From assembly GCF_028198145.1 (NCBI RefSeq), contig NZ_CP116338.1, positions 496,001-560,000 of the forward strand: DNA of 64,000 bases, read 5' to 3'. Origin of the DNA: Microbacterium sp. nov. GSS16 (GTDB lineage: Bacteria > Actinomycetota > Actinomycetes > Actinomycetales > Microbacteriaceae). The notes beneath the pieces were generated by a model. It was not told the DNA's origin, did not search any database, and was given only the letters and a program-made list of their open reading frames with translations. Below, piece after piece: positions 1 to 64,000 of this stretch. Both the position numbers and the translations under genes were made by a program. Positions within the stretch are counted from its first letter, which is position 1. Each line of letters starts with the position of its first letter.

Positions 1-121
1 GGGCGCGGATCTGTGCGGACAGGCGCGATGTGAGCGCCTTGCGACCTTCGTCATCGACGAAGTACCGGGTCCAGCCCGGCGGGAAGAGGATGCTGAACCC
101 CCCGGGCTGCTCGTCGGTCAT
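1..121 (-). CDS. Hypothetical protein, 5' end only (runs off window)
   Basis: The first 40 codons of a minus-strand gene are visible; the rest lies beyond position 1. The ATG at 121-119 overlaps the TGA of the upstream membrane protein as ATGA, so the gene is translationally coupled to it and is the last visible member of the WXG100 operon. The peptide starts MTDEQPGGFSILFPPGW and has no signal peptide or recognisable domain in the part seen. A role in the secretion locus is inferred only from position. Confidence 0.6.
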   Translation of the reverse strand, partial: MTDEQPGGFSILFPPGWTRYFVDDEGRKALTSRLSAQIRA

Positions 122-624
122 GCTTCGTCGTCCATCCCCGACCACAGCGGCAGACCCTGCCGTGCACGTCGGCGATCCGACATCAGGGCGAGGGTGCCGG
201 CTGTGACGAGCAGGGCGAGCAGAACCGCAGCGTCGGTGAACGCCGCTGCCCACCGCAGCGAAAGGTCCGCTCCCGACCCCTCGGGCAGCGCCCACGCGAA
301 GAAGAACGAGGCGATGGTGGCCGCGGCGGTCGCCGAGAAGGCGCCGACGACGCGACCGGCGTCGTCCACACGCGACAGCATGAGGACGACCACCGCGAGC
401 AGGACGCCGATGACCGAGAGCGTCAGCATCAGCCACCCCGGAAGGGAGAACAGCGGGAAGTCCACGGCGGCGTCCCAGATGGGCGAACCGTGAACACTGA
501 CCTGACCCCCGGCGAGCAGAAGGGAGCCGAGCAGATACACGATGAGCACAGCGGCCTGCAGCATCCTCAGCAGCAGGTAGAGCGTAGTGATTCTCTTCTG
601 CAGACGGGCGCGGGCTGAAGACAT
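118..624 (-). CDS. Four-helix membrane protein of the T7SS substrate operon
   Basis: A 168-aa protein with about four hydrophobic segments (near residues 14-38, 55-80, 88-112 and 125-148) and short charged ends. The start chosen is the ATG at 624 (MSSARARLQK); longer readings in this frame run through the putative substrate gene and are shadows. It lies 20 bases after the substrate gene and overlaps the next gene by ATGA. I do not recognise the family. Because it follows directly behind a putative T7SS substrate it could be a membrane immunity or docking protein, but no sequence feature proves that. Confidence 0.75.
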   Translation of the reverse strand: MSSARARLQKRITTLYLLLRMLQAAVLIVYLLGSLLLAGGQVSVHGSPIWDAAVDFPLFSLPGWLMLTLSVIGVLLAVVVLMLSRVDDAGRVVGAFSATAAATIASFFFAWALPEGSGADLSLRWAAAFTDAAVLLALLVTAGTLALMSDRRRARQGLPLWSGMDDEA

Positions 625-644
625 ATCCCCTAACCTACGGCCTC

Positions 645-1892
645 TCACCACGGTGCCGTGGCAGCGCCGTATCCGGTCAATCCGGCAGCCCCGGTCCAGG
701 ACACCGCGTTGAGGAACTGAGTGAACTTTCCCGGCAGCTGAGTGGCGGTCTGCGTCACGAACTGCTGCACGGCAGGATTGGAGCCCCACCCCGAGCCCTT
801 CATGGTCGTCAGGAACCGCTGGATCTGCTGGACTTCGGGGCCGCCGTTGGCGATGGTGCGCAGCGGGTTGACGAACATGCCCGGCTTGGGCAGTCCGCTC
901 ATCGAGCGGATGGGCGCGGCGAGCCACTGGAACGGTGTTCCCCAGGTCGACGGATGCAGCAGTCGAACACGCGGCAGTCCCGAGCGGATCACCGAGGTCA
1001 CTACGCCCCGCCCGCCTTTGACGACTGCGCTCAGCGCGGGAACGCCCTTCGAGAGCGCTCTGCCGATGCCGAACGGCAGCAGCCCGAGAGCCGCGAGCCC
1101 CACATCGCCGAGGGTGGCACGGCCGTCGGCCCACTTGAGGGCGGTGAGCCCGAGGCTGAGAAGCGTGAGCCCGAGGACCACCGCCGCCAGCAGACCGGTG
1201 AACGGCGCGCCGATGATCAGTGCCACGACGGTGAGCACGACGAGAACCACGGAGATGACCGTGAGCAGGTCGTCGACGACGCCCCAGAATCCGTCGCCGT
1301 TGTCGGCGGCATCCATCGCCTTCTGCACGCCCGCGACGGCGTCGTCGTAGGCGTCCGACCACTCCTCGAACACGTGGTCGAAGCTGCGCCACTGACTGTT
1401 CCGCTCGTTTTCGGCGCTGTTCAGCGAGGTCTGCGCGGACGACGCGGCGCCGGAAGCCGCATCCTTGTCCTCCTGGCTCGGCTCGTCCTCCCAGGGCCAC
1501 TGGTGCTCCACCGACGCCAGCTGGCGGTCAGCAGATTCCTTGGCCTCCAGAGCGGTCTGATATTCGTTCTCGGCCCTCTCGACCTCATCCTGGTGCAGCG
1601 AGAGCCAGTTCTGGGCCTTCCTCAGGGCGTCGGCGTAGGTGCGCAGCGCCTTTCCGGTTCCTTCGTAGCGGACAGCGGCGTCGGAGAGGTCTGCGGAGGA
1701 GTCCTTGGCCATTTCCGCGAGCTTGTCGGTGCCCTTGCTCTTGTGGATGCTGGAATCACCCACCTCGACGAGCATCTCCGCGGTCTCGTCCATCGTGGTG
1801 GCGAGCTCGACGAATGCCTGACCGTCGGCCCAGATCGTGCCGGGTTCGCCCTCCAGCGGACGCAGCTCATTCGAAGTGAAAGGTGACCTCAT
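645..1892 (-). CDS. Putative T7SS-secreted protein
   Basis: A 415-aa protein. Residues 1-200 are charged and helical (coiled-coil-like, with repeated Glu/Gln/Ala heptads around 80-190), resembling the helical T7SS-targeting domains found in actinobacterial substrates with a start like RPLEGEP...WADGQAF. Residues about 215-275 are strongly hydrophobic (VVLVVLTVVALIIGAPF and following), and the C-terminal 130 residues are Gly/Pro-rich with no toxin motif I recognise. The ATG at 1892 overlaps the stop of the upstream 112-aa protein as ATGA. Position behind WXG100 and helical partner genes supports a substrate role. A toxin function is not shown; the hydrophobic centre would also fit a pore-forming or membrane-inserting protein. 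Confidence 0.65.
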   Translation of the reverse strand: MRSPFTSNELRPLEGEPGTIWADGQAFVELATTMDETAEMLVEVGDSSIHKSKGTDKLAEMAKDSSADLSDAAVRYEGTGKALRTYADALRKAQNWLSLHQDEVERAENEYQTALEAKESADRQLASVEHQWPWEDEPSQEDKDAASGAASSAQTSLNSAENERNSQWRSFDHVFEEWSDAYDDAVAGVQKAMDAADNGDGFWGVVDDLLTVISVVLVVLTVVALIIGAPFTGLLAAVVLGLTLLSLGLTALKWADGRATLGDVGLAALGLLPFGIGRALSKGVPALSAVVKGGRGVVTSVIRSGLPRVRLLHPSTWGTPFQWLAAPIRSMSGLPKPGMFVNPLRTIANGGPEVQQIQRFLTTMKGSGWGSNPAVQQFVTQTATQLPGKFTQFLNAVSWTGAAGLTGYGAATAPW

Positions 1893-2227
1893 TGCGCCGT
1901 CGCCTTTCCGACAGAGACCCCGGTCGTGCTTGTCGGCGTCTCCAAGTCAGCAGCGGTGTTCGTATCCCATTCGTCCCAGCCGTCGATGATGCCGGTGAGC
2001 TGCTTGAGGATCTCATCGAGGTTCTTCTGCAGCTTGCCGCGGTTCGACTTCCAGTCGGACTCGAAATCCGAGACGCGGCTTCTCAGCTCGGAGCGGCCGT
2101 CGGGCTTGCCGATGGCCTGTTCGAGCTGGTCGTTGGTGGCGGCTGCGGCCTCGAACGCGTCGACGGACTCCTTCAAACCACTCTTGGTCTTCCGGAGCCT
2201 CTCCAGGTCCAGCATGATGTCGACCAC
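1889..2227 (-). CDS. Small helical ESX-partner-like protein
   Basis: A 112-aa, highly charged helical protein with a central bend and the motif DGWDEWDTN near residue 82, the general build of WXG100/EsxB-like or LXG-chaperone partners. The GTG at 2227 is chosen because a GGAGGGA ribosome site lies about 9 bases upstream. It follows the WXG100 gene by 73 bases and overlaps the substrate gene by ATGA. The likely role is dimer partner or chaperone of the substrate encoded next, inferred from size, helicity and operon position. No canonical WXG turn is present. Confidence 0.65.
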   Translation of the reverse strand: MVDIMLDLERLRKTKSGLKESVDAFEAAAATNDQLEQAIGKPDGRSELRSRVSDFESDWKSNRGKLQKNLDEILKQLTGIIDGWDEWDTNTAADLETPTSTTGVSVGKATAQ

Positions 2228-2300
2228 TTCTGCAGTCCCTCCGTGTCATTCGAACGAGGGACCGGACGTCGCCCGGCCCCTCCGCGTGGTTCGTGCGGGT

Positions 2301-2588
2301 TCAGCCGCCGGCGAGCTGCTGGTCGAGGTCCTGGATCGCGCGCATCATGCCCAGCAGCGACTCGGACATGTCGTTGATGCCGTCCACCGCGGTCTTCAGA
2401 CCCGTGGTCAGCTCACCGTAGCCCTCACCGAACTTGCCCGACGCGTGCTGCGTCTTGAAGTCCTCACCCAGCAGCGTGTCCACCTGCCCCTTCAGAGTGT
2501 CCAGCTGACCCTGAATGTCATCACGAGCCTGCGACAGCGACGACGCCACCTGCTCCATCTCCGCATAAGACGCACCGAAATCGGCCAT
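2301..2588 (-). CDS. WXG100 family T7SS protein (degenerate WXG turn)
   Basis: A 95-aa two-helix protein typical in length of the WXG100/ESAT-6 family: helix 1 about residues 4-40, turn, helix 2 about 57-92. The usual W-x-G turn is replaced by GEDFKTQHASGKF, with the D/E-F and ASG-x-F positions kept, as in several actinobacterial WXG100 variants. The ATG at 2588 is preferred over the upstream one at 2597 because GGAGG lies 8 bases before it. It is the first gene after a promoter with a 20-bp inverted repeat at 2671-2690. Role: secreted substrate or co-substrate of the FtsK/EssC-type ATPase at 4048-8556. Confidence 0.85.
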   Translation of the reverse strand: MADFGASYAEMEQVASSLSQARDDIQGQLDTLKGQVDTLLGEDFKTQHASGKFGEGYGELTTGLKTAVDGINDMSESLLGMMRAIQDLDQQLAGG

Positions 2589-2642
2589 CGTCCACACCTC
2601 CGCTAAATCGATCGAACCGGACCACCCCGGCCCGACACCACA

Positions 2643-2690
2643 AACCTACAAGCCCCCACAAACGCCCGTCGATGGGGACAACTCCCCATC
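2643..2690 (-). promoter_or_regulatory. Promoter with 20-bp inverted-repeat operator, WXG100 operon
   Basis: Positions 2671-2690 form a perfect 8-bp inverted repeat GATGGGGA / TCCCCATC with loop CAAC. On the minus strand a TAGGTT -10-like hexamer lies at 2648-2643, 22 bp downstream of the repeat, giving a predicted start near 2636 and a leader of about 48 bases. The same arrangement with 16 of 20 identical bases occurs at 27007-27026. The repeat overlaps the expected -35 position. It could instead act as a terminator for the gene ending at 2751, but there is no T-run. Confidence 0.6.
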
Positions 2691-2750
2691 CCCGCCCGGA
2701 CGCCGAAACCGGCAACAGGTGCAGGTTTCGACAGAGAAGGGGGCGGGGGA

Positions 2751-3620
2751 TCAGCGGCGGGGCACGACGCCCGAGATGTCGATCTCGCCGTCGTAGCTCA
2801 TCCATGCGAGCCACGCGGCAGGCGTCATGGCGCGCGCCTGAGCGAGGGCGTCCGGATCGACTCGCTCTCGGAGGTCGTCCAGCCCCGCGGTCCACGCGGT
2901 CGCCACGGCGGGTTCCGACTTCACGGACGATGCCCATTCCGCGTCGCGGCGCATCTGATGCCGATCGTCTGCACCCGAGCGCTTCGCCGCACGGTCTGCC
3001 GGATCGGCGGGGCCGCGGCGCACGCCGTCGCTGCGCACGGCGAGCCCGATGATCAGCAGCTCGATGACGGCGGTCATCGGCACCCACCACGCGATCGCCT
3101 CAGACGAGAATCCGCGCTCATCGGCCGATCCCGCCGCGAGGCGGAACACCAGCATGCCGACGCAGACGAGCCCGACCAGCACAGACAGGGTTTCTCCGAC
3201 ACGTGCGCTCTGATGATCGGGCACCCGCAGGAGCAGCACGATCATCAGGGCGGGAACGGCGATCGCTCCGGCGGCCAGCGCCACCGTTCCGCCCAGCTCG
3301 GGGTTCAGGAAGGCGTTCTTCCGGTCTGACGGCCCGAACATGACCGCCGAGACGAGCGCGGCGGTCAGGCCGATTCCGAGCAGCGTTCCCCAGACAGCCC
3401 GGAGCGCGGATCCGGTTTCCCGCAGCACCGGGGGAGTTGCGGATGCCGGCTGCTGAGCGCTCATCGCCGAGACGGCGGATCTGCGGCGCTGATGGATCGA
3501 CCACAGCCTCGCGAACAGCGCGGACGCCGCCTGCGGACGCACCTCCATGGCGTTGACCGCTGCCTGCCCGATCTCTCTGACGTCCGTGTCCTCCCCCTGC
3601 AGACGCACGACCGGCTTCAT
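2751..3620 (-). CDS. Membrane protein, T7SS operon
   Basis: A 289-aa protein with a soluble N-terminal 70 residues, four predicted membrane helices (around 73-95, 105-130, 140-162 and 173-195) and a charged C-terminal tail ending in ISGVVPRR. The ATG at 3620 overlaps the preceding stop as ATGA. It is the last gene of the long operon that starts at 26,917; the next promoter follows after 160 bases. I do not recognise the family. A part in the secretion apparatus is inferred only from coupling to the ATPase gene cluster. Confidence 0.75.
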   Translation of the reverse strand: MKPVVRLQGEDTDVREIGQAAVNAMEVRPQAASALFARLWSIHQRRRSAVSAMSAQQPASATPPVLRETGSALRAVWGTLLGIGLTAALVSAVMFGPSDRKNAFLNPELGGTVALAAGAIAVPALMIVLLLRVPDHQSARVGETLSVLVGLVCVGMLVFRLAAGSADERGFSSEAIAWWVPMTAVIELLIIGLAVRSDGVRRGPADPADRAAKRSGADDRHQMRRDAEWASSVKSEPAVATAWTAGLDDLRERVDPDALAQARAMTPAAWLAWMSYDGEIDISGVVPRR

Positions 3621-3877
3621 GACTGGGCCTCCGCATCATCGATGATCCAGGTGACGGTGGAAGCCATCGCGTCGAAGATCATCCGCACGGCCACGGCGTA
3701 CTCGTCGTCGTCGGGAGAGTCCGCGCCGATGACGGTGCTGCCCGTGAGCATGAGCGCGCGTCGTCGGTTCGTTCCAGGCACGGGTGTGACGTAGATGCTC
3801 TGCGCGCGGTGCGTCTCGTCGTCGAGGCCGGGCCTCCGCTCGTGCCAGCGGATGATCCGTCCGCCGGGGTCGAGCAT
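3617..3877 (-). CDS. Small hypothetical protein (possible C-terminal half of a split gene)
   Basis: An 86-aa protein from the ATG at 3877, with MLDPGGRIIRWHERR at the start and an acidic patch SPDDDEY near residue 54. It ends in ATGA overlap with the next gene. It lies in the same reading frame as the zinc-ribbon ORF just upstream (3896-4051), separated only by one TGA and six codons, and it has no good ribosome site (GAGGTG lies about 14 bases before the ATG). It may therefore be the C-terminal half of one original gene broken by a nonsense codon, or be translated by reinitiation. Function unknown. Confidence 0.6.
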   Translation of the reverse strand: MLDPGGRIIRWHERRPGLDDETHRAQSIYVTPVPGTNRRRALMLTGSTVIGADSPDDDEYAVAVRMIFDAMASTVTWIIDDAEAQS

Positions 3878-3895
3878 GCAGCCGGTCGCGGCACC

Positions 3896-4051
3896 TCAGC
3901 GCGTGCCAGCAACGACTTCTCTTCTGTGAGCCAGTCGGCCAGGGAAAAGCTCGCCGCAGTCGAAGCAGAGGCTCGCAGGCGCGATGCCGCTCTCCAAATA
4001 TCCGCACGTGCAAGACCGACCCGCCGCACGCCGAAGTTCGGCTTCTCTCAC
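3896..4051 (-). CDS. Zinc-ribbon mini-ORF downstream of the ATPase gene
   Basis: A 51-codon ORF starting at GTG 4051, overlapping the ATPase stop codon as GTGA, and ending at TGA 3898-3896. The peptide contains SCTCGYLESG and, twelve residues on, LCFDCGELF, a C-x-C...C-x-x-C arrangement that is a credible zinc ribbon and argues that this frame is really coding. Reading in the same frame continues after the TGA into the 86-aa ORF. Base composition at third positions is lower in GC than in the neighbours. It is either a tiny independent protein or the N-terminal part of a gene interrupted by a stop. Confidence 0.5.
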   Translation of the reverse strand: MREAELRRAAGRSCTCGYLESGIAPASLCFDCGELFPGRLAHRREVVAGTR

Positions 4052-7000
4052 CCCAGCACCTCCCCTTCGACCAGTGGCAGCTGCACCGTCACCTGGCGCC
4101 CCGCCTGCACGAAGATGCCTCGGCCCTCGGAGAAGTCGGTGCGCTTGACCTTGGGGAAGGGCACCTTGAACACGGCGTCGCCGTCGAACGAGTCGGGCTT
4201 GAGGATGATGCCCTTGCGGCCCGCCTTGAAGTCGCCGATGAACCCGAAGCCGCTGGTGACCTGCGTCACGTCGGCATCGCCGACGAGGAAGTGATCGCTG
4301 CGGTTGATGGCCTGGAACAGCGCCTTCATCTCGCGCTCGGCGGGGCTGTCGGCGAACTGCGGCACGTCCTCCACGACGATCATCACGCGCACGGGAAGGG
4401 TGTCATCGGCGACCAGCTCGGTGATCTCCTTGGCGAGCTCCTTGGCATCGTCGGGTGTCACGGCGCTGCGCGTCCAGTCGGCGTACTCCTTGAGCTGCGA
4501 GCGGCGTCCTCCGAAGTGGAACAGCTTCACGGCCGGGTCGAAACGCCGCATCGAGGTGACCATCGCCTTGAGCGCGTTCGTCTTCCCCGCCAGCGGCGGC
4601 CCCGCCACCACGAAGGTGCCGACCGGGTCGAAATCGCGCGCCGACAGGGTATCCTCGGCGACGCCGAGCACGGGGAACTCGCCCACGCGCTCGGGGAGGT
4701 CGCGAACCGACAGCCGGGTCGGCAGGGCGCCGATCTCGGCGACCTCGCGAGCCCCCGCCGCGCGCAGGTCCGCCGCCAGCTTCTCGAGCAGCTTGGTCTG
4801 CTCGGCGACGTTGGGGGTTCCGCCCAGTGTCGCGATCTGCGTCTCCAGCCCGTCCACGATGGCGCGTCCCGGAGCGGAGCGCTCGTCGAGCACGTCCTTC
4901 GGCGCGTTGAGCATCGCATACGCCGACTCGTCGGCAAGACGAAGCACCACGCGTCGCGACACGTTCGCGCTCACTGCCGTCGGGACCGATCCTGACCGGT
5001 CGGCGGTTGCGACCACATGCACGCCCAGCGGGCGACCCTCGCCGAGGATCCGCATGAACGTCTGGTAGAACGGCATCCGCGCGGTCGTCGACTCCCACTC
5101 CGAGCGGAACTGCGGGAACCCGTCGATGAGGAAGAGGATGCGCGACTCGTCGCGTCCGGTGATCTCCCGGTACTCGGTGAGGCTCGCCGCGTTCGCGGCG
5201 CTGAAGCGCTTGCCCCGGTCATCGAGCACCCGCGCCAGCGAGCGCAGGATGCGCTGCACGCGCTCGGCATCATCGCCCGCGATGATCGACCCGACATGCG
5301 GCAGCACCTCGAGGCTGCGCAACGACCCCGAGCCGAAGTCGAGGCCGTACACCTCGACGCTGCTCTTCGGATCGTGCCCGGCGGCGATGGCCAGAGTGCG
5401 CAGCACGGTCGACTTGCCCGAGCCGCTCGTACCGTAGACCAGCAGCGAGCCGTCCTTATCGGGCACGAAGTAGGTCGGCTCCTGCAGCTGGCGCGCGGGC
5501 ACGTCCATCTTGCCGAGCAGGATCTCGCCGTCGCCGCGCAGCGGCAGGTCGCGCAGGTCGACGGCCTGCTCGAGGTCGTCGAGCCAGGGTCGGCGCGGCG
5601 CCGGGATGCCCGCCTGCGCGGACGCCTTCACCAGGGTCGCGACGATGCGCTTCTGATCGGTGGGTCCGAGGTCCTCGTCGTGGGAGTCGGACTCGGGGGC
5701 CTGCTCGGCCTCCCAGAGCTGGGTCGATCCGAAGCGCAGCTCGGCGACCTTCACCTCGGCGACCTGCACCTCATCGGTCGTCCAGCCGCCAGCGTACGCC
5801 GACTGGAAGGGCACGAGACGCCCCGGCCCGGTCTTGGCGATGCCGCGACCGGGGATCGACGGCGGGAAGGATGCCGCGATCGGGTCGTCGACGACGTCCT
5901 TGGAGTCGGACTCGTCAGCCATGCGCAGCGCGACGCGCAGGTTCGTGTTGGCGCGCAGGTTGTCTTTGATGACGCCGGCGGGCCGCTGGGTGGCCATGAT
6001 CAGGTGGATGCCGAGCGAGCGCCCGCGCTGGGCGATGTCGACCACGCCGTCCACGAACTCGGGCACCTCTCCGGCGAGCGCAGCGAACTCGTCGATCACG
6101 AGCACGAGTGCGGGCGGGGTGTCGGGGTCGCGGCGCTTCTCGAGCTCGAGCAGGTCCTTCGCCTTCTTGCGGTTGAAGAGGTGCTCGCGGTGGTGCAGCT
6201 CGGCGCGCAGGCTGGTGAGCGCCCGCCGCACGAGGTGCGGGCTGAGGTCGGTGACCAGGCCGACCGTGTGCGGCAGGTCGACGCAGTCGGCGAACGCCGA
6301 ACCGCCCTTGTAGTCCACGAACAGGAAGGTGACGCGATCGGGGCTGTGCGCGGCGGCCATGCCGAGCACCCACGCCTGCAGGAACTCGCTCTTCCCCGCG
6401 CCCGTGGTGCCGCCGACGAGGGCGTGCGGGCCCTGCGTGCGCAGGTCGAGCGTCATGGCATCCGTCTGCGCCTGGCCGATGATCGCGCGAAGGTTGCCCG
6501 CCTTCTTCAGCCGCGACTGCGGGGCGCCCGAGCGGTCGATGATCGTGTTGTTCTGCCGCCAGCGGTCGATGACCGCGGTCGGGTCGGATGCCACCTCGCC
6601 GCCGACCAGGGAGAGGAACATCACCGAGTTCGGGATGTCGGAGGAATCCTCGACGACCGTGCTCGAGTCGACGACAGGCGCGAGGCGCTTCGCGAACATG
6701 GTCATGTACGCGTGCGAGACGCCCTCGACCTGCACGCCGGTGTACGAGACGCCGTTGCGGACGGTGCCGACGCGCGCGTTCTCGAGTCCGCCGGTGACGT
6801 CGACGAAGCTGCGGCACGCAGCCGGCAGCGCTTCGACCACCGGTGCGACGAAGAGCCCGTAGACACCGACGTCGGCGCCCCCTTCGAGGATCTGGGTGAG
6901 CCGGGCCCGGTCGACGGGCGCGTCGTCGGTGATGATGACGAGCACCGCGGTCTGACCGGGGAAGCTCGCCTCTTCGGCTGCTCTCTTCACGTCCGTGCCG

Positions 7001-8556
7001 AACAGGGTCGGATCCCAGTCGTCGCCGTAGGGAGGGCGAGGAGCGGATGCCGCCTTCGCCCGTCGCATGACGAGCTCTTCCAGCCCGTTCAGCAGCGCGG
7101 CGCCCGTCGACGCCGAGTCGGCCAGCGGCACGTCCTTGAACGGGTTGCGCTCACTGGAGGTGTGCGGCAGCCACTTCAGCCAGTCCAGCTCGTTCGCCCA
7201 GCCCGGCTCGGTGATCGCCACCGTGACGAGCTCGTTGGGCGAGTGCATGCCGAACAGCTGCACGGCGAGACCGCGCAGGGCGTCGCTCGCCGACGAGGTG
7301 GGACCTGCCACACCGATCGAGCCGACGCTCTGCAGCGACTCGAGGATCGGCACGTCGCTGATCATCCGGTACCGGTCTTCGAGCCGGTCGACGCGCTCGA
7401 CGTACTCGACCAGCGCCTCGGGCACCTCCGCGCGTTTGACCTTGGTGCGCGATTCGTCTTCGCAGGTGCCAAGGCGGACGGCGAGGAAGTTCCAGTGCTC
7501 GGGTCGCCGGGTCCACAGCATGGGCCCCAGGCGCATCGACTCGTCGAAGACGATCGCCACGGCCGGCACCTCCGCCTGACGCACCTCGCGTTCGCGCGGC
7601 TGGGCGTGGTAGAGCTTCTCTTCGAGGCGCTCGAACTGCTCTTCGAACGACTCCACCTCTTTGCGCAGGCGCTGACCGAGGTTGGTCTTCTGCGAGATGA
7701 AGTTGCCGAACATCATCATCGGCGACATGACCATGATCAGCAGCGAACGCGGGTTGTCGAAGATGAAGAACATCGCCGCGCCGAGCAGAATCGGCGCGAT
7801 CAGCATCGGCCAGGGGAAGAGCCGCTGCACCTGATCCTTCGGATAGCGCGGCTCGTCGAGGTCGGCACCGGTGTAGCGCTCCTCGACGCGCGGGCTGCGG
7901 TTGAACAGCAGCGCCCCGCCGCGCTCGAGCACGGGATCGGCGGCAGCCGAGCCGTCGTAGTCGCTGACCAGGTGCACGACCAGCTCGCAGTCGCCGAGCG
8001 TGAACTTCTGACCGGGGATGACGCGCAGTCGCTGCACGAGACCGCCGTCGACGAGGATGCCGTTCGCGGAGTTCAGGTCGACGATCTCGACGAACGTGGC
8101 TGCCACCTCGATGCGCGCATGCCGCTTCGAGACCAGCGGGTCGGAGAGCACCACGTCGTTCGCGGTGTCGCGGCCGATGAAGAAGTGCCCCACCGGCAGA
8201 GGGAACTCCTGCCCGGCGGCCGGCCCCGAGACGACGGTCAGCAGGGCAGCCGCGCGGCTCGACAGCATGGTCGTGGCGGCGCGGTTGGGGCCGAGGTTCA
8301 CGACCTCGGCGAGGAACCCCGAGCCGACCGGCGCGTCGCCGATCAGCAGGTCGGGGTTGAGCGTGACGAGCTCATCGCTGGTCGGCGGGGCGACGGAGAG
8401 GCTCAGCACGTCGCCGCCGGATGCCGCCACGGAGCGCAGCGGGTCGGTGCCGGCGATCTGCCCAGCCACATCGGCGACCGTCGCCGTGGAGTCCGCCATG
8501 ACCACGATGTCGGTCAGGGGGGCACCCGGGCGCCGCAGCGTCAGCTTGATTCTCAT
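4048..8556 (-). CDS. EssC/EccC-type FtsK/SpoIIIE ATPase of type VII secretion, with FHA domain
   Basis: This 1502-aa protein is the presumed secretion motor. Residues 1-90 look like a beta-grasp or FHA-like domain. Residues about 105-200 form a clear FHA domain (FFIGRD, SKRHARIEV, NSANG). Two membrane helices lie near 245-285, followed by a coiled-coil stretch. Three FtsK-type ATPase modules follow: the first with Walker A GGTTGAGKS near 715 and an intact Walker B LVIDEF; the second with GTSGSGKST near 1041 but IDGF instead of DE; the third with GPPLAGKT near 1317 and VVEDV. Only the first keeps a standard catalytic Glu, as in EccC proteins. N-terminal FHA, two membrane helices and three ATPases in one chain match Firmicutes EssC more than the mycobacterial EccCa/EccCb pair. 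AGGAGAACCG precedes the ATG. Confidence 0.93.
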   Translation of the reverse strand: MRIKLTLRRPGAPLTDIVVMADSTATVADVAGQIAGTDPLRSVAASGGDVLSLSVAPPTSDELVTLNPDLLIGDAPVGSGFLAEVVNLGPNRAATTMLSSRAAALLTVVSGPAAGQEFPLPVGHFFIGRDTANDVVLSDPLVSKRHARIEVAATFVEIVDLNSANGILVDGGLVQRLRVIPGQKFTLGDCELVVHLVSDYDGSAAADPVLERGGALLFNRSPRVEERYTGADLDEPRYPKDQVQRLFPWPMLIAPILLGAAMFFIFDNPRSLLIMVMSPMMMFGNFISQKTNLGQRLRKEVESFEEQFERLEEKLYHAQPREREVRQAEVPAVAIVFDESMRLGPMLWTRRPEHWNFLAVRLGTCEDESRTKVKRAEVPEALVEYVERVDRLEDRYRMISDVPILESLQSVGSIGVAGPTSSASDALRGLAVQLFGMHSPNELVTVAITEPGWANELDWLKWLPHTSSERNPFKDVPLADSASTGAALLNGLEELVMRRAKAASAPRPPYGDDWDPTLFGTDVKRAAEEASFPGQTAVLVIITDDAPVDRARLTQILEGGADVGVYGLFVAPVVEALPAACRSFVDVTGGLENARVGTVRNGVSYTGVQVEGVSHAYMTMFAKRLAPVVDSSTVVEDSSDIPNSVMFLSLVGGEVASDPTAVIDRWRQNNTIIDRSGAPQSRLKKAGNLRAIIGQAQTDAMTLDLRTQGPHALVGGTTGAGKSEFLQAWVLGMAAAHSPDRVTFLFVDYKGGSAFADCVDLPHTVGLVTDLSPHLVRRALTSLRAELHHREHLFNRKKAKDLLELEKRRDPDTPPALVLVIDEFAALAGEVPEFVDGVVDIAQRGRSLGIHLIMATQRPAGVIKDNLRANTNLRVALRMADESDSKDVVDDPIAASFPPSIPGRGIAKTGPGRLVPFQSAYAGGWTTDEVQVAEVKVAELRFGSTQLWEAEQAPESDSHDEDLGPTDQKRIVATLVKASAQAGIPAPRRPWLDDLEQAVDLRDLPLRGDGEILLGKMDVPARQLQEPTYFVPDKDGSLLVYGTSGSGKSTVLRTLAIAAGHDPKSSVEVYGLDFGSGSLRSLEVLPHVGSIIAGDDAERVQRILRSLARVLDDRGKRFSAANAASLTEYREITGRDESRILFLIDGFPQFRSEWESTTARMPFYQTFMRILGEGRPLGVHVVATADRSGSVPTAVSANVSRRVVLRLADESAYAMLNAPKDVLDERSAPGRAIVDGLETQIATLGGTPNVAEQTKLLEKLAADLRAAGAREVAEIGALPTRLSVRDLPERVGEFPVLGVAEDTLSARDFDPVGTFVVAGPPLAGKTNALKAMVTSMRRFDPAVKLFHFGGRRSQLKEYADWTRSAVTPDDAKELAKEITELVADDTLPVRVMIVVEDVPQFADSPAEREMKALFQAINRSDHFLVGDADVTQVTSGFGFIGDFKAGRKGIILKPDSFDGDAVFKVPFPKVKRTDFSEGRGIFVQAGRQVTVQLPLVEGEVLG

Positions 8557-8578
8557 CGGTTCTCCTGATTGTCGACTG

Positions 8579-10063
8579 TCACACCCGCTCGACGGTCAGC
8601 GTGCGGTCGCCGAAGCGCACCACGTCGCCGACCTGCACGGGTGCCGGGTCGCCGGGTGTCAAGGGCAGTTCGGAGCCGTCGCGGGCGATGGCACTGCCGT
8701 TCGTGGATCCGCGATCGATGACGAGCACCCCTCGGCGTGCCGGGAGGATCGCCAGGTGGGTCTTCGAGACGGATCGGGTGTCGTCGGCCACGGCGACGAG
8801 CTGCACGGCGCCCTCACCGGCGACCGGCGCCGGCGCCCGGCCGATGAGTGTGGCGCCGCGCACCTCGACCCGGCTGCCGTCGTCGAGTCGCAGCACCGCG
8901 CGCACCGCCGGGGTCGCGGCTGCGGACGCGGCGGGCTCAGGCGCCGCGGGTTGAGCAGGCGCCGCTGCGGGTGCCGACGCAGCCGGTGCAGGTGCAGCCG
9001 GTGCAGGTGCAGCCGGCGCGGACGCGGTCGGCGCAGCGGGCGCGGCGGGCGCGGAGGATGCGACGGGCGCGGGGGATGCGGGCGCGGCGGGGCTCGGCGC
9101 CGGTTCCGCGGAGCGGGCCGCGCCCGGCGTCGCGGGGGATGCGCCTCTCGGGGCGAAGGAATCGAGCAGCTGACCGGCCACGAGAGGGGGCGGCACAGCA
9201 TCCACCATCGCGCCAGGCGCGACGACGGGAGCGAACGGCGTCTCACGCGATGGCGTGGCCGGGACGGCGGGCGCGGCCGGCGACGCACCGGCCGCGGGCT
9301 GGGGCGCCGACGTCCTGCGGTGCGCGCCGATCACCCCACCCGACAGCCGCCCCGACGGCGTGTACTCGGCGGGGGCGTCGCGCTCGACAGGCGTGGCCAG
9401 GGAGGGAAGCGCGGGGCCGCGCGCGTGCTCGGTGATCCGCACCGACTTGCGGGCGATGCGCATGCGCTTCACGTCGTACGGGTTGAGTCCGCGGCGCACG
9501 TCGACCATCCACGTCGCACCGGCCTGGTCGACCCAGCTGCGGCCGCGGCGTTCGGAGTCGAAGAACGGCGAGAGCGCGATCACCAGAAGCGGGCCGAGCA
9601 GCGGCAGCAGGAAGGTCAGTGACAGCACGAGGTAGCGCACGACCGCTCCGCGCCAGAAGCCGGGGCGCTCGAGGGTGCGCACGTTGACCGTCCGCAGACC
9701 GAAGATGGCCTTGCCCGTGGTCACACCCTTGCGACCGAGCAGCACGAGCTGCACGACGATGAACACGGTGGCGAGCACGTTGCCGATCGCGAGTGCGACG
9801 ATCGGCCAGACCAGTGCCCCGTCGGCCAGCATGGTCGCCGCATCAGCGTCGCCGGCGACGATCTCGCCGAGTGCGGGCGTCGCCACCAGCAGCGCCGGCA
9901 GGGCGAACAGCACGAGGATGAGCAGCTCGATCAGGGTGGCAAGCGTCCGGCGCCCGAAAGGCGCGGGCAGCAGGCCGAGCGAGGCGGCGTACGCGGGGTC
10001 GGGATGCCCGGAGGCGTCGAGCCCTTCGATCTGCTTCTCGCCGTCGTCGATCTCCCAGATCAA
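8579..10063 (-). CDS. RDD-FHA membrane protein
   Basis: A 494-aa protein. Residues about 30-190 hold an RDD-type membrane domain with FGRRTLATLIELL at the start and several hydrophobic helices. A long Ala/Pro-rich linker (about 260-390) leads to a C-terminal FHA domain (about 395-494) with SVSKTHLAI and STNGS. The start is TTG at 10063: it overlaps the previous TGA as TTGA and has GGAG seven bases upstream, which decides against longer readings. The FHA domain should bind phosphothreonine on a partner, probably one phosphorylated by the operon's kinase. The ATPase gene follows 22 bases later. Confidence 0.88.
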   Translation of the reverse strand: MIWEIDDGEKQIEGLDASGHPDPAYAASLGLLPAPFGRRTLATLIELLILVLFALPALLVATPALGEIVAGDADAATMLADGALVWPIVALAIGNVLATVFIVVQLVLLGRKGVTTGKAIFGLRTVNVRTLERPGFWRGAVVRYLVLSLTFLLPLLGPLLVIALSPFFDSERRGRSWVDQAGATWMVDVRRGLNPYDVKRMRIARKSVRITEHARGPALPSLATPVERDAPAEYTPSGRLSGGVIGAHRRTSAPQPAAGASPAAPAVPATPSRETPFAPVVAPGAMVDAVPPPLVAGQLLDSFAPRGASPATPGAARSAEPAPSPAAPASPAPVASSAPAAPAAPTASAPAAPAPAAPAPAASAPAAAPAQPAAPEPAASAAATPAVRAVLRLDDGSRVEVRGATLIGRAPAPVAGEGAVQLVAVADDTRSVSKTHLAILPARRGVLVIDRGSTNGSAIARDGSELPLTPGDPAPVQVGDVVRFGDRTLTVERV

Positions 10064-10773
10064 TCCAGCTCTCCTTCGGGTTCGCTCTGGGGCGCGTCCA
10101 GCATGGCGAGGTCGTCTCGCGTCACCAGCCGTGAGGCCACCGCGTGCTCCACGAGGCGGGCGCGCCGGTTGGTGGCGAAGCTGCGCTGCCCGCCGCGCAT
10201 GCCGGGCACGCCGATCCGGTCGAGCTTGTCGCACACGTTGTCGAGCTTGCGGTTGAAGCGCGTCACCGTCCAGCCCAGGCGCTCGGCCGCCTTCGCCGAG
10301 CTGGGGATCTCGCTCATCCCCGTTCCGTCGCGACGCAGCTGCGGCTCGGCCAGTGCGAGGATGAGCAGCTTCTGACTCTCGGTCAGCGGAACGGCGCCGA
10401 TGGTCGACGCGCCGTCGCCCTCGGTCTCGCGGCGGATGGCGCGGAACGCCGGCTCGTCGGAGTGCACGGTCATCTCGTAGGTGGTCGGTCCCGCGGTGAA
10501 GACGATCGTCGTCCGCTCGAACACCAGAGGCAGCCGTGCGCCGGGGGCAAGCCACGCCTGCACGCCGCCGGCCGAATCGGTCACGGTGGCCGAGAGGCGG
10601 CTGCCGATGTTCGTGAGCCACCACAGACCGTCGTCATGTGCGATCTCGAGGAAGTGACGGTGCAGGAAGAGGTTGTCGTCGAGTTCGAGATCCCCCTCCC
10701 TGCCGACGGTGAACGACGTCGACGTGTCGACGGGGAAATACTCTCCTGCGAACTCCACGGTCACGGTGGTCAT
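10060..10773 (-). CDS. FHA domain protein with C-terminal helix-turn-helix region
   Basis: A 237-aa soluble protein. Residues 1-95 form an FHA-like fold (FTVGREGDLELDD, LHRHFLEI; the usual SxxH is HRHF). After a linker, residues about 140-215 (beginning LTESQKLLILALAEP, then AAERLGWTVTRFNRKLDNVCDKL) look like a winged or LuxR-type helix-turn-helix. The ATG at 10773 overlaps the kinase stop as ATGA. A phospho-reading domain fused to a DNA-binding-like domain inside this operon makes it a candidate regulator of the two inverted-repeat promoters; that link is inference. The HTH assignment rests on pattern only. Confidence 0.8.
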   Translation of the reverse strand: MTTVTVEFAGEYFPVDTSTSFTVGREGDLELDDNLFLHRHFLEIAHDDGLWWLTNIGSRLSATVTDSAGGVQAWLAPGARLPLVFERTTIVFTAGPTTYEMTVHSDEPAFRAIRRETEGDGASTIGAVPLTESQKLLILALAEPQLRRDGTGMSEIPSSAKAAERLGWTVTRFNRKLDNVCDKLDRIGVPGMRGGQRSFATNRRARLVEHAVASRLVTRDDLAMLDAPQSEPEGELD

Positions 10774-12413
10774 TCGACGCACTCCCTCACTTCCTGCGCG
10801 GAGCGGCGATCTGCACGCACCAGGCTGACCTCGATGCACGTGCGGCCGGGATGCGACCCCTCGAGGGTCACGGTCGTCTTCTCGGTGGTCTGCGCCTGCA
10901 TCGTGCCGTCGAGCGTCACCTCGGCCCAGATGTACGAATCACCCTCTTCGGGGCTGGGGTTGCTCCATGTGAAGGTCACCGTGTCGCCACTGCGCGTGCC
11001 GGTCAGGTCGTCGACGGGAGGGACGATGCCCGAGATGACGTCCTGCGGCGCCGGCTCGTCATCGACCGGCGCGGCCGTCGGCCGAGCCGTGCTGAGACTG
11101 CCGCCCAGCCAGATTCCTCCGCCGACCACGATGACCACCGCGGCTGCGGCCGCCCACAGCCACGGCCCCACCCCGCGCCGGTTCGACGAGGGGGTCTCGT
11201 CCGCGAGCGCAGGGGTGGTGTGCTCGGGCGGCGCCGGCGAAGACGTGCCGGGCGCTCCGGGTGCGCTCGGCGCGCTGGGAGTGAGGATCGTCGGAGGGCG
11301 CAGCAGAGTGCGATCGTCGTCGTCAGCCGGGGCCTCGGGCGCGGCACCACGCCGCACGGTGTGCTCTTCGGCGGCCTGCGGCGCTGGGGCTTCGAATCGC
11401 GGCACCCCGAGCATCCCGCCCCCGGCGAGACGGGGCTCGGTCGCCGCCGACGGCCGGGTCGCCGCGGGTGTGTCTGGACTGATGGACTGCACCTCCCGCA
11501 CGCGGGTGAGTCCGTCGTCGTCGTCGCGCAGCTCGTCGGAGGACGGATGCTCGTCGACGATGTCGATCGGGGTGACGGAGTGCGCGAGCTCGATCTGCAC
11601 CTTCTGCAGAGCCCGCGCGAAAGCCACCGCGCTCGGGTAGCGGTCGTCGGGGTTCTTCGCCATCGATCGCTCGAGCGTCGCCTGGAGACTGGCCGGGGAG
11701 TCGGCGCGCGCCAGCACGGGCAGGGCCATGCGCTCGATGCGCTCAATGAGATCGGCGCTCGTGTTGCGCTCGGCGGGGCGTTCGAACGGCGAACGACCGG
11801 CGAGCAGCGTGTACACCGTGGCGCCGAGGGCGTACACGTCGGTGCGAGGCCCGCTGCGCGGCGGCTCGGCGAAAGACTCCGGCGGCGACCACGGGATCGA
11901 CATGCCCGCGGCCTCGGTGACGGCACCGGTGGTCGATGCGATTCCGAAGTCGGTGAGCGCGGGCCGGTTGTACTCGGTGACGAGGATGTTCGCCGGCTTG
12001 ATGTCGCGGTGCAGCACTCCTGCGCGATGCGCGGTCTCGACGGCTCCGGCCACCTGGATGCCGACACGCAGCGCTTCGGCGACCGAGAACGGTTCGCGTC
12101 GCGCCCGGGCCTGCAGGTTCGGTCGAGGACAGTACTCCATCACGAGGTACGGCCGGCCGTCACCGGCCACCCCTGCCTGGTAGATGGTGACGATCGCGGG
12201 GTGGGTCGACAGCATGGCCATCACGTTGGCCTCGTCGGTGAACTCCTGCGCGGCTCCCGTGGTGATGCGGTCGGCGAGAAGCACCTTGACCGCGACCTTT
12301 CGGCGGGGCATCTCCTGCTCGTACAGGAAGACGTCGGCGAACCCGCCCGCTCCCAGCGGCTGCAGATACGTGAAGCCGGGCAGCTGCGGCGGAGGCGACG
12401 GCGTGCGATTCAT
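10770..12413 (-). CDS. PknB-like Ser/Thr kinase with extracytoplasmic FN3-like domain
   Basis: A 547-aa receptor kinase. The kinase domain spans about 14-275, with glycine loop GAGGFADVF, lysine in VAVKVLL, catalytic HRDIKPAN, DFGIA and an activation segment ending in PWSPPE. A Pro/Ala-rich juxtamembrane region contains DDDDRTLLRPP, a likely phosphothreonine site. One membrane helix lies near 410-432, followed by an outside domain of about 110 residues resembling FN3 (TFTWSNPSPEEG) with two Cys near its end (TCIEV and RECVE). The ATG at 12413 overlaps the upstream FHA gene. It probably phosphorylates the locus's FHA partners and is opposed by the PP2C protein at 13948-14757. Confidence 0.93.
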   Translation of the reverse strand: MNRTPSPPPQLPGFTYLQPLGAGGFADVFLYEQEMPRRKVAVKVLLADRITTGAAQEFTDEANVMAMLSTHPAIVTIYQAGVAGDGRPYLVMEYCPRPNLQARARREPFSVAEALRVGIQVAGAVETAHRAGVLHRDIKPANILVTEYNRPALTDFGIASTTGAVTEAAGMSIPWSPPESFAEPPRSGPRTDVYALGATVYTLLAGRSPFERPAERNTSADLIERIERMALPVLARADSPASLQATLERSMAKNPDDRYPSAVAFARALQKVQIELAHSVTPIDIVDEHPSSDELRDDDDGLTRVREVQSISPDTPAATRPSAATEPRLAGGGMLGVPRFEAPAPQAAEEHTVRRGAAPEAPADDDDRTLLRPPTILTPSAPSAPGAPGTSSPAPPEHTTPALADETPSSNRRGVGPWLWAAAAAVVIVVGGGIWLGGSLSTARPTAAPVDDEPAPQDVISGIVPPVDDLTGTRSGDTVTFTWSNPSPEEGDSYIWAEVTLDGTMQAQTTEKTTVTLEGSHPGRTCIEVSLVRADRRSAQEVRECVE

Positions 12414-13951
12414 GTGAGTCCCTCGAATGAGACGGTGACCCCGTCGCCGAGATCGACGACGTCGCCGCTGAGCACGAGCGTGTGCTCGCCGGGGTGCAGC
12501 CGCACGGGGTCGGCGCCGGGGCGCATCAGGGTCGAGCCGTTCGTGGTGTGCAGGTCGATGACCACCACCGAGTCGCCCTCGGGACGGATCTCGAGATGAC
12601 TGCGCGAGATGTCCTGCTGGGGGCTCTCGACGGCGACGAGGTGCGGCAGGCTGTCGCCGCTCGCACGCGTGGCGCGCGGACGGCGACCGATGATCACGGT
12701 GCGGTCGAGCGTGACGACCTGGCCGCTCGACAGGCGCGCGGAGCCGTGGCCGGCAGCGGGTGCTCCGACGGCCGGCAGCACCTCGGTCGGGGTGTCGGGC
12801 CCCGAGGTTCCCGTCGTCTGCTGAGGCGCGTCGCCTGCCGCTTCGCGCATGCGCCGCAGCTCGGCGAGCGAGATCGTCGAGCCGTCGTGGTCGCCCGCGA
12901 GCTCAGCGGGCGGGGCTGCGGGCCCCCGGGGCGCGGAATGGACGGTGGCGTCGAGCACGTCGTCCTCCGCGATCGACGGCGGGGCGGGCGCGAAGGTGTA
13001 CTCCGTCGGGATCAGGGTCGGGAAGCCGGCGTCGACGCCGGAGGGATCGGATGCGGTTGTCACGGGCATCGCCTCGGTCTGCACGAGCTCGGGGTGCTCC
13101 GCGCCGCTGCCGCTCGCCTCCTCTGCCGCGTCGCCCTGTTCGGCACCCGGGGCATCAGCCGGCGCCTCGTCCGCAGACTCGGTGGCGGCCGGCGCTTCGT
13201 CCGCAGACTCGGTGGCGGCCGGCGCTTCGTCCGCAGACTCGGTGGCGGCCGGCGCTTCAGCGGCCGGCGCTTCAGCGGCCGGTACTTCGTCGGCCGGCAC
13301 TTCGTCGGCCGGCACTTCGTCGACCGGCGTTCCTTCGGCCTGAGCCGCCGTCGCGAGCACGCCGGCCTGGGCGGGGAACGCCGCGTTACCGGCATCCGCC
13401 GGCTGCTGATCCGTCTTCTCTGCGGGCGCCGCGTCCTCCGGGGGTGCGACGTCACCCGCTCCTGCCTCGACCGGTTCGGCCACTCCCGGCGCCGCGGTGG
13501 CGGATGCGGCGGGCTGGTCGCCGTGGGGGAACGCGACCGACGACGCCAGCACCGTACCCGACCGCACGACCAGCGACGTGTCCGAGTGCGCCTCCTCCAG
13601 AGACACGGTGAAGGAGCGCGGGTGAGTGAAGTAGCGCTCGGTCCAGGTGCTGATCTCAGCGCCCGACACGACCTCATCGCCGTCCACCCCGGTCACGGTG
13701 ACGCGAATGTCGCCGCGCACGGCGAGACGGGCGGAGTCCTCACCCAGCAGCGCGACGGCGAACGAGCCGAGCGTCGCCATCGTCCCCCCACCGAGCACAT
13801 CGATGACCTCGGTGAGCTGCGGAGCACCCGAGCGCATCATCTCGGTGAGGGCTGCGAGTCGCTCCGTCGGAGTGTCGCCCGGAACGGCGATCATCCCGTG
13901 CTCTTCGGCGACCACCTGCCAGCTGCCGGGTCGGTACGCGAACTGGTTCAT
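12410..13951 (-). CDS. FHA domain protein with repeat linker
   Basis: A 513-aa protein. Residues 1-150 form an alpha/beta N-terminal domain of unknown type. Residues about 155-290 are a low-complexity Ala/Glu/Pro linker containing three exact ATESADEAPA repeats and several PADEV units. The acidic motif EDDVLDATVHSA near residue 330 is a possible phosphothreonine site. The C-terminal FHA domain is about 415-510 (IIGRRP, SRSHLEI, TTNGST). GGAGGGGCTCG precedes the ATG, which overlaps the PP2C stop. No membrane segment. Likely role: scaffold joining the kinase, the phosphatase and phosphorylated membrane partners. Confidence 0.88.
   Translation of the reverse strand: MNQFAYRPGSWQVVAEEHGMIAVPGDTPTERLAALTEMMRSGAPQLTEVIDVLGGGTMATLGSFAVALLGEDSARLAVRGDIRVTVTGVDGDEVVSGAEISTWTERYFTHPRSFTVSLEEAHSDTSLVVRSGTVLASSVAFPHGDQPAASATAAPGVAEPVEAGAGDVAPPEDAAPAEKTDQQPADAGNAAFPAQAGVLATAAQAEGTPVDEVPADEVPADEVPAAEAPAAEAPAATESADEAPAATESADEAPAATESADEAPADAPGAEQGDAAEEASGSGAEHPELVQTEAMPVTTASDPSGVDAGFPTLIPTEYTFAPAPPSIAEDDVLDATVHSAPRGPAAPPAELAGDHDGSTISLAELRRMREAAGDAPQQTTGTSGPDTPTEVLPAVGAPAAGHGSARLSSGQVVTLDRTVIIGRRPRATRASGDSLPHLVAVESPQQDISRSHLEIRPEGDSVVVIDLHTTNGSTLMRPGADPVRLHPGEHTLVLSGDVVDLGDGVTVSFEGLT
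13171..13335 (+). repeat. Intragenic tandem repeats in the FHA-protein linker
   Basis: Three head-to-tail 30-bp units at 13171-13200, 13201-13230 and 13231-13260 are identical except for the last base, followed by five or more 15-bp units of the type CGGCCGGCRCTTCGT. They encode ATESADEAPA and PADEV repeats. Near-perfect DNA identity indicates recent slippage, and the copy number is likely to vary between strains. Confidence 0.9.
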
Positions 13952-14757
13952 CGAGCCCCTCCATTCCCTGATTCCCGCGGCCGGGTGTCGTCGTCGACGT
14001 CCGAGAGCACGATCGTCCCGGGTCGGGAGGCGACCGAGACGGCGTCGACGACCACGACGGTGACGTTGTCGCGACCGCCCGCCTGCACCGCCTCGGCGGT
14101 GAGCTGCGCGGCTGCACGCTGCGGATCGGGCTCGCTCTGCAGCACCTCCCGGATGCGCGCTTCGCCGATCTCGGATGTCAGGCCGTCCGAGCAGACGAGC
14201 ATCCGATCGCCGCGCTCGGCGGGGAACAGCCAGAAGTCGGCGTCGCCGGTGCTGCCGGCCCCGATCGCCCGGGTGATGATGTTGCGCCTGGCGTCGTTCG
14301 GTGCGTCTTGCGGGCTCAACTCGCCCGAGTCGAGCAGCTCCTGGATGACCGAGTGGTCGACGGTGATGCGCTCCATCTCGCCGTCGGCGAAGCGGTATGT
14401 GCGCGAGTCGCCGATGTTGACGGCGAGCCAGTACCCGAGCCCGTCCACCGAGGAGATGACGACACCGCTGAGCGTGGTGCCGGCACGCGAGTCGCCGGAT
14501 GTCGCGAGATGCTCGACCACCTCGCGCGCCCTGGCCAGGGTCTGACGGACATCGTCGAGGCTCAGAGCCTCCCGGCCGACGAGGGTCGCGAACTCGTCGA
14601 CGACGGCCGCGCTCGCACGCTCCCCCGCCTCGTGACCGCCCATTCCGTCGGCGACGATGAAGACGGGTGCGGATGCCAGTTGCGCGTCCTCGTTGAGCAC
14701 GCGACGCCGGCCGGTGTGCGTCGCCGCGCCGGAGTTGACGAGCACGGGCGCGGTCAT
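13948..14757 (-). CDS. PP2C-family Ser/Thr phosphatase
   Basis: A 269-aa phosphatase of the bacterial PP2C/PstP type. Metal-binding and core motifs are complete: NEDA near residue 22, VADGMGGHEAGERAS near 35-49, GDSRTYR near 115, CSDGLT near 185 and GGRDNVTVVVV near 222. The last 35 residues are a disordered tail with TIVLSDVDDD. No membrane helix, unlike mycobacterial PstP. ATG at 14757 overlaps the preceding stop (ATGA), and its own stop overlaps the FHA gene. It should dephosphorylate substrates of the operon's kinase in the cytoplasm. Confidence 0.93.
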   Translation of the reverse strand: MTAPVLVNSGAATHTGRRRVLNEDAQLASAPVFIVADGMGGHEAGERASAAVVDEFATLVGREALSLDDVRQTLARAREVVEHLATSGDSRAGTTLSGVVISSVDGLGYWLAVNIGDSRTYRFADGEMERITVDHSVIQELLDSGELSPQDAPNDARRNIITRAIGAGSTGDADFWLFPAERGDRMLVCSDGLTSEIGEARIREVLQSEPDPQRAAAQLTAEAVQAGGRDNVTVVVVDAVSVASRPGTIVLSDVDDDTRPRESGNGGAR

Positions 14758-16139
14758 GCGAAGCCGCCGATCGTGAGGATGCGGTCGCCGATCTCGACAG
14801 CGTCTCCCAATCGCAGCGGCACGCGCTGCCCTGGCGGGCACGCGATGCGCACGCCATCGCGCACGACCACGGTGCCGTTGGTCGACTGCCGGTCCATGAT
14901 CCAGCCACCCGACGGCTCTGATGCCGCCTCGAAGTGCGTCTTCGACAGCGACAGGGTCTCATCGCGCACGGAGATCACCACAGCACCGGGCTCCTGCTCG
15001 GGGTTGCGCCCGAACACCGTGCGACCAGACACAGTCACGCGTTGTCCGTCGTCCCACGTGAACACGAGGCGGTGGCCGGGGATGCTGATCCGCGTCGACT
15101 CGAGGTCGTCGTCGGCGGGCATCGTGGTGGGCGCGACGACAGCCGACGGTGCGAGTGGCGCAGGTTCGTCGGGAGCGGGGGCCGGTGCGACGGCGGCGGG
15201 ATCGGCGGGAGCAGCGGGGCCGGCCGGCGCAGCAGCCGGAACAGCGGGGCCGGCCGGCGCAGCAGCCGGAACAGCGGGGGCAGCCGGAGTAGCAGCCCGG
15301 GCAGCGGGAGCCGGCGGAGCAGGAGCAGCAGGAGCAGCCGGAGCAGCCGCAGCCGGCGGAGCCGCGGGCCGGCCGGGCTGCGTGACACCGGGGACGAACG
15401 AGATCAGGGGGTCTCCGGCCGCTTCGCGCCCGGCACGCGGAGCCGAGACGGTCTGGTCGGGCGCTGCGGCACCCGAGCCCGACCCCGGTCCGGCCGGGGC
15501 GGGCCGGGGCGCGACGACCGTCTCGCCGACGGCATCCGGCTGCGCTGACGCGTACGGCGCAGGCGCGGCAGGAGGCGTCGCGGAACCGAGTCGTCCAGCG
15601 GTCGCCGGCGGGGCGGGCGGCGCGGCGACGGCGGTGGTCGTCGGCACCACGGGCGCTGCGGCATCCCGTGCGGGCACGGCTGCGGCATCCATCAGCACCG
15701 CGCCGCCGACTTTGTCATGCCAGCCCTGGTAGCGGCCGGAGCCGTCGAACAGCGGGGAGAACATTCCCACGACGAACGCGCCGGTCACGGCGAAGACGAT
15801 GTTGCGTAGCAGGGCCCGCCAGAAGGAGATCGGAGCGAGGTCGGCAGCGCCGACCAGCCTGATGCGCTGCGCACGCATGCCGATCGACCCGCGTCCGGTC
15901 TGCATGAGCGTATAGATGACGAACCACGCGAGCATCAGAAGCCCGAACACACCCGAGGCGACCGCCACGGAGATCATCGCGCCGGCGGCCGACTCGGGGT
16001 TCTGCAGCGCGCCGACCGTCATGGTCACGGTGACGACCAGGGCGAGCATCGGCAGCACGGCGGCGATCAGCGCATCGATGATGTAGGCGATCACCCGTCG
16101 CGAGATCGGCGCGACGTCGCCGAGGGGAATCGTCGTCAT
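14754..16139 (-). CDS. RDD-FHA membrane protein
   Basis: A 461-aa protein with an N-terminal RDD domain (about 8-150; four hydrophobic segments, ISRRVIAYIIDAL and GMRAQRIRLVG), a Pro/Ala-rich linker with 30-bp DNA repeats around 15205-15265, then DDDLESTRISIPG near residue 345 and a C-terminal FHA domain (about 360-461; VFGRNP, SLSKTHFE, STNGT). The threonine in LESTRI immediately before the FHA domain is a likely kinase site by analogy with GarA/FhaB-type proteins. Overlaps both neighbours by ATGA. Likely a membrane anchor that recruits phosphorylated partners. Confidence 0.9.
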   Translation of the reverse strand: MTTIPLGDVAPISRRVIAYIIDALIAAVLPMLALVVTVTMTVGALQNPESAAGAMISVAVASGVFGLLMLAWFVIYTLMQTGRGSIGMRAQRIRLVGAADLAPISFWRALLRNIVFAVTGAFVVGMFSPLFDGSGRYQGWHDKVGGAVLMDAAAVPARDAAAPVVPTTTAVAAPPAPPATAGRLGSATPPAAPAPYASAQPDAVGETVVAPRPAPAGPGSGSGAAAPDQTVSAPRAGREAAGDPLISFVPGVTQPGRPAAPPAAAAPAAPAAPAPPAPAARAATPAAPAVPAAAPAGPAVPAAAPAGPAAPADPAAVAPAPAPDEPAPLAPSAVVAPTTMPADDDLESTRISIPGHRLVFTWDDGQRVTVSGRTVFGRNPEQEPGAVVISVRDETLSLSKTHFEAASEPSGGWIMDRQSTNGTVVVRDGVRIACPPGQRVPLRLGDAVEIGDRILTIGGFA

Positions 16140-18523
16140 GGGGTCTCGCTCTCGGACGTCGGGCTGTTCCTGTCGATGTTGCCAGGTTCACGGCGCACGC
16201 GCGCGGCGGCCGCGTCCCTCAGCTCTTGGAGGCGTTCGCTCATCCGGCCGTTCCCGGTCAGCGAGCGCACGCTGAGTCTGGCTTTGACCCGGCCCCAGAA
16301 CGTTGTTGCACCGCGCATCCCGATCACGGCCTCGTCGACCTCGCGCCAGAAGGCCTCGACCTCCTCGGTGGTCGGCTCGCCGGGTCCGAAGACCTGGCCG
16401 TCCGCCCGCTCCGCCAGCGCGGTGGCCGCCGGGAGCGTGAGGGCGGATGCCACGACACCGGCCTCTTCGACCCGGGTGCCGCCAGGGGGGATGCGAGCGC
16501 CGTGATCGATCGCGCGGTCGGTCAGCTCATCCCACCCGCCGCTGATCCGATCGGAGTGGCGCTCGGCGTTGCGACGCGCTCGGCGCCTGGCGGCCTTCCA
16601 TGCTCCGATCACGATGAACGGCGACGCGAGCAGCAGAAGCACGCCGAGCGAGACTCCCGCGATCGCGAGGATGATGCCGATGATGCCGAGGACGTTGAGG
16701 CTGTCGTCCTCGGGCTTGCGGTCATCGGGCACCGTCGGCGGCAGATCGACCGGCTCCTGGGGCGGAGGCGGCGGCTGCAGCACCTGCGGCTTGGGGTCGA
16801 CGCGCGGCTTCGTGTTCTGATCCTGAGGGACCTTGTCCTCGGGTGGGGTTGGGTCAAACGGGATCCAGCCGAATCCCTCGAAGGCGATCTCGACCCAGGC
16901 GTGCACGTCGTCGCCGGTGGCGGCGAACACCGGCTCCTTCTTGCGATCGGCATCCGGGTAGTAGCCCATGACGACCCGCACGGGAATGCCGACCTCCTGC
17001 GCGGCCAGAGCCATCGCGACGGCGTACTGCTCGTCGTCGCCGATCATCTGGTCGCCACCGAGAAGCGTGCTGATCCGCTCGGCGGTGTGCCCCGCCCGCG
17101 AGAGCACCTCTCCCTCGAGCCCGTGGCTGAAGAACCCGCCTTCGGCGAAGTACGTCTCGAGCGCCCTGGCCTGCTCGATGGGAGTCTCGGCGTCGGTCAC
17201 GATGTCGGCCGCCTTCGCCGAGAGGTCCTCCGGCGAGTACGACGACACCTTCTGCTTGATGCTGGCGAACTTCGCGTCTTTGAGCTGCTCGTCGCCGGCC
17301 TTCGGCGCGATGACGGCGTCGACCGTGTACGCGTCGCCCTTCTTGAGCTTCGCGGTGACGACGGTCGTGTCGGTCGCCGGGTTGCTGTAGGCGCTGCGGC
17401 GCAGCTCGTCGGCCCGCGCTCCCTCGAACTCGACGTCGTCGACGACCGTGGTGCCCGGCAGCCACACCCCCGAGTAGTCGGCGATCTCGAAGTGAAGCTG
17501 TGCGGGGACCCCGTCGACTCCGGTGGCCATGTCGCTGCGCAGGGGCAGGAACGCGCTGGACGAACCCGGCCCGCCGTCGGTGACGTTGTAGACCACGCCG
17601 TCCCAGCCGTCCATCGCCGCCAGGCGCACCCGGCCGTCTTCGGGCAATCCGGTCACTGTGAACAGCGTCTTGGTCTTCTGGTCGCGCACCGTCTTGCGGA
17701 AGCTCTGCATCGGGCTCGCGTAGTCGCGGATGTTGAACGGCGGGATGATGGCGTCGCGGAAGACGTGGCGGGGGCCGGCATCCGCCGTCACCGCGTTCAC
17801 TCCGGCGCCGGCGCCGGCCGCCACGGCGACGACCGCCAGAGCGCCCACGAGTCGGCGGGTGCGCATGTACCTCGCCCTGGCGGGATCGGCTTCGCTGACG
17901 TTCACCGCCGACGACTGCGGTGCCCACCACGAGCGCAGCGACAGCCAGCCCGCGGCCGCACCGGCGATCACGATGCCCTGCACGAGCGGGAAGGCGGCGG
18001 TGGGCACGCCGAGCGCGATCACCAGGAACAGCGCGCCGACGATGGGCAGCAGCGACCACGCCAGGTGACGCAGACGCAGCGCGAGCGACGCCGCGAGCAC
18101 GCTCGCCACCAGGCCGATCAGGAAGGGCACGAGCAGGTGACCGTCGGCGGGCGAGACCGGGGCGACCGTGGTCAGCAGCTGCTTCCACGACGTGACCACG
18201 CCCGTCGCCAGGCCCGCCAGGGTGTCGACGGTGGGGATGACGCCGAGCAGCGTCGTGTGCGGCAGCGCGAGGGCGCCGCCGAAGAGGAAGTACACCGCGA
18301 CCGTCGCAGCGGTGATGATGAGGATGCCCCAGCCGCGCCACGCGCAGACGCCTGCGACGGCGAGTCCCAGGGCGACCCCGCCGACGGCGGCCGGCACGAA
18401 GCCGGGGCCGGCGAACGTCGTCCAGAAGCCGGCGAGCGCGGCGAGCAGAAGCAGCCCGACGGCGGCCAGATCGAGGATCCAGCCGCGGCGCAGCCGGGAG
18501 GAGGCGGTGATCGGAGCGGTCAT
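16136..18523 (-). CDS. TgpA-type transglutaminase-like membrane protein, catalytic Cys replaced
   Basis: A 795-aa membrane protein with about seven N-terminal membrane helices (18-215), a large extracytoplasmic part with a transglutaminase core near 480-565, another membrane helix near 620, and a cytoplasmic tail. The core is recognisable from GIPVRVVMGYYPD, VHAWVE (His 541) and PFDPTPP, but the catalytic Cys position reads GDDEQYA, with Asp 497 where family members have Cys in G-x-C-x-x-[FY]-A. It is thus predicted to be catalytically dead. The gene sits between DUF58 and RDD-FHA genes, overlapping both. MoxR-DUF58-TgpA sets are a common bacterial arrangement whose biochemical role is poorly defined. 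Confidence 0.9.
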   Translation of the reverse strand: MTAPITASSRLRRGWILDLAAVGLLLLAALAGFWTTFAGPGFVPAAVGGVALGLAVAGVCAWRGWGILIITAATVAVYFLFGGALALPHTTLLGVIPTVDTLAGLATGVVTSWKQLLTTVAPVSPADGHLLVPFLIGLVASVLAASLALRLRHLAWSLLPIVGALFLVIALGVPTAAFPLVQGIVIAGAAAGWLSLRSWWAPQSSAVNVSEADPARARYMRTRRLVGALAVVAVAAGAGAGVNAVTADAGPRHVFRDAIIPPFNIRDYASPMQSFRKTVRDQKTKTLFTVTGLPEDGRVRLAAMDGWDGVVYNVTDGGPGSSSAFLPLRSDMATGVDGVPAQLHFEIADYSGVWLPGTTVVDDVEFEGARADELRRSAYSNPATDTTVVTAKLKKGDAYTVDAVIAPKAGDEQLKDAKFASIKQKVSSYSPEDLSAKAADIVTDAETPIEQARALETYFAEGGFFSHGLEGEVLSRAGHTAERISTLLGGDQMIGDDEQYAVAMALAAQEVGIPVRVVMGYYPDADRKKEPVFAATGDDVHAWVEIAFEGFGWIPFDPTPPEDKVPQDQNTKPRVDPKPQVLQPPPPPQEPVDLPPTVPDDRKPEDDSLNVLGIIGIILAIAGVSLGVLLLLASPFIVIGAWKAARRRARRNAERHSDRISGGWDELTDRAIDHGARIPPGGTRVEEAGVVASALTLPAATALAERADGQVFGPGEPTTEEVEAFWREVDEAVIGMRGATTFWGRVKARLSVRSLTGNGRMSERLQELRDAAAARVRREPGNIDRNSPTSESETP

Positions 18524-19782
18524 GCGAGAACCCTCTGCAGAGCGACGGGGAGCTGGTCGAGGGCGCCGACGGTCACGACATCCGCTTCGCCGATGCGGCG
18601 CAGCTCGGGGGTGTCAAGGCCCGAGCGCGCGACGACGGCGAGCGCGCGTGCCCCGAACGGGAGCCGGGCGCAGGCGCGACGCAGGTCCTCGACGTCGACG
18701 GTGGCGCCGCACACCAGCACGACCACGCTGGCGAGCGGCATCGCAGCCGACACCACGCCCGCGAGCTCGGCGATGCCGCCCTCGCGCGCTTTGGACTGCT
18801 CGACGGTCGACAGCGAGTCGAGCAGCTGCTTGCCGGTTCCGGATGCCAGCTCCCGGCCCTGCACGCGCACGTCCACGCGCTGCGAGTCCTGCAGCGCGCG
18901 CAGGCCGATGGAGCCGGCGATCGAGACGCCCAGCTCGAACTCCTCCTCGTCGCGGTAGTCGCCGCGCGAGCGCGAGAGCCCGATCACGAAATGCGACCGA
19001 CGCGTCTCCTCGAACTGGCGCACCATCATGGTGCCGGTGCGCGCCGTGGAGCGCCAGTGGACGTGACGCAGGTCGTCACCCGGCTGGTACTCGAGCAGGG
19101 CGTGGAACGAGACGTCGTCGCGCGAGAGATCGGCGGCGGGCAGCCCCTCGAGATCGCGCAGGAAGCCGAGCGACTGACCGCCGAACAGCACCGTGCGGGG
19201 ATGCACGAACAGATCGACGGGATCGTCGCGACGGTGGGCGCGCTCGAAGACGCCGAGGGGGTCGCCGCGCACGACGCTCACCGGGCCCACCTCGACCACG
19301 CCGCGGCGCTGGGTGGGGATGGCGAACAGCTCCTCCGCGCTCTGCCCGGCGGCCAGGCGCTGGATCGAGAACTCGCCGCGGCCGGCGCCGACGGGCAGCA
19401 CGACCCGCGACGGGAGGATTGCCCTGGTGCCGCGGTTCTCGAGCTTGAGCGCCCCGATCGCGCGTTCACCCACGACGACCCGGGTGCGCGCCAGATCGAG
19501 CGACACGTCGTACTGCGTGCGGCCGATGAGGAAGAGCGCGCAGATGACCAGCACGAACGCCAGCACCCACGCGGCGACGACCAGCTCACGCCATCCCTGC
19601 ACCGCGCCGACGATCCAGAACAGCACGGTCAGCGCCACCAGCATCCATCCGAGAGGACGCACGACTCGTGCGGCCGACTGGAGGCGCCGCAGCGCGCGTC
19701 CGCCGAGCACGGCGACGACGTCGCGCCAGCCCGCCTGCTGCCCTGCGGAGGCCCCTGCCTCCGCCACCGTCGCCTGCGCCAT
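18520..19782 (-). CDS. DUF58 domain protein
   Basis: A 420-aa protein with two membrane helices near 40-85 and the DUF58 signature HVHWRSTARTGTMMVRQFEE near residue 245-265. DUF58 proteins have a von Willebrand A-like fold and normally work with a MoxR AAA+ ATPase, here encoded immediately upstream. The ATG at 19782 shares a base with the MoxR stop (TGATG), which fixes the start and means strict coupling. Role: probably a MoxR-dependent assembly factor at the inner face of the membrane. Confidence 0.9.
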   Translation of the reverse strand: MAQATVAEAGASAGQQAGWRDVVAVLGGRALRRLQSAARVVRPLGWMLVALTVLFWIVGAVQGWRELVVAAWVLAFVLVICALFLIGRTQYDVSLDLARTRVVVGERAIGALKLENRGTRAILPSRVVLPVGAGRGEFSIQRLAAGQSAEELFAIPTQRRGVVEVGPVSVVRGDPLGVFERAHRRDDPVDLFVHPRTVLFGGQSLGFLRDLEGLPAADLSRDDVSFHALLEYQPGDDLRHVHWRSTARTGTMMVRQFEETRRSHFVIGLSRSRGDYRDEEEFELGVSIAGSIGLRALQDSQRVDVRVQGRELASGTGKQLLDSLSTVEQSKAREGGIAELAGVVSAAMPLASVVVLVCGATVDVEDLRRACARLPFGARALAVVARSGLDTPELRRIGEADVVTVGALDQLPVALQRVLA

Positions 19783-20753
19783 CAGACCGCGGCGCGGGCC
19801 TGGGGAGCTGCGACGTTCTCGAGAACGCGACCGATGACGCTGTCGGCCGTCGTGCCGGCGAACTCCGCCTCGGCGTCGAGCAGCAGACGGTGCTGCCAGA
19901 CGGGGCGGGCGAGCGCCTTGATGTCGTCGGGAAGGACGTAGTGCCTGCCGTGAGCGGCGGCCCACACCTTCGCGATGCGGATCATCGCGATCGCACCACG
20001 CACGGACACGCCCAGACGGATGGCGGAATCGGCGCGTGTCGCCTCGGCGAGCTCGGCCGTGTACCGCAGCACCGCCGGCTCGACGTGCACGCTGGCGCCG
20101 AGGTCGGCCATGTCGGCGACCGCGCTGGTCGTGATCACCGCCGCCAGTCCGGCCGAGGGGTTGCGCTGCGACGCGCCGGCGAGGATCCGCTCGGCGACAT
20201 CGAGGTCGGGGTACCCGATCGACGTCTTAATCAGGAACCGGTCGAGCTGCGCCTCGGGGAGCTTGTACGTCCCGGCCTGCTCGACGGGGTTCTGGGTGGC
20301 GATGACGAGGAACGGGCGCCCGGCCTCGTGGGTCACCCCGTCGACGGTGACCCGCGACTCCTCCATGACCTCGAGCAGCGCCGACTGGGTCTTGGGGGAT
20401 GCTCGGTTGATCTCGTCGGCGAGCACGATCGACGCGAAGATCGGCCCCTTGTGGAACTCGAAGCGGTGCTCGCGCTGATCGTAGATCGTCACACCGGTGA
20501 CGTCAGACGGCAGCAGGTCGGGGGTGAACTGGATGCGCGAGCTGGTGCCCTGCACGGTGGCGGCGAGTGCCTTGGCGAGGCTGGTCTTGCCCGTGCCGGG
20601 CGCGTCTTCGAGCAGCACGTGCCCCTCGGCGAGCATGGCTGCGACGACGAGGCTGACGACCTCGCTCTTGCCCTGCAGAGCCTTGTCGACGTTCTCGACG
20701 AGGCGGTGGAAGGTGCCGTGGAACCAGGCGGCCTGTTCGGGGGTCATGCTCAT
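19782..20753 (-). CDS. MoxR-family AAA+ ATPase
   Basis: A 323-aa AAA+ protein with Walker A APGTGKTSLAKA near residue 45, Walker B VLADEINRASPKTQ near 110 and sensor ATQNPVEQAGT near 150, all intact. The start at 20753 has AAGGA about 11 bases upstream; an ATG two codons on is an alternative. It is the second gene of the long operon, 62 bases after the giant Ig-like gene. MoxR proteins act as chaperones that remodel or load metal or cofactor into VWA/DUF58 partners; the target here is unknown. Confidence 0.93.
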   Translation of the reverse strand: MSMTPEQAAWFHGTFHRLVENVDKALQGKSEVVSLVVAAMLAEGHVLLEDAPGTGKTSLAKALAATVQGTSSRIQFTPDLLPSDVTGVTIYDQREHRFEFHKGPIFASIVLADEINRASPKTQSALLEVMEESRVTVDGVTHEAGRPFLVIATQNPVEQAGTYKLPEAQLDRFLIKTSIGYPDLDVAERILAGASQRNPSAGLAAVITTSAVADMADLGASVHVEPAVLRYTAELAEATRADSAIRLGVSVRGAIAMIRIAKVWAAAHGRHYVLPDDIKALARPVWQHRLLLDAEAEFAGTTADSVIGRVLENVAAPQARAAV

Positions 20754-20815
20754 TGCGTGAATGTCCTTCTGTTCGTGCGTCGTGTCGAGGTCTGGCCGGG
20801 CGAGGTCGTCGCCGG

Positions 20816-23800
20816 TCAGTAGAACGTGCCGTAGGCGTTACCCGGGTCGCCGCCCTTGATCACGAGCTGCTTGTCGTTCGAGTATCCCGAGTAGCACTGC
20901 AGCTGCTTGCTGCCGCCAGAAGGGATGTCGAGGGGGAATCCGGCGTTGTTGCCGAGCATCTTGCCGCCCACCCGGCACTCGATGTTGTAGCTGCCGGCCT
21001 TGAAGTACTGGTTGGTCGTCACCTTGTAGTAGTGGCACGACCCACCGCCGACGGCGCTGCATCCCGGCACGACGGAACCGGCCGAGAGCCACGCCTTCGG
21101 CGTGGTGTCCGGCTTCGGGCCCGAGGTCGCGCCGTAGGTGCCGGACTCCGCGGAGCCGCCCTCCGAGGCGGTCGCGCGCACTCTGATGGTGTGCTTCGTG
21201 CTGTACGTGTCGCCGACGATCCTGCTGCCGCTCTCGCCGACCTTCTCCCAGCCGCCGCCGTCCACGCTGATGTACGTGGTGATGGGACGGCCGTTGTACG
21301 ACCCCTTGGCATTCCAGGTGACCTGGACCGACCTGTCGCCCGACGGGGTTGCGTTCCCGGTCGGCGCGAACGGCGCACCGAACGGGGTCACGGAGTTCGA
21401 CGCGGTCGACGGGCCGGTGTTGGACTGCTGCCCGCCGACCACGGAGTACGCGCGCACGCGCACCGTGTAGGGTGTGCCGTTGCTCGCCGGGATGTTGGAG
21501 CTCCCGTCCCACGCCTGCCACGCCTGCGAGTTCAGCTGGTACTGGTAGCGCATCTCGCCGGGGGAGGCGCCGTTGCGGGCGGCGTCCGTCATCGTGAAGC
21601 TGACGGCGATCGCACGATCCTTGGGGGTCGCCGTGACGCTCGAGGGTGCGCCAGGCTGGCCGAACGCGCGCTGGGGAGCCGAGCGCGGCCCCAGCTGACC
21701 CCACTGCGGGGCCTTGTTCTTCGCGCGCACGGCGTAGGTGTAGTCGGCGGTGCTCGTGGGCACCCGCACCGTCTGCGAGGTCGCCGTGCCGGTCGACGTG
21801 CGAGACACCTCGGCGCCGCCGCGATACGTCACGAGCTCGTACTGCTCGATGGGCGCGCCGTTCGTGTCGGGCTGATCCCAGCTGACTGTCATCTGCGCCT
21901 CGCTGCCGACCGAGGGAGCGCTGCTGACCCTGGGCGCCGCGACGGCGGCCGGCGGGCCGGCGGGGATCTCGGCTGCCGAGTAGATGCTCCACCCCGAGGG
22001 GTCCGGAGCACGGTTGTGCGCCTGGATGCGCACGCTGTAGCTCGTGCCGTTCTCGAGCCCCTCCCAGCGCAGCGAGTTGCCGGTCACGCCGGTCTTCTGC
22101 CCCATCCCCGACGGCGGAGTGGGCGAGATCTCGAGCGTGTACGACTCCACCGGCGAGCCGCTCGACGTCGGGGTCGTCCAGGTCACGTCGAGCGCCCGGT
22201 CGCCGAACTTCAGCTTCGGCGGCAGCGGAGTGTCGGGTCGGGTGTCAGGTCGGGCGACTTCGGATGCCGGCGATGCCGGTCCGTCACCGACGCGGTTCGT
22301 CGCCGTCACCGCGAAGGTGTACTCGACGTTGTTGGTGAGTCCGTCGAGGGTGCACGTCGTCGACGTGCAGGTCTTCGTGTACGGATTGCCCGAGACCGAC
22401 TTCACGGTGTAGCCGCTGATCTCGGCGCCGTTGTTCGACGGCGCCGACCAGTTGAGCACCACCGTGCGGTCTTCCACGGTCGTCACAGTGGGCCGACCCG
22501 GGGCATCCGGAATGCCCTGCACGGTCACCGTGATGCGGCCGTCGACCTCGCGGTCGGGGTCTTTCGTGGCGTCCTGCACGCGGTAGCGCACCACCATCAC
22601 GCCGACGAACGACTTGCTCGACGTGACCTCGACCCCCTCCCCGGCGACCTTGGCCTGGCCCTCGCCGCTCTCGACGGTCGCCGAGAGGATCTTCAGCGCC
22701 TTGCCCTCAGCCTGGAACGGGTTGATGTCATTGGCCAGCGCAGGAACGGTGATCGTCTCGCCCTGGTCGGCCTCGTCGACCGAGTCGGGGCTCGCCACGG
22801 CGAGCGAGCGCGTTGACGCGGTCACGGCCACCTGCACGGTGCCCTGCACCGGCTCGGTGGTGCCGTCGGTCACGCTGATGCCGATCGTGGCCGTCGTGCC
22901 CTTGGGCGTGTCGGAGCCGGTCTCTGCGTACAGCGTGGTGCCGTCGATGCGCGCATCGATTCCCTTGCCCGGCTTCGACGTCACCGAGAAGCGCAGCTTG
23001 CCCGCATCCTTCGGATCAGGATCGGTCGCCAGGCCGGCCAGGTCGAGCGCCGTCGCCTCCTCGCCAGGCGCGATCTGCATCTCGGCGCTGTTCATGGTCG
23101 GCGGCTGATTGTCGGGCGGCAGCACGGTGATGGGGATGGTCAGGGTCGACTTGCGCCCGTTCGGATCGTCCGGCCCCTCTCCGTCGGTCACCTCGAACGT
23201 CAGCGCGTCCTCACCGAAGAAGCGGTCCTTCGATGTGTACACCAGGGTCGTGGTGTCCTTGATGAGAGAGTCGCCGTTCGTGAACGAGGCGCTCACCTTC
23301 GATGCCTCCGTCAGACGCACATCGCCACCGCCCGCGACGACGACGTACTTGTCGAGCGGGATCTCCTTCGTCTCGCCGCTCTTCACCTCGAGCGGCTTCG
23401 TCGACTTCAGCCGCGGGCGCAGCTCGCTCAGCGCGGGAACGAAGATGAATGCCGACGCGCTGAGCTCGTCCTGGTCGGTGATCACGTAGCGGATCAGCTG
23501 CCGCTGCTCCCCCACGGTCACCCGGACCTTGCCGTCGCCGAGCATCCGCGCGCCGTCCTCGAGCGTCACGTCGACGCCCTCGATCGTGCCGTCCGGGTCC
23601 TCGTCGTTGCGGAGGATGTCGAGGTCGACCGTGAGGTCCTCCTCGACGTCCTCGACCTGCACGCGGTCGTCGCGTGCGATCGGGTTCATCAGCGGGACGT
23701 CCTCGTCGACCTTCACGAAGATCGCAGCGGTCGCCCGCGCACCCTTCGCGTCGCTGATCGTGTACTGCAGCGACGTCTCCAGAGCCCTGTCCGGCACCGA

Positions 23801-26800
23801 GATGATGACCCTGTCGCCCGAGATCTTGGCCGACATCCCCTCGACGTCAGGCGGCAGCGTCAAACCCGACTTGACCAGACCGATCTGATCGCCCTCGGGG
23901 TCGGAGTCGTTCGCGAGCACGGGCACGGCGACCGAACGACCGGGTCGCACCACGACCGAGTCGTTCACCGCGTACGGCGCCTGGTTCGTCGCCTCGGGCG
24001 GTGCGATGCCCACGCGGATGGTCGCACGTCCCTCCGCCCCGAGGCGATCGCGCACCCGGTAGCTGAGGGTGTCGACGCCCTTGGCGTCGTCGTACGCCTC
24101 ATAGGTCAGATAGTTCGCGCCCTGCTCGACGATGCGACCCTTGGCGGGCGCGCTGTCGACGCCGATCAGCTCGACCGAGTCGCCGTCGGTGTCGAGACCG
24201 TCGAGCGGCACGGGGATGTTGATCTTCGAGCCGGCGAGGGTGCGGGCCGTCAGATCGCGCGGCCGCGGCGCGGCGTTGGTGCCGTCCTCGTCGACCGGCA
24301 GCACCTGCACGGCGATGTGCGCTCCGGCCTTCTGGCCCCGGGAGTCCACGGCCTCGTAGGTGAGGTACACGGTGCCCGGCTTCTCGCTCGCGCGGAAGCG
24401 CACAGCATCCTGCGAGACGAAGGCCTCACCGTCTTCCGGGTCGATCAGCGGCTCGACCAGGTCGGGAGCGACGTGCAGCTTGTCGCCGCTCGGATGCACG
24501 TCGTTGTCGAGAACGGGGATCGTCACGACGTCGCCGGCACGCACCACGGCCTCGTCGTCTTTGGCGACCGGGGCGAGCAGCTTGGTCGGCGCGGGAATCG
24601 GGATGACGACCACATCGGCCTCCGCCGAGGCGGTGCCGTTCGAGATCCGGTAGGTGATGCGCACCGGCTCTTCGAGCCCGCCCTGATCACTGATGCGCAA
24701 GGTCTCGTGGTTCAGGACGGAGACGTTGAGGCCGCTGCTGGGCGGGACGGTGACGGACTGCACGACCAGCACGCCGCCGGCCGGATCGCTGTCGTTGCCC
24801 AGCACGCCGACCAGCGCCTCGCTGCCGCTGGGCAGCATGGCGACGTCGCGCACCGCCACGGGCGGCAGCTCGCTCTGCTGCTTGTCGAGCACGTCGACGC
24901 GCACGATCCCCTTCGCCGGCTTCGGGCCCGCCGTCGCCAGATACTGCACGTAATAGGTGCCGGCGGCCTGCGCCTTGAACGAGAACTTGCGGTTGGCGTA
25001 GTCGCGATCGATCTCGGCCCCCGGGGTGTCTTCGACGCGGGCCAGACGCAGCTGCTCCCGGCCCGCGCTCGTGTCGTTCGCCAGGGGCGACACGGTCACC
25101 GACTCGCCCACGCGGGTGACCACGTGATCGGCGTTGGTGACCGGGTTCGTCGAGCCCTCGGGCTTGACGTCGAGCAGGATCTTGCCCTCGGTGCCCTTGC
25201 CCATGGCATCCGACACCAGAACGGTGATCTCCTTGCGCCCCTGCAGGCTGGCCACGGCGCGGTAGGTGATCTTGCCGTCGGTGGTGAACTCGACCTCGTC
25301 GCCCTCGGCCGCGACGACGCCGCTCAGGTAGAGGTCGTCGCCGTCGGGATCGCTCCAGTCGGGCAGCACGTTGTACGAGACGGTGCCGCCGGCTTCGACG
25401 GCGAGCTTGCTGGCCCGCTTCGGCTGAGGCGCGCCGTTGGTCTTCTCGTCGTGCACGGAGAGCGTGACGATCGCGGTGTCCTTGCCGCCGCGACCATCGT
25501 CGATCTGGTACTCGAACGACGCCGATCCCGTCGCATCCTCGGGGACGGAGATCTGCAGGGCCGCTCCGTTGAGGATCGGACGCACCTCGCCCACCGACGG
25601 CTGCTTGCCCACCAGCGATGCGACGAGCACGTCGCCGTCGGGGTCGTTGTCGTTGTCGAGCACGGGCAGCAGAGTCGTGCCGCCGGGACGCACGCCGAGA
25701 TCGGGGTCGTCCTCAGCCGTCGGAGGGGTGTTCTCCTCCTTGCGGTCGGGCAGAGAGGTCTCGACCGTCTCCTGGGTGGTGTTCTCGTCGTCTTCGCTGT
25801 CGCCCTCCGGCGGAACCAGCACGCTCCAGTCGTCGACGCGCTGCAGGCTCTTGTTCGCCAGCCACGCGGCGCCGCCGACGATGTCGTTGAGCACGATCAC
25901 GTCGCGGTTCACGCGGAAGGTGAGCGACGCGGCATCCTCTGCACCCGGAATGGTCTCCTTCACGTCGAGGGAGTCGCCGGAGCAGTCCCGGATGAAGGTC
26001 GCCGAGACGGCCCATGCGCCGTAGGTGCAGCCGCGCAGCTGCACGGGGACGGCGGGGTTGCCCGTGCCGTCGGCCTGGGTCTGGACCGGTTCGCCGCCGT
26101 CGAGCGGCACGCGCACGAGCGCGGTGGGCGTGGCGAGAGCGACCGCGTCGGACTGCTCCGACGCCCGCTGCAGCACGGCGTCAGCGGCCTGATCGATCTC
26201 GGTGCGGAATCCGCCCGGTGTCGTCAGGACACCCGCCGCGGCGTCGAGCACGACAGGCGTCGAGCCGACAGCGGTGATGCTCGGCGTCTCGCTGATGTCG
26301 ATCTCGCCGACCGATTCGGACTTCGGCTCCTGGGGAAGCCCGTCCGGGTCGACCGGGACCTCGACGATCTCGCCGCGCTCACCCGAGAGGGCGAACACCG
26401 TGCCGTCGCGACCGACCGTCACGTCGGCGCCCTTGCCGAGCTCGGCGGTCGGATCGGACGCCTTGATGTCGAAGCCCGCCAGCGCCTTCGCCGCGGTCAC
26501 CCACAGATCTCCCGACTTCTGGTCGAGGATCGCCACCGTCTTCGCTCCGAGCGCCACCTTGGCGCTCCCGGGCACCGACGCGCTGTCGGTCAATGCCATC
26601 CGCGCCGGATCGACCGCCGTGAGGGTGCCCGCTCCGCTGTCGTCGACCAGCACGGTGGCGCCGTCCTGCAGGATGTCGTAGTCCTCGCTTGCCGCGCGCA
26701 TGCCGCCGTCGAGCACGGTGGACTCGTGGTTGAAATGCCCCACGAGGAAGCTCGACGACTTCGTCAGCCAGACGCCGGCATCGTTGAGGTCGACCTTCGT

Positions 26801-26917
26801 CGTGGGCAGGCCGTCATACGCCACCGCCATGGTCGTCAGTGCCACCGCACCGATCGCCACACCGGCGATCGATGCTGCGGTCTTCGGTCGAGACCGCACC
26901 CACGACAGTGCCCTCAT
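20816..26917 (-). CDS. Giant membrane-anchored Ig-like/FN3 surface protein
   Basis: A 2033-aa protein anchored by one N-terminal helix (about 14-34, no signal-peptidase site), so the bulk lies outside. Residues about 40-385 look like a beta-propeller (VWLTKSSSFLVGHF and short repeated strands). From about 395 to 1465 there are eleven Ig/cadherin-like repeats of the Big_9 type, most carrying an xLxNDxDPxGD signature. Five FN3 domains follow (about 1468-1950). The last 80 residues are a small Cys-containing cap (four Cys, PGCSAV...SCHYY...IECRV...LQCYSG). No LPXTG or other C-terminal anchor. GGGGGAAATGC precedes the ATG. First gene of the operon, after the inverted-repeat promoter. Likely a long stalk or fibre; binding partner unknown. 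Confidence 0.9.
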   Translation of the reverse strand: MRALSWVRSRPKTAASIAGVAIGAVALTTMAVAYDGLPTTKVDLNDAGVWLTKSSSFLVGHFNHESTVLDGGMRAASEDYDILQDGATVLVDDSGAGTLTAVDPARMALTDSASVPGSAKVALGAKTVAILDQKSGDLWVTAAKALAGFDIKASDPTAELGKGADVTVGRDGTVFALSGERGEIVEVPVDPDGLPQEPKSESVGEIDISETPSITAVGSTPVVLDAAAGVLTTPGGFRTEIDQAADAVLQRASEQSDAVALATPTALVRVPLDGGEPVQTQADGTGNPAVPVQLRGCTYGAWAVSATFIRDCSGDSLDVKETIPGAEDAASLTFRVNRDVIVLNDIVGGAAWLANKSLQRVDDWSVLVPPEGDSEDDENTTQETVETSLPDRKEENTPPTAEDDPDLGVRPGGTTLLPVLDNDNDPDGDVLVASLVGKQPSVGEVRPILNGAALQISVPEDATGSASFEYQIDDGRGGKDTAIVTLSVHDEKTNGAPQPKRASKLAVEAGGTVSYNVLPDWSDPDGDDLYLSGVVAAEGDEVEFTTDGKITYRAVASLQGRKEITVLVSDAMGKGTEGKILLDVKPEGSTNPVTNADHVVTRVGESVTVSPLANDTSAGREQLRLARVEDTPGAEIDRDYANRKFSFKAQAAGTYYVQYLATAGPKPAKGIVRVDVLDKQQSELPPVAVRDVAMLPSGSEALVGVLGNDSDPAGGVLVVQSVTVPPSSGLNVSVLNHETLRISDQGGLEEPVRITYRISNGTASAEADVVVIPIPAPTKLLAPVAKDDEAVVRAGDVVTIPVLDNDVHPSGDKLHVAPDLVEPLIDPEDGEAFVSQDAVRFRASEKPGTVYLTYEAVDSRGQKAGAHIAVQVLPVDEDGTNAAPRPRDLTARTLAGSKINIPVPLDGLDTDGDSVELIGVDSAPAKGRIVEQGANYLTYEAYDDAKGVDTLSYRVRDRLGAEGRATIRVGIAPPEATNQAPYAVNDSVVVRPGRSVAVPVLANDSDPEGDQIGLVKSGLTLPPDVEGMSAKISGDRVIISVPDRALETSLQYTISDAKGARATAAIFVKVDEDVPLMNPIARDDRVQVEDVEEDLTVDLDILRNDEDPDGTIEGVDVTLEDGARMLGDGKVRVTVGEQRQLIRYVITDQDELSASAFIFVPALSELRPRLKSTKPLEVKSGETKEIPLDKYVVVAGGGDVRLTEASKVSASFTNGDSLIKDTTTLVYTSKDRFFGEDALTFEVTDGEGPDDPNGRKSTLTIPITVLPPDNQPPTMNSAEMQIAPGEEATALDLAGLATDPDPKDAGKLRFSVTSKPGKGIDARIDGTTLYAETGSDTPKGTTATIGISVTDGTTEPVQGTVQVAVTASTRSLAVASPDSVDEADQGETITVPALANDINPFQAEGKALKILSATVESGEGQAKVAGEGVEVTSSKSFVGVMVVRYRVQDATKDPDREVDGRITVTVQGIPDAPGRPTVTTVEDRTVVLNWSAPSNNGAEISGYTVKSVSGNPYTKTCTSTTCTLDGLTNNVEYTFAVTATNRVGDGPASPASEVARPDTRPDTPLPPKLKFGDRALDVTWTTPTSSGSPVESYTLEISPTPPSGMGQKTGVTGNSLRWEGLENGTSYSVRIQAHNRAPDPSGWSIYSAAEIPAGPPAAVAAPRVSSAPSVGSEAQMTVSWDQPDTNGAPIEQYELVTYRGGAEVSRTSTGTATSQTVRVPTSTADYTYAVRAKNKAPQWGQLGPRSAPQRAFGQPGAPSSVTATPKDRAIAVSFTMTDAARNGASPGEMRYQYQLNSQAWQAWDGSSNIPASNGTPYTVRVRAYSVVGGQQSNTGPSTASNSVTPFGAPFAPTGNATPSGDRSVQVTWNAKGSYNGRPITTYISVDGGGWEKVGESGSRIVGDTYSTKHTIRVRATASEGGSAESGTYGATSGPKPDTTPKAWLSAGSVVPGCSAVGGGSCHYYKVTTNQYFKAGSYNIECRVGGKMLGNNAGFPLDIPSGGSKQLQCYSGYSNDKQLVIKGGDPGNAYGTFY

Positions 26918-26979
26918 GCATTTCCCCCGGAATCACAGCTGGTCCGCTCCGCGTCACCGCGTGGCGGGCATACCGGTTC

Positions 26980-27029
26980 ATCCTAACTCGGGCGTGTTCC
27001 GCTCCCGATGGGGAGAGTTACCCATCGGG
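26980..27029 (-). promoter_or_regulatory. Promoter with inverted-repeat operator, T7SS main operon
   Basis: CCCGATGGG (27004-27012) and CCCATCGGG (27021-27029) form a perfect 9-bp inverted repeat around an 8-base centre. On the minus strand TAGGAT at 26985-26980 is a good -10, 21 bp downstream of the 20-bp core 27007-27026. The predicted start is near 26973, with a 56-base leader. The core shares 16 of 20 bases with 2671-2690. It also lies 12 bases after the stop of the gene at 27041, so a terminator role cannot be excluded. Confidence 0.6.
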
Positions 27030-27040
27030 GCGTCTCGGCG

Positions 27041-27607
27041 TCAGCCCAGCAGTGCGACGCCCAGAGTCACGAGGCCCACGACCGAGATCAGGCAGGCGAC
27101 CGCGACGGAGGCGACGACGACGACGCCCGCTCGCCTGTCTCTGCGCACGATCGAGGTCTTGACGACCGCAGTGTCGCGGGTCGGGGCTGCGCCGGCGGTG
27201 ACCGTCGGAGGTCGCGACGGCACGATCGGCGCCGGACGCGGCTTGTAGATCGCGGGTGTCGGCTCGGACCCGCTTCGCCGGGGCGGCGCGACGACGGTGT
27301 CGGCGATCGACGACTCGGCGTCGGCGGCGGCTTCCCGGGATCGGACGACGATCGTGTCGGCGATCGACGCGTCGGCAGTCGACGCGTCGGCACCGCTGCG
27401 ATCGATCACGACCGTGCGCTCATCCGCACCCCCGCGGTCGATCACGACCGTGCGCTCATCGAGTTCGTCAGCGTCGGAGTGCCGGACCGATCCGACCGAT
27501 CCGTCGGAGGCGTCGGAGGCGTCGGAGGCGTCGGAGCCGACGTCGCGTCGGCGACGCGAGCGTCGCGTCGGCTCCCCCGCCTCGGAGTCGGGTCGGTGTC
27601 CGCCCAT
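27041..27607 (-). CDS. Small tail-anchored protein with repeated Thr motifs
   Basis: A 188-aa protein with a basic start, an acidic Ser/Asp stretch (SDASDASDASDG, encoded by 9-bp repeats near 27506-27540), two near-identical ADERTVVIDR-type units, further ADTIVV, ADTVVAPP and DTAVV motifs, a Pro-rich segment and a C-terminal membrane helix (about 165-188). The ATG at 27607 lies one base after the PP2C stop (TGACATG). The repeated Thr-Val-Val motifs look like kinase substrates for FHA binding. It has no close relative that I recognise. Last gene of the second module. Confidence 0.75.
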   Translation of the reverse strand: MGGHRPDSEAGEPTRRSRRRRDVGSDASDASDASDGSVGSVRHSDADELDERTVVIDRGGADERTVVIDRSGADASTADASIADTIVVRSREAAADAESSIADTVVAPPRRSGSEPTPAIYKPRPAPIVPSRPPTVTAGAAPTRDTAVVKTSIVRRDRRAGVVVVASVAVACLISVVGLVTLGVALLG

Positions 27608-27608
27608 G

Positions 27609-28436
27609 TCAGCCTCGCCTGCGCACAGGCACCGTGGTGCTCTCGAGCATGGAGTCGGTTCGCGACTCCGAGGGCATGCGATTGTCGGTCGCGTCGTCCG
27701 AAGCCCGCATCGCTCCACCGGCGACCACGTCGATCACGATCACCGAGATGTTGTCGCGCCCGCCCGCCTCTTTGGCACGGCGCACGAGGGCCTCGGTCGC
27801 CGTCTCCGGCCGACCGCACATGGTCAGCGTGGCACGGATGCTCTCGTCGCTGATCTCTCCACTGAGCCCGTCCGAGCAGATCAGGAGGCGCTCGCCGTCG
27901 ACGACCGGCACAAGCCAGCTGTCCGCGATGCTGTCCGCGGCGCCCACCGCTCGGGTGATCACGTTGCGCTGCGAGAAGTCGGCCAGATTCTCGGGGCGCA
28001 GCTCGCCGGCATCCACCAGCTCCTGTCCGAGCGAATGGTCGACGGTCAGCTGCTCGAGGCTCGAGCCGCGATGCCGGTACACGCGCGAGTCGCCGACGTT
28101 GAAGACCAGCCAGTGCGGGGCGCTCTCGTGCTCCACCAGCGCGACGGCCGCGACCGTACTCCCCGCGCCGCGGGCGTGCTGCGCCGAGATCGCCGACACC
28201 CTCTCATTCGCGCGCGCCAGCGCGGCGCCGATCTCCTCCATAGAGACGGGGTGTCCCGCCAGTGGCGCGAACGCCTCGACCACGGCGGCGCTCGCCTTGT
28301 CTCCGGCGTCGTGCCCTCCCATACCGTCGGCCACGAGGAACACCGGTGACTGCGCCAGCATCGCGTCTTCGTTGATCTCGCGTCTCAGGCCGACGTCGGT
28401 GAGAGCCGCGACGTTGAGCACGACGTCTGTCGTCAC
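27609..28436 (-). CDS. PP2C-family Ser/Thr phosphatase, second module
   Basis: A 275-aa PP2C phosphatase with NEDA, VADGMGGHDAGDKAS, GDSRVYR, CSDGLS and GGRDNISVIVIDV, all in the family order and spacing. Start is GTG at 28436, overlapping the FHA stop as GTGA. The C-terminus ends DSMLESTTVPVRRRG, a motif like the LEST site in front of the FHA domain of the first module. It is the counterpart of the phosphatase at 13948-14757 and should oppose the kinase at 40928-42055. Confidence 0.92.
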   Translation of the reverse strand: MTTDVVLNVAALTDVGLRREINEDAMLAQSPVFLVADGMGGHDAGDKASAAVVEAFAPLAGHPVSMEEIGAALARANERVSAISAQHARGAGSTVAAVALVEHESAPHWLVFNVGDSRVYRHRGSSLEQLTVDHSLGQELVDAGELRPENLADFSQRNVITRAVGAADSIADSWLVPVVDGERLLICSDGLSGEISDESIRATLTMCGRPETATEALVRRAKEAGGRDNISVIVIDVVAGGAMRASDDATDNRMPSESRTDSMLESTTVPVRRRG

Positions 28437-30100
28437 GAACCGGACTCCACGGCCACGTGCATCCCGACCTCGCCGAGAATGAAGCGTCCGGCACCGATCA
28501 CGCTCTCGCCCGGATCGAGCAGGGTCTCGGCGCCGTCGTCCGCCACGACGACGACGCCGTTCGTCGAACGCAGATCGGTGAGACGCCACTCGTCGCCCTG
28601 GACGACGAGCCGGGCGTGGGTCTTCGACAGCGTGCGCGTGCGATCGGGGATGGGCAGGCGCTGCTCGCCCGGCTGTCCCTCGGGGTTGCGGCCGATGACG
28701 ATGCTCGTCGCCGAGAGCGCGAAGCGGCGTCCGTCGTCGAGCACGAGAACGCGTCGCGCCCCGCGTCGGCGGGATACGACCACTGTCGCGTCGAATTCCT
28801 CGTCTTCGTCCTGGGTGCCGGTGGCGGGGCCCGCGACCGCTCCGGACGGGACGGTCGACGCGGGCGTGTTCAGCGACGGCACCGGACGGACCTGCGCGAC
28901 CAGGTCGGCTCGGGTCACGGGGGGAGCCGCCGGAGCGTCCGAGGGCGGTGCGAACGGCGAGCCGGCACCGCTGGCGCGCAGCGCCGCCGGCGGCGCGTCC
29001 ACCGTGTCGGCCGTCGCGAAGTCGGAGGAGGGCGAGTGATCCGTCGCCGGATCGGCCGGAGTCGCGGGGGCGGGACGCGTGAGCGGCGCGGCCGGCGGAG
29101 CGGCCGGTGAACTCGCCGGCGGAGTCGCCGGGGCGGCAGCCGGCGGGACGATCGGCGGAATCGCCGGGGCGGCAGCCGGCGGGACGATCGGCGGAATCGC
29201 CGGCGCGGCGGCCGGCGGAGTCGCCGGGGCGGCAGCCGGCGGAGCCTCGGGGGTCACTTCCGGTTGAGTGGATGGCACGGGAGGCTGATGCAGGAGACGC
29301 GCCGATGCGCGAGTCTGCGGCGCATCCGCAGGAGCAGGCGCGGCAGGCGGAGCGGGCGCCGGAGGGGGCGGGGGCGGCGCGGACGCCGTCGCCTGCCCCG
29401 ACGTCCATGGAACCGCCTCGATCAACGGTGCCGAGTCGCCGCGCTGCGGAGCATGCGCCGGAGCGGCCGGAGCCGCGGTCTCGAGCGGGGGAGCCAGCGG
29501 CGGCACGACCGACGCCGGGTGCGCATCGGCGGTGCGAGTCGCCGTGCCGCTGCCCGCCGCTGACGTCGGTGCCGACGGCGCGACCGATCCGGGGGGCAGG
29601 ATCGGCGGGGCCAGGTAGCCATGTGCGTCGGTCGCCGGAGCGTCCGCAGGCTTGCGAAGCGGTCCGGGGCGGATGCCCGCGAGCCGATCGCCCTCGGGGT
29701 AGGGCGGCGGTCCGACGACCAGCACCGTCGCCCAGACGGGCGGGAGCAGCACGGCCAGCACGGTCATGCCGGCTCCCCGGTTGAACCGCTGATCGATGCG
29801 GTGCACCGCGACGATCTTCACGTACAGTCCGTACAGCTGCACGACGGGGATGAACAGCAGGACGGCGTTCCATGCGGGCATGCCGCCGAGGGTGAGGATC
29901 GTCGCCTCGTTGAGGACGGGAATCCAGCCCTTCCAGCCCTCCTCGCCCAGGCGCGTGAACAGCTTCGACAGGGCGATGGCGTACCAGATGTACAAGCCCA
30001 GACCCACGATGAGATACGCCGCTATCGCGACGAGCATCGCCGACGGCATCCCGCCCCCGGCCGCCGTCTCGAACGGGCGCGGATCTGCGAGCGCATTCAT
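28433..30100 (-). CDS. Membrane FHA protein, second module
   Basis: A 555-aa protein. The N-terminus (about 18-145) carries about four membrane helices with a DUF5684-like pattern (GWKGWIPVLNEATIL, FIPVVQLYGLY). Residues 160-440 are a Pro/Ala-rich linker with 12-residue AIPPIVPPAAAP repeats. EEFDATVVVSRRR near 455 is a likely phosphothreonine site, and the C-terminal FHA domain (about 460-555) has IVIGRNPEG, LSKTHARL and STNGV. The ATG at 30100 overlaps the transglutaminase-like stop as ATGA. It takes the place of the RDD-FHA proteins of the first module. Confidence 0.88.
   Translation of the reverse strand: MNALADPRPFETAAGGGMPSAMLVAIAAYLIVGLGLYIWYAIALSKLFTRLGEEGWKGWIPVLNEATILTLGGMPAWNAVLLFIPVVQLYGLYVKIVAVHRIDQRFNRGAGMTVLAVLLPPVWATVLVVGPPPYPEGDRLAGIRPGPLRKPADAPATDAHGYLAPPILPPGSVAPSAPTSAAGSGTATRTADAHPASVVPPLAPPLETAAPAAPAHAPQRGDSAPLIEAVPWTSGQATASAPPPPPPAPAPPAAPAPADAPQTRASARLLHQPPVPSTQPEVTPEAPPAAAPATPPAAAPAIPPIVPPAAAPAIPPIVPPAAAPATPPASSPAAPPAAPLTRPAPATPADPATDHSPSSDFATADTVDAPPAALRASGAGSPFAPPSDAPAAPPVTRADLVAQVRPVPSLNTPASTVPSGAVAGPATGTQDEDEEFDATVVVSRRRGARRVLVLDDGRRFALSATSIVIGRNPEGQPGEQRLPIPDRTRTLSKTHARLVVQGDEWRLTDLRSTNGVVVVADDGAETLLDPGESVIGAGRFILGEVGMHVAVESGS
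29125..29220 (+). repeat. Intragenic 36-bp tandem repeat
   Basis: Two exact 36-bp units (29125-29160 and 29161-29196) and a degenerate third encode the Pro/Ala linker repeat of the second-module FHA protein. Exact identity suggests recent duplication by slippage. Confidence 0.85.
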
Positions 30101-32634
30101 GCGTCCTCCTCCTGCCGGCGCGCGCCGGCCACTGTGAGCGTATCGAGCACCGGCTTGCGCGCGGAAAGCGCAGGCTTTCGAGGCGAGCGGATCCGTTCGA
30201 GGAACGATCGCATCCGCAGCCGGCTGCGCAGCCGTCGCCACCGTCGGCTGCCGCGGTCGAGCTCCGACCGCTCGCGATCGACGATCTCCCACGCCACCGC
30301 GGCATCGGCATCGGCCGGGGGTTGCGGGGAGAAGACTGCCGTGTCGACGAGTCGGGCCAGCTGTCCGGCCGCCAGACGGGTCGCCGCCTCGGCCCGCTGA
30401 ACGCGCGTGCCGTCGCCGGGCATCGTCACACCGTGGTCGAGGTAGAGGTCGACCAGTTCCTCCCAGGCGCCGACGAGACGGAGTTCGGCGTCGCCGGACG
30501 CGCGGCGACGCCGACGGAGCATCTTGGCGATGAGCAGCGTCAGCAGGGGCAGGATCAGCAGCAGCGCGACGAGCAGGCTGATCGCGACCGTGCGGATCAC
30601 GGGCAGGAACTCCGCGAGCAGGGGCTGCTCGCTCTCATCGAGCGGTGCAGCGTCGGCCTGCGAGTCGTTCTGCGCCTGGGGCGGATCGAGCGCCTCGCTG
30701 CGCGGCTGCTCGGGGATCGTCGGATGCTCGGGAAGCTGCTCGCCCTCGGTGATCGTGCTGGGCAGCATAGCGAACTGCGGCGTCACGTCGACGGCGACCC
30801 ACTCGGCGTCAGGAGCGCGCACCTCGACCCAGGCGCTCATGCTTCCGCCGGTGCAGACGTCGGTGCACGCGGCGACGCCGGGAACATCCTCCGCGGCGGC
30901 GAGGCGCGCGCCGATGACGACCCGTGATTCGAAGCCCCAGTACCTGGCCAGCAGAGCCGCCGCCGCAGCGAACTGCTCGTCGTCGCCGACCGCCGAGACG
31001 AGCATCTCGGGGGGCGCATCGGATCCGACCTTCACCTCCTGCCGGCGCAGTGAGGCGAACACCTCCTCGACTCGAGCCGAGGAGTGCCCCGCGTAGCTCG
31101 CGGCGAAGGAGTACCCCTCCGACTCCAGCGCCGAGATCCATCCGGACGCGGCCGCGTCGTCGAGCAGCGCGTGGCTCAGGTAGCCTCTCGAGCGCAGCCG
31201 GTCGACCAGCTGGAGATATCCCGCTCCGGTGCGTGACTGCCCTTGCAGCTGCGCCCAGTCGACGAGCTCGGGGTGTGCCTCGGCATCCAGCAGCGACTGC
31301 CCGCCCTCTGTCGCCGAGAGGTCGTCCCGGCCATCCGCGGAGGGCGCAGCGACCACCGCATAGCGATCACCGGCCACCAGGCCCCTGCCGCCGCCGGGCG
31401 CCTCCGCGATCGTGATCGCCGTGTCTCCTGCGTCGTCGACGTGGAATCCGTCGGCCAGCGCGTCGGCTCGCTCCCCCGCGAACTGCGGCGCGGCGACGAG
31501 GGCGCCGGGCACCGGCATCCAGATGCCGCGATAGCCGTCGCCGATCGTGATCTCCAGCTCGGCGCGTTCCGACCCCGCCGCGCTCGTGCGCGGCAGGCGG
31601 CTGAAGCGGGTGTCGGGCGAGACGTGGAAGTCCTGACCGTCGTACCGGTCGAGCGTGACCAGCCGGATGCGGTCGATCGCGCCCGTGTCGCCGTCGATGC
31701 TCAGCACGGTCTCGTCGAGACGATCCTGCGCGAACCACGACCGGTACGACGCGAGCGGACTCGGCTGCTCACGCACCACGACCATCGGCTCCACCGCATC
31801 GCGCAGCACCGAGCGGTCCGACCAGCCCGCCGCCGCAGGTGCCACGAGTGCGCCGGCGACGAGCGCGGCGACCACGAGAGAGCCGGCGAGCAGACGACGG
31901 CGCACGGCGGCCCAGACCGGAGTGCCGCGACGGGCGATGCCGTGAGCGGCCACCGCGCGCAGAGCGGCCGCCCGCTGCAGCCTGGTTCGTCCGATCAGCC
32001 AGGCGAGGGATGCCATGAAGAGCGCCACCCCGATGGCCAGCTCACGGGGTGCCGCGATCGACACGGGGCCCAGGGTCAGGGTGCGGCTCGGTGCCGAGAG
32101 GCCGAAGGCGACGCCGAAGACGCACATCGCCGCGACCACGACGACCGCGGCTGCAGCGCCGCGCCCGGGGTGCAGCGCGAAGAGAGTGGCGAGGAATGCG
32201 CCGAACAGACTGACGATCAACAGGGGAACGAGCACGGCCTGGTACTCGCCGAGCGGTGGGGCGAGCGTGAGGATCTGCTTCCAGCCGACGACGACGCCCA
32301 GCACCGCGTCGCGCAGCGCCGCGGTGAACGCCGAGGCGGAGGCCAGGCCGGACGGCACCGCGAGGGGCACGGCGAGCACGAGGTACGCGGCGAACGCCGC
32401 CACGGTGCCGAGCACCGCACCCAGGCGACGCGCACGCACGAGCGCTCCCAGCGCGATGCCGGTGAGCCCGCCCACCGCGGCTACGATGATCGCCCGCGGA
32501 GTCTCGTACACCGGCCACGCGGCCGCGGCCGTCAGAGCCACGCCGATGAGCAGATAGCCGAGACTCCACAGCGTCAGGGCCCGTGAACGCAGCGGGCGGC
32601 GATGAGCTCGTGCGGCGGCATCCTTCCCGCTCAT
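30097..32634 (-). CDS. TgpA-type transglutaminase-like protein lacking Cys and His, second module
   Basis: An 845-aa membrane protein with about seven N-terminal membrane helices (20-225), an extracytoplasmic core, one helix near 700 and a cytoplasmic tail, the same plan as the protein at 16136-18523. The core reads GDDEQFA (Asp 552 at the catalytic Cys position) and SMSAWVE (Ser 600 where the catalytic His belongs); only the Asp in VDVTP is kept. Two Cys (CTDVC) sit in an insertion between these motifs and may form a disulfide. It cannot work as a transglutaminase or protease of the usual type. Overlaps DUF58 and FHA genes. Confidence 0.88.
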   Translation of the reverse strand: MSGKDAAARAHRRPLRSRALTLWSLGYLLIGVALTAAAAWPVYETPRAIIVAAVGGLTGIALGALVRARRLGAVLGTVAAFAAYLVLAVPLAVPSGLASASAFTAALRDAVLGVVVGWKQILTLAPPLGEYQAVLVPLLIVSLFGAFLATLFALHPGRGAAAAVVVVAAMCVFGVAFGLSAPSRTLTLGPVSIAAPRELAIGVALFMASLAWLIGRTRLQRAAALRAVAAHGIARRGTPVWAAVRRRLLAGSLVVAALVAGALVAPAAAGWSDRSVLRDAVEPMVVVREQPSPLASYRSWFAQDRLDETVLSIDGDTGAIDRIRLVTLDRYDGQDFHVSPDTRFSRLPRTSAAGSERAELEITIGDGYRGIWMPVPGALVAAPQFAGERADALADGFHVDDAGDTAITIAEAPGGGRGLVAGDRYAVVAAPSADGRDDLSATEGGQSLLDAEAHPELVDWAQLQGQSRTGAGYLQLVDRLRSRGYLSHALLDDAAASGWISALESEGYSFAASYAGHSSARVEEVFASLRRQEVKVGSDAPPEMLVSAVGDDEQFAAAAALLARYWGFESRVVIGARLAAAEDVPGVAACTDVCTGGSMSAWVEVRAPDAEWVAVDVTPQFAMLPSTITEGEQLPEHPTIPEQPRSEALDPPQAQNDSQADAAPLDESEQPLLAEFLPVIRTVAISLLVALLLILPLLTLLIAKMLRRRRRASGDAELRLVGAWEELVDLYLDHGVTMPGDGTRVQRAEAATRLAAGQLARLVDTAVFSPQPPADADAAVAWEIVDRERSELDRGSRRWRRLRSRLRMRSFLERIRSPRKPALSARKPVLDTLTVAGARRQEEDA

Positions 32635-34004
32635 CGCAGCGCTCCCCTGGCCAGCATCCTCGGCAGGTCGCCCAGCGCGCCGAGGGTCAGCACGGAGAGC
32701 TCGCGGGCATTGCGCAGCGTCGGCTCCGCGCCGAGTTCGCTGCGCACCGCGACGGCCGAGGCTGCGGCGGGCAGCCGCACGGCGGCGTGCCGGAGCCGGC
32801 CGGTGGGCACCTGCGATCCGGTGAGCAGGAAGGCGATCGAGAGGTCGGGGTAGGCCTGCGCGGTCAGGGCGGCGACGGCCTCGAGGCGCATCACGTCGTC
32901 AGCGAGATCGAGCGTCGAGGTGCCGTCGAGCAGCGTCCGCGGCGTGAGCGTCGAGAGGGTCCTGATCGACTGGGTCGTCGTCGCGCCGTGATCTGAGATG
33001 ACCCCGCTGACGGCGAACAGCACGTCACGGCCCTCGAAGACGCCCTGCAGGGCGAGCGACGCCGCCGCGCTGACCGTGTTCTCGAACTCGTCGTCGCCGT
33101 CGTACGAGTCGGCAGCGAGATCGAGCAGAACGGCGATGCGCGCGTGGCGCGACTCCTCGTACTGGCGCACCATGAGCCGACCGGTCTTCGCGGTCGACTT
33201 CCAGTGCACGTGGCGCTGCGAATCGCCGACCACGTACTCGCGCACGGCGTGGAACGACAGATCCGCATCGGTGAGGGTGCTGCTGGGAGTGCCCTCGAGA
33301 TCGCGGATGAGACCCGCGGCGGTGCTCGGGATGGCGACGGTGACCGGATGCACGTGAATGCGCTGCACCTCCGGCCAGCTGAGCTCCCGGCGCAGCAGCC
33401 CGATCGGGTCTCCGCGGGTGATGGTCATCGGACCGACGTCGATCACCCCGCGATGGTGCGCGGCGATCGTCAGCTCCTCGCCGTGCTGTGCGCCGGGCCG
33501 CAGCAGCGGCACGTGCGCCTCGATCAGCCCGTCGCCGACCGGCACGTCGACGACGCCGGGCAACGACAGGCGCGAGCCGTGGTTCTGCACATCGAGGGTC
33601 GCTGCGATCTCGGATCCGGCCACCACGCGATCCCGGTCGAGCACGAGCCCGATGCGGTAGTCGTGCGCGCCGAGCACGAACGGCACGCACAGCACGAGCA
33701 GAGTGAGGGCGATGGCGGCGACCGCCCACGCCTCCACCCAGCCGACCGCGAGGCCCGCGACTGCCCCGAGCACGACTGCGGCGACGACGAGCGCGCCGGC
33801 CGCCGTGACCGTCTCCTGCGCCCATGCGCCCGCCAGACGCCCCGCGCGGCCGAGGGCCCGCAGCGCGCGGCGCGCGCCGGACACCGCACCTCGGACGGTG
33901 CCGCGCTGCGTCGTGGTGGCGTACCGCGTGACCGTGGAGGTGCGAGTGGACGTGCTCGTGCGAGCCGCCGCCCTCGTGATCCGCGATTCGGTGCTGAAGC
34001 TCAC
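32631..34004 (-). CDS. DUF58 domain protein, second module
   Basis: A 457-aa protein with a Ser/Thr/Arg-rich N-terminus (about 1-40), two membrane helices near 68-110 and the DUF58 signature HVHWKSTAKTGRLMVRQYEE near 275. Start is GTG at 34004, overlapping the MoxR stop as GTGA. Partner of the MoxR protein upstream. It is clearly diverged from the first-module copy, so the duplication is old or the module was acquired separately. Confidence 0.9.
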   Translation of the reverse strand: MSFSTESRITRAAARTSTSTRTSTVTRYATTTQRGTVRGAVSGARRALRALGRAGRLAGAWAQETVTAAGALVVAAVVLGAVAGLAVGWVEAWAVAAIALTLLVLCVPFVLGAHDYRIGLVLDRDRVVAGSEIAATLDVQNHGSRLSLPGVVDVPVGDGLIEAHVPLLRPGAQHGEELTIAAHHRGVIDVGPMTITRGDPIGLLRRELSWPEVQRIHVHPVTVAIPSTAAGLIRDLEGTPSSTLTDADLSFHAVREYVVGDSQRHVHWKSTAKTGRLMVRQYEESRHARIAVLLDLAADSYDGDDEFENTVSAAASLALQGVFEGRDVLFAVSGVISDHGATTTQSIRTLSTLTPRTLLDGTSTLDLADDVMRLEAVAALTAQAYPDLSIAFLLTGSQVPTGRLRHAAVRLPAAASAVAVRSELGAEPTLRNARELSVLTLGALGDLPRMLARGALR

Positions 34005-34966
34005 GCAGTTCCGTTCTCGCTCGGCGGGTCGACGTCGAGCAGGATCTGCCCGATGACCGCGATCGCCGTGACCCCGTCGAACTCCGCTTCGGGTTCGAGC
34101 ACGAGGCGGTGGGCGAGCGCGACGACGGCGAGCTCCCGCACGTCGTCGGGGGTGACGAAGGTGCGCCCGTTCTTCGCCGCCCAGGTCATCACGAGCCGGG
34201 AGAGGGCGAGCGCGCCGCGCACGCTGACGCCGAGACGCACCTCGGATGCCCGTCGGGTCGCGTCGACGATGCGCATGATGTAGTCCGAGATCAGCGGGTT
34301 GACGTAGACGCTCCTGGCGATCTCACCCATGGTCAGCAGGGTGTCGGTGCCGACGAGCGGGGCGAGCTTCTTCTGCGGCTCGGGTGCCGCCTGCAGGATC
34401 CGCATCGTGGCCGCGTCGTCCGGGTACCCGATCGATGTCTTGATCATGAAGCGGTCGAGCTGCGCCTCAGGCAAACGGTACGTGCCGCCCTGCTCGATCG
34501 GGTTCTGCGTCGCGAGCACGAGGAACGGCGAGCCGACGGCGCGGCTGACACCGTCGACCGTGACCGTTCCCTCCTCCATCACCTCGAGCAGCGCGGACTG
34601 CGTCTTCGGGCTCGCGCGGTTGATCTCGTCGGCGAGCACGATGTTGGCGAACACCGGCCCGGCGTGGAACTCGAACTCGCCCTCCTTCTGGTCGTACACC
34701 GTGATGCCGGTCACATCGCCCGGCAGCAGGTCGGGCGTGAACTGGATCCGGGCGCTCGTGCCGGTGACCGTCTGCGCGATCGATCGCGCGAGTGCCGTCT
34801 TCCCCGTGCCGGGGAAGTCCTCGAGCAGCACGTGGCCGCCGGTCACCGCCGTCGCGAGGACGAGCTCGATCACGTGCCGCTTGCCGAGGATCGCCTGCTC
34901 GACGTTCTCGGAGAGGAGCGAGAACGTCTCGGAGAACCAGGAGGCCTGTTCGGGGGCGATGGTCAT
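34001..34966 (-). CDS. MoxR-family AAA+ ATPase, second module
   Basis: A 321-aa AAA+ protein with Walker A FPGTGKTALARS, Walker B VLADEINRASPKTQ and sensor ATQNPIEQGGTYRLPEAQ, all intact. The ATG at 34966 follows GAGGATGCTGC. It lies 46 bases after the second giant gene and overlaps DUF58. Same role as the first-module MoxR. Confidence 0.93.
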   Translation of the reverse strand: MTIAPEQASWFSETFSLLSENVEQAILGKRHVIELVLATAVTGGHVLLEDFPGTGKTALARSIAQTVTGTSARIQFTPDLLPGDVTGITVYDQKEGEFEFHAGPVFANIVLADEINRASPKTQSALLEVMEEGTVTVDGVSRAVGSPFLVLATQNPIEQGGTYRLPEAQLDRFMIKTSIGYPDDAATMRILQAAPEPQKKLAPLVGTDTLLTMGEIARSVYVNPLISDYIMRIVDATRRASEVRLGVSVRGALALSRLVMTWAAKNGRTFVTPDDVRELAVVALAHRLVLEPEAEFDGVTAIAVIGQILLDVDPPSENGTA

Positions 34967-35012
34967 GCAGCATCCTCTCGGAGTGGGCTGGCGGCGGGTG
35001 CGCCGCCGAAGG

Positions 35013-38000
35013 TCACGGGCATCCGGGCATCCTCCGGGTGATCGGCGACAGCGTCGCGTAGGCGCCGTTCCACGAGAGGGTCACGTCGAACGAGCCCGGT
35101 GCGTCGGCCGCCTCGGCCGCCGTGACACGGTACGAGCCCCGCGCGGCAGCAGAGACACTCACGGCCTCGGACGGGTCGGTGGGCGACAGGCACGGCGCGA
35201 AGTCGACCTCGACGATGGTCGGCGCGGTCGTGGCGGTGATGTTCACGGTGTTCGAGCACCGGTCGGTCTCGGTCGCGTGGCATGCGCGCGCGCGAACCTG
35301 GCCCGGGGAGGCGGCGGCGCTGAGCGTGAAGTCGCCGCGCCACGATCCGTACATCTGGTACTGCGCCACGAAGCCGGGCTCGACGTCGATCGAGGGCGCC
35401 GAGGCGAGCGGGTAGGTGTAACGGTCGCCCTGACGGGTGGGCTGCTCGCTGATCCGGTAGGTGGTGTCGCCGCCGGGGCCGTCGACGAAGGTGAAGGTGA
35501 ACACCCGCGCGGTGCTCGACTCGGCGACGCCGTACCCGTTCGACACGCAGGCCTTCACGTTGTAGGCCTGGTATGCCTCGAGCCCCTGCAGCGACGGGGA
35601 GGGCGACGCGACCTCGGCCCCGAAGACCGTCAGGTCGCCGGAGTCGTCGGCGCTGCAGGTCGCCCGGCCCGATCGCCACGCCAGGTACGTGACCTCGAGC
35701 GGCTCGGTGCTGCCGTTGGCCTGCGGCGAGATGCCCGACACGTTCACCGCGGTGTTCGACACGGCGGTCGCCTGGGTCTGGGCGGGGTCGAAGTACGGCG
35801 CGCCGGCCACGGTCACCGACACCGGGTACGAGGCCCCTTCGTTGCCACCGCCGGTGGGCGGCTGGAACTGGCTGACCGGCACGAGCGTGATGGTCTGCGC
35901 TCCTGGCGCCAGCTTCAGCTCCGCAGTGGTCGTGGCTCCGGTGCGCGCGATCACGTCACCGGTCTCTGCGACGCGGAAAGCCCTGGCGTCGTTCGCGGCG
36001 GTGATGGCCAGGGAGACGATCCCTCTGCCGCGGTCATTGCCGCCGTGCCGGTACACGGGGGTCGCGGTGGCGTTCGAGATCTCGGGCGCCTCGTACGCCC
36101 AGCTGGTGTGCGCCGAGGTGACGGCGGATGTGCCGACGGCGTTGACGGCCGCTGCGGTGAAGGAGTGCGGCACCCCGTTCACCAGGCCGTTCACCGTGCA
36201 TCGGAACGCACTGCCCGCCGCGCGGCAGGCGGCGCCGGCCGGCGCGCCGTCGCGAAGGATCGTCACCCCGGTCAGAGCGGGATGCGCGCGCGCGGCTTCG
36301 CCGAGCGCGACTTCCAGCTCGACGCTCGACCGACCGAACCCGATGGTCGTGAGGCTCGCCGGTGCCTGGGGGTAGCCCTGCAGGTCGAGTGTGAGCGTGC
36401 CGCCGCCGGTGCGACCCTGAGCATCCGCGACCGTGAACGGCACCGTGCACTGACCGCCGGGCGCCTGCCCGCCGGCGGGCCAGCTGACGGCGACAGCGCG
36501 GTCGCCTGCCGCCGAGAGCGCGGCGATGTCGCAGCGGGCGCCCGCGCTCAGCGAGACCAGCTTCAGCCCTGCGCCGGGCTTGCCTGCGAACGGGTCGTAC
36601 TCGCCGGCCACGTCGACGACGTCGATCGAGCATCCGCCGCTGGTCACCACGCACTGACGGGTGATGGTCGCCCCGCGCGGGGCGTCGGGGGGTGCTGCCC
36701 CGACGACGAGGCGCAGCACTGCCGTCGGCTCGCCGTCCGAGGCGACGGTCACTGTCACCGGCTCGACGGAGCCGGAGCGGGCGTCCGCTCGCGCCTCGAC
36801 ACTCAGCACGGCCCCCTTCTGGCTGACGATGAACGATGACCCCGAGTAGGCGATCCGGTACTCCAGCGATGAGCGATCGCCCTCGCGCCCGCCCTCCCAC
36901 GAGGCCATCCCGGCGTACAGGTCGATGTCGGTCGTGGCGCCGGGCGCGACCGTGTGCGAGATCGACGACAGCACCAGCTGCGGTGCCGACGGGCGGATGC
37001 CCACCGGCACGTCGACGTACGACCAGGTGCGCTGCCCGTCGAGACGCACCGCCACAAGGCAGGTGTCCGCCCAGGGGGCCTCGCGACCGGCCGTGTAGGT
37101 CGCTGAGGTGCCCGAGCCGGCGGTGCAGGTGGCCGCCCTGCGCTGGGCGAGGAACGGTCCGTCGTCGATCCTGACCTCGTCGGATGCCGGCAGATCGAGC
37201 ATCTCGCGCACATCGAAGGTCTTCGACGCGTCCTCGTCGACCATCACGGGTGCTATGCCCTGCTTCAGCTGCACGCGCATGTCGTCGAAGGCGGGGATGT
37301 GCAGAAATCCGTATCCGGCGACGTCGCGACCGGCGGGGGATGTGCCGGAGACCTGGAACGGCACGAGCGCGCCGCGCTCCGGCGCCGTCCCGACGATGCG
37401 ACTGCCCTTCACGGTGAAGCCGTCGGCGTCGCCCCACAGGCTCAGCTTCAGCGACCGCACCTCTCCCGACGCCCACTGCACACGGTCACGGAGCACGTCG
37501 ATTCCGCCCGACGCGAGCTCCGCTCTGTCGCGCGCGGTGAGCACCGTGTCGGAGACGATCGGCTGGTCGACGACGGCGCCGTCGGTGACCGACACGACGA
37601 TGAGTCCCTGCGCGGTGCTGCCCGTGCGGGTCGAGCGCACCGTGTAGAAGTACGAATTCGTGCCCGCCACCTCGCCCGCACGCAGCACGATCCGGCCGTC
37701 GCCGAGCGACGTGTCACGATCGATGAGCGCGTCGAGTCGCGCGTACAGCGGGTTGCCGGCCACGGAGGGGGCGTTGGGCACGAGATCGACGATCTCGAGC
37801 TCTCCCTGCGCGGGATCGGAGTCGTTCGCCGCCGGATGGATCACCACCGGCGTCGCCGAGTCGGCCTCGACGCGGACATAGTCGCTGTAGGCGACCGGCG
37901 CGGCATCCGTCACCCGCGCGTCGAGGACGCCGATCCGGATCCGCCCCGAGCCCTCGTCGCCCTGGGAGTCGCGGACCGAGTACCGGAACGTCACCTGGCC

Positions 38001-40928
38001 GCCCTCGACTCCGCCGGCAGGAGCCCGATAGACGATCGCGTCACCCGCCGCCGAGATCGTGGCCGTCCCGCGACCGCGCTCCGGCTGCTCCACCGCCGCG
38101 AGGATGACCCGGTCGCCGTCGGGATCGACGCCGTTCGTCGGCACGGTGAGTGAGACGGTCTGTCCGCTGAGCACGCGTCCGGTGAGTGCCGGCGGATTCG
38201 GTGCACGGTTGGTGCCGGAGGGGACGACGGTCACCATCACCGCGCCGCTGTCGAAGAGGTCGGGGCTGCGTTCGAGCGAGACCGCGTAGGTCAGCCGGTA
38301 CGTCCCCGGTGTGGCGGGTGCGAGGTAGCGCAGCGCGCCGCCGTCGGCGAAGACGAGCTCGCCCTCCTGACCGGATCCGCTGACGTCGGGGCGCACGAGC
38401 AGCGGTTCGCCGCGTGGCGCGACGTCGTTCGCGGTGACGTCGATACGGGTCAGGGCGCCGGCGCGCACGGTGACCGCATCGGGGAACGCGATCGGCCGGG
38501 TGACGGTCGACGGCGGAGCGAGGAACACCGTGACCGCTCCCTCGACGGCCGCGCCCGATCCGTCGGCCACCGTCACCGTGGCCTTTCCGATGACGCCGGG
38601 TTCACCGTCGGCGGTCGTGCCGCTGACGCGGAGACGCTCGTTGCCGACCACGTTCGCCGTGAGCTGCGGGGTCGAGCTGACCGCTTCCGCGAGGATCAGC
38701 ACGCGCCCGCTCGTGTTCTGCACGGCGCCCAGCACGTCGACGGTCGTGTCCTCACCCTCACGGACGAAGACGGTGAGCGGTGCCATCGTCAGCGAGGCGG
38801 ATCCGTCGACGGCGGTGATCCGGATCACCGCCGACTGCTCGGCCTGGGTCGTCGTGTCCTGCGCGGTGTAGGTGACGACGTACTGACCGGCTTCCGGAAC
38901 GATCACCTCGACCTCGCCGGATGCCGTGTTCGGCACCACCGTCATGCCCTCGGCGGTTGCGGCGGTCTGCACGGCGTCGACGAGCCGGTACGAGCCGGAT
39001 CCTCCGGTGACATGATCGCCGATGCGCACGGTCTGCGGCTCGCCGATGCGCGCGGTGATCGCCACCGGCATCGCCCGCATGGCAGGGCTGCCGCTCACCC
39101 GCACCTCGAGCGTCTTGTCGGCTGCGGCGCCGCGGGCATCGGCGACGACGACGGTCACGGCGATCACGGCATCCGTCGCGTTCGGGTCGGTGTGGCGGAT
39201 CGCCACACGCCCGTCGGCTGTGGGCACGACCATGACGGGCGCGGCCGGATCGACCTCGAACGCGTCGCTCAGAACGAAGGGGTCGCCCTCGGGATCGACC
39301 CATCCCGACAGCACCGGCACGATGGTGCTGCCGCCGGGCAGCAGCTCGGGCGACGGCCACTCCTGCCGGCAGGCGTCGACGCCGCACCAGACCGGCGCCG
39401 TGTTCGCATCGTCTGCTGCCACAGTGAGCGTGACGGTGGCGGGCTGCGACACGGCCGCCCCGTCGGTCACCGCATAGCTGAAGGTCGTCTGTCCGGACGT
39501 CGCCCGCACGTCGACCACCAGCGACTGTCCGTCGCCCACCAGCGACAGCTCGCCGAAGGCCGGGTCGGCCAGCCCGCCCTCGACGGACGACGCGTCGATC
39601 GTCAGCACGTCCTTGCGGTTCGGGTCGTGATCGTTCAGCAGGACGGGGAGCACGACCTGCTCCCCCGGCCGCACCCCGAACGCGTCGTCCACGGCCACCG
39701 GGGGCAGCTGCTCGGTGACGTCTTCGACGACGACGCGCCCTTCCTGCTCCTGCGTCTCGTCGTCGACATCCCACTGTTCGAGCGGCACAGGTCGACCGTC
39801 CGGGGCCGTCCAGATGAGCCCGGTGGCGACCTCGGTGAGCACCGCGCGGTCGCCGTTCGCCCGGAATACAGGCTGGATGTCGGCGGACTCCAGAACCCCG
39901 TCCGGCACGGTCAGCGCGGTGACGTCACCGTCGGACCACAGCGTTCCCGACTCCGCGCCGACCCATGCCGCGTGTCGCGCCGAGCCGACCACGACGGGAG
40001 GGGCGGGCACGCCCTCCGCCTGAGCGAGGCGATCGACGTCGCCGTCGCGCAAGGCGACCGACACGAGCCCCATCGAGTCGGCGATCAGCACGTCGTCGCC
40101 GCGCGCGGCACCGCCCTGCATCACCGCGTCGTCGGCGATGTCGAGTTCGACGGGGTCGCCGCGGCCGGCGATCCACAGGCGGCTCTCGCCGGGCTGCAGC
40201 AGCGCCCAGCGCTCGCCGACGACGGTGAGAGCCAGGTCGGCGTCGCCCTCCGGCGCCCGCGTGAGCGCGGACGCATCGCCGATGAAGCGGTGCCGGTCGA
40301 TGTCGAAGAGGCGCACGGCGCGCTCATCGGCCGAGTACATCGCAAGCAGGCCGCGAGGTGACAGGCCGATCGCGTCAGCGACGTAGGTCGGACGCTCCTC
40401 CCCGTCCTCCACCTCGACCTCGGCGAACGGGTCGACGAGGGCCGTGGCCGCTCCGCGGTCGAGTGACGACACCGACACCTGGCCGGTGTCGGCGCGGTAG
40501 GCGACGAAGGATCCGGCAGAGACGATCTGTCGAGTGCCGGTCGGGGTGGGGACGGATGCCGACGGAGCGCCGTCCTCTCCGGCATCCGAGAGCAGATCGC
40601 CGGGGCTCGCAGGGTCGATGTCCCACCGCTGCCTGCTGCCCTGGCTGAACAGCACCGCCGACTGCCCGCTCTGCCACACCGCCTCGGGGGATTCCGCCGA
40701 GCGGACCGTGTCGATCTCGGCGAGCTCGGTGTTGACCCGGGCGTACTGCCCTGCCTCGCGCAGCACCCACACCGACGACTCGAGCCGGGGGACTTCCTGC
40801 GCCTGGTATCCCTGCGCGGTGACGGCGAGCACGATGACGACGAGCACGGAGACGGCGCCGGCGATGCCCGCGATCAGGCGCCCACGAGAGCGTGCGGGCG
40901 CGGTCGGCTGCGCCTGCCCCCGCGCCAT
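35013..40928 (-). CDS. Giant membrane-anchored Ig-like/FN3 surface protein, second module
   Basis: A 1971-aa protein with a short basic N-terminus and one membrane helix (about 17-40), then a propeller-like region (about 45-400; VWVLREAG at the start parallels VWLTKSSS in the other copy), a run of Ig-like repeats (about 408-1500; VLLNDHDPN, GWVDPEGDPF, NGVDPDGDRV, AANDSDPAQGE) and FN3-like domains to the C-terminus, where several Cys pairs appear. The ATG at 40928 shares a base with the kinase stop (TGATG). No C-terminal sorting signal. Same architecture as 20816-26917 but a different end domain, so the two probably recognise different partners. Confidence 0.88.
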   Translation of the reverse strand: MARGQAQPTAPARSRGRLIAGIAGAVSVLVVIVLAVTAQGYQAQEVPRLESSVWVLREAGQYARVNTELAEIDTVRSAESPEAVWQSGQSAVLFSQGSRQRWDIDPASPGDLLSDAGEDGAPSASVPTPTGTRQIVSAGSFVAYRADTGQVSVSSLDRGAATALVDPFAEVEVEDGEERPTYVADAIGLSPRGLLAMYSADERAVRLFDIDRHRFIGDASALTRAPEGDADLALTVVGERWALLQPGESRLWIAGRGDPVELDIADDAVMQGGAARGDDVLIADSMGLVSVALRDGDVDRLAQAEGVPAPPVVVGSARHAAWVGAESGTLWSDGDVTALTVPDGVLESADIQPVFRANGDRAVLTEVATGLIWTAPDGRPVPLEQWDVDDETQEQEGRVVVEDVTEQLPPVAVDDAFGVRPGEQVVLPVLLNDHDPNRKDVLTIDASSVEGGLADPAFGELSLVGDGQSLVVDVRATSGQTTFSYAVTDGAAVSQPATVTLTVAADDANTAPVWCGVDACRQEWPSPELLPGGSTIVPVLSGWVDPEGDPFVLSDAFEVDPAAPVMVVPTADGRVAIRHTDPNATDAVIAVTVVVADARGAAADKTLEVRVSGSPAMRAMPVAITARIGEPQTVRIGDHVTGGSGSYRLVDAVQTAATAEGMTVVPNTASGEVEVIVPEAGQYVVTYTAQDTTTQAEQSAVIRITAVDGSASLTMAPLTVFVREGEDTTVDVLGAVQNTSGRVLILAEAVSSTPQLTANVVGNERLRVSGTTADGEPGVIGKATVTVADGSGAAVEGAVTVFLAPPSTVTRPIAFPDAVTVRAGALTRIDVTANDVAPRGEPLLVRPDVSGSGQEGELVFADGGALRYLAPATPGTYRLTYAVSLERSPDLFDSGAVMVTVVPSGTNRAPNPPALTGRVLSGQTVSLTVPTNGVDPDGDRVILAAVEQPERGRGTATISAAGDAIVYRAPAGGVEGGQVTFRYSVRDSQGDEGSGRIRIGVLDARVTDAAPVAYSDYVRVEADSATPVVIHPAANDSDPAQGELEIVDLVPNAPSVAGNPLYARLDALIDRDTSLGDGRIVLRAGEVAGTNSYFYTVRSTRTGSTAQGLIVVSVTDGAVVDQPIVSDTVLTARDRAELASGGIDVLRDRVQWASGEVRSLKLSLWGDADGFTVKGSRIVGTAPERGALVPFQVSGTSPAGRDVAGYGFLHIPAFDDMRVQLKQGIAPVMVDEDASKTFDVREMLDLPASDEVRIDDGPFLAQRRAATCTAGSGTSATYTAGREAPWADTCLVAVRLDGQRTWSYVDVPVGIRPSAPQLVLSSISHTVAPGATTDIDLYAGMASWEGGREGDRSSLEYRIAYSGSSFIVSQKGAVLSVEARADARSGSVEPVTVTVASDGEPTAVLRLVVGAAPPDAPRGATITRQCVVTSGGCSIDVVDVAGEYDPFAGKPGAGLKLVSLSAGARCDIAALSAAGDRAVAVSWPAGGQAPGGQCTVPFTVADAQGRTGGGTLTLDLQGYPQAPASLTTIGFGRSSVELEVALGEAARAHPALTGVTILRDGAPAGAACRAAGSAFRCTVNGLVNGVPHSFTAAAVNAVGTSAVTSAHTSWAYEAPEISNATATPVYRHGGNDRGRGIVSLAITAANDARAFRVAETGDVIARTGATTTAELKLAPGAQTITLVPVSQFQPPTGGGNEGASYPVSVTVAGAPYFDPAQTQATAVSNTAVNVSGISPQANGSTEPLEVTYLAWRSGRATCSADDSGDLTVFGAEVASPSPSLQGLEAYQAYNVKACVSNGYGVAESSTARVFTFTFVDGPGGDTTYRISEQPTRQGDRYTYPLASAPSIDVEPGFVAQYQMYGSWRGDFTLSAAASPGQVRARACHATETDRCSNTVNITATTAPTIVEVDFAPCLSPTDPSEAVSVSAAARGSYRVTAAEAADAPGSFDVTLSWNGAYATLSPITRRMPGCP

Positions 40929-42055
40929 CAGAGGATCCCGGTCAGGGTGAGCATGACGACCCCCACCGCCGCGATCGCCGCCGCCCCGACGAGCGCTCCG
41001 ATGACACCGGCCACCCATGGCGAGCGCGCTCGCGGGCCGGACGGGAGATCGTCTCGCTCGCGCAGGCTCGCACGCTGCTTCTCAGCGCGAGCGGCACGAC
41101 GGGAATCGGGGGCGACGGTGGTGATCACGGGGCCGCGATGACCGGCATCCGCGAAGCTGACCGGAGCGGCCGCCGCCCACTCGGCGGATGCCGCTTCGAA
41201 CGCGGTCGGTGCGATGCCGAGCTCGTACTGCGCCCAGCGCAGACGATCGGCGAAGGCTGACATCGACCCGAACCGCTGCGCCGGGTCACGATGCATGGCC
41301 GTCGCGAGCAGCTGATCGATGATCGGGGGCATGCCTGCGACCGGGATCGGCGTGTAGCGCGCACGGATGATGCGCTGTCGCAGCTGATCGCGGGCGTTGG
41401 ACTCCCGGTCGGGCAGTTCGAACGGGCTGCGTCCGGCGAGCAGGGTGTACAGAGTCGCCGCAAGGCTCCACACCTCGCTGGGCACCGACCCGGTCACCCG
41501 CTCCTGCAGCACCTCGGGTGAGCTCCACGGCACCGACATCGCGAAGACGTCGCTCTCACCGGCATCCACCACAGCGGCGGCGATGCCGAAGTCGGCGAGC
41601 ACGGGGGAGCCGAGCGAGTTGATCAGCACGTTCGACGGCTTGATGTCGCGGTGCAGCAGTCCCGCGCGGTGCACGGTCTCGAGCGCGCCGGCGATGCGCA
41701 CCCCCGTGTCGAGCACCTCGGCGAGGGGCAGCGGCCCCTTCCGATAGCGGGCGCTCATCGTGTCGGGGCAGTACTCCATCGCGAAGTACGGGCGACCGTC
41801 GGCCGAGATCGATGCCTGATAGATCGTGACGATCGAGGGATGCGCGCTGAGCCGCGCCGAGATGTCGGCTTCGGCGTTGAACGCGCGGAGCACCTCGGGG
41901 TTCACCGCGTCGGCGAGCAGCACCTTCACCGCGGCGACGCGGCGAGGCATGTCCTGCTCGTACAGGAAGACGTCGGCGAACCCGCCCGAGCCGAGCGGCC
42001 GCACGTAGCTGTAGCCGGCCAGCGTGGGAGGCGGCGACGTGATGCGCTTCGCCAC
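40928..42055 (-). CDS. PknB-like Ser/Thr kinase with C-terminal membrane helix
   Basis: A 375-aa kinase: glycine loop GSGGFADVF, HRDIKPSN, DFGIA, activation segment ending PWSSPE, then a basic linker and a terminal membrane helix (about 347-372) with almost nothing outside. It thus lacks the extracytoplasmic sensor of the first-module kinase. Start is GTG at 42055 with GAGGAGG 5 bases upstream. It is the first gene of the second operon, whereas the kinase in the first module lies near the end. Confidence 0.92.
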   Translation of the reverse strand: MAKRITSPPPTLAGYSYVRPLGSGGFADVFLYEQDMPRRVAAVKVLLADAVNPEVLRAFNAEADISARLSAHPSIVTIYQASISADGRPYFAMEYCPDTMSARYRKGPLPLAEVLDTGVRIAGALETVHRAGLLHRDIKPSNVLINSLGSPVLADFGIAAAVVDAGESDVFAMSVPWSSPEVLQERVTGSVPSEVWSLAATLYTLLAGRSPFELPDRESNARDQLRQRIIRARYTPIPVAGMPPIIDQLLATAMHRDPAQRFGSMSAFADRLRWAQYELGIAPTAFEAASAEWAAAAPVSFADAGHRGPVITTVAPDSRRAARAEKQRASLRERDDLPSGPRARSPWVAGVIGALVGAAAIAAVGVVMLTLTGIL

Positions 42056-42136
42056 GAGTCCTCCTCACGATGTCCCGGGGCGACTGATCACTCGGGTCGC
42101 GTCGTCTGCGCGCGCGGGATGCTCCCCCTTGTCAGG

Positions 42137-42142
42137 AGTATA
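42137..42142 (-). promoter_or_regulatory. Candidate -10 element of the second-module operon
   Basis: TATACT on the minus strand, 82 bases upstream of the kinase GTG, is the best -10 in the 223-base space 42056-42278. No good -35 was found at 16-18 bp. The inverted repeat of the first-module promoters is not present here. The rest of this space holds a short GCTCAG/CTGAGC inverted repeat (42246-42269) that may end tag transcription. Confidence 0.4.
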
Positions 42143-42278
42143 TCGGCTGGCTCGGGCGCGGCCATGCCCCGTCGACGGCACTGGCCCCCACACCGGCACC
42201 GGGCACCCGCACGCGCACCCGCACTGGGACTGGCACTGGCTCCGCGCTCAGCGGGCACGGGTTCTGAGCCCAGCCCGG

Positions 42279-42851
42279 TCACGCCGCTCGCCAGCATCCT
42301 TCGACGTGGTCGTCGACCATGCCGGATGACTGCATCAGCGCGTACATGGTCGTCGGCCCGACGAAGCGGAAGCCCCGGGCGCGCAGCGCCTTGCTGAGCG
42401 CCATCGATTCGGCCGTGACCGCGGGCACGTCTGCGAACTCGCGAGGGCGGGGGCGGGATGCCTGCGGCGCGAACGACCACATCAGCGCATCCAGTTCACC
42501 GTCTGCCATGTCGCGCACCAGCGCGGCGTTCGAGATGGTGGCGTCGATCTTCGCCCGGTTGCGGATGATCCCGGCATCCGTCATCAGCCGTTCGACGTCG
42601 TCGGCGCCGAACGCGGCGACCGCAGCGGGGTCGAAGCCGGCGAACACCTCGCGGAAGCGCGGGCGCTTTCGCAGGATGGTGATCCAGCTGAGCCCGGCCT
42701 GGAACCCCTCGAGCGCCATCTTCTCGAACAGCGCCCGATCGCCGTGCAGCGGGCGACCCCACTCCTCGTCGTGATAGCGCCGGTACTCGGCGTCGTCGCC
42801 CACCCAGGCGCAGCGGGCGCGTCCGTCGGACGCAGTGAGGAGGGATGCCAT
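42279..42851 (-). CDS. tag: DNA-3-methyladenine glycosylase I
   Basis: A 190-aa enzyme that removes 3-methyladenine from alkylated DNA. Motifs: CAWVGDDAEYRRYHDEEWG near the start and DHVEGCW at the end, which supply the Cys/His pairs of the Tag zinc snap (C-x12-H and H-x3-C), plus ALFEKMALEGFQAGLSW and the helix-hairpin-helix region. Length matches the family. The ATG at 42851 has no ribosome site; TAACGT lies exactly six bases upstream, so the mRNA is probably leaderless. Confidence 0.95.
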   Translation of the reverse strand: MASLLTASDGRARCAWVGDDAEYRRYHDEEWGRPLHGDRALFEKMALEGFQAGLSWITILRKRPRFREVFAGFDPAAVAAFGADDVERLMTDAGIIRNRAKIDATISNAALVRDMADGELDALMWSFAPQASRPRPREFADVPAVTAESMALSKALRARGFRFVGPTTMYALMQSSGMVDDHVEGCWRAA

Positions 42852-42857
42852 GCCGCC

Positions 42858-42863
42858 ACGTTA
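42858..42863 (-). promoter_or_regulatory. -10 element for leaderless tag mRNA
   Basis: TAACGT on the minus strand, followed by six bases and then the ATG, puts the predicted transcription start on the A of the start codon. Same spacing as at five other genes in this window. Confidence 0.5.
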
Positions 42864-42909
42864 CCGGCGGGGTCGGACGCCCAGCACCGGCACCCCGCAC
42901 AGCACCGAA

Positions 42910-42941
42910 GCCCCCACGCAGTCGTGCGACTGCGCGGGGGC
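42910..42941 (-). terminator. Hairpin terminator of the acyl-CoA oxidase gene
   Basis: A 15-bp stem with one mismatch (GCCCCCACGCAGTCG paired with CGACTGCGCGGGGGC) and a two-base loop, 26 bases after the acyl-CoA oxidase stop. GC-rich without a long T-run, as is usual in high-GC actinobacteria. Confidence 0.7.
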
Positions 42942-42966
42942 CTCGACAGCAGAAGGGGCGCCGAAG

Positions 42967-45033
42967 TCAGCGCTTCTTCTGCTTGAGGGCCTTCTCCGAC
43001 ACCGGCGCCTCGCCGGATGCCTCGAGAGCCGCGTAATACGCGCGCGCCTCGTCCTGACGCTGCTGCTCGACGCCGCTCGCGATGGGCGCGCGCACGTGCT
43101 CGGGCTCGTAGCCGAAGGCCTGCACCAGCTCGAGCGCGTGCGGACGAAGCCGCGCGCAGAGGCGGTCGATGTAGCTCGAGACGGCGCCGGCGCGCTGCAT
43201 CGACAGGCGCCCGTTGATCAGGTGCCAGGCCAGGTGCTTCTCGATCAGGGACAGTCCGAACAGGTCGCGCAGCCAGGTGAGCACCTGCCGCGTGTCGGCG
43301 TCGTCGATCTTTCGGATGGCGTCGGTGAAGGCCTCCCACTGCAGCAGTTCGCCGTGCGCGCGGGCCGCTTCGATCAGCTCGGCCTGGTTCTCGTTGAACA
43401 GCTTCTCGCCGAGTACCTTGTCCTTGCCCGCGGCGCGGAGGCGGCCGGCGATGTCGGCGACCATCTGCTGCACGCGCTCGGTGAGCAGCTCGTGCTGCTG
43501 CTCTTCACGCAGGCCGAGCTCGACCGAGCGGGCGACCTGGCCGAGGTCGGCGACGGACTGGCCGAGGGCGCGGAGACCGGCGCCGTGGAACACCTTGCCG
43601 GCCGTCTGCCCGACGGCGTACTTCGCGAGCGTCCTGGCATCCGCACCCTTGAACTGGCGGGCGAAGTCCTGCAGCAGGCGCTTGCCGACCAGCTGCAGCA
43701 GGATGTTGTTGTCGCCCTCGAAAGTGACGTAGATGTCGAGGTCGGCGCGCAGGCCGACAAGACGATTCTCGAACATGAAGCCGGCGCCGCCACAGGCCTC
43801 GCGTGCCTCCTGCAGGGTGTCGAGCGCGTGCCAGGTCGACAGCGGCTTGAGTGCGGCGGCCAGGGTCTCGAGGTCTTCGCGGTCTTCGGGGGTGTCGGTG
43901 CGGCCCGAGAAGACGCCGTCGAACTTCTGCAGGAACTCGTCGTGCGCGAAGATGTGCGCGTACGTCGACGCGAGGCGCGGCAGCAGCCGGCGCTGGTGCT
44001 TGCCGTAGTCGAGCAGCACGGTCTCCTCGCCGTTCGCACCGTCGAACTGGCGGCGCTGCGTGGCGTAGGTGATCGCGATGTGCAGGCCGAGGGCGGATGC
44101 CCACGATGCCGCGCCGTCGAGCGAGACGCGGCCCTGCACGAGGGTGCCGAGCATGGTGAAGAAGCGGCGGCCGGGGCTCTCGATCTCGCTCGAGTAGGTG
44201 CCGTCGGCGGCGACGTCACCGTAGCGGTTGAGCAGGTTGGTGCGCGGGATGCGCACGTGGTCGAAGCTGAGGCGGCCGTTGTCGATGCCGTTCAGCCCGC
44301 CCTTGAGTCCGTCGTCCTCGCGGCCGATGCCGGGCAGGTCGTTGCCGTCTTCGCCGCGGAGTGGGACGTAGAAGCAGTGCACGCCGTGGTTGACGCCGTT
44401 GGTGATCAGCTGCGCGAACACCGTCGCAGCGATGCCGTGCAGGGCGGCGTTGCCGAGGTACTCCTTCGTCGCCGCGCGGAACGGCGTGTTGATCACGAAC
44501 TCCTCGGTCTCGGGGTCGTACGTCGCGGTGGTGCCGACGGCGGCGACGTCGGACCCGTGGCCGATCTCGGTCATCGCGAAAGCGCCGGGGATCGACAGGT
44601 CCATCACGCCGGGCAGCCACTTCTCGTGGTGCTGCTCGGTGCCCAGCTGCAGGATGGCCGATCCGAACAGGCCCCACTGCACACCCGACTTGATCTGCAG
44701 GCTCGGATCGGCCGCGACGAGCTCTTCGAATCCGGCGATGTTGGCGCCGTTGTTCTCCTCGCCGCCGAAGCGCTTCGGGAAGGCGCGGTGCACGGCACGG
44801 TTCTCGACGAGCAGGTGCAGCTGCGAGAGCACGCGCTCGCGGTGCTCGTCTTTCGCGAGGCTGTCGTCGCGCCAGAAGGCCGGGTCCTTGATCATCTCGC
44901 GGGCCTCGCGACGGGTGTCGGCCCAGGTGCCGAGGAGAAGCTCGTTCACTCGTTCGACATCGATCGAGTGGGTGCGCTGCGCCGCGGAGGATGTGGCGGC
45001 AGCGGTGGTGGGACGGATGGCGGCGTCGACCAT
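42967..45033 (-). CDS. Acyl-CoA oxidase/dehydrogenase family protein (ACOX-like)
   Basis: A 688-aa flavoprotein of the peroxisomal acyl-CoA oxidase type: it is much longer than acyl-CoA dehydrogenases and has an N-terminal helical domain, FAMTEIGHGSDV and FVINTPFRAATKEY in the middle domain, and a long C-terminal second helical domain after YEGDNNILLQLVGK-like sequence (reads FEGDNNILLQ). It would oxidise acyl-CoA to enoyl-CoA, possibly with O2. The ATG at 45033 with AGGAA upstream is chosen; a longer reading begins with unrelated sequence. It ends LKQKKR. No other beta-oxidation genes are adjacent. Confidence 0.9.
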   Translation of the reverse strand: MVDAAIRPTTAAATSSAAQRTHSIDVERVNELLLGTWADTRREAREMIKDPAFWRDDSLAKDEHRERVLSQLHLLVENRAVHRAFPKRFGGEENNGANIAGFEELVAADPSLQIKSGVQWGLFGSAILQLGTEQHHEKWLPGVMDLSIPGAFAMTEIGHGSDVAAVGTTATYDPETEEFVINTPFRAATKEYLGNAALHGIAATVFAQLITNGVNHGVHCFYVPLRGEDGNDLPGIGREDDGLKGGLNGIDNGRLSFDHVRIPRTNLLNRYGDVAADGTYSSEIESPGRRFFTMLGTLVQGRVSLDGAASWASALGLHIAITYATQRRQFDGANGEETVLLDYGKHQRRLLPRLASTYAHIFAHDEFLQKFDGVFSGRTDTPEDREDLETLAAALKPLSTWHALDTLQEAREACGGAGFMFENRLVGLRADLDIYVTFEGDNNILLQLVGKRLLQDFARQFKGADARTLAKYAVGQTAGKVFHGAGLRALGQSVADLGQVARSVELGLREEQQHELLTERVQQMVADIAGRLRAAGKDKVLGEKLFNENQAELIEAARAHGELLQWEAFTDAIRKIDDADTRQVLTWLRDLFGLSLIEKHLAWHLINGRLSMQRAGAVSSYIDRLCARLRPHALELVQAFGYEPEHVRAPIASGVEQQRQDEARAYYAALEASGEAPVSEKALKQKKR

Positions 45034-45081
45034 GGCGGTTCCTCTCAGAAAGGAGCAGGTATCCCTCAACCGTAGGAGTCC

Positions 45082-45152
45082 GACAACGGGAGGCGAAGCC
45101 GACTGTGCCCAATGCACAAGAGCATCCGGCGTCGGCCGCGCCTCCCGTTGTC
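45082..45152 (-). terminator. Long inverted repeat after metQ
   Basis: Positions 45082-45103 pair with 45131-45152 over 20 of 22 bases (core GACAACGGGAGGCG with its complement), around a 27-base loop. It lies between the metQ stop and the acyl-CoA oxidase start and most likely ends the met operon; it could also attenuate the oxidase gene. Confidence 0.55.
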
Positions 45153-45184
45153 ACCTCGCGACAGTCAGCGACCGTCGCGCCAGG

Positions 45185-46003
45185 TCACCAGGCGGTCTTG
45201 ATGGTGCCGTTGCCCTCGATGACCTCGCGCACCTCGTCGCTCGTGAACGCCTTCGCGAGGGCCTTGGTCGCCTCAGAGTCCACGTCGTTCTTCTGCACGA
45301 CGAGGTTCAGTGCGAACCGGTCGTCGAGCTCGGTGATCAAGCCGTCTTCGTCGGGCGTGAGGCCGAGAGCCTTGATGTGCGACGGCCACTGGAAGACGAG
45401 GTCGGCCTCTTCGTACGCGGCGTTCAGCGACGAGATGGGCACCTGCACGAACTCGAGGTTCTTCGGGTTCTCGACGATGTCCTTCACGGTGGCCTCGTAC
45501 GGGTCGACCTCGGGGTCGAGCGTGATGACGTCGTTCGCGGCGAGCAGCTTGAGCGCGCGCCCGGTGTTGGACGGGTCATCGGGAATGGCGACCTTGCCGC
45601 CGTCGGGGAGGTCGGCGATGTCGTCGAGCGTCTTGGAGTAGAACGCGATGACGAAGTTGTACACCGGCTGCACGCCGACGAGCTCTGCGTCGTTGCCCTC
45701 GTTGAACGTCTCCATGTAGGGGACGTGCTGCGAGAAGTTCGCGTACACGTCGCCGCTGTCGAGGATGGTGTTGGCCGTGATGTAGTCGGCGACCTCGACG
45801 AGCTGCACCTCATAGCCGTCGCCGATCGCCTCGCCGGCGGCCTTCACGACGTCGGTCATGGGCGCCTGCACAGCGGCCACCTTCAGCACGGTGGGCTCGC
45901 CGGCACCGGCATCCGGCTTCTCTTGCTCTGCGGGCGCGCAGGCGGTGACGGCAAGCGCGAGGCCGAGACCGGCTGCGGCGAGGGCGAGGCGTGACTTCTT
46001 CAT
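45185..46003 (-). CDS. metQ: Methionine ABC transporter substrate-binding lipoprotein
   Basis: A 272-aa NlpA/MetQ-family lipoprotein: a signal peptide of about 21 residues with lipobox AVTAC (Cys 22), then the MetQ fold with FSQHVPYMETFN and IPDDPSNTGRAL. It binds methionine outside the membrane and delivers it to MetNI. GGAAG precedes the ATG. The gene follows metI by 58 bases in the order metN-metI-metQ. Confidence 0.93.
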   Translation of the reverse strand: MKKSRLALAAAGLGLALAVTACAPAEQEKPDAGAGEPTVLKVAAVQAPMTDVVKAAGEAIGDGYEVQLVEVADYITANTILDSGDVYANFSQHVPYMETFNEGNDAELVGVQPVYNFVIAFYSKTLDDIADLPDGGKVAIPDDPSNTGRALKLLAANDVITLDPEVDPYEATVKDIVENPKNLEFVQVPISSLNAAYEEADLVFQWPSHIKALGLTPDEDGLITELDDRFALNLVVQKNDVDSEATKALAKAFTSDEVREVIEGNGTIKTAW

Positions 46004-46061
46004 GGGTGTCTTCCGTTTCGATGGGGTTTCCGGGTGCGGTGAGGCTTCCGGGTGCGAGGGG

Positions 46062-46733
46062 TCAGCGGTGGTCGAGGCGCACCGAGGTGCGGTGCCCGAC
46101 GGCCTGAATGGCGAGCACGCAGACGATGATGATGACGATCGTGAGGTACATGAGGTTGTCGTTGTAGACCTGGTAGCCGTAGCGCATCGCGAAGTCGCCG
46201 ATGCCGCCGCCGCCCACCACGCCGAGCACGGTCGAGTACGAGAGCAGGCTGATCGCGGCCGAGGTCAGGGCGTAGACGAGGCCCGAGCGGGCCTCGGGCA
46301 GCAGCATCCGGAACACCGCCTGCGGCACCGTCGCGCCCGACGCGACGGCGACCTTCGAGATGCCGGCGGGGATCTCGCGCAGGATCTGCTCGGTGAGGCG
46401 GGCGTAGATCGCCACGGCGACGAAGCAGAGCGGCAGGGTCGCAGCCTGGGTGCCGAAGCTCGTGCCGATGACCGCGCGCGTGAACGGGATGAGGAAGACG
46501 ACGAGCAGCAGGAAGGGGAACGAGCGGACGATGTTGATGTACAGGTTCGAGATGGTGTTGACGGCACGGTGCTCGGCGATGCCGCCGCGCTCGGTCAGGT
46601 ACACGACGGTGCCGAGCGGCAGGCCGATCAGCACGGCGGCGAGCAGCGAGACGAGCATCATGTACCCGGTCTCGGCCATCGACTCGGCGAGGTCGGCGCC
46701 GTATTCGGAGAGCAGGTCGATCAGCCAGGTCAT
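46062..46733 (-). CDS. metI: Methionine ABC transporter permease
   Basis: A 223-aa permease with five to six membrane helices and the family features SNLYINIVRSFPF and the EAA-type loop (PAGISKVAVASGAT). The ATG at 46733 overlaps the metN stop (ATGA), so the two are coupled. It forms the channel for methionine uptake together with MetN. Confidence 0.93.
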   Translation of the reverse strand: MTWLIDLLSEYGADLAESMAETGYMMLVSLLAAVLIGLPLGTVVYLTERGGIAEHRAVNTISNLYINIVRSFPFLLLVVFLIPFTRAVIGTSFGTQAATLPLCFVAVAIYARLTEQILREIPAGISKVAVASGATVPQAVFRMLLPEARSGLVYALTSAAISLLSYSTVLGVVGGGGIGDFAMRYGYQVYNDNLMYLTIVIIIVCVLAIQAVGHRTSVRLDHR

Positions 46734-47506
46734 GCCGTCAGCTCCCGCTTGACCTGCTCGTAGTAGCTCGGCAGCGAGCGGGGACCAGCGGCGGCGATCT
46801 CGAAGACCTCGCGCAGGCGCCCCTTCTCGAGCAGCGCGGCGCGGTCGCAGATCGCCTTCACCACGTCGAGGTCGTGGGTGATGACGATGACGGTGGTGCC
46901 GAGCTCGTCGCGGGCGTCGGCGAGCACGCGCAGCACGTCGGCGGTGGTCGACGCGTCGAGGGATGAGGTGGGCTCGTCGCAGAGCAGCAGTGGCGGCCTG
47001 GAGACCAGGGCCCGGGCGAGGCCGACTCGCTGCCGCTCGCCACCGGAGAGCTGGGCGGGGAAGTGTTCGTCGCGGTGCGAAAGGCCGACGAAAGAGAGGA
47101 TCTCGTCGACAGCGGCCCGCTGTCGAGCCGCCGACAGGCGCTTCGCGCCGCGGCCCGGGAGACGGAGCGGAAGCCGCACGTTGTCGCGCACCGTGCTGTT
47201 GCTGAGCAGGTGGACGCCCTGGAAGACCACGCCGATGTCGCGTCGCAGAGCGCGCAGGGCGGCGGGGTCGAGTTCGGCGACGCGGTCTCCGCCGACGAGC
47301 ACGTCACCCTCGGTCGGACGCGTGAGGCCGTTGATCAGCTCGAGCAGGGTCGACTTGCCGGCCCCGCTCTCGCCGATGATGCCGAAGATCTCACCGCGGC
47401 GGATGCTGAGGGTCACGTCGTCGAGCGCCGGACGCTCGTCGGCGCCGGGGCGGAACCGTTTGGTCACGCGGCGGAACTCCACGATCGCAGGCAGGTCGGT
47501 GGCCAT
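46730..47506 (-). CDS. metN: Methionine ABC transporter ATPase, short form
   Basis: A 258-aa ABC ATPase: Walker A GESGAGKST, signature LSGGERQRV, Walker B LLLCDEPTS and switch His in VITHDLDV. It ends shortly after the ATPase fold (YYEQVKRELTA) and therefore lacks the C-terminal NIL domain (about 90 residues) that gives methionine feedback inhibition in typical MetN. Substrate assignment rests on the MetQ partner. The 5' region shares its promoter space with the divergent OsmC gene. Confidence 0.92.
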   Translation of the reverse strand: MATDLPAIVEFRRVTKRFRPGADERPALDDVTLSIRRGEIFGIIGESGAGKSTLLELINGLTRPTEGDVLVGGDRVAELDPAALRALRRDIGVVFQGVHLLSNSTVRDNVRLPLRLPGRGAKRLSAARQRAAVDEILSFVGLSHRDEHFPAQLSGGERQRVGLARALVSRPPLLLCDEPTSSLDASTTADVLRVLADARDELGTTVIVITHDLDVVKAICDRAALLEKGRLREVFEIAAAGPRSLPSYYEQVKRELTA

Positions 47507-47533
47507 CGTGTCTTTCGTGTGGTGTGGGTGAGC

Positions 47534-47587
47534 CTTGCCGCGGCAAGCGGCCGAGCGGCCTTTTCTGTACGTGATCCAAATTATAGT
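47534..47587. promoter_or_regulatory. Overlapping divergent promoters of metN and the OsmC gene, with palindrome
   Basis: On the minus strand TATAAT (47585-47580) is a perfect -10 for metN with a leader of about 67 bases. On the plus strand TATAGT (47582-47587) lies exactly six bases before the OsmC ATG. The two hexamers overlap, so both promoters cannot be occupied together. A perfect 14-bp palindrome CTTGCCGCGGCAAG (47534-47547) and a GGCCG/CGGCC hairpin lie in the metN leader and may bind a methionine or redox regulator. Confidence 0.55.
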
Positions 47588-47593
47588 TGCGGT

Positions 47594-48007
47594 ATGACCC
47601 TCAGGTACCGGACGGAAGCGATCAACGGCGACGGCGGCACGGGCACGGCTCGCGTGACGGATGGCATGGAGGTGTCGGTGGCCTCACCCCTGAGTCAGAA
47701 TCGCGACCCGGATGCCTCGAACCCCGAGCAGCTTCTGGCGCTGGCGTGGTCGACGTGCCTGAACGCGACGGCTCAGGCGCTGGTGAAGCGCGAGCGTCGC
47801 ACGGCGGTGCGCATCGAGGTCGAGCTGCACGATGCCTCCGAGGGTCCGGGGTACGAGTTCCACGTCGACACGTACCTGTCTGCGGAGGGGCTGACCCTGG
47901 AGGAGACGGCCGATCTGCTGGCCAGCGCGCATGCGCGCTGCCCGGTGTCGAAGCTGCTGCAGGGCGCGACGACGGTGCAGGTGCACGCGGAGGAGTACGC
48001 CGGCTGA
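47594..48007 (+). CDS. OsmC/Ohr-family peroxide-detoxifying protein
   Basis: A 137-aa protein of the Ohr/OsmC fold with the two redox Cys in STCLNATAQ and HARCPVSKLLQ and an N-terminal beta sheet. It would reduce organic hydroperoxides through a Cys pair. Length fits the Ohr subgroup. No ribosome site precedes the ATG; the TATAGT six bases upstream implies a leaderless message. Divergent from metN. Confidence 0.92.
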   Translation: MTLRYRTEAINGDGGTGTARVTDGMEVSVASPLSQNRDPDASNPEQLLALAWSTCLNATAQALVKRERRTAVRIEVELHDASEGPGYEFHVDTYLSAEGLTLEETADLLASAHARCPVSKLLQGATTVQVHAEEYAG

Positions 48008-48244
48008 GCGCGCGGTCTCACACTGCGAGGGATCGGAACTGATTCTGCGGGGTGGGTCGACTTCCGCTTGCGCGGCCGCGCGCTCCGACAAGTCGCGCAG
48101 GTTGAGGAGCACCGTCCGCGATGCGGGTCACATCACGCGACAGCGGGTCGAGAAGGTGGCGGCGGCGGGTCGATGCCCGCCCAGGCGGCGGCGAGTGCGG
48201 CGCGGGGTCGTAGCGGGATGGCGCGTTGCCTTCCGGGTGGATGC

Positions 48245-48277
48245 AGGACCCCGCGAATTGCATTCGCGAGAGGTCCT
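48245..48277 (+). terminator. Hairpin in the OsmC-recQ spacer
   Basis: AGGACC (48245-48250) pairs with GGTCCT (48272-48277), and CGCGAAT (48252-48258) with ATTCGCG (48262-48268), around a TGC loop, with a small internal loop. It lies 238 bases after the OsmC stop and may act as a terminator, though no T-run follows. Confidence 0.45.
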
Positions 48278-48324
48278 ACTTTCTGCGTCGGGCAGCGCGG
48301 CGCGCCGGAACGCCGGTGGCGCCG

Positions 48325-48404
48325 GAGCGCCAGCAGCGCCAAGGGGCGGAGCGCCGGAGCGCCGGCAGCGCGAACGAGCGGAGCGCCGACAGCGCCAGGG
48401 GGCG
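48325..48404 (+). repeat. 24-bp tandem repeat, 3' side of recQ
   Basis: Three 24-bp units (48325-48348, 48357-48380 and 48381-48404) of consensus GAGCGCCRRCAGCGCSAAVG plus RGCG, with one 8-bp partial unit between the first two. Noncoding by all visible signs. Confidence 0.7.
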
Positions 48405-48431
48405 GGGCGCCGGAGCGCGGGGGCGTCAACG

Positions 48432-50453
48432 TCAGTGCGCCGCGATCACCTCGAGCACGGCGGAGCCGTAGGCATCCCGCTTCTTCTCGCCGATGCCGCT
48501 GATGCCACCCAGGCCAGCCACCGTCGTCGGGCGATGCTCGGCGAGTGCGCGCAGCGTCGCGTCGCCGAACACGATGTACGCCGGCACGCCCTGCTCGCGA
48601 GCGGTGGCGGCGCGCCATGCGCGCAGCGCCTCGAAGAGGCCGAGGTCTCCGGCATCCAGGGCGGCGGATGCCGGCGCCTTGCGCGCTCGCGACGAACCAC
48701 CCTCGCGCCCCATGATGTCTCTGCGCAGCGGCACGGCCGTCTCGCCGCGCAGCACCCCGGCCGCCGCCTCTCCCGGCGCGAGCGTGCCGTACTCGCCCTG
48801 CGCGACGAGGATGCCCCTCGCCAGCAGCTGCCGCACAACGCTGCGCCAATCCTGGTCGGACAGGTCTGCACCGATGCCGTACGTGGCGATCTGCTCGTGG
48901 CGCATCTTGCGGATGCGCTCGTTCGAGGCTCCCCGCAGGATGTCGATCAGGTGCCCGGCACCGAATGCCTGGTTGCGCTCGCGCTTCAGGCGCACGATCG
49001 TCGAGAGCAGCTTCTGGGCGGGGATCAGCCCGTCGAAGGTGTCGGGCTGATCGAGGCAGGTGTCGCAGTTGCCGCACGCGGCGCTGTCCTGCCCGAAGTA
49101 GCGCAGCAGGTTCTGCCTCCGGCAGGCGACGGTCTCGCACAGAGCGAGCATCGCGTCGAGGTGCTGCCCCATCCGCATCTTGAACGTGCGATCGCCGGGG
49201 CTCTGGTCGATCAGCCGGCGCTGCTGCACGACGTCTCCCAGTCCGTACGCCATCCAGGCGACCGACGGCTCGCCGTCACGTCCGGCACGACCGGTCTCCT
49301 GGTAGTAGCCCTCGACCGACTTCGGCAGGTCGATGTGCGCGACGAAGCGCACGTCGGGCTTGTCGATACCCATGCCGAAGGCGATCGTCGCGACCATCAC
49401 CACGCCGTCCTCGCGCAGGAAGCGGGCCTGGTTCGCCGCACGCACCTCGGCGGGAAGGCCGGCGTGATACGGCAGCGCCTCGAAGCCCTTGGCTGCCAGA
49501 TGCTCGGCGGTCTGCTCGACCGACTTGCGACTGAGGGCGTAGACGATTCCTGCGGCTCCCTCGGGCTGAGACCTGATGAACTCGACGAGCTGCCGGCGCA
49601 CCTCGACCTTGGGCACGATGCGGTACTGGATGTTCGGGCGGTCGAAGCTCGCCACGAAGTGCTCGGCGCGTCCCAGGCCCAGGCGCTCGGTGAGCTCCTG
49701 GTGCGTTGCGCGCGTCGCCGTTGCGGTGAGCGCCATGCGCGGCACTCCCGGGAACCGCTCGGCGAGGTCGCCGAGGGCGAGGTAGTCGGGTCGGAAGTCG
49801 TGACCCCACTGCGACACGCAGTGCGCCTCGTCGATGGCGATCACGCTGAGCGTGCCGCGCTGCAGCAGCTGCGTGGTCTGCGGCGACGACAGCCGTTCAG
49901 GGGCGACGTAGATCAGATCGAGCTCGCCGGCGACATACGCGCGCTCGACCTCGCGACGCTCATCGGGCGCCTGCGTCGAATTCAGATAGGCGGCACGCAC
50001 ACCATTGGCGCGCAGCGCGTCGACCTGATCGTGCATGAGGGCGATGAGCGGGCTGATCACGAGTCCAGTACCCTCGCGCACGAGTGCGGGCACCTGATAG
50101 GTGATCGACTTGCCGCCGCCGGTGGGCATGAGCACGACGGCGTCTCCCCCGCCGATGACGTGTTCGACGATCGCCGCCTGATCGCCGCGGAATGCGTCGT
50201 ACCCGAAGACCGCGCGCAGCGCCTCGATCGGCGTCGGGAACCTCGACGGCGTGATGCCGGATGCCTGGGCGCGGCCGACCGTCGCAGCCGGCGTCATCGG
50301 CCCGGAGCCCCAGTCGAGCGGCGGCTCCCAGCCGTCTTCCGGCGGCACCCAGTCGAGGTCTTCGGGCGGGAGGCCGTCGTAGGGATCGTCGGGGTACGGC
50401 ACGTCCTCGTACGGCCCCTCGACAGGCTCGGGAACCCGGTTCGGTGGACGCAT
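48432..50453 (-). CDS. recQ: ATP-dependent DNA helicase RecQ
   Basis: A 673-aa RecQ helicase: Walker [14 protein letters not shown] box, LTATAT, arginine finger GRAGRDG, zinc site (CRRQN...CGNCDTC) and a C-terminal HRDC domain (about 600-673). It unwinds DNA 3' to 5' in repair and restart. Helicase homology begins near residue 60; the first 50 residues are acidic and Pro-rich. The start at 50453 is uncertain: its first codons (RVPEPVEGP) are encoded by a widespread REP-like repeat, and a GTG further in could be the true start. The frame stays open to 51,248, but that part is repeat translation. Confidence 0.92.
50413..50437 (-). repeat. REP-like extragenic repeat overlapping the recQ start
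   Basis: On the plus strand the block includes CCTCGACAGGCTCGGGAACC, which resembles the family TTCGACAGGCTCAGGGACC that is common between genes of high-GC actinobacteria. Read on the minus strand it yields the peptide PEPVEG, a frequent sign of such a repeat read as protein. Confidence 0.5.
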
Positions 50454-50648
50454 CCCTCCAGCGTAACCACCGGTGCCGACATCGTCGCCGGCTGTCCACA
50501 GCCGCCCGCCCCGGGAGTTACGGCTGCACCTGCGGCCTGGACCCCCGGGCCTGCACCTGCGGCCTGGACCGCCGGGCCTGTGCCTCCGGGCATGCACGGG
50601 GCATGGGGTGGGCCTGCCCCTGGGCGTGGACCTCTGGCCGTTACGCTT

Positions 50649-50717
50649 CGGGGGCCGACACGCCAGATGTCGGACGTTTTGGCGGGAAACGTCCGACATC
50701 TGGCGTGTCGGCCCCCG
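50649..50717. repeat. 31-bp perfect inverted repeat (hairpin)
   Basis: Positions 50649-50679 are the exact complement of 50687-50717 in reverse, with a 7-base loop TGGCGGG. The stem begins CGGGGGCCGACACG. The neighbouring genes are divergent here, so it is not needed as a terminator; it may be a repeat element or a structured site. Confidence 0.9.
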
Positions 50718-50776
50718 GACTGTACCGTCCGGCACGAGGCGGACTGCGCCCGAGCACGGGCGGGGCGCTGCACCGC

Positions 50777-50872
50777 GCCACGGGCCGGGTGCCGGACCGG
50801 GCCACGGGCCGGGTGCCGGACCGGGCCACGGGCCGGGTACCAGGCCGGGCCACGGGCCGGGTGCCGGATTGC
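50777..50872. repeat. 24-bp tandem repeat, 5' side of recQ
   Basis: Four 24-bp units starting GCCACGGGCCGGGTGCCGGA; the first two are identical (50777-50800 and 50801-50824), the third and fourth carry a few changes, and a partial unit follows. Multiples of three keep the shadow frames open, so long ORFs here mean little. Confidence 0.85.
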
Positions 50873-51020
50873 GCCACGGACCGGCCACGAGCAGGATGCC
50901 GGGCTGCATGTCGACCCCAGTGCCGTGCTGCATGTCGAGCCCAGACCCGGCCCCGCACGTCGACCTTGGAGCCCGCCTGTTTGTCCGGCCCGTAGCCCGG
51001 CCGCCGTGGGCGGCGCCCGA

Positions 51021-51026
51021 TAGCCT
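51021..51026 (+). promoter_or_regulatory. -10 element for leaderless ECF S-component mRNA
   Basis: TAGCCT followed by six bases and then the GTG start at 51033. A GGGAGG directly abuts the GTG and is too close to serve as a normal ribosome site. Confidence 0.4.
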
Positions 51027-51032
51027 GGGAGG

Positions 51033-51575
51033 GTGGCATTCCGACCGGCGCTGAGCACGCGCACTCTCCTCGTCTGCGCTGCGATCGGCGTGGCCACGGG
51101 CATCCTCGGTGGTGTGGCCGGACTCGTCACCCTCGGCGTCATCGCTCTCGCGCCCTACGTGTACGGACTCGTGCTCGGTGTGCATGTGCTGCCGGGCATC
51201 ATCGCGCAGGAGGTGCTGCGCAAGCCCATGGTCGCGCTGATCACGCACGTGATCGCGGCACTCATCTCGAGCGCCTTCACCCCGATGTGGGCGATGCGCT
51301 ACATCGGCACGGCGCTGCTCTTCGGCGCGATCCAGGAGGGCGTGGCCGCCCTCACCCGCTACCGCGCCTGGGGTCGCTGGCGCTTCTTCGTGTCGGCGGC
51401 GATCATCGGCGTGCTGGTGGCGATCGTAGTCGGATTCATCGTCGATCTCGCGCAGTTCGCACCGTGGGTGCAGCTGAGCTATCTGATCGTCTCGGTGCTC
51501 GGACCGGTGGTGTGGACGGCGATCGGCATCGCCATCGGCAATGCGCTGCGCCGAGCCGGCATCGCCCCGCGCTGA
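51033..51575 (+). CDS. ECF transporter S component (YkoE-like)
   Basis: A 180-aa membrane protein with five to six helices and no soluble domain, of the size and pattern of YkoE-type substrate-binding S components. The next gene encodes the matching ATPases and T component, which supports the assignment. YkoEDC systems import a thiamine precursor in other bacteria, but no thiamine riboswitch is visible here, so the substrate is left open. GTG start. Confidence 0.82.
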
Positions 51576-51652
51576 ACGACGCCGCGCACCGCGCCATGAC
51601 GGTCGGGTCGGGCTAAATTAGGGTGAACCGCCCGCTTACAGAGGACCCGACC

Positions 51653-54079
51653 GTGCGCCCTTCCGCGCCCCTGCTCCGCGTGCGCGACCTGAGCGTCACG
51701 CACGAGGGCGCCGCGCACCCCGCGCTGCGGGACGTCTCGTTCGACGTGCATCCGGGCGAGGTGGTGCTGCTGCTCGGCCCGAGCGGATCGGGGAAGTCGA
51801 CTCTCACCCTCACGCTGAACGGCCTGATCCCGCAGTCGGTCGAGAACGCGGCCATGACCGGATCCGTGCAGGTCTCGGGTCTCGACACCCGCACCACGGC
51901 CGTGGCGCAGCTGAGCACCGAGGTCTCGATGGTCTTCCAGGACCCGGACTCGCAGCTGGTGACCGGAACGGTGCTCGACGAGGTCGCGTTCGCGCTCGAG
52001 AACCTGCGGATGCCGCCATCGGAGGTACTCGCGCGCGCCGAGCAGGCGCTGCGTCGCATGGGACTCTGGGGGCGTCGCCGCTGGAACCCCGACCTGCTCT
52101 CCGGCGGGGGCCGCCAGCGCCTCGCGATCGCGTGCGCCCTGGCCCTGCGTTCGCGCGTCATCGTGCTCGACGAGCCGACCGCCAACCTCGACCCGCAGGG
52201 TGTGCACGACGTCTACTCCGCCCTGGGCGAGCTGATTCAGGATGCCGAGGAGCGCGCGATCGTGCTCGTCGAGCACGACGTCGATGCGGCCGTCGACCTC
52301 GCGACCCGCGTGATCGTGCTGGACCACGACGGACGGGTGCAGCTCGACGGCCCCGCGAGACAGACGCTGCGGCAGCACGCCCATGCTCTGCGCGAGCTGG
52401 GCGTGCTCGCTTCCGGCGACCGGCTACCCGCCACCGTCGACCGGATGCCCGGCACCGGCGCTGAGGGCCGTGCACGTCAGATGATCCTCTCGCCGCTCGA
52501 CACCGACGCCGCCCCCTACCCGGCGATCTCCGACCCGGCGATCACCGCCCGCGGCCTCGTCGTCGACAAGCGCGGCGCACGCCTGCTCGACGTGCCGCAC
52601 CTCGACATCGCGCGCGGCTCGTTCACCGTGATCATGGGAGCCAACGGCGCAGGCAAGACGACGCTGCTGCAGACACTCGGCGGCGTGGTGCCGCCGACGC
52701 ACGGCACGGTGATCGTCGACGGCCTCGATGCCGGTCGCGCCTCCCCCCGCGCGCTGGCCGCGCACGTCGGCTTCGTCTTCCAGAACCCCGAGCACCAGTT
52801 CATCGCGGCGACCGTGCGCGACGAGCTGGCGCACGGTCTGCGGCTGCAGCGGATCGGCGCCGCAGAGATCGACGAGCGCGTCGACGATATGCTGGCCCGC
52901 TTCGGCCTCACGGCCAAGGCCCACATGCATCCGTTCCTGCTCTCCGGCGGCGAGAAGCGGCGGCTGTCGGTCGGCACCGCCCTGATCGCCCGTCCGTCGG
53001 TGATCGCGCTCGACGAGCCGACCTTCGGGCAGGACCGCGCGCGCGCGGCCGAGCTGCTCGGCCTGCTGCAGGAGCTGCAGCGGTCGGGCACGACCGTCGT
53101 CATCGTCTCGCACGATCGACGGCTGATCGCCGAATACGCGACCGACGCCGTGCTGATCGGAGACGGCGAGGTGATCGCCGTGGGCCCGGCGGCAGAACTG
53201 CTCGCGCAGACGGAACCGGATGCCCTGGCATCCGGCCCCGCAGTCGGCCCGGCGGCCCCGGTGACCGAGCCCACACCGATCGACCCCTACGCCGACGCTC
53301 CCGCCCCTGCGCGGTTCTGGCTGCACGGCATCAACCCGCTCGCCAAGTTCGGCGCCGTCATCCCCGCGATGGCGCTGCTGGCGTTCACCCGCGACCTGCT
53401 CACCCCGGCGATCCTGCTCGCTGCCGCGTACGCGGTGATCCTCACCGGCGCACGCCTCACGCGGCGCACCGCCGCGGTGCTGCTGCTCGGCGTGCCGCTC
53501 GCCATCGCCGTGCTGAGCGTCGGCTTCGGCGTGTGGGTCGACGCGGAGCAGGTCGCCGGCACCGGCGCCGTCATGCGGATCGGCGACTGGACGCTGCACG
53601 CGGGCGCTCTGCTCAGCGGCCTGGCCACCGCGCTGCGCCTGGCGGGAATCCTCACCCTCGCCCTCATCGGCGGGCTCACCACTCGCGGGCCCGACCTCGT
53701 GCGGGCGAGCGTGCAGCAGCTGCGGGTGCCGTATCGGATCGGCTACACCGCCCTCGCCGCCTACCGGTTCGTGCCGCGATTCGCGTACGAGCTGTCGATC
53801 ATCCGCGCCGCGCATCGCGTGCGCGGTCAGGGCGGCGGTCGCGGCCCCGTGGCGCGCATCGCGCGAGGGTGGGGGTACATCGTGCCGCTGCTGGCGTCGG
53901 GGATCCGTCATGCCGAGCGGGTGGCGCTGTCGATGGATGCCCGCGCCTTCGGCGCTTATGCGACCCGCACCGAACGGCACGTCGTGCCGTGGCGCACCCG
54001 CGACACGGTGTTCATGGTGGCGGTGCTGCTGGCATCCGCCGTCGTGTTCGCCCTGACCTTCCCCTGGCAGCCGACCTGA
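51653..54079 (+). CDS. ECF transporter ATPase-ATPase-T component fusion
   Basis: An 808-aa protein joining three ECF modules. ATPase 1 (about 10-240): GPSGSGKST, signature LSGGGRQRL, VIVLDEPTA. ATPase 2 (about 300-530): GANGAGKTT, LSGGEKRRL, VIALDEPTF. T component (about 565-808): several membrane helices and an ARG-like coupling motif region (FGAYATRTERHV follows MDARAFG). Together with the S component it forms a vitamin importer. GTG 51653 is preferred because GAGGA lies seven bases before it and TAAATT at 51614 would start the message just upstream; GTG 51623, ten codons earlier, is an alternative. Confidence 0.92.
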   Translation: MRPSAPLLRVRDLSVTHEGAAHPALRDVSFDVHPGEVVLLLGPSGSGKSTLTLTLNGLIPQSVENAAMTGSVQVSGLDTRTTAVAQLSTEVSMVFQDPDSQLVTGTVLDEVAFALENLRMPPSEVLARAEQALRRMGLWGRRRWNPDLLSGGGRQRLAIACALALRSRVIVLDEPTANLDPQGVHDVYSALGELIQDAEERAIVLVEHDVDAAVDLATRVIVLDHDGRVQLDGPARQTLRQHAHALRELGVLASGDRLPATVDRMPGTGAEGRARQMILSPLDTDAAPYPAISDPAITARGLVVDKRGARLLDVPHLDIARGSFTVIMGANGAGKTTLLQTLGGVVPPTHGTVIVDGLDAGRASPRALAAHVGFVFQNPEHQFIAATVRDELAHGLRLQRIGAAEIDERVDDMLARFGLTAKAHMHPFLLSGGEKRRLSVGTALIARPSVIALDEPTFGQDRARAAELLGLLQELQRSGTTVVIVSHDRRLIAEYATDAVLIGDGEVIAVGPAAELLAQTEPDALASGPAVGPAAPVTEPTPIDPYADAPAPARFWLHGINPLAKFGAVIPAMALLAFTRDLLTPAILLAAAYAVILTGARLTRRTAAVLLLGVPLAIAVLSVGFGVWVDAEQVAGTGAVMRIGDWTLHAGALLSGLATALRLAGILTLALIGGLTTRGPDLVRASVQQLRVPYRIGYTALAAYRFVPRFAYELSIIRAAHRVRGQGGGRGPVARIARGWGYIVPLLASGIRHAERVALSMDARAFGAYATRTERHVVPWRTRDTVFMVAVLLASAVVFALTFPWQPT

Positions 54080-54110
54080 CCGCCGAGGGCCTCCCCGCTC
54101 AGACAACCCC

Positions 54111-54170
54111 GCTCAGAGATGGAAAGTGCGGGTTCCCGACGACGGGAACCCGCACTTTCCATCTCTGAGC
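54111..54170. terminator. 28-bp perfect hairpin between convergent genes
   Basis: Positions 54111-54138 pair perfectly with 54143-54170 around the loop ACGA; the stem begins GCTCAGAGATGGAAAG. It separates the convergent transporter and acyl-CoA dehydrogenase genes and would end transcription in both directions. CCCCGCTCAGA is repeated just to the left (54094 and 54108). Confidence 0.85.
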
Positions 54171-54197
54171 CGCGGCGTCGGCGCGCTCAGTCCGCGC

Positions 54198-55361
54198 TCA
54201 GCGCTTGCCGGCGATCTGACGGCCGACGATCTCGCGCATGATCTCGTTGGTGCCGCCGTAGATGCGGTGCACGCGGGCGTCGGTGAAGGCCCGGGCGATC
54301 GGGTACTCCATGATGTAGCCGTAGCCGCCGTGCAGCTGCACTCCCGTGTCGAGCACCTCCCACTCGCGCTCGGTGACCCAGAACTTCAGCTGCGCGGCCT
54401 CTTCGGCGGTGAGCTGCGAGGCCGCGTAGGCCTTGAGACCGCGGTCGACGTAGGCCCAGACCGCGTCGGCGGTGGTCGCCATGTCGGCGATGCGGAAGCG
54501 GGTGTTCTGGAAGTCGATGACCCGCTCGCCGAACGCGTCGCGGCTCTTCGTGTAGTCGACGGTCCACTTCACGGCGGCCTGGATGACCGCGGCGGCAGAC
54601 ACGGCGATCGAGAGACGCTCGAGCGGCAGGTTCATCATCAGCTGGATGAAGCCCTGCCCCTCCTTGCCGCTGATGAGGTTCTCGTCGGGCACGAAGACGT
54701 CGGTGAAGCTGAGCTCGGCGGTGTCCCAGCCGTGGAAGCCCATCTTGCTGAGCTTCTTGCCCTGGTCGAAGCCCTCCATGCCCTTCTCGACGATCAGCAG
54801 GCTGAACGCGTCGGGCCGGTTGCCCTCGCCGGTCTTGACGAAGGTGACCACGATGTCGGCGGTGGTGCCCGACGAGATGAACGTCTTGGCGCCGTTGAGG
54901 ATGTACCCGCCGTCGACCTTCTTCGCGTTCGTCTTGATGCCGCGCAGGTCGCTGCCCGCGCCCGGATCGGTCATGGCGAGCGCGCCGAGGATCTCGCCGG
55001 TGGCCATGCGCGGCAGCCACTTCTCCTTCTGCTCCTGCGTGCCCATGTGCACGAGGTACGGCACGGCGAGGTCGTCCTGGATGCCGAGGGCGCCCGCCAG
55101 CGAGCCGGCGCCGGCGCCGATGACCTCTTCGTTCACTATGGCGCGGAAGCGGTAGTCCTGCAGCATGCCGGCGCCGCCGAACTCCTCCGGCACCGAGAGT
55201 CCGATGATGCCGGCCTCACCGGCCGCGCGCATAGTCTCACGGTCGACCTCGCCCGCGGCATCCCACCGCTCGATCGACTCGTTCGTGACGTGCCGCTTGA
55301 CGAAATCCTTGACCAGGTCGCGGAAGGCCTCGTGGTCCTCTTCGTAGATGTCGCGCTCCAT
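54198..55361 (-). CDS. Acyl-CoA dehydrogenase
   Basis: A 387-aa FAD-dependent acyl-CoA dehydrogenase of normal family length. Motifs: ALAMTDPGAGSDL (FAD/substrate loop), FISSGTTADIVV, RDAFGERVIDFQ and QLHGGYGYIMEYPIARAFTDARV with the IYGGTNEIMREIV end that carries the usual Glu/Gly region. It converts acyl-CoA to enoyl-CoA and passes electrons to ETF. The ATG at 55361 with GAGGAGG upstream is chosen. A candidate TAGACT -10 lies 39 bases upstream. Confidence 0.95.
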   Translation of the reverse strand: MERDIYEEDHEAFRDLVKDFVKRHVTNESIERWDAAGEVDRETMRAAGEAGIIGLSVPEEFGGAGMLQDYRFRAIVNEEVIGAGAGSLAGALGIQDDLAVPYLVHMGTQEQKEKWLPRMATGEILGALAMTDPGAGSDLRGIKTNAKKVDGGYILNGAKTFISSGTTADIVVTFVKTGEGNRPDAFSLLIVEKGMEGFDQGKKLSKMGFHGWDTAELSFTDVFVPDENLISGKEGQGFIQLMMNLPLERLSIAVSAAAVIQAAVKWTVDYTKSRDAFGERVIDFQNTRFRIADMATTADAVWAYVDRGLKAYAASQLTAEEAAQLKFWVTEREWEVLDTGVQLHGGYGYIMEYPIARAFTDARVHRIYGGTNEIMREIVGRQIAGKR

Positions 55362-55399
55362 GGCGTCCTCCTCGAAATCGTGTGCGTCCTCGCACGGCG

Positions 55400-55485
55400 A
55401 GTCTAGGTCGCAATGACGTCGCCGGACAGTCGCTTGTGGGAACAAGTCTCACACACGATGACACTGCGTTCCGCGTTTGTGGGAA
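55400..55485 (-). promoter_or_regulatory. Acyl-CoA dehydrogenase promoter region with direct repeats
   Basis: TAGACT on the minus strand (55405-55400) is a likely -10. Upstream, TTGTGGGAA occurs at 55434-55442 and again at 55477-55485, 43 bp apart (about four helical turns); the first copy also forms CTTGT-GGGA-ACAAG. This could bind a fatty-acid-responsive TetR regulator. Confidence 0.4.
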
Positions 55486-55501
55486 GACGCGGATCAGCGT
55501 C

Positions 55502-56431
55502 TCAGTGGCTGTAATCGGGCGCCGGAGGCAGTCCGAAGAACTCCTCGAGGGTGTGGAATCCGCCGTCGTGGTAGGCCCGGGCGAGCTCGGGCCCGATGTA
55601 GCGGATGTGCCACGGTTCGGGCGCGTACCCGGTCGTGCCGGTCTGCCCGGGTTCATAGCGCACGATGAAACCGTGGCGCCAGCCGTTCTCCGCCACCCAT
55701 CGCCCCTGCGTCGTCGCCCCGAAAGCCTCGATGGTGCCGCAGCGCGGGTCGCAGGCGACGAGGTCGAAGGCGAGTCCGCTCTGGTGCTCGCTGAAGCCCG
55801 GGCGGGCCGACACGGCATCCGCCCCACTCTGACCCCGGTCTCGCACGTGGCCGCCGTACGTGGCCTCCTGCAGCCCGAACGAGCGATAGCCGTTGTTGAT
55901 CCCGAGCGTGCCTGCGCCGGCGTCGCTCGCCTCCGCAGCCATCGCCTCGAGCGCGTCCTTCGGCTCGGGCCGCAGCTCGTTCGAGCGGGTGGTGGCGCTG
56001 AGCCCGATGTCGGCGAGGGATGCCGGGGCGAAGCTCACCGGTTCGAGGGGGCGCTGCTTGTTGACGACCACCCACGACCGGTTCGGATCGGAGAGCGAGA
56101 TGCACGGCGCGTTGCCCTTCACGATCGCCTCGCGGAATGCGACGCCCCCGCCGAACGCGGCGATGGCGGCCGCGTCATCACCCGCGTCGAGCGCTGCGCG
56201 GACGGCGTCGTCGGCACAGGGATTCGCCGCGAGCCGGGCATCGACCTCGACGGCGGGGATCGACATCGCCGCCGCCGGCGCGGGCAGTTCGACGCGCGTC
56301 GCAGGGCTCTCGGCGATCACGCCGCACAGGGTCGCCAGCGAGGCCATCGCCGTGAACAGCACACCGAGCGGCAGTGCGACCCTCACGGCGAGCGGTTCAC
56401 GCGCGACATGTCGGGACTGCGCGGCGTTCAC
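55502..56431 (-). CDS. VanY/M15-family D-alanyl-D-alanine carboxypeptidase
   Basis: A 309-aa exported peptidase with an N-terminal membrane segment (about 15-40) and a C-terminal M15B domain. Zinc ligands and active-site residues are seen in FSEHQSGLAFDL (His, Asp), and PEPWHIRYIG (His), with WVAENGWRHGFI between. It trims peptidoglycan stem peptides outside the membrane. Start is GTG 56431 (VNAAQSRHV); GGTGGGGGA lies about 11 bases upstream, and the ATG just before it is followed at once by an in-frame stop. Longer readings overlap the divergent radical SAM gene. Confidence 0.9.
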   Translation of the reverse strand: MNAAQSRHVAREPLAVRVALPLGVLFTAMASLATLCGVIAESPATRVELPAPAAAMSIPAVEVDARLAANPCADDAVRAALDAGDDAAAIAAFGGGVAFREAIVKGNAPCISLSDPNRSWVVVNKQRPLEPVSFAPASLADIGLSATTRSNELRPEPKDALEAMAAEASDAGAGTLGINNGYRSFGLQEATYGGHVRDRGQSGADAVSARPGFSEHQSGLAFDLVACDPRCGTIEAFGATTQGRWVAENGWRHGFIVRYEPGQTGTTGYAPEPWHIRYIGPELARAYHDGGFHTLEEFFGLPPAPDYSH

Positions 56432-56490
56432 CGATCCATTGTCCCCCACCTGAAGGGACAGCGTGCATCGAACAGAGATGCGATGAAGGC

Positions 56491-56519
56491 TTGACACCGA
56501 TGCGTCTTTTTGTTCGAAT
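56491..56519 (+). promoter_or_regulatory. Promoter for leaderless radical SAM mRNA
   Basis: A perfect -35 TTGACA (56491-56496), 17-base spacer and TCGAAT -10 (56514-56519). The predicted start is 56526, the A of the ATG, and no ribosome site exists upstream. Confidence 0.6.
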
Positions 56520-56525
56520 GAATGA

Positions 56526-58613
56526 ATGAGATGGCAGGGGCAGGCGGTCGCGGATGTCGACGCCGACGCGCTCCCGGGCATGGAGAGCCGCGCGGGAATA
56601 GTCCGTTCGGTGACCACCCCTGAGTTCGCTGGGATGACCTTTCACGAGGTGCTTGCCAGGTCCGCCCTCAACGCGGTGCCGGGCGCGTCTCGCATGCCGT
56701 TCGCCTGGACCGTAAACCCGTACCGCGGATGCAGCCATGCATGTGTCTATTGCCTGGACCCCAGCACACTTGTGTTGTGCGCCGATGGCCGGCAACGCCC
56801 GCTCATCGAGCTGGCTGTTGGTGACGAGATCATGGGCACCGAGCGTCGAGGCAGGTACCGCCGCTATGTGAAGACGCGGATCGAAGCGAAGTGGTCCACA
56901 CAGAAGCCCGCGTACCGCGTCGTGCTTGCCCACGGAACGGAACTGATCGCGAGTGGGGACCACCGATTCCTCACCGACAGGGGCTGGAAGCATGTGGCAG
57001 ACGCGCACGCAGGGCAACGCCCCCATCTGACCGTCAACAACAGGTTGATGGGTTTTGGAATCGGGCACCCCCGCTCCGTGGTCGACATAGATGGTTCCGA
57101 CTACCGCCACGGCTACCTCGCCGGCATGATCCGTGGCGATGGCATGATCTTCAATGGGCTCTATCCGTCCGCGGACCGAGTGCGCAGCATCCATCGTTTT
57201 CGGCTGGCGCTGAAGGATGCAGAAGCCCTGGATCGGAGCCGGGAATACCTCGCGTGGGCAGGAGTGCCGACAAACACGCGAGCGTTTGCTCCGGCCAGCG
57301 AGACTCGCGCAGCGATGGCAGCTATTCACACCGCTGCGAAGGCCGGCGTAGAGCGGATTGAGAACGATCTGATCGCCATCCCCCAGACACCCACCCTCGA
57401 GTGGCAGCAGGGGTTCTTGGCGGGGATATTCGACGCCGAGGGAGGCTGTTCGCGTGGCGTGCTGCGGATAAGCAACACGGATCCGCTCCTGCTTGAGACC
57501 ACCACAGCGGCGATGGACGCCCTCGGTGTTCCGCACGTTCTCGAGCCACTTCGATCCAACGGCGTCCGAGCCGTGCGCGTCACGGGTGGATTGCCTGCTC
57601 GCATGCGATTCTTTGCGCTTACGCAGCCTGCCATCACTCGGAAGATGGCCATCGACGGCGTCGCGGTGAAGACCCGCTCCGACCTTCGAATCGTGAGCAT
57701 CGATCCGCTCCCCGGCCTCCGTGACCTCGTCGATATCACGACGGGTACGGGCGACTTCATCGCCAATGGAGTGATCAGTCACAACTGCTTCGCTCGGGGG
57801 ACGCACGAGTACCTCGACCTCGACGGAGGCGCCGACTTCGATTCGCAGATCGTCGTCAAGACGAACGTCGTCGAAGTGCTGCAGCGCGAGCTGCGCCGCG
57901 GATCGTGGAAGCACGAGACCGTCGCGCTCGGCACGAACACCGACCCGTACCAGCGCGCCGAGGGCCGGTACAAGCTCATGCCCGGGATCGTGCAGGCTCT
58001 TGCCGACTCGGGCACGCCGATGTCGATCCTCACCAAGGGCACGCTGATCCGCCGCGACATCCCCCTGCTCGTCGAGGCGGCGAAGCGGGTGCCGATCGAC
58101 ATCCAGATGTCGATCGCGATGTACGACGACGACCTGCAGCACGCGATCGAACCCGGCACCCCCACCACGCACGCGCGCCTCGACACGGTGCGCGCGCTGA
58201 GCGACGCCGGTTTCCGCGTCGGCGTCTTCCTCATGCCGGTGCTGCCGCACCTCACCGATTCGCTAGCGGCGATCGACGGGGCGCTGCGGCGCATCAAACA
58301 GTCCGGCGCCGACCATGTCGTGTACGGCGCGCTGCACCTGCGCCCCGGGGTAAAGCCGTGGTTCTTCCAGTGGCTCGAGCGCGAGCATCCGGAGCTGCTG
58401 TCGTCGTACCGCGGGCTCTACCCCGGCGTCTCGGTCGAAGCGCCGAAGGCGTACCGTCAGTGGCTGGCGAAGCGCATCCGCCCGCTCATGCGAGTGCACG
58501 GGCTCGACGCTCGCTCCGAAGAGGAGAACGACAGCATGCGCGGCCGGCGGATGCGGCAGCGTCCCGCGCCGGCATCCGTCCGCACGACGACTCAGTCCGA
58601 CATGCTCTTCTGA
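56526..58613 (+). CDS. Rv2578c-family (SplB-like) radical SAM protein interrupted by an intein
   Basis: The 695-codon gene encodes a host protein of 350 aa plus a 345-aa intein. Host residues 1-75 end with the radical SAM motif CSHACVY (Cys 69 and Cys 73); the third cluster Cys is residue 421, right after the intein (CFARGTHEYLDLD), so splicing rebuilds C-x3-C-x2-C. The remainder (NTDPYQRAEGRYKLMPGI, YGALHLRPG) matches the family related to spore photoproduct lyase; its substrate is unknown. It ends in a QSDMLF tail. ATG 56526 is likely leaderless. The last 22 bases overlap the 3' end of the opposite small gene. NCBI-type annotations already recognise intein-containing members of this family, as far as I recall. 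Confidence 0.93.
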   Translation: MRWQGQAVADVDADALPGMESRAGIVRSVTTPEFAGMTFHEVLARSALNAVPGASRMPFAWTVNPYRGCSHACVYCLDPSTLVLCADGRQRPLIELAVGDEIMGTERRGRYRRYVKTRIEAKWSTQKPAYRVVLAHGTELIASGDHRFLTDRGWKHVADAHAGQRPHLTVNNRLMGFGIGHPRSVVDIDGSDYRHGYLAGMIRGDGMIFNGLYPSADRVRSIHRFRLALKDAEALDRSREYLAWAGVPTNTRAFAPASETRAAMAAIHTAAKAGVERIENDLIAIPQTPTLEWQQGFLAGIFDAEGGCSRGVLRISNTDPLLLETTTAAMDALGVPHVLEPLRSNGVRAVRVTGGLPARMRFFALTQPAITRKMAIDGVAVKTRSDLRIVSIDPLPGLRDLVDITTGTGDFIANGVISHNCFARGTHEYLDLDGGADFDSQIVVKTNVVEVLQRELRRGSWKHETVALGTNTDPYQRAEGRYKLMPGIVQALADSGTPMSILTKGTLIRRDIPLLVEAAKRVPIDIQMSIAMYDDDLQHAIEPGTPTTHARLDTVRALSDAGFRVGVFLMPVLPHLTDSLAAIDGALRRIKQSGADHVVYGALHLRPGVKPWFFQWLEREHPELLSSYRGLYPGVSVEAPKAYRQWLAKRIRPLMRVHGLDARSEEENDSMRGRRMRQRPAPASVRTTTQSDMLF
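56751..57785 (+). mobile_element. LAGLIDADG intein (345 aa) in the radical SAM gene
   Basis: It starts at Cys 76 (CLDPSTLVLCADG, block A), has block B with SGDHRFLT (Ser in place of the usual Thr of T-x-x-H), two LAGLIDADG helices (YLAGMIRGDG, residues 197-206, and FLAGIFDAEG, residues 297-306), and ends with block F DFIANG and VISHN before the +1 Cys 421. Both catalytic-type acidic residues (Asp 205 and Glu 305) are present, so the homing endonuclease may be active. Third codon positions are richer in A/T than in the flanks, a sign of separate origin. Confidence 0.93.
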
Positions 58614-58825
58614 GCTCGTACGGCGCTGCCGGCGGGCAGCTCCTCACGCGCAGCCGGCGGCTGAATGAGGAACACCAGCAAGAGCAGCGCAAGAGGGCCG
58701 AAGATCATCCCGAGCACGAACCACCCGAGCTTCGTGCGCCCCTGCATGCCGGCGAGCGCACTGATCACCAGAGCGATGCTGAACCATACCGTGCCCCCGG
58801 CTGTCGCCCACTCGTTCCAACCCAC
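58592..58825 (-). CDS. Small PLDc_N-like membrane protein
   Basis: A 77-aa protein with two membrane helices (about 10-27 and 32-54) separated by GRTKLGWFVLG, a pattern seen in small PLDc_N-type or superinfection-immunity-like membrane proteins. Start is GTG 58825; TAGTGT lies exactly six bases upstream (leaderless). The 3' end overlaps the radical SAM gene tail-to-tail by 22 bases. Function unknown. Confidence 0.75.
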   Translation of the reverse strand: MGWNEWATAGGTVWFSIALVISALAGMQGRTKLGWFVLGMIFGPLALLLLVFLIQPPAAREELPAGSAVRAQKSMSD

Positions 58826-58831
58826 GGGTCC

Positions 58832-58837
58832 ACACTA
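58832..58837 (-). promoter_or_regulatory. -10 element for leaderless small membrane protein
   Basis: TAGTGT on the minus strand followed by six bases and then GTG 58825. Confidence 0.4.
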
Positions 58838-58867
58838 TGTGGCGTTCACCACTCAGGACGAATACGC

Positions 58868-58915
58868 AGAGACCGCCGGGATCCGACCCTGAGGGCGCGG
58901 ATCCCGACGGTCTCT
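58868..58915 (-). terminator. Terminator of the DEAD-box helicase gene
   Basis: AGAGACCGCCGGGATCCG (58868-58885) pairs with 58898-58915 over 17 of 18 positions, with a 12-base loop. It starts 18 bases after the helicase stop. Confidence 0.8.
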
Positions 58916-58933
58916 CCTGAGTTGTGAACCGGC

Positions 58934-61240
58934 TCAGGCGGTGAGCTCGGCCTCGCTGGGCATGCGGCCGGAGATCTCCTCGATCAGGTCGTCGCCGGGG
59001 GCTGCCTGCTCGAACGGCGCGTCGATCTCGGCGCGCCCCAGCAGATCCTCCATGCGGCGGCGGCGCTGGCGGGTGATCAGCGTGACCACGCGACCCGAGC
59101 GACCGGCGCGACCAGTGCGCCCGGCGCGGTGCAGGTACGTCTTGTACTCGTCGGGAGCGTCGGCCTGCACGACCAGATCGATGTCGTCGACGTGGATGCC
59201 GCGAGCGGCGACATCCGTGGCGACGAGCACCTGCACCTTGCCCGCCGTCAGCTTCTGCAGGTTGCGCGTGCGCTTGGCCTGGTTGAGGTCGCCGTGCAGC
59301 GAGACAGCGGCGATGCCGGCATCTTCGAACTGCTCGGCGAGCATCTCGGCGTACGCGCGGGTGCGGGCGAAGACCAGGGTCTGCCCGTCGCGGTCGACGA
59401 GCGAGGTGAGCACGTCGGCCTTGTCGCGGTGCTCGATGACGAGCACGCGGTGGTCGATCGTGCTCGAGTCCTGGTCTTCTCCGGCGACCTCGTACACGGC
59501 CGGATCGACGAGGAACTCGTCGACGATCGCGGCGACCTCGCGGTCGAGCGTGGCCGAGAACAGCAGCTTCTGGCTCGTGGCTCCGTCGTCGAGCGCCGTG
59601 CCGGTCTTGCGCAGGATGCGCTGCACCGGCTCGGCGAAACCGAGCTCGGCCATGTGGTCGGCCTCGTCGAGCACGGCGATGCGCACCTCGGAGAGGTCGA
59701 GCTTGCGCTGCTCGATGAGGTCTTCGATGCGCCCGGGCGTGCCGATGATGATGTCGACACCCTTGTTCAGCGCACCCACCTGGCGCGCCTGCGGCACACC
59801 GCCGTAGATCTGCGTGGTGAACAGGCCCACGCTTCGGGCGATCGGCTGCACGGTGCGGTCGATCTGCAGCGCCAGCTCGCGCGTCGGCGCGAGGATGATC
59901 GCGCGCGGCTTGCGGCCGAACTCACGGCGCTTGCCCTTCTGCGACAGCAGGATGCTCTCGACGAGCGGCGCGCCGAACGCGATCGTCTTGCCCGAACCGG
60001 TGCGGCCCCGGCCGAGCACGTCGCGACCCTGCAGGATGCTGGGGATCGTCGCGGCCTGGATCGGGAAGGGCGTTGCAGCACCCATGTTCTTCAGGATCTC
60101 GACGATGTTCGAGCCGATGCCGAGGTCGCCGAAGGTCACATCTGCGACCTCGGTGGCCTGCACGGCCTCGGCCTCGAGCCGCTCGTGCACGACGTCGATC
60201 TGCTCCTCGTGCGCCTTGGCTGTAGACGTAGCGTTCCAGTCGCTGCGGTTCGGGCGGTCGTCCCGGTTCTGCCGCGCCGGACGGGCGTCACGGTCGAAAC
60301 GGGGGCGCTCGGTGCGGTCGGAACCACCACGGCGGTCGTCACGAGCCGGGCGCGCGTCACGGTCGAAGCGATCGGTGCGTGTCGGACGAGCTTCACGGTC
60401 GAAACGGCCGCCGCGCTCGGGGCGCGCATCGCGGTCGAAACGAGGGCGCTCGCTGCGCTCGAAACCACCACGACGGTCATCGCGCGCGGGACGGGCATCG
60501 CGGTCGGCGCGTCCGTATCCGCCGCGGTCGTCACGCGCCGGACGCGCGTCGCGGTCGAAGCGGCCAGGCCGGGCGTCGCGGTCGAAGCGATCGTTCCGAC
60601 CGTATCCGCCGCGGTCGTCACGCGCCGGACGCGCGTCACGCTCGAACCCGCCACGACGGTCGAAACCGCCGCGATCGTTGCGGTCGTCGCGGTCGAAACG
60701 GGCGTGACCGCCGCGGTCATCGCGGGCGGGGCGGGCATCCCTGCCGTACCGGTCGTCGCGCGACGGGCGCGCATCGCGGTCGAAGCGGTCGCGCCGCTCG
60801 TAACCGCCACGGTCATCGCGGGCGGGGCGGGCATCCCGGCCGAACCGTTCGTTGCGGTCGAAGCCGCGACCACCCTGGCGGTCGTCGCGGTCGCCCCGGT
60901 GATGCGGCGCCTCGCGGCGTCCCGACTCGGCGCGGTTGCGGATCGAGCGGGCCTCGTCCCGACCGGCGCGCTGCGTGTCCGACCAGCGTCCCTTCGGCGC
61001 CGATCCCTCGGCGTCGGCGGGGCGATAGCCCCGGTGCTTCGGGCTGACGCTGCCGGGGCGGCGGTCGCCACGGGCGTCTGACGAGAACGAGCGGCGCTCC
61101 GCGCCATCCGTCCGACGGTCGCCGTCTCGCGACGGGCGTCCGCCGGAGTGGCGCTCGTGGAACGACGGGCCGCTCTTCGCGTACCGCGGCTCGAAGTTGC
61201 GCGACGGGCGTCCGCCCTTGGGCTTGCCATTCTTGGGCAT
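58934..61240 (-). CDS. DEAD-box RNA helicase with long RD-rich N-terminal tail
   Basis: A 768-aa helicase. Residues about 1-345 are a disordered tail made of FDRDARPARDDRGGYGR-like repeats. The helicase core (about 375-740) has Walker A GRTGSGKT, PTRELA, GTPGR, DEAD, SAT, and HRAGRTGRAG. Family members normally carry such basic tails at the C-terminus, so the N-terminal placement stands out. It likely unwinds structured RNA in ribosome assembly or RNA decay, perhaps at low temperature. AGGAAACACC precedes the ATG at 61240, supporting this start against the longer reading. Confidence 0.93.
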   Translation of the reverse strand: MPKNGKPKGGRPSRNFEPRYAKSGPSFHERHSGGRPSRDGDRRTDGAERRSFSSDARGDRRPGSVSPKHRGYRPADAEGSAPKGRWSDTQRAGRDEARSIRNRAESGRREAPHHRGDRDDRQGGRGFDRNERFGRDARPARDDRGGYERRDRFDRDARPSRDDRYGRDARPARDDRGGHARFDRDDRNDRGGFDRRGGFERDARPARDDRGGYGRNDRFDRDARPGRFDRDARPARDDRGGYGRADRDARPARDDRRGGFERSERPRFDRDARPERGGRFDREARPTRTDRFDRDARPARDDRRGGSDRTERPRFDRDARPARQNRDDRPNRSDWNATSTAKAHEEQIDVVHERLEAEAVQATEVADVTFGDLGIGSNIVEILKNMGAATPFPIQAATIPSILQGRDVLGRGRTGSGKTIAFGAPLVESILLSQKGKRREFGRKPRAIILAPTRELALQIDRTVQPIARSVGLFTTQIYGGVPQARQVGALNKGVDIIIGTPGRIEDLIEQRKLDLSEVRIAVLDEADHMAELGFAEPVQRILRKTGTALDDGATSQKLLFSATLDREVAAIVDEFLVDPAVYEVAGEDQDSSTIDHRVLVIEHRDKADVLTSLVDRDGQTLVFARTRAYAEMLAEQFEDAGIAAVSLHGDLNQAKRTRNLQKLTAGKVQVLVATDVAARGIHVDDIDLVVQADAPDEYKTYLHRAGRTGRAGRSGRVVTLITRQRRRRMEDLLGRAEIDAPFEQAAPGDDLIEEISGRMPSEAELTA

Positions 61241-61347
61241 GGTGTTTCCTGACTGTCTCTGACACGAGAACAGCGTCCGCTCCGCGGGCACAGAGATCAG
61301 CGCGCGTGGGACATACCCGGGCATTCGTCGGCCGGGGCCATTCATGT

Positions 61348-61364
61348 GATGGTTATGAACCATC
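61348..61364. promoter_or_regulatory. Inverted repeat in the helicase-epimerase divergent spacer
   Basis: GATGGTT (61348-61354) and AACCATC (61358-61364) flank ATG as a perfect 7-bp inverted repeat, inside the 247-base space 61241-61487. It may be an operator or part of the helicase leader. No clear helicase promoter was identified; the rest of the space holds no gene. Confidence 0.35.
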
Positions 61365-61475
61365 GGCCCCTGAGCTCACAATGAGCATGAGTGGTGCTCG
61401 GAAGAACCGCGTGACGCGGGTGCTCGAAGCCGACTGCATCCACGATACCGGGGTTTGCTGAGAGACTGCCCGCCG

Positions 61476-61481
61476 TACGAT
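61476..61481 (+). promoter_or_regulatory. -10 element for leaderless aldose 1-epimerase mRNA
   Basis: TACGAT, six bases, then ATG 61488. TTGCTG lies 15 bases upstream as a weak -35. Confidence 0.5.
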
Positions 61482-61487
61482 GACCTC

Positions 61488-62405
61488 ATGCTTCTTGACG
61501 ATGTGATCGGGTCCCCCACCGGCATCCAGATCCACCTGCGACGCGGAGAGGTGACGGCGCAGATCGCCCAGGTCGGCGCCTCCCTTCGTCACCTGACGGT
61601 GGGCGGCGTCGAGATCGTGCCGCCCTACCCGGCCGACCAGCCGACACCGTCGTGCTCCGGGGTCGTGCTGGCCCCCTGGCCGAACCGCATCCGCGACGGC
61701 GTGTGGCAGGACGGCGACACCGAGCGCACCCTCGCGGTCAGCGAGCCGAAGTTCCGCAACGCGAGCCACGGACTGCTGCGCTACACCGCGTACGAGATCG
61801 CCGATCACACTGACGAGTCGGTCACGCTCGTCGCGAAGGTCGTGCCGCAGACCGGGTACCCGTACCTCGTCGCGACGTCGGTGACGTACGCGCTGACGGA
61901 TGCCGGGATCGACGTCACGCACACCCTCACCAACCATTCACCCGACCCCGCACCGGTCGCGCTCGGCACGCACCCGTTCTTCGCCATCGACGGCGTCGAC
62001 GCCCGCGATCTGGTGTTGGCACTGCCGGCGGAGACGTACTTCGAGACCGACGACCGGATGCTGCCCGTCGGCGAGAGCCCGGTCTCGTCGGCAACCGACC
62101 TTCGCTACGGTCGCCGACTCGGAGAGGTGCAGCTCGACACCGGGTACGCGAACCTGCACCGAGATGCCGACGGGTTGGTGCGCACCACGCTCACCGCACC
62201 GGATGGCCGCACTGTGACCCTGCAGCAGGGTGCCGGCTTCGACTATGTTCAGGCCTTCACGACCGACAAGTATCCCGGACAGCCGCTCGCCGTGGCGATC
62301 GAGCCGATGACGGCCCCCGCCGACGCCTTCAACTCGGGTCGCGGGCTGCGCCGGCTCGCGGAAGGCGAGTCGTGGACGCTGCAGTGGGGCATCCGCTTCG
62401 CCTGA
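61488..62405 (+). CDS. Aldose 1-epimerase family protein
   Basis: A 305-aa galactose-mutarotase-like enzyme that interconverts alpha and beta anomers of sugars. Motifs: NASHGLLRYTAYE (Asn, His, Arg of the sugar site), the catalytic base-pair His in GTHPFFAIDG, and the catalytic Glu in AIEPMTAPADAFN. Normal family length. ATG 61488 is preferred over an upstream TTG at 61455 because the -10 at 61476 fits a leaderless start here and homology begins at about residue 10. Confidence 0.92.
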   Translation: MLLDDVIGSPTGIQIHLRRGEVTAQIAQVGASLRHLTVGGVEIVPPYPADQPTPSCSGVVLAPWPNRIRDGVWQDGDTERTLAVSEPKFRNASHGLLRYTAYEIADHTDESVTLVAKVVPQTGYPYLVATSVTYALTDAGIDVTHTLTNHSPDPAPVALGTHPFFAIDGVDARDLVLALPAETYFETDDRMLPVGESPVSSATDLRYGRRLGEVQLDTGYANLHRDADGLVRTTLTAPDGRTVTLQQGAGFDYVQAFTTDKYPGQPLAVAIEPMTAPADAFNSGRGLRRLAEGESWTLQWGIRFA

Positions 62406-62416
62406 ATATCCGGACT

Positions 62417-62467
62417 TCACACGAAACGCAGGAGCCGATCGGACGGATCGCCCTGCGTTTCGTGTGA
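62417..62467. terminator. Bidirectional terminator between epimerase and RND genes
   Basis: TCACACGAAACGCAGG (62417-62432) pairs perfectly with 62452-62467 around a 19-base loop. It serves the convergent genes on both sides. A third partial copy of the stem sequence (CCTGCGTTTCG) follows at 62471. Confidence 0.85.
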
Positions 62468-62499
62468 GGTCCTGCGTTTCGCGAGACGTCGGAGGCGGC

Positions 62500-64000
62500 T
62501 CAGACGTCGTTCGCGGGCGGCAGGCCGCGTGAGCGCAGCTCGCGACGGGTCGGGTGATGCTCCGCCGCGACCGACGTGGCGAAGACGGATGCCGCGGCCG
62601 CAGCGGCAGAGGCTGCAGCCGCCGCCGCGGACGCAGCAGCTGCCGCGGCCATCATCGAGTCGGATGGCCGGTTCTCGTCGGGCACCATGACGGTGGCGGG
62701 AGCGGCCGGATGCTCGGATCGTGCCTCCGTCGCCGTTGCCGTTGCCGGAGCGCCGGCAGGCGCCGCGATCGCCGGATCGGCCGACGACGTCGCGGCAGCC
62801 GCGGGCGCCGGACCCGCCGCCGCGCCGCTGTCTCCCGGCACCGGTCCTCGCGGGTCGTCGCTGCCCGGGCCGAATCCCGGATCGTCGCCGTCGCGTCGCG
62901 CCGCCCGCTTCGCGTGCCGGCGCTCCTTGGCCCCCTCCACGAGGTTGTAGAGCGTCGGCAGCACGATGAGCGTGAGCACGGTCGACGACACGAGACCGCC
63001 GATCACCACGATCGCGAGCGGCTGCGAGATGAACCCGCCGTGCCCGGTGATGCCCAGCGCCATCGGGGTGAGCGCGAAGATCGTCGCGAGGGCCGTCATG
63101 AGGATCGGTCGCAGACGCTTCTCGCCTCCCGCCATCACCGCCTCGGGTGTCGTGAGCCCCTTCGCCCGGTACTGGTTGACGAGGTCGACGAGCACGATCG
63201 CGTTCGTCACCACGATTCCGATCAGCATCAGCACGCCGATCAGCGACGCGACGCCGAGCGGAACGCCCGTGACGATCTGCAGCAGGATCGCCCCGGTCGC
63301 CGCGAACGGCACCGACACGAGCAGCAGCAGCGGCTGTCGCAGCGACTTGAACGTCGCCACCATCACGACGTACACGATGAGGATCGCCGCGAGCATCGCG
63401 AGCCCGAGCTGCGAGAACGACTCGGCCTGCTGCTCGGCGACGCCGCCGACCTCGGCGCGGGCGCCGTCGGGCAGGTCGACCGCGTCGAGTGCCGCGGTCA
63501 CCGATGCAGTGGCGACGGCGAGGTCGTCGGATGCCGGCGGCACGGTGATCGTGGCGGTGCGGCGTCCCTGCTCGGTGGAGATCGAGGTGGGGCCCTCGCG
63601 CTGCTCGACGGTGGCGAGCTGCTCGAGCGGCACCGGTCCCGTCGCGGTGGGGATCGAGAGCTGCTTCAGCGCGTCGACGGACGTCGGCGGCTCGGGGTCG
63701 ACGAGGTACACCGTGAGCGCACTGTCGTCGACCTCGACCGAGCCGATCTGCTGCGGACGCATCGTGCCCGACACGATCGAGCCGACCGCGACCTCCGAGA
63801 GGCCGCGCGCGGCGGCCGCCTTACGATCGACGATCACGGCGATGTACGGCAGCGAGGCCGACAGGTTGTTCGTCACCTGCCCGATGCCGTCTCGTCCGTC
63901 GAGCTCCTTCATGAGCGCGTCGGTGCCGGTCTGCAGGTCGTCGGCGTTCGGCGCCGTCACGGTGACCTCGATGTCGCTCGAGCCGAACCCGCCGCCGGTC
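62500..64000 (-). CDS. AcrB-type RND efflux transporter, C-terminal part
   Basis: The N-terminal part lies beyond position 64000; the reading frame is open from the window edge (GGGFGSSDIEVTV at the edge). Visible parts are the second porter region (EVDDSALTVYLVDPEPP, VDLPDGARAEVGG) and about six membrane helices ending at LPTLYNLVEG, as in HAE1/AcrB permeases. The 130-residue C-terminal tail is low-complexity, with a long Ala/Ser run near 62590-62650, and ends GLPPANDV. RND pumps of the AcrB type are unusual but known in actinobacteria. Substrate unknown. Confidence 0.9.
   Translation of the reverse strand, partial: TGGGFGSSDIEVTVTAPNADDLQTGTDALMKELDGRDGIGQVTNNLSASLPYIAVIVDRKAAAARGLSEVAVGSIVSGTMRPQQIGSVEVDDSALTVYLVDPEPPTSVDALKQLSIPTATGPVPLEQLATVEQREGPTSISTEQGRRTATITVPPASDDLAVATASVTAALDAVDLPDGARAEVGGVAEQQAESFSQLGLAMLAAILIVYVVMVATFKSLRQPLLLLVSVPFAATGAILLQIVTGVPLGVASLIGVLMLIGIVVTNAIVLVDLVNQYRAKGLTTPEAVMAGGEKRLRPILMTALATIFALTPMALGITGHGGFISQPLAIVVIGGLVSSTVLTLIVLPTLYNLVEGAKERRHAKRAARRDGDDPGFGPGSDDPRGPVPGDSGAAAGPAPAAAATSSADPAIAAPAGAPATATATEARSEHPAAPATVMVPDENRPSDSMMAAAAAASAAAAAASAAAAAASVFATSVAAEHHPTRRELRSRGLPPANDV

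Follow-up and report, generated by a model that had tools for sequence, protein, structure and literature searches.

Tandem PFNA-type modules in a Microbacterium genome, one joined to a T7SSd-like ATPase, as a possible kinase-switched type VII exporter

A 64,000-nucleotide stretch of the genome of Microbacterium sp. nov. GSS16 (hereafter the window) carries kinase, phosphatase and FHA genes in one run with MoxR, DUF58 and transglutaminase-like genes, two giant Ig-like proteins and a type VII secretion ATPase, which raises the question of whether these parts belong to a single machine. Both halves have been described before: in gene content the module equals the bifidobacterial PFNA operon, and the ATPase is EssC-like and groups with that of a T7SSd-like gene set. 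The reading toward which we lean, on the strength of sequence comparison, is that two tandem PFNA-type modules, one of them with a T7SSd-like ATPase and WXG100 genes, would constitute a kinase-switched type VII exporter.

The locus comprises 26 genes, all on the minus strand, running from 42055 down to 118. ORF and Pfam analyses confirmed the two tandem modules described in the initial annotation, each with a kinase, a PP2C phosphatase, an FHA protein, a TgpA-like protein, DUF58, MoxR and a ~2000-aa Ig protein, as well as the confinement of the FHA-EssC ATPase to module A, where WXG100-type genes come after it; the ATPase unit extends below 2751, to WXG100 and effector-like genes (118-2597). 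Overlaps of 1-4 bases occur at 15 of the 25 junctions, a count that relies on hand-moved starts for giant B (to 40928) and the module A PP2C (to 14757) and on a chosen TTG start for the RDD-FHA gene at 10063. The widest intergenic gap, between orf289 and the WXG100 gene, measures 153 bases, and modules A and B lie 123 bases apart. No promoter- or terminator-like sites were found in 26500-27300 or 41900-42500, the only stretches scanned, which is weak evidence in GC-rich DNA.

Module B opens with a 375-aa Ser/Thr kinase (40928..42055; Pkinase 139.7 bits; K, HRD and DFG present) with one C-terminal TM and no extracellular domain. This is followed by the 1971-aa giant protein B (35013..40928, with the hand-chosen start used in place of the mechanical ORF, which reaches 41018), with an N-terminal TM, a propeller-like head and Big_9/cadherin-like repeats, and then by MoxR (34001..34966; AAA_3 204.5 bits; B clade of the MoxR tree), DUF58 (32631..34004; 38.2 bits), the TgpA-like membrane pseudo-transglutaminase (30097..32634; Transglut_core 40.3 bits), a DUF5684-FHA membrane protein identified with Pfam (28433..30100), a PP2C phosphatase (27609..28439, start not pinned; PP2C_2 39 bits; DGMGGH kept) and a 188-aa protein with one C-terminal TM (27041..27607). 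Module A is ordered differently, with the kinase, first in B, coming late. It begins with the 2033-aa giant A (20816..26917), which has an N-terminal TM, a propeller-like head and eight Big_9 stretches plus Fn3 domains, followed by the MoxR AAA+ ATPase (19782..20753; AAA_3 209.6 bits), a 420-aa DUF58 protein (18520..19782; 41 bits, scored on a longer ORF), the TgpA-like membrane protein (16136..18523; Transglut_core 66.8 and TgpA_N 36.7 bits), an RDD-FHA membrane protein (14754..16139; RDD 55.2 bits, FHA 20.6 against a cut-off of 20.7) and PP2C (13948..14757; PP2C_2 35.6 bits; DGMGGH kept). Its second half comprises a 513-aa FHA protein (12410..13951; FHA 27.5 bits), a 547-aa Ser/Thr kinase with one TM and an extracellular tail of ~110 aa (10770..12413; Pkinase 132.3 bits; K/HRD/DFG intact), the 237-aa protein FHA3 (10060..10773), with by eye an FHA-like start and a helix-turn-helix-like end, a second RDD-FHA membrane protein (8579..10063; RDD 55.1 and FHA 25.2 bits on a longer ORF) and the 1502-aa FHA-EssC/EccC-type ATPase (4048..8556; FtsK_SpoIIIE 207 and FHA 48.9 bits), with three P-loops whose motifs are intact. 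FHA3 has no Pfam match, and a profile search of PDB sequences gave nothing for it.

Beyond the ATPase lie a 51-aa ORF (3896..4051) with no Pfam match, an 86-aa ORF (3617..3877) with short matches adjoining the ATPase in loci L094, L100 and L082, and the 289-aa membrane protein orf289 (2751..3620), for which no match was found in the other loci compared. These are followed by a WXG100 protein (2301..2597; PF06013 39.3 bits, cut-off 27.3), a 112-aa helical protein that is WXG100/EspC-like by size and place (1889..2227; EspC match below cut-off), a candidate type VII substrate of 415 aa (645..1892; T7SS_signal 23, below the cut-off of 27) and a 168-aa four-TM protein (118..624), which might, as a guess, be an immunity partner. 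A defence system was also considered and set aside, a PADLOC scan of seven proteins having returned generic kinase, ATPase and PP2C similarities only.

With T7SSb (EssC/YukB) and T7SSa (EccC) the window shares a three-ATPase FtsK-type motor and a WXG100 partner, though the motor scores all fall below the curated cut-offs (EssC model 538 bits against 778, EccCa 345, EccCb 325). Membership of T7SSa or T7SSb was rejected because EccB, EssB/YukC and the ubiquitin-like EsaB/YukD were not found in the genome, while the same EccB model finds matches in 23 of the 149 genomes searched from this order and the B. subtilis controls for YukC and YukD were positive. The window also resembles T7SSd, a published T7SS of Actinomycetota that is phospho-controlled and has an Ig-like protein (Garrett, Higginson, Palmer 2024, PMC11217815), with which, as far as the available text of that paper describes it, the window shares the phylum, an FHA-bearing EssC-like ATPase, a WXG100 protein above the PF06013 cut-off as for TsdA, a one-TM membrane Ser/Thr kinase as for TsdD and a large Ig-like protein; the pThr-binding FHA motif is likewise kept, with S..H and NG present in five FHA domains. 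In the ATPase tree, from which seven duplicate or second-domain rows were excluded, the window ATPase groups with the ATPase of a T7SSd-like set from family f4 (98/97), in a sampling with two references as long branches and without confirmed Olsenella or Bifidobacterium TsdC sequences. The differences are that MoxR, DUF58, TgpA, PP2C, RDD-FHA and FHA proteins are added in the window, as against the main text of PMC11217815, which mentions neither MoxR nor transglutaminase, and that the window giant is of the PFNA type and not detectably TsdI. TsdI is described there with a signal peptide and a C-terminal TM, whereas in both window giants the sole TM-like stretch is N-terminal, with no C-terminal TM. 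A protein of the TsdH kind (single TM, short cytoplasmic part) does not adjoin the ATPase; the 188-aa protein of module B has such a topology.

The modules themselves find their counterpart in the PFNA operon of Bifidobacterium, given in the available text of PMC8430577 and PMC6803598 as pkb2, fn3, aaa-atp, duf58, tgm, prpC, a hypothetical gene and fha. Kinase, giant, MoxR, DUF58, transglutaminase, PP2C and FHA genes were thus already a published unit, and the initial annotation, which took the MoxR-DUF58-TgpA and FHA/STPK/PP2C sets as separately known families, does not hold as worded on this point. Gene content is shared, with kinase, giant, MoxR, DUF58 and transglutaminase-like genes clustered in both modules, and the order pkb2-fn3-aaa-duf58-tgm is matched by module B and by the loci of f4, a family code that would correspond to the Bifidobacteriaceae; f4 locus L126 reads kinase, giant, MoxR, DUF58, TgpA, PP2C, FHA, in the published order. 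Module A differs in opening with the giant and placing the kinase late, and in adding FHA/RDD-FHA genes and the fused type VII ATPase; the window further differs in having two tandem copies, and Fn3 is above cut-off in giant A only, not in giant B. The operon has been published as Bifidobacterium-only (PMC10688814, PMC6803598, in the text available), and PFNA-kind cassettes were found here in named Agromyces, Arthrobacter, Isoptericola, Cellulomonas, Nocardioides, Scrofimicrobium and others.

The PFNA giants have the same head domain as those of the window, being matched by the giant-head profile at 192-227 bits. Against PDB sequences, this profile recovered designed Pizza propellers (1e-6 to 2e-5) and the PknD sensor (0.0012), in matches that cover just positions ~120-187 of the profile. 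Against the T7SSd-like large protein of f4 (1798 aa), it gave no match even at E 10; the candidacy of the giant as a TsdI homologue was dropped, homology being undetected with the head profile as tested on that protein.

The MoxR-DUF58-TgpA set also occurs in generic clusters, of the same three families in the same order, which differ in that the Cys is mostly kept, the giant is absent and 36 of the 37 named loci have no ATPase match. The catalytic Cys is missing in all 76 module TgpA rows and kept in 8 of the 11 generic ones (one TgpA row shorter than 400 aa was excluded); an Asp occupies the Cys column in module A, and module B has no Cys and an altered His site too. On account of the missing Cys, the transglutaminase-like protein of the modules is predicted to be a pseudo-enzyme, in support of the earlier designation. 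In phylogenies run for the three genes, distances agree (r 0.83-0.96, label-free across the whole set and with species history still included), indicating that MoxR, DUF58 and TgpA co-evolve; in each test, 0 of 200 permutations reached the observed correlation, with kinship of the genomes left in, as it is also ignored by the Fisher tests. In the MoxR tree, modules A, B and C together with the f4 rows form one group as against the generic rows (99*), with f4 basal to A, B and C; the A/B/C labels were assigned from best tblastn matches, MoxR among them, and label clustering in this tree is therefore partly circular. The 11 generic rows in the trees represent 10 of the 37 named generic loci and one own locus, truncated named loci being excluded.

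Whether the two halves are joined beyond this strain was addressed by a neighbourhood survey, in which module A was represented by the marker FHA3, which is found also without the giant. The linkage of the ATPase to the giant, MoxR, DUF58 and TgpA is kept in many other genomes, so the arrangement is not a feature of this strain only, and the finding that the initial annotation named as its refutation did not come about. With "linked" taken as the difference between start coordinates, and an ATPase genome as one with a best match of at least 575 bits, fragments included and second copies per genome uncounted, the ATPase and marker lie within 25 kb in 73 of the 87 genomes with both (11 family codes of the order sampled) and within 7 kb in 61; they are unlinked in 14, and the f14 genomes with both have the pair far apart. 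In the family of the window, giant, MoxR and DUF58 lie within 20 kb of the ATPase in 17 of 40 loci (11 upstream, 6 downstream), 20 of the 40 being visible on both sides. In other families, the whole set is present at 8 of 11 ATPase loci, one ends at a contig end and two are without the set. As a control, named loci were compared for an ATPase match no more than ~10 kb away from MoxR: 17 of the 43 that bear a giant gene have one, as against 1 of 37 generic MoxR loci.

The coupling is modular and not obligatory, since 59 of the 146 marker genomes lack this ATPase. Ten of these were examined: a type VII ATPase of another kind is present in two, three carry the complete module but give no ATPase match in the surrounding 20 kb, and the remaining five are reduced to the kinase/PP2C/FHA part or to the marker by itself. 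PFNA-like f4 modules are separated by ~12 kb from a T7SSd-like set that has a kinase and a large protein of its own. Modules have, on the other hand, been paired repeatedly with other motors, which favours a joint role. The congeners G106 and G403 have a module that is almost the same as that of the window (MoxR 89%), but the type VII ATPase adjoining it is another one, with 29% identity to the window ATPase (EssC model 538 bits in G106). Lineage C modules have an EssC-related ATPase at the end in 15 of 15 tree loci (1003 aa in L139), and lineage B is joined to the ATPase in G235, G158 and G141.

Because ATPase and module are found paired in many bacterial families, it is likely that the set assembles the outer part of the secretion machine and turns it on and off, and the following scheme may be envisaged for the kinase-switched exporter. 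The kinase would sense an outside cue via its extracellular tail or partners and phosphorylate Thr on partner proteins. These sites would be recognised by the FHA domains of the ATPase, of both RDD membrane proteins and of an FHA protein, gathering the complex that PP2C would reset. MoxR, DUF58 and the pseudo-transglutaminase TgpA could serve as an assembly chaperone for the membrane-anchored giant propeller-Ig/Fn3 protein, the predicted outer part of the exporter. Export of the WXG100 pair, together with the 415-aa candidate effector, would be driven by the EssC-type ATPase. Module B, a further copy without an ATPase, would either share this exporter or function by itself, as is supposed for PFNA. 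We infer these four steps, and the action of both halves in one complex, from the genes and their recurrence. The combined, phospho-controlled surface assembly and secretion system of the initial annotation is supported in part, by conserved linkage, co-evolution and the missing Cys; both its halves were already published, their coupling is not obligatory, and their working as one machine is a hypothesis.

One shared operon does not prove one shared complex. A serious competitor, which we regard as quite possible though short of probable, holds that one promoter and kinase serve two independent machines, of which one is a PFNA-type surface adhesin plus chaperones and the other a T7SSd-like exporter, and which respond to the same signal without physical contact. 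The three of ten genomes with the module and no ATPase, the five with regulatory genes alone and the 18 of 105 ATPase genomes without the marker all fit such independence, as do ATPase and module trees that are not one-to-one because congeners swap ATPases. It is countered by linkage that is kept in differing orders, with the module upstream or downstream, across the 11 family codes, that has arisen anew with no fewer than three types of ATPase, and that leaves RDD-FHA genes directly adjoining the ATPase even where the remaining module lies elsewhere (G086, G142, G137, G021, G148, G125 and G179).

It is improbable that the locus is a canonical T7SSd as published, with MoxR, DUF58 and TgpA as overlooked core parts: the WXG100 protein, FHA-ATPase, kinase and Ig-rich giant, along with the grouping of the ATPase, would suit this, but the head profile matches PFNA giants and misses the f4 1798-aa protein, the membrane topology of the giants departs from that of TsdI and module A is without a clear TsdH. 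That the genes are neighbours by chance in a single lineage, or through an error of assembly, can be discounted almost entirely, as no supporting point was found, the linkage data already refute this explanation, the arrangement markers are near-identical in G485 and the genome is complete in a single contig.

A wider and rather doubtful proposition would be that PFNA operons form the surface half of a family of type VII machines. The extracellular part would then be a giant, membrane-anchored propeller-Ig/Fn3 fibre, assembled with the help of MoxR, DUF58 and the pseudo-transglutaminase and controlled by the kinase, PP2C and FHA readers, to which different EssC-type motors would have docked several times; the cytokine-binding FN3 protein of gut bifidobacteria would be a relic or branch. 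The two subjects have had separate literatures, one on a Bifidobacterium operon for adhesion and cytokine binding said to be genus-unique, the other on a bioinformatically defined T7SS of Actinomycetota; the partners of the motor of the latter are, to our knowledge, not known. Our literature searches found no paper joining a PFNA-type module with a T7SSd-like ATPase, and the window and its relatives, which span many families, unite the two within a single operon. For a T7SS without EccB, YukC and YukD, this supplies candidates for the envelope parts and the phospho-switches, and the "transglutaminase" of the operon is predicted to be a pseudo-enzyme. In Bifidobacterium, MoxR of PFNA is a substrate of the operon's kinase (PMC8430577, in the text available). 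Environmental laboratory species carrying the locus let both ideas be probed by gene removal.

The genome of the window is complete, a single contig of 2.9 Mb, and 26 assigned genes run from 42055 down to 118, all on the minus strand. They overlap by 1-4 bases at 15 of the 25 junctions (three starts were set by hand), the widest intergenic gap is 153 bases, and module B is spaced 123 bases from module A. ORFs and domain matches confirm the gene content proposed by the initial annotation for the two tandem modules. Module B reads, on the minus strand, kinase, giant Ig protein, MoxR, DUF58, TgpA-like, DUF5684-FHA, PP2C and a one-TM protein; module A, also on the minus strand, reads giant Ig/Fn3 protein, MoxR, DUF58, TgpA-like, RDD-FHA, PP2C, FHA, kinase, FHA3 (a 237-aa marker protein), RDD-FHA and the FHA-EssC ATPase. 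Small ORFs lie 3' of this ATPase on the same strand, followed by a WXG100 protein, another small helical protein and a candidate substrate of 415 aa. Upstream of module B, the minus-strand gene at 42279-42851 presumably resembles DNA-3-methyladenine glycosylase I (Tag). The window is not alone in having tandem copies: locus L132 (G126:C1:800000-819999) has two A-type MoxR-DUF58-TgpA sets arranged in this way.

The catalytic Lys and the HRD and DFG motifs are intact in both kinases, as is DGMGGH in both PP2C proteins, and the module A ATPase has three P-loops. The S..H and NG residues are kept in five FHA domains, namely those of the ATPase, the two RDD-FHA proteins, the FHA protein and the module B FHA. 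Profile searches with FHA3 gave no Pfam or PDB match; by eye it has an FHA-like start and a helix-turn-helix-like end. Each giant has a single N-terminal TM-like stretch and no C-terminal TM. The giant head, i.e., the first 430 residues, is conserved across module lineages A, B and C, and its profile matches, over part of its length only, designed six-bladed propellers and the sensor of PknD among PDB sequences. The transglutaminase Cys is absent from the TgpA-like proteins in all 76 module rows, as against its presence in 8 of 11 generic rows (from sets outside the giant-bearing modules); hence, the earlier label "pseudo-transglutaminase" is correct and applies generally.

The linkage of the ATPase to the module extends well beyond this strain. 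For f1, the window's own family, 40 ATPase loci from 38 genomes were inspected over 20 kb upstream, and 20 of them also over 20 kb downstream; two upstream stretches are shortened by contig ends and several of the ATPases are divergent. Giant, MoxR, DUF58 and TgpA genes lie upstream of the ATPase in 11 of the 40, and the set lies downstream in six of the 20 so viewed (one stretch ends before TgpA, and one set, in G141, is of the B type), giving a set on either side in 17/40. Among other families, represented by one locus for each of 11 codes, the full set adjoins the ATPase in eight; a contig end interrupts the f20 locus, where the kinase half is present, the f14 locus has the RDD-FHA gene only, and the set at the f4 locus differs. 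An Aeromicrobium MAG (L171) carries FHA, kinase, FHA3, giant, MoxR, DUF58, TgpA, RDD-FHA and ATPase, all within 20 kb.

Further, a screen of 347 genomes of the order, with the ATPase scored as present at >=575 bits, found it in 105, FHA3 in 146 and both in 87 (a raw odds ratio of 15, kinship ignored). The two genes lie within 25 kb of each other in 73 of these 87 genomes and within 7 kb in 61, the linked genomes belonging to families f1, f3, f5, f6, f8, f9, f10, f12, f13, f18 and f20; in the remainder they are far apart on the same contig (5) or on separate contigs (9). The coupling is not a tight one: FHA3 occurs in 59 genomes that lack the ATPase, and the ATPase in 18 that lack FHA3. Ten of the 59, viewed over 20 kb on either side, differ in content: in G106 and G403, of the window's genus, a full module A adjoins another type VII ATPase, 29% identical; G162, G384 and G166 have the full module and no ATPase match in that span; and G342, G223, G151, G199 and G462 have no more than the marker or some of the kinase/PP2C/FHA genes. 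These differences indicate that the cassette is modular and FHA3 an imperfect stand-in. Downstream of the alternative ATPase of G106, a 1231-aa protein (L221:6237-9932) matches WXG100_2 at 36.4 bits (cut-off 27).

Other pairings with a motor also occur. In lineage C (Agromyces, Cryobacterium, Salinibacterium, Microcella and others) an EssC-related ATPase ends the module in 15/15 tree loci; the one read out, from L139, has 1003 aa and scores 219 bits with the EccCa model, below its cut-off. Lineage B, ATPase-less in the window, is joined to the ATPase of the window's type in G235 and G158 (f10) and in G141. As a control, the fetched flank contained an ATPase match in 17/43 named giant-bearing loci, where the 10 kb flank of A-type loci often ends before the ATPase, versus 1/37 generic MoxR loci. 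That sole case of the 37, in a Bacillota MAG, is an EssC-like ATPase piece (L189:4152-4949; 30%, 91 bits) about 5 kb from a generic MoxR-DUF58-TgpA set.

Quick trees were built for MoxR (88 rows), DUF58 (88) and TgpA (87), and the program flags long branches in them. Lineage B forms a single clade in each (support 99, 100 and 100, respectively), as do lineage C (94, 97 and 99) and the f4 rows (95, 91 and 100); lineage A is a grade in all three. The modules separate from generic rows with support of 99 for MoxR, 100 for TgpA and 48 for DUF58, and B and C are sisters in the MoxR (96) and TgpA (100) trees. Pairwise distances of the three proteins correlate at r 0.83-0.96 in each subset, with 0/200 permutations as high, a co-evolution in which species history is still included. 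In a tree of the first ATPase domain (66 rows), one group (98/97) holds the window clade together with the f4 ATPase and those of lineage C; the G106/G403 ATPases and the T7SSa and T7SSb references (one each, on long branches) fall outside it. A third FtsK-type ATPase of the window's genome (G000:C1:2592901-2593383; L244, L245; 910-aa frame) groups with the lineage C ATPases (100/99), and none of the genome's DUF58 matches is nearby.

The window module has the same gene content as PFNA, the operon pkb2, fn3, aaa-atp, duf58, tgm, prpC, hypothetical and fha, which two papers report only from Bifidobacterium, orthologues not having been found in other organisms (PMC6803598, PMC10688814). The f4 loci follow the published order, L126 from kinase, giant, MoxR, DUF58 and TgpA on to PP2C and FHA, and their giants bear the same head as the window giants (192-227 bits). 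Family f4 is probably Bifidobacteriaceae, judging from features that include this order and a set like T7SSd, the type VII system whose paper mentions neither MoxR nor transglutaminase in its main text (PMC11217815). By order and sizes read by eye, that set in G228 (f4) comprises a WXG match, a kinase, a 147-aa protein, a 1798-aa protein and a 1369-aa ATPase, with a PFNA-like set about 12 kb away on the opposite strand. Such closeness on opposite strands is seen in G228 (L123, L097-L098), G283 and G402, all of one f4 genus, with MoxR and ATPase about 30 kb apart. The window giant is PFNA-like and not like TsdI, the large Ig-like protein of T7SSd, and a Pfam search found no EccB, YukC or YukD in the window's genome. 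Among the papers listed from the literature searched, mostly outside subscription journals and without supplements, none joins PFNA and T7SS.

With gene content, motifs, linkage and co-evolution as the observations, we lean, a little beyond an even judgement, towards a surface-assembly unit that is switched by phosphorylation and would serve a T7SSd-like exporter. In this reading an outside cue would be sensed, partners phosphorylated, the surface part assembled and substrates exported, and the two halves would touch. Two separate machines that are merely co-regulated would be a weaker though still appreciable candidate. As for what such an exporter might carry, the 415-aa protein best matches relatives beside other ATPases over approximately its first 280-300 residues, and in L080 (G021) a triad of two small helical proteins (WXG100-like and 112-aa-like) and a 415-aa-like protein occurs twice downstream of the ATPase. 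Such a pattern would be expected of exported effectors that have their own partners, which makes the 415-aa protein a candidate effector.
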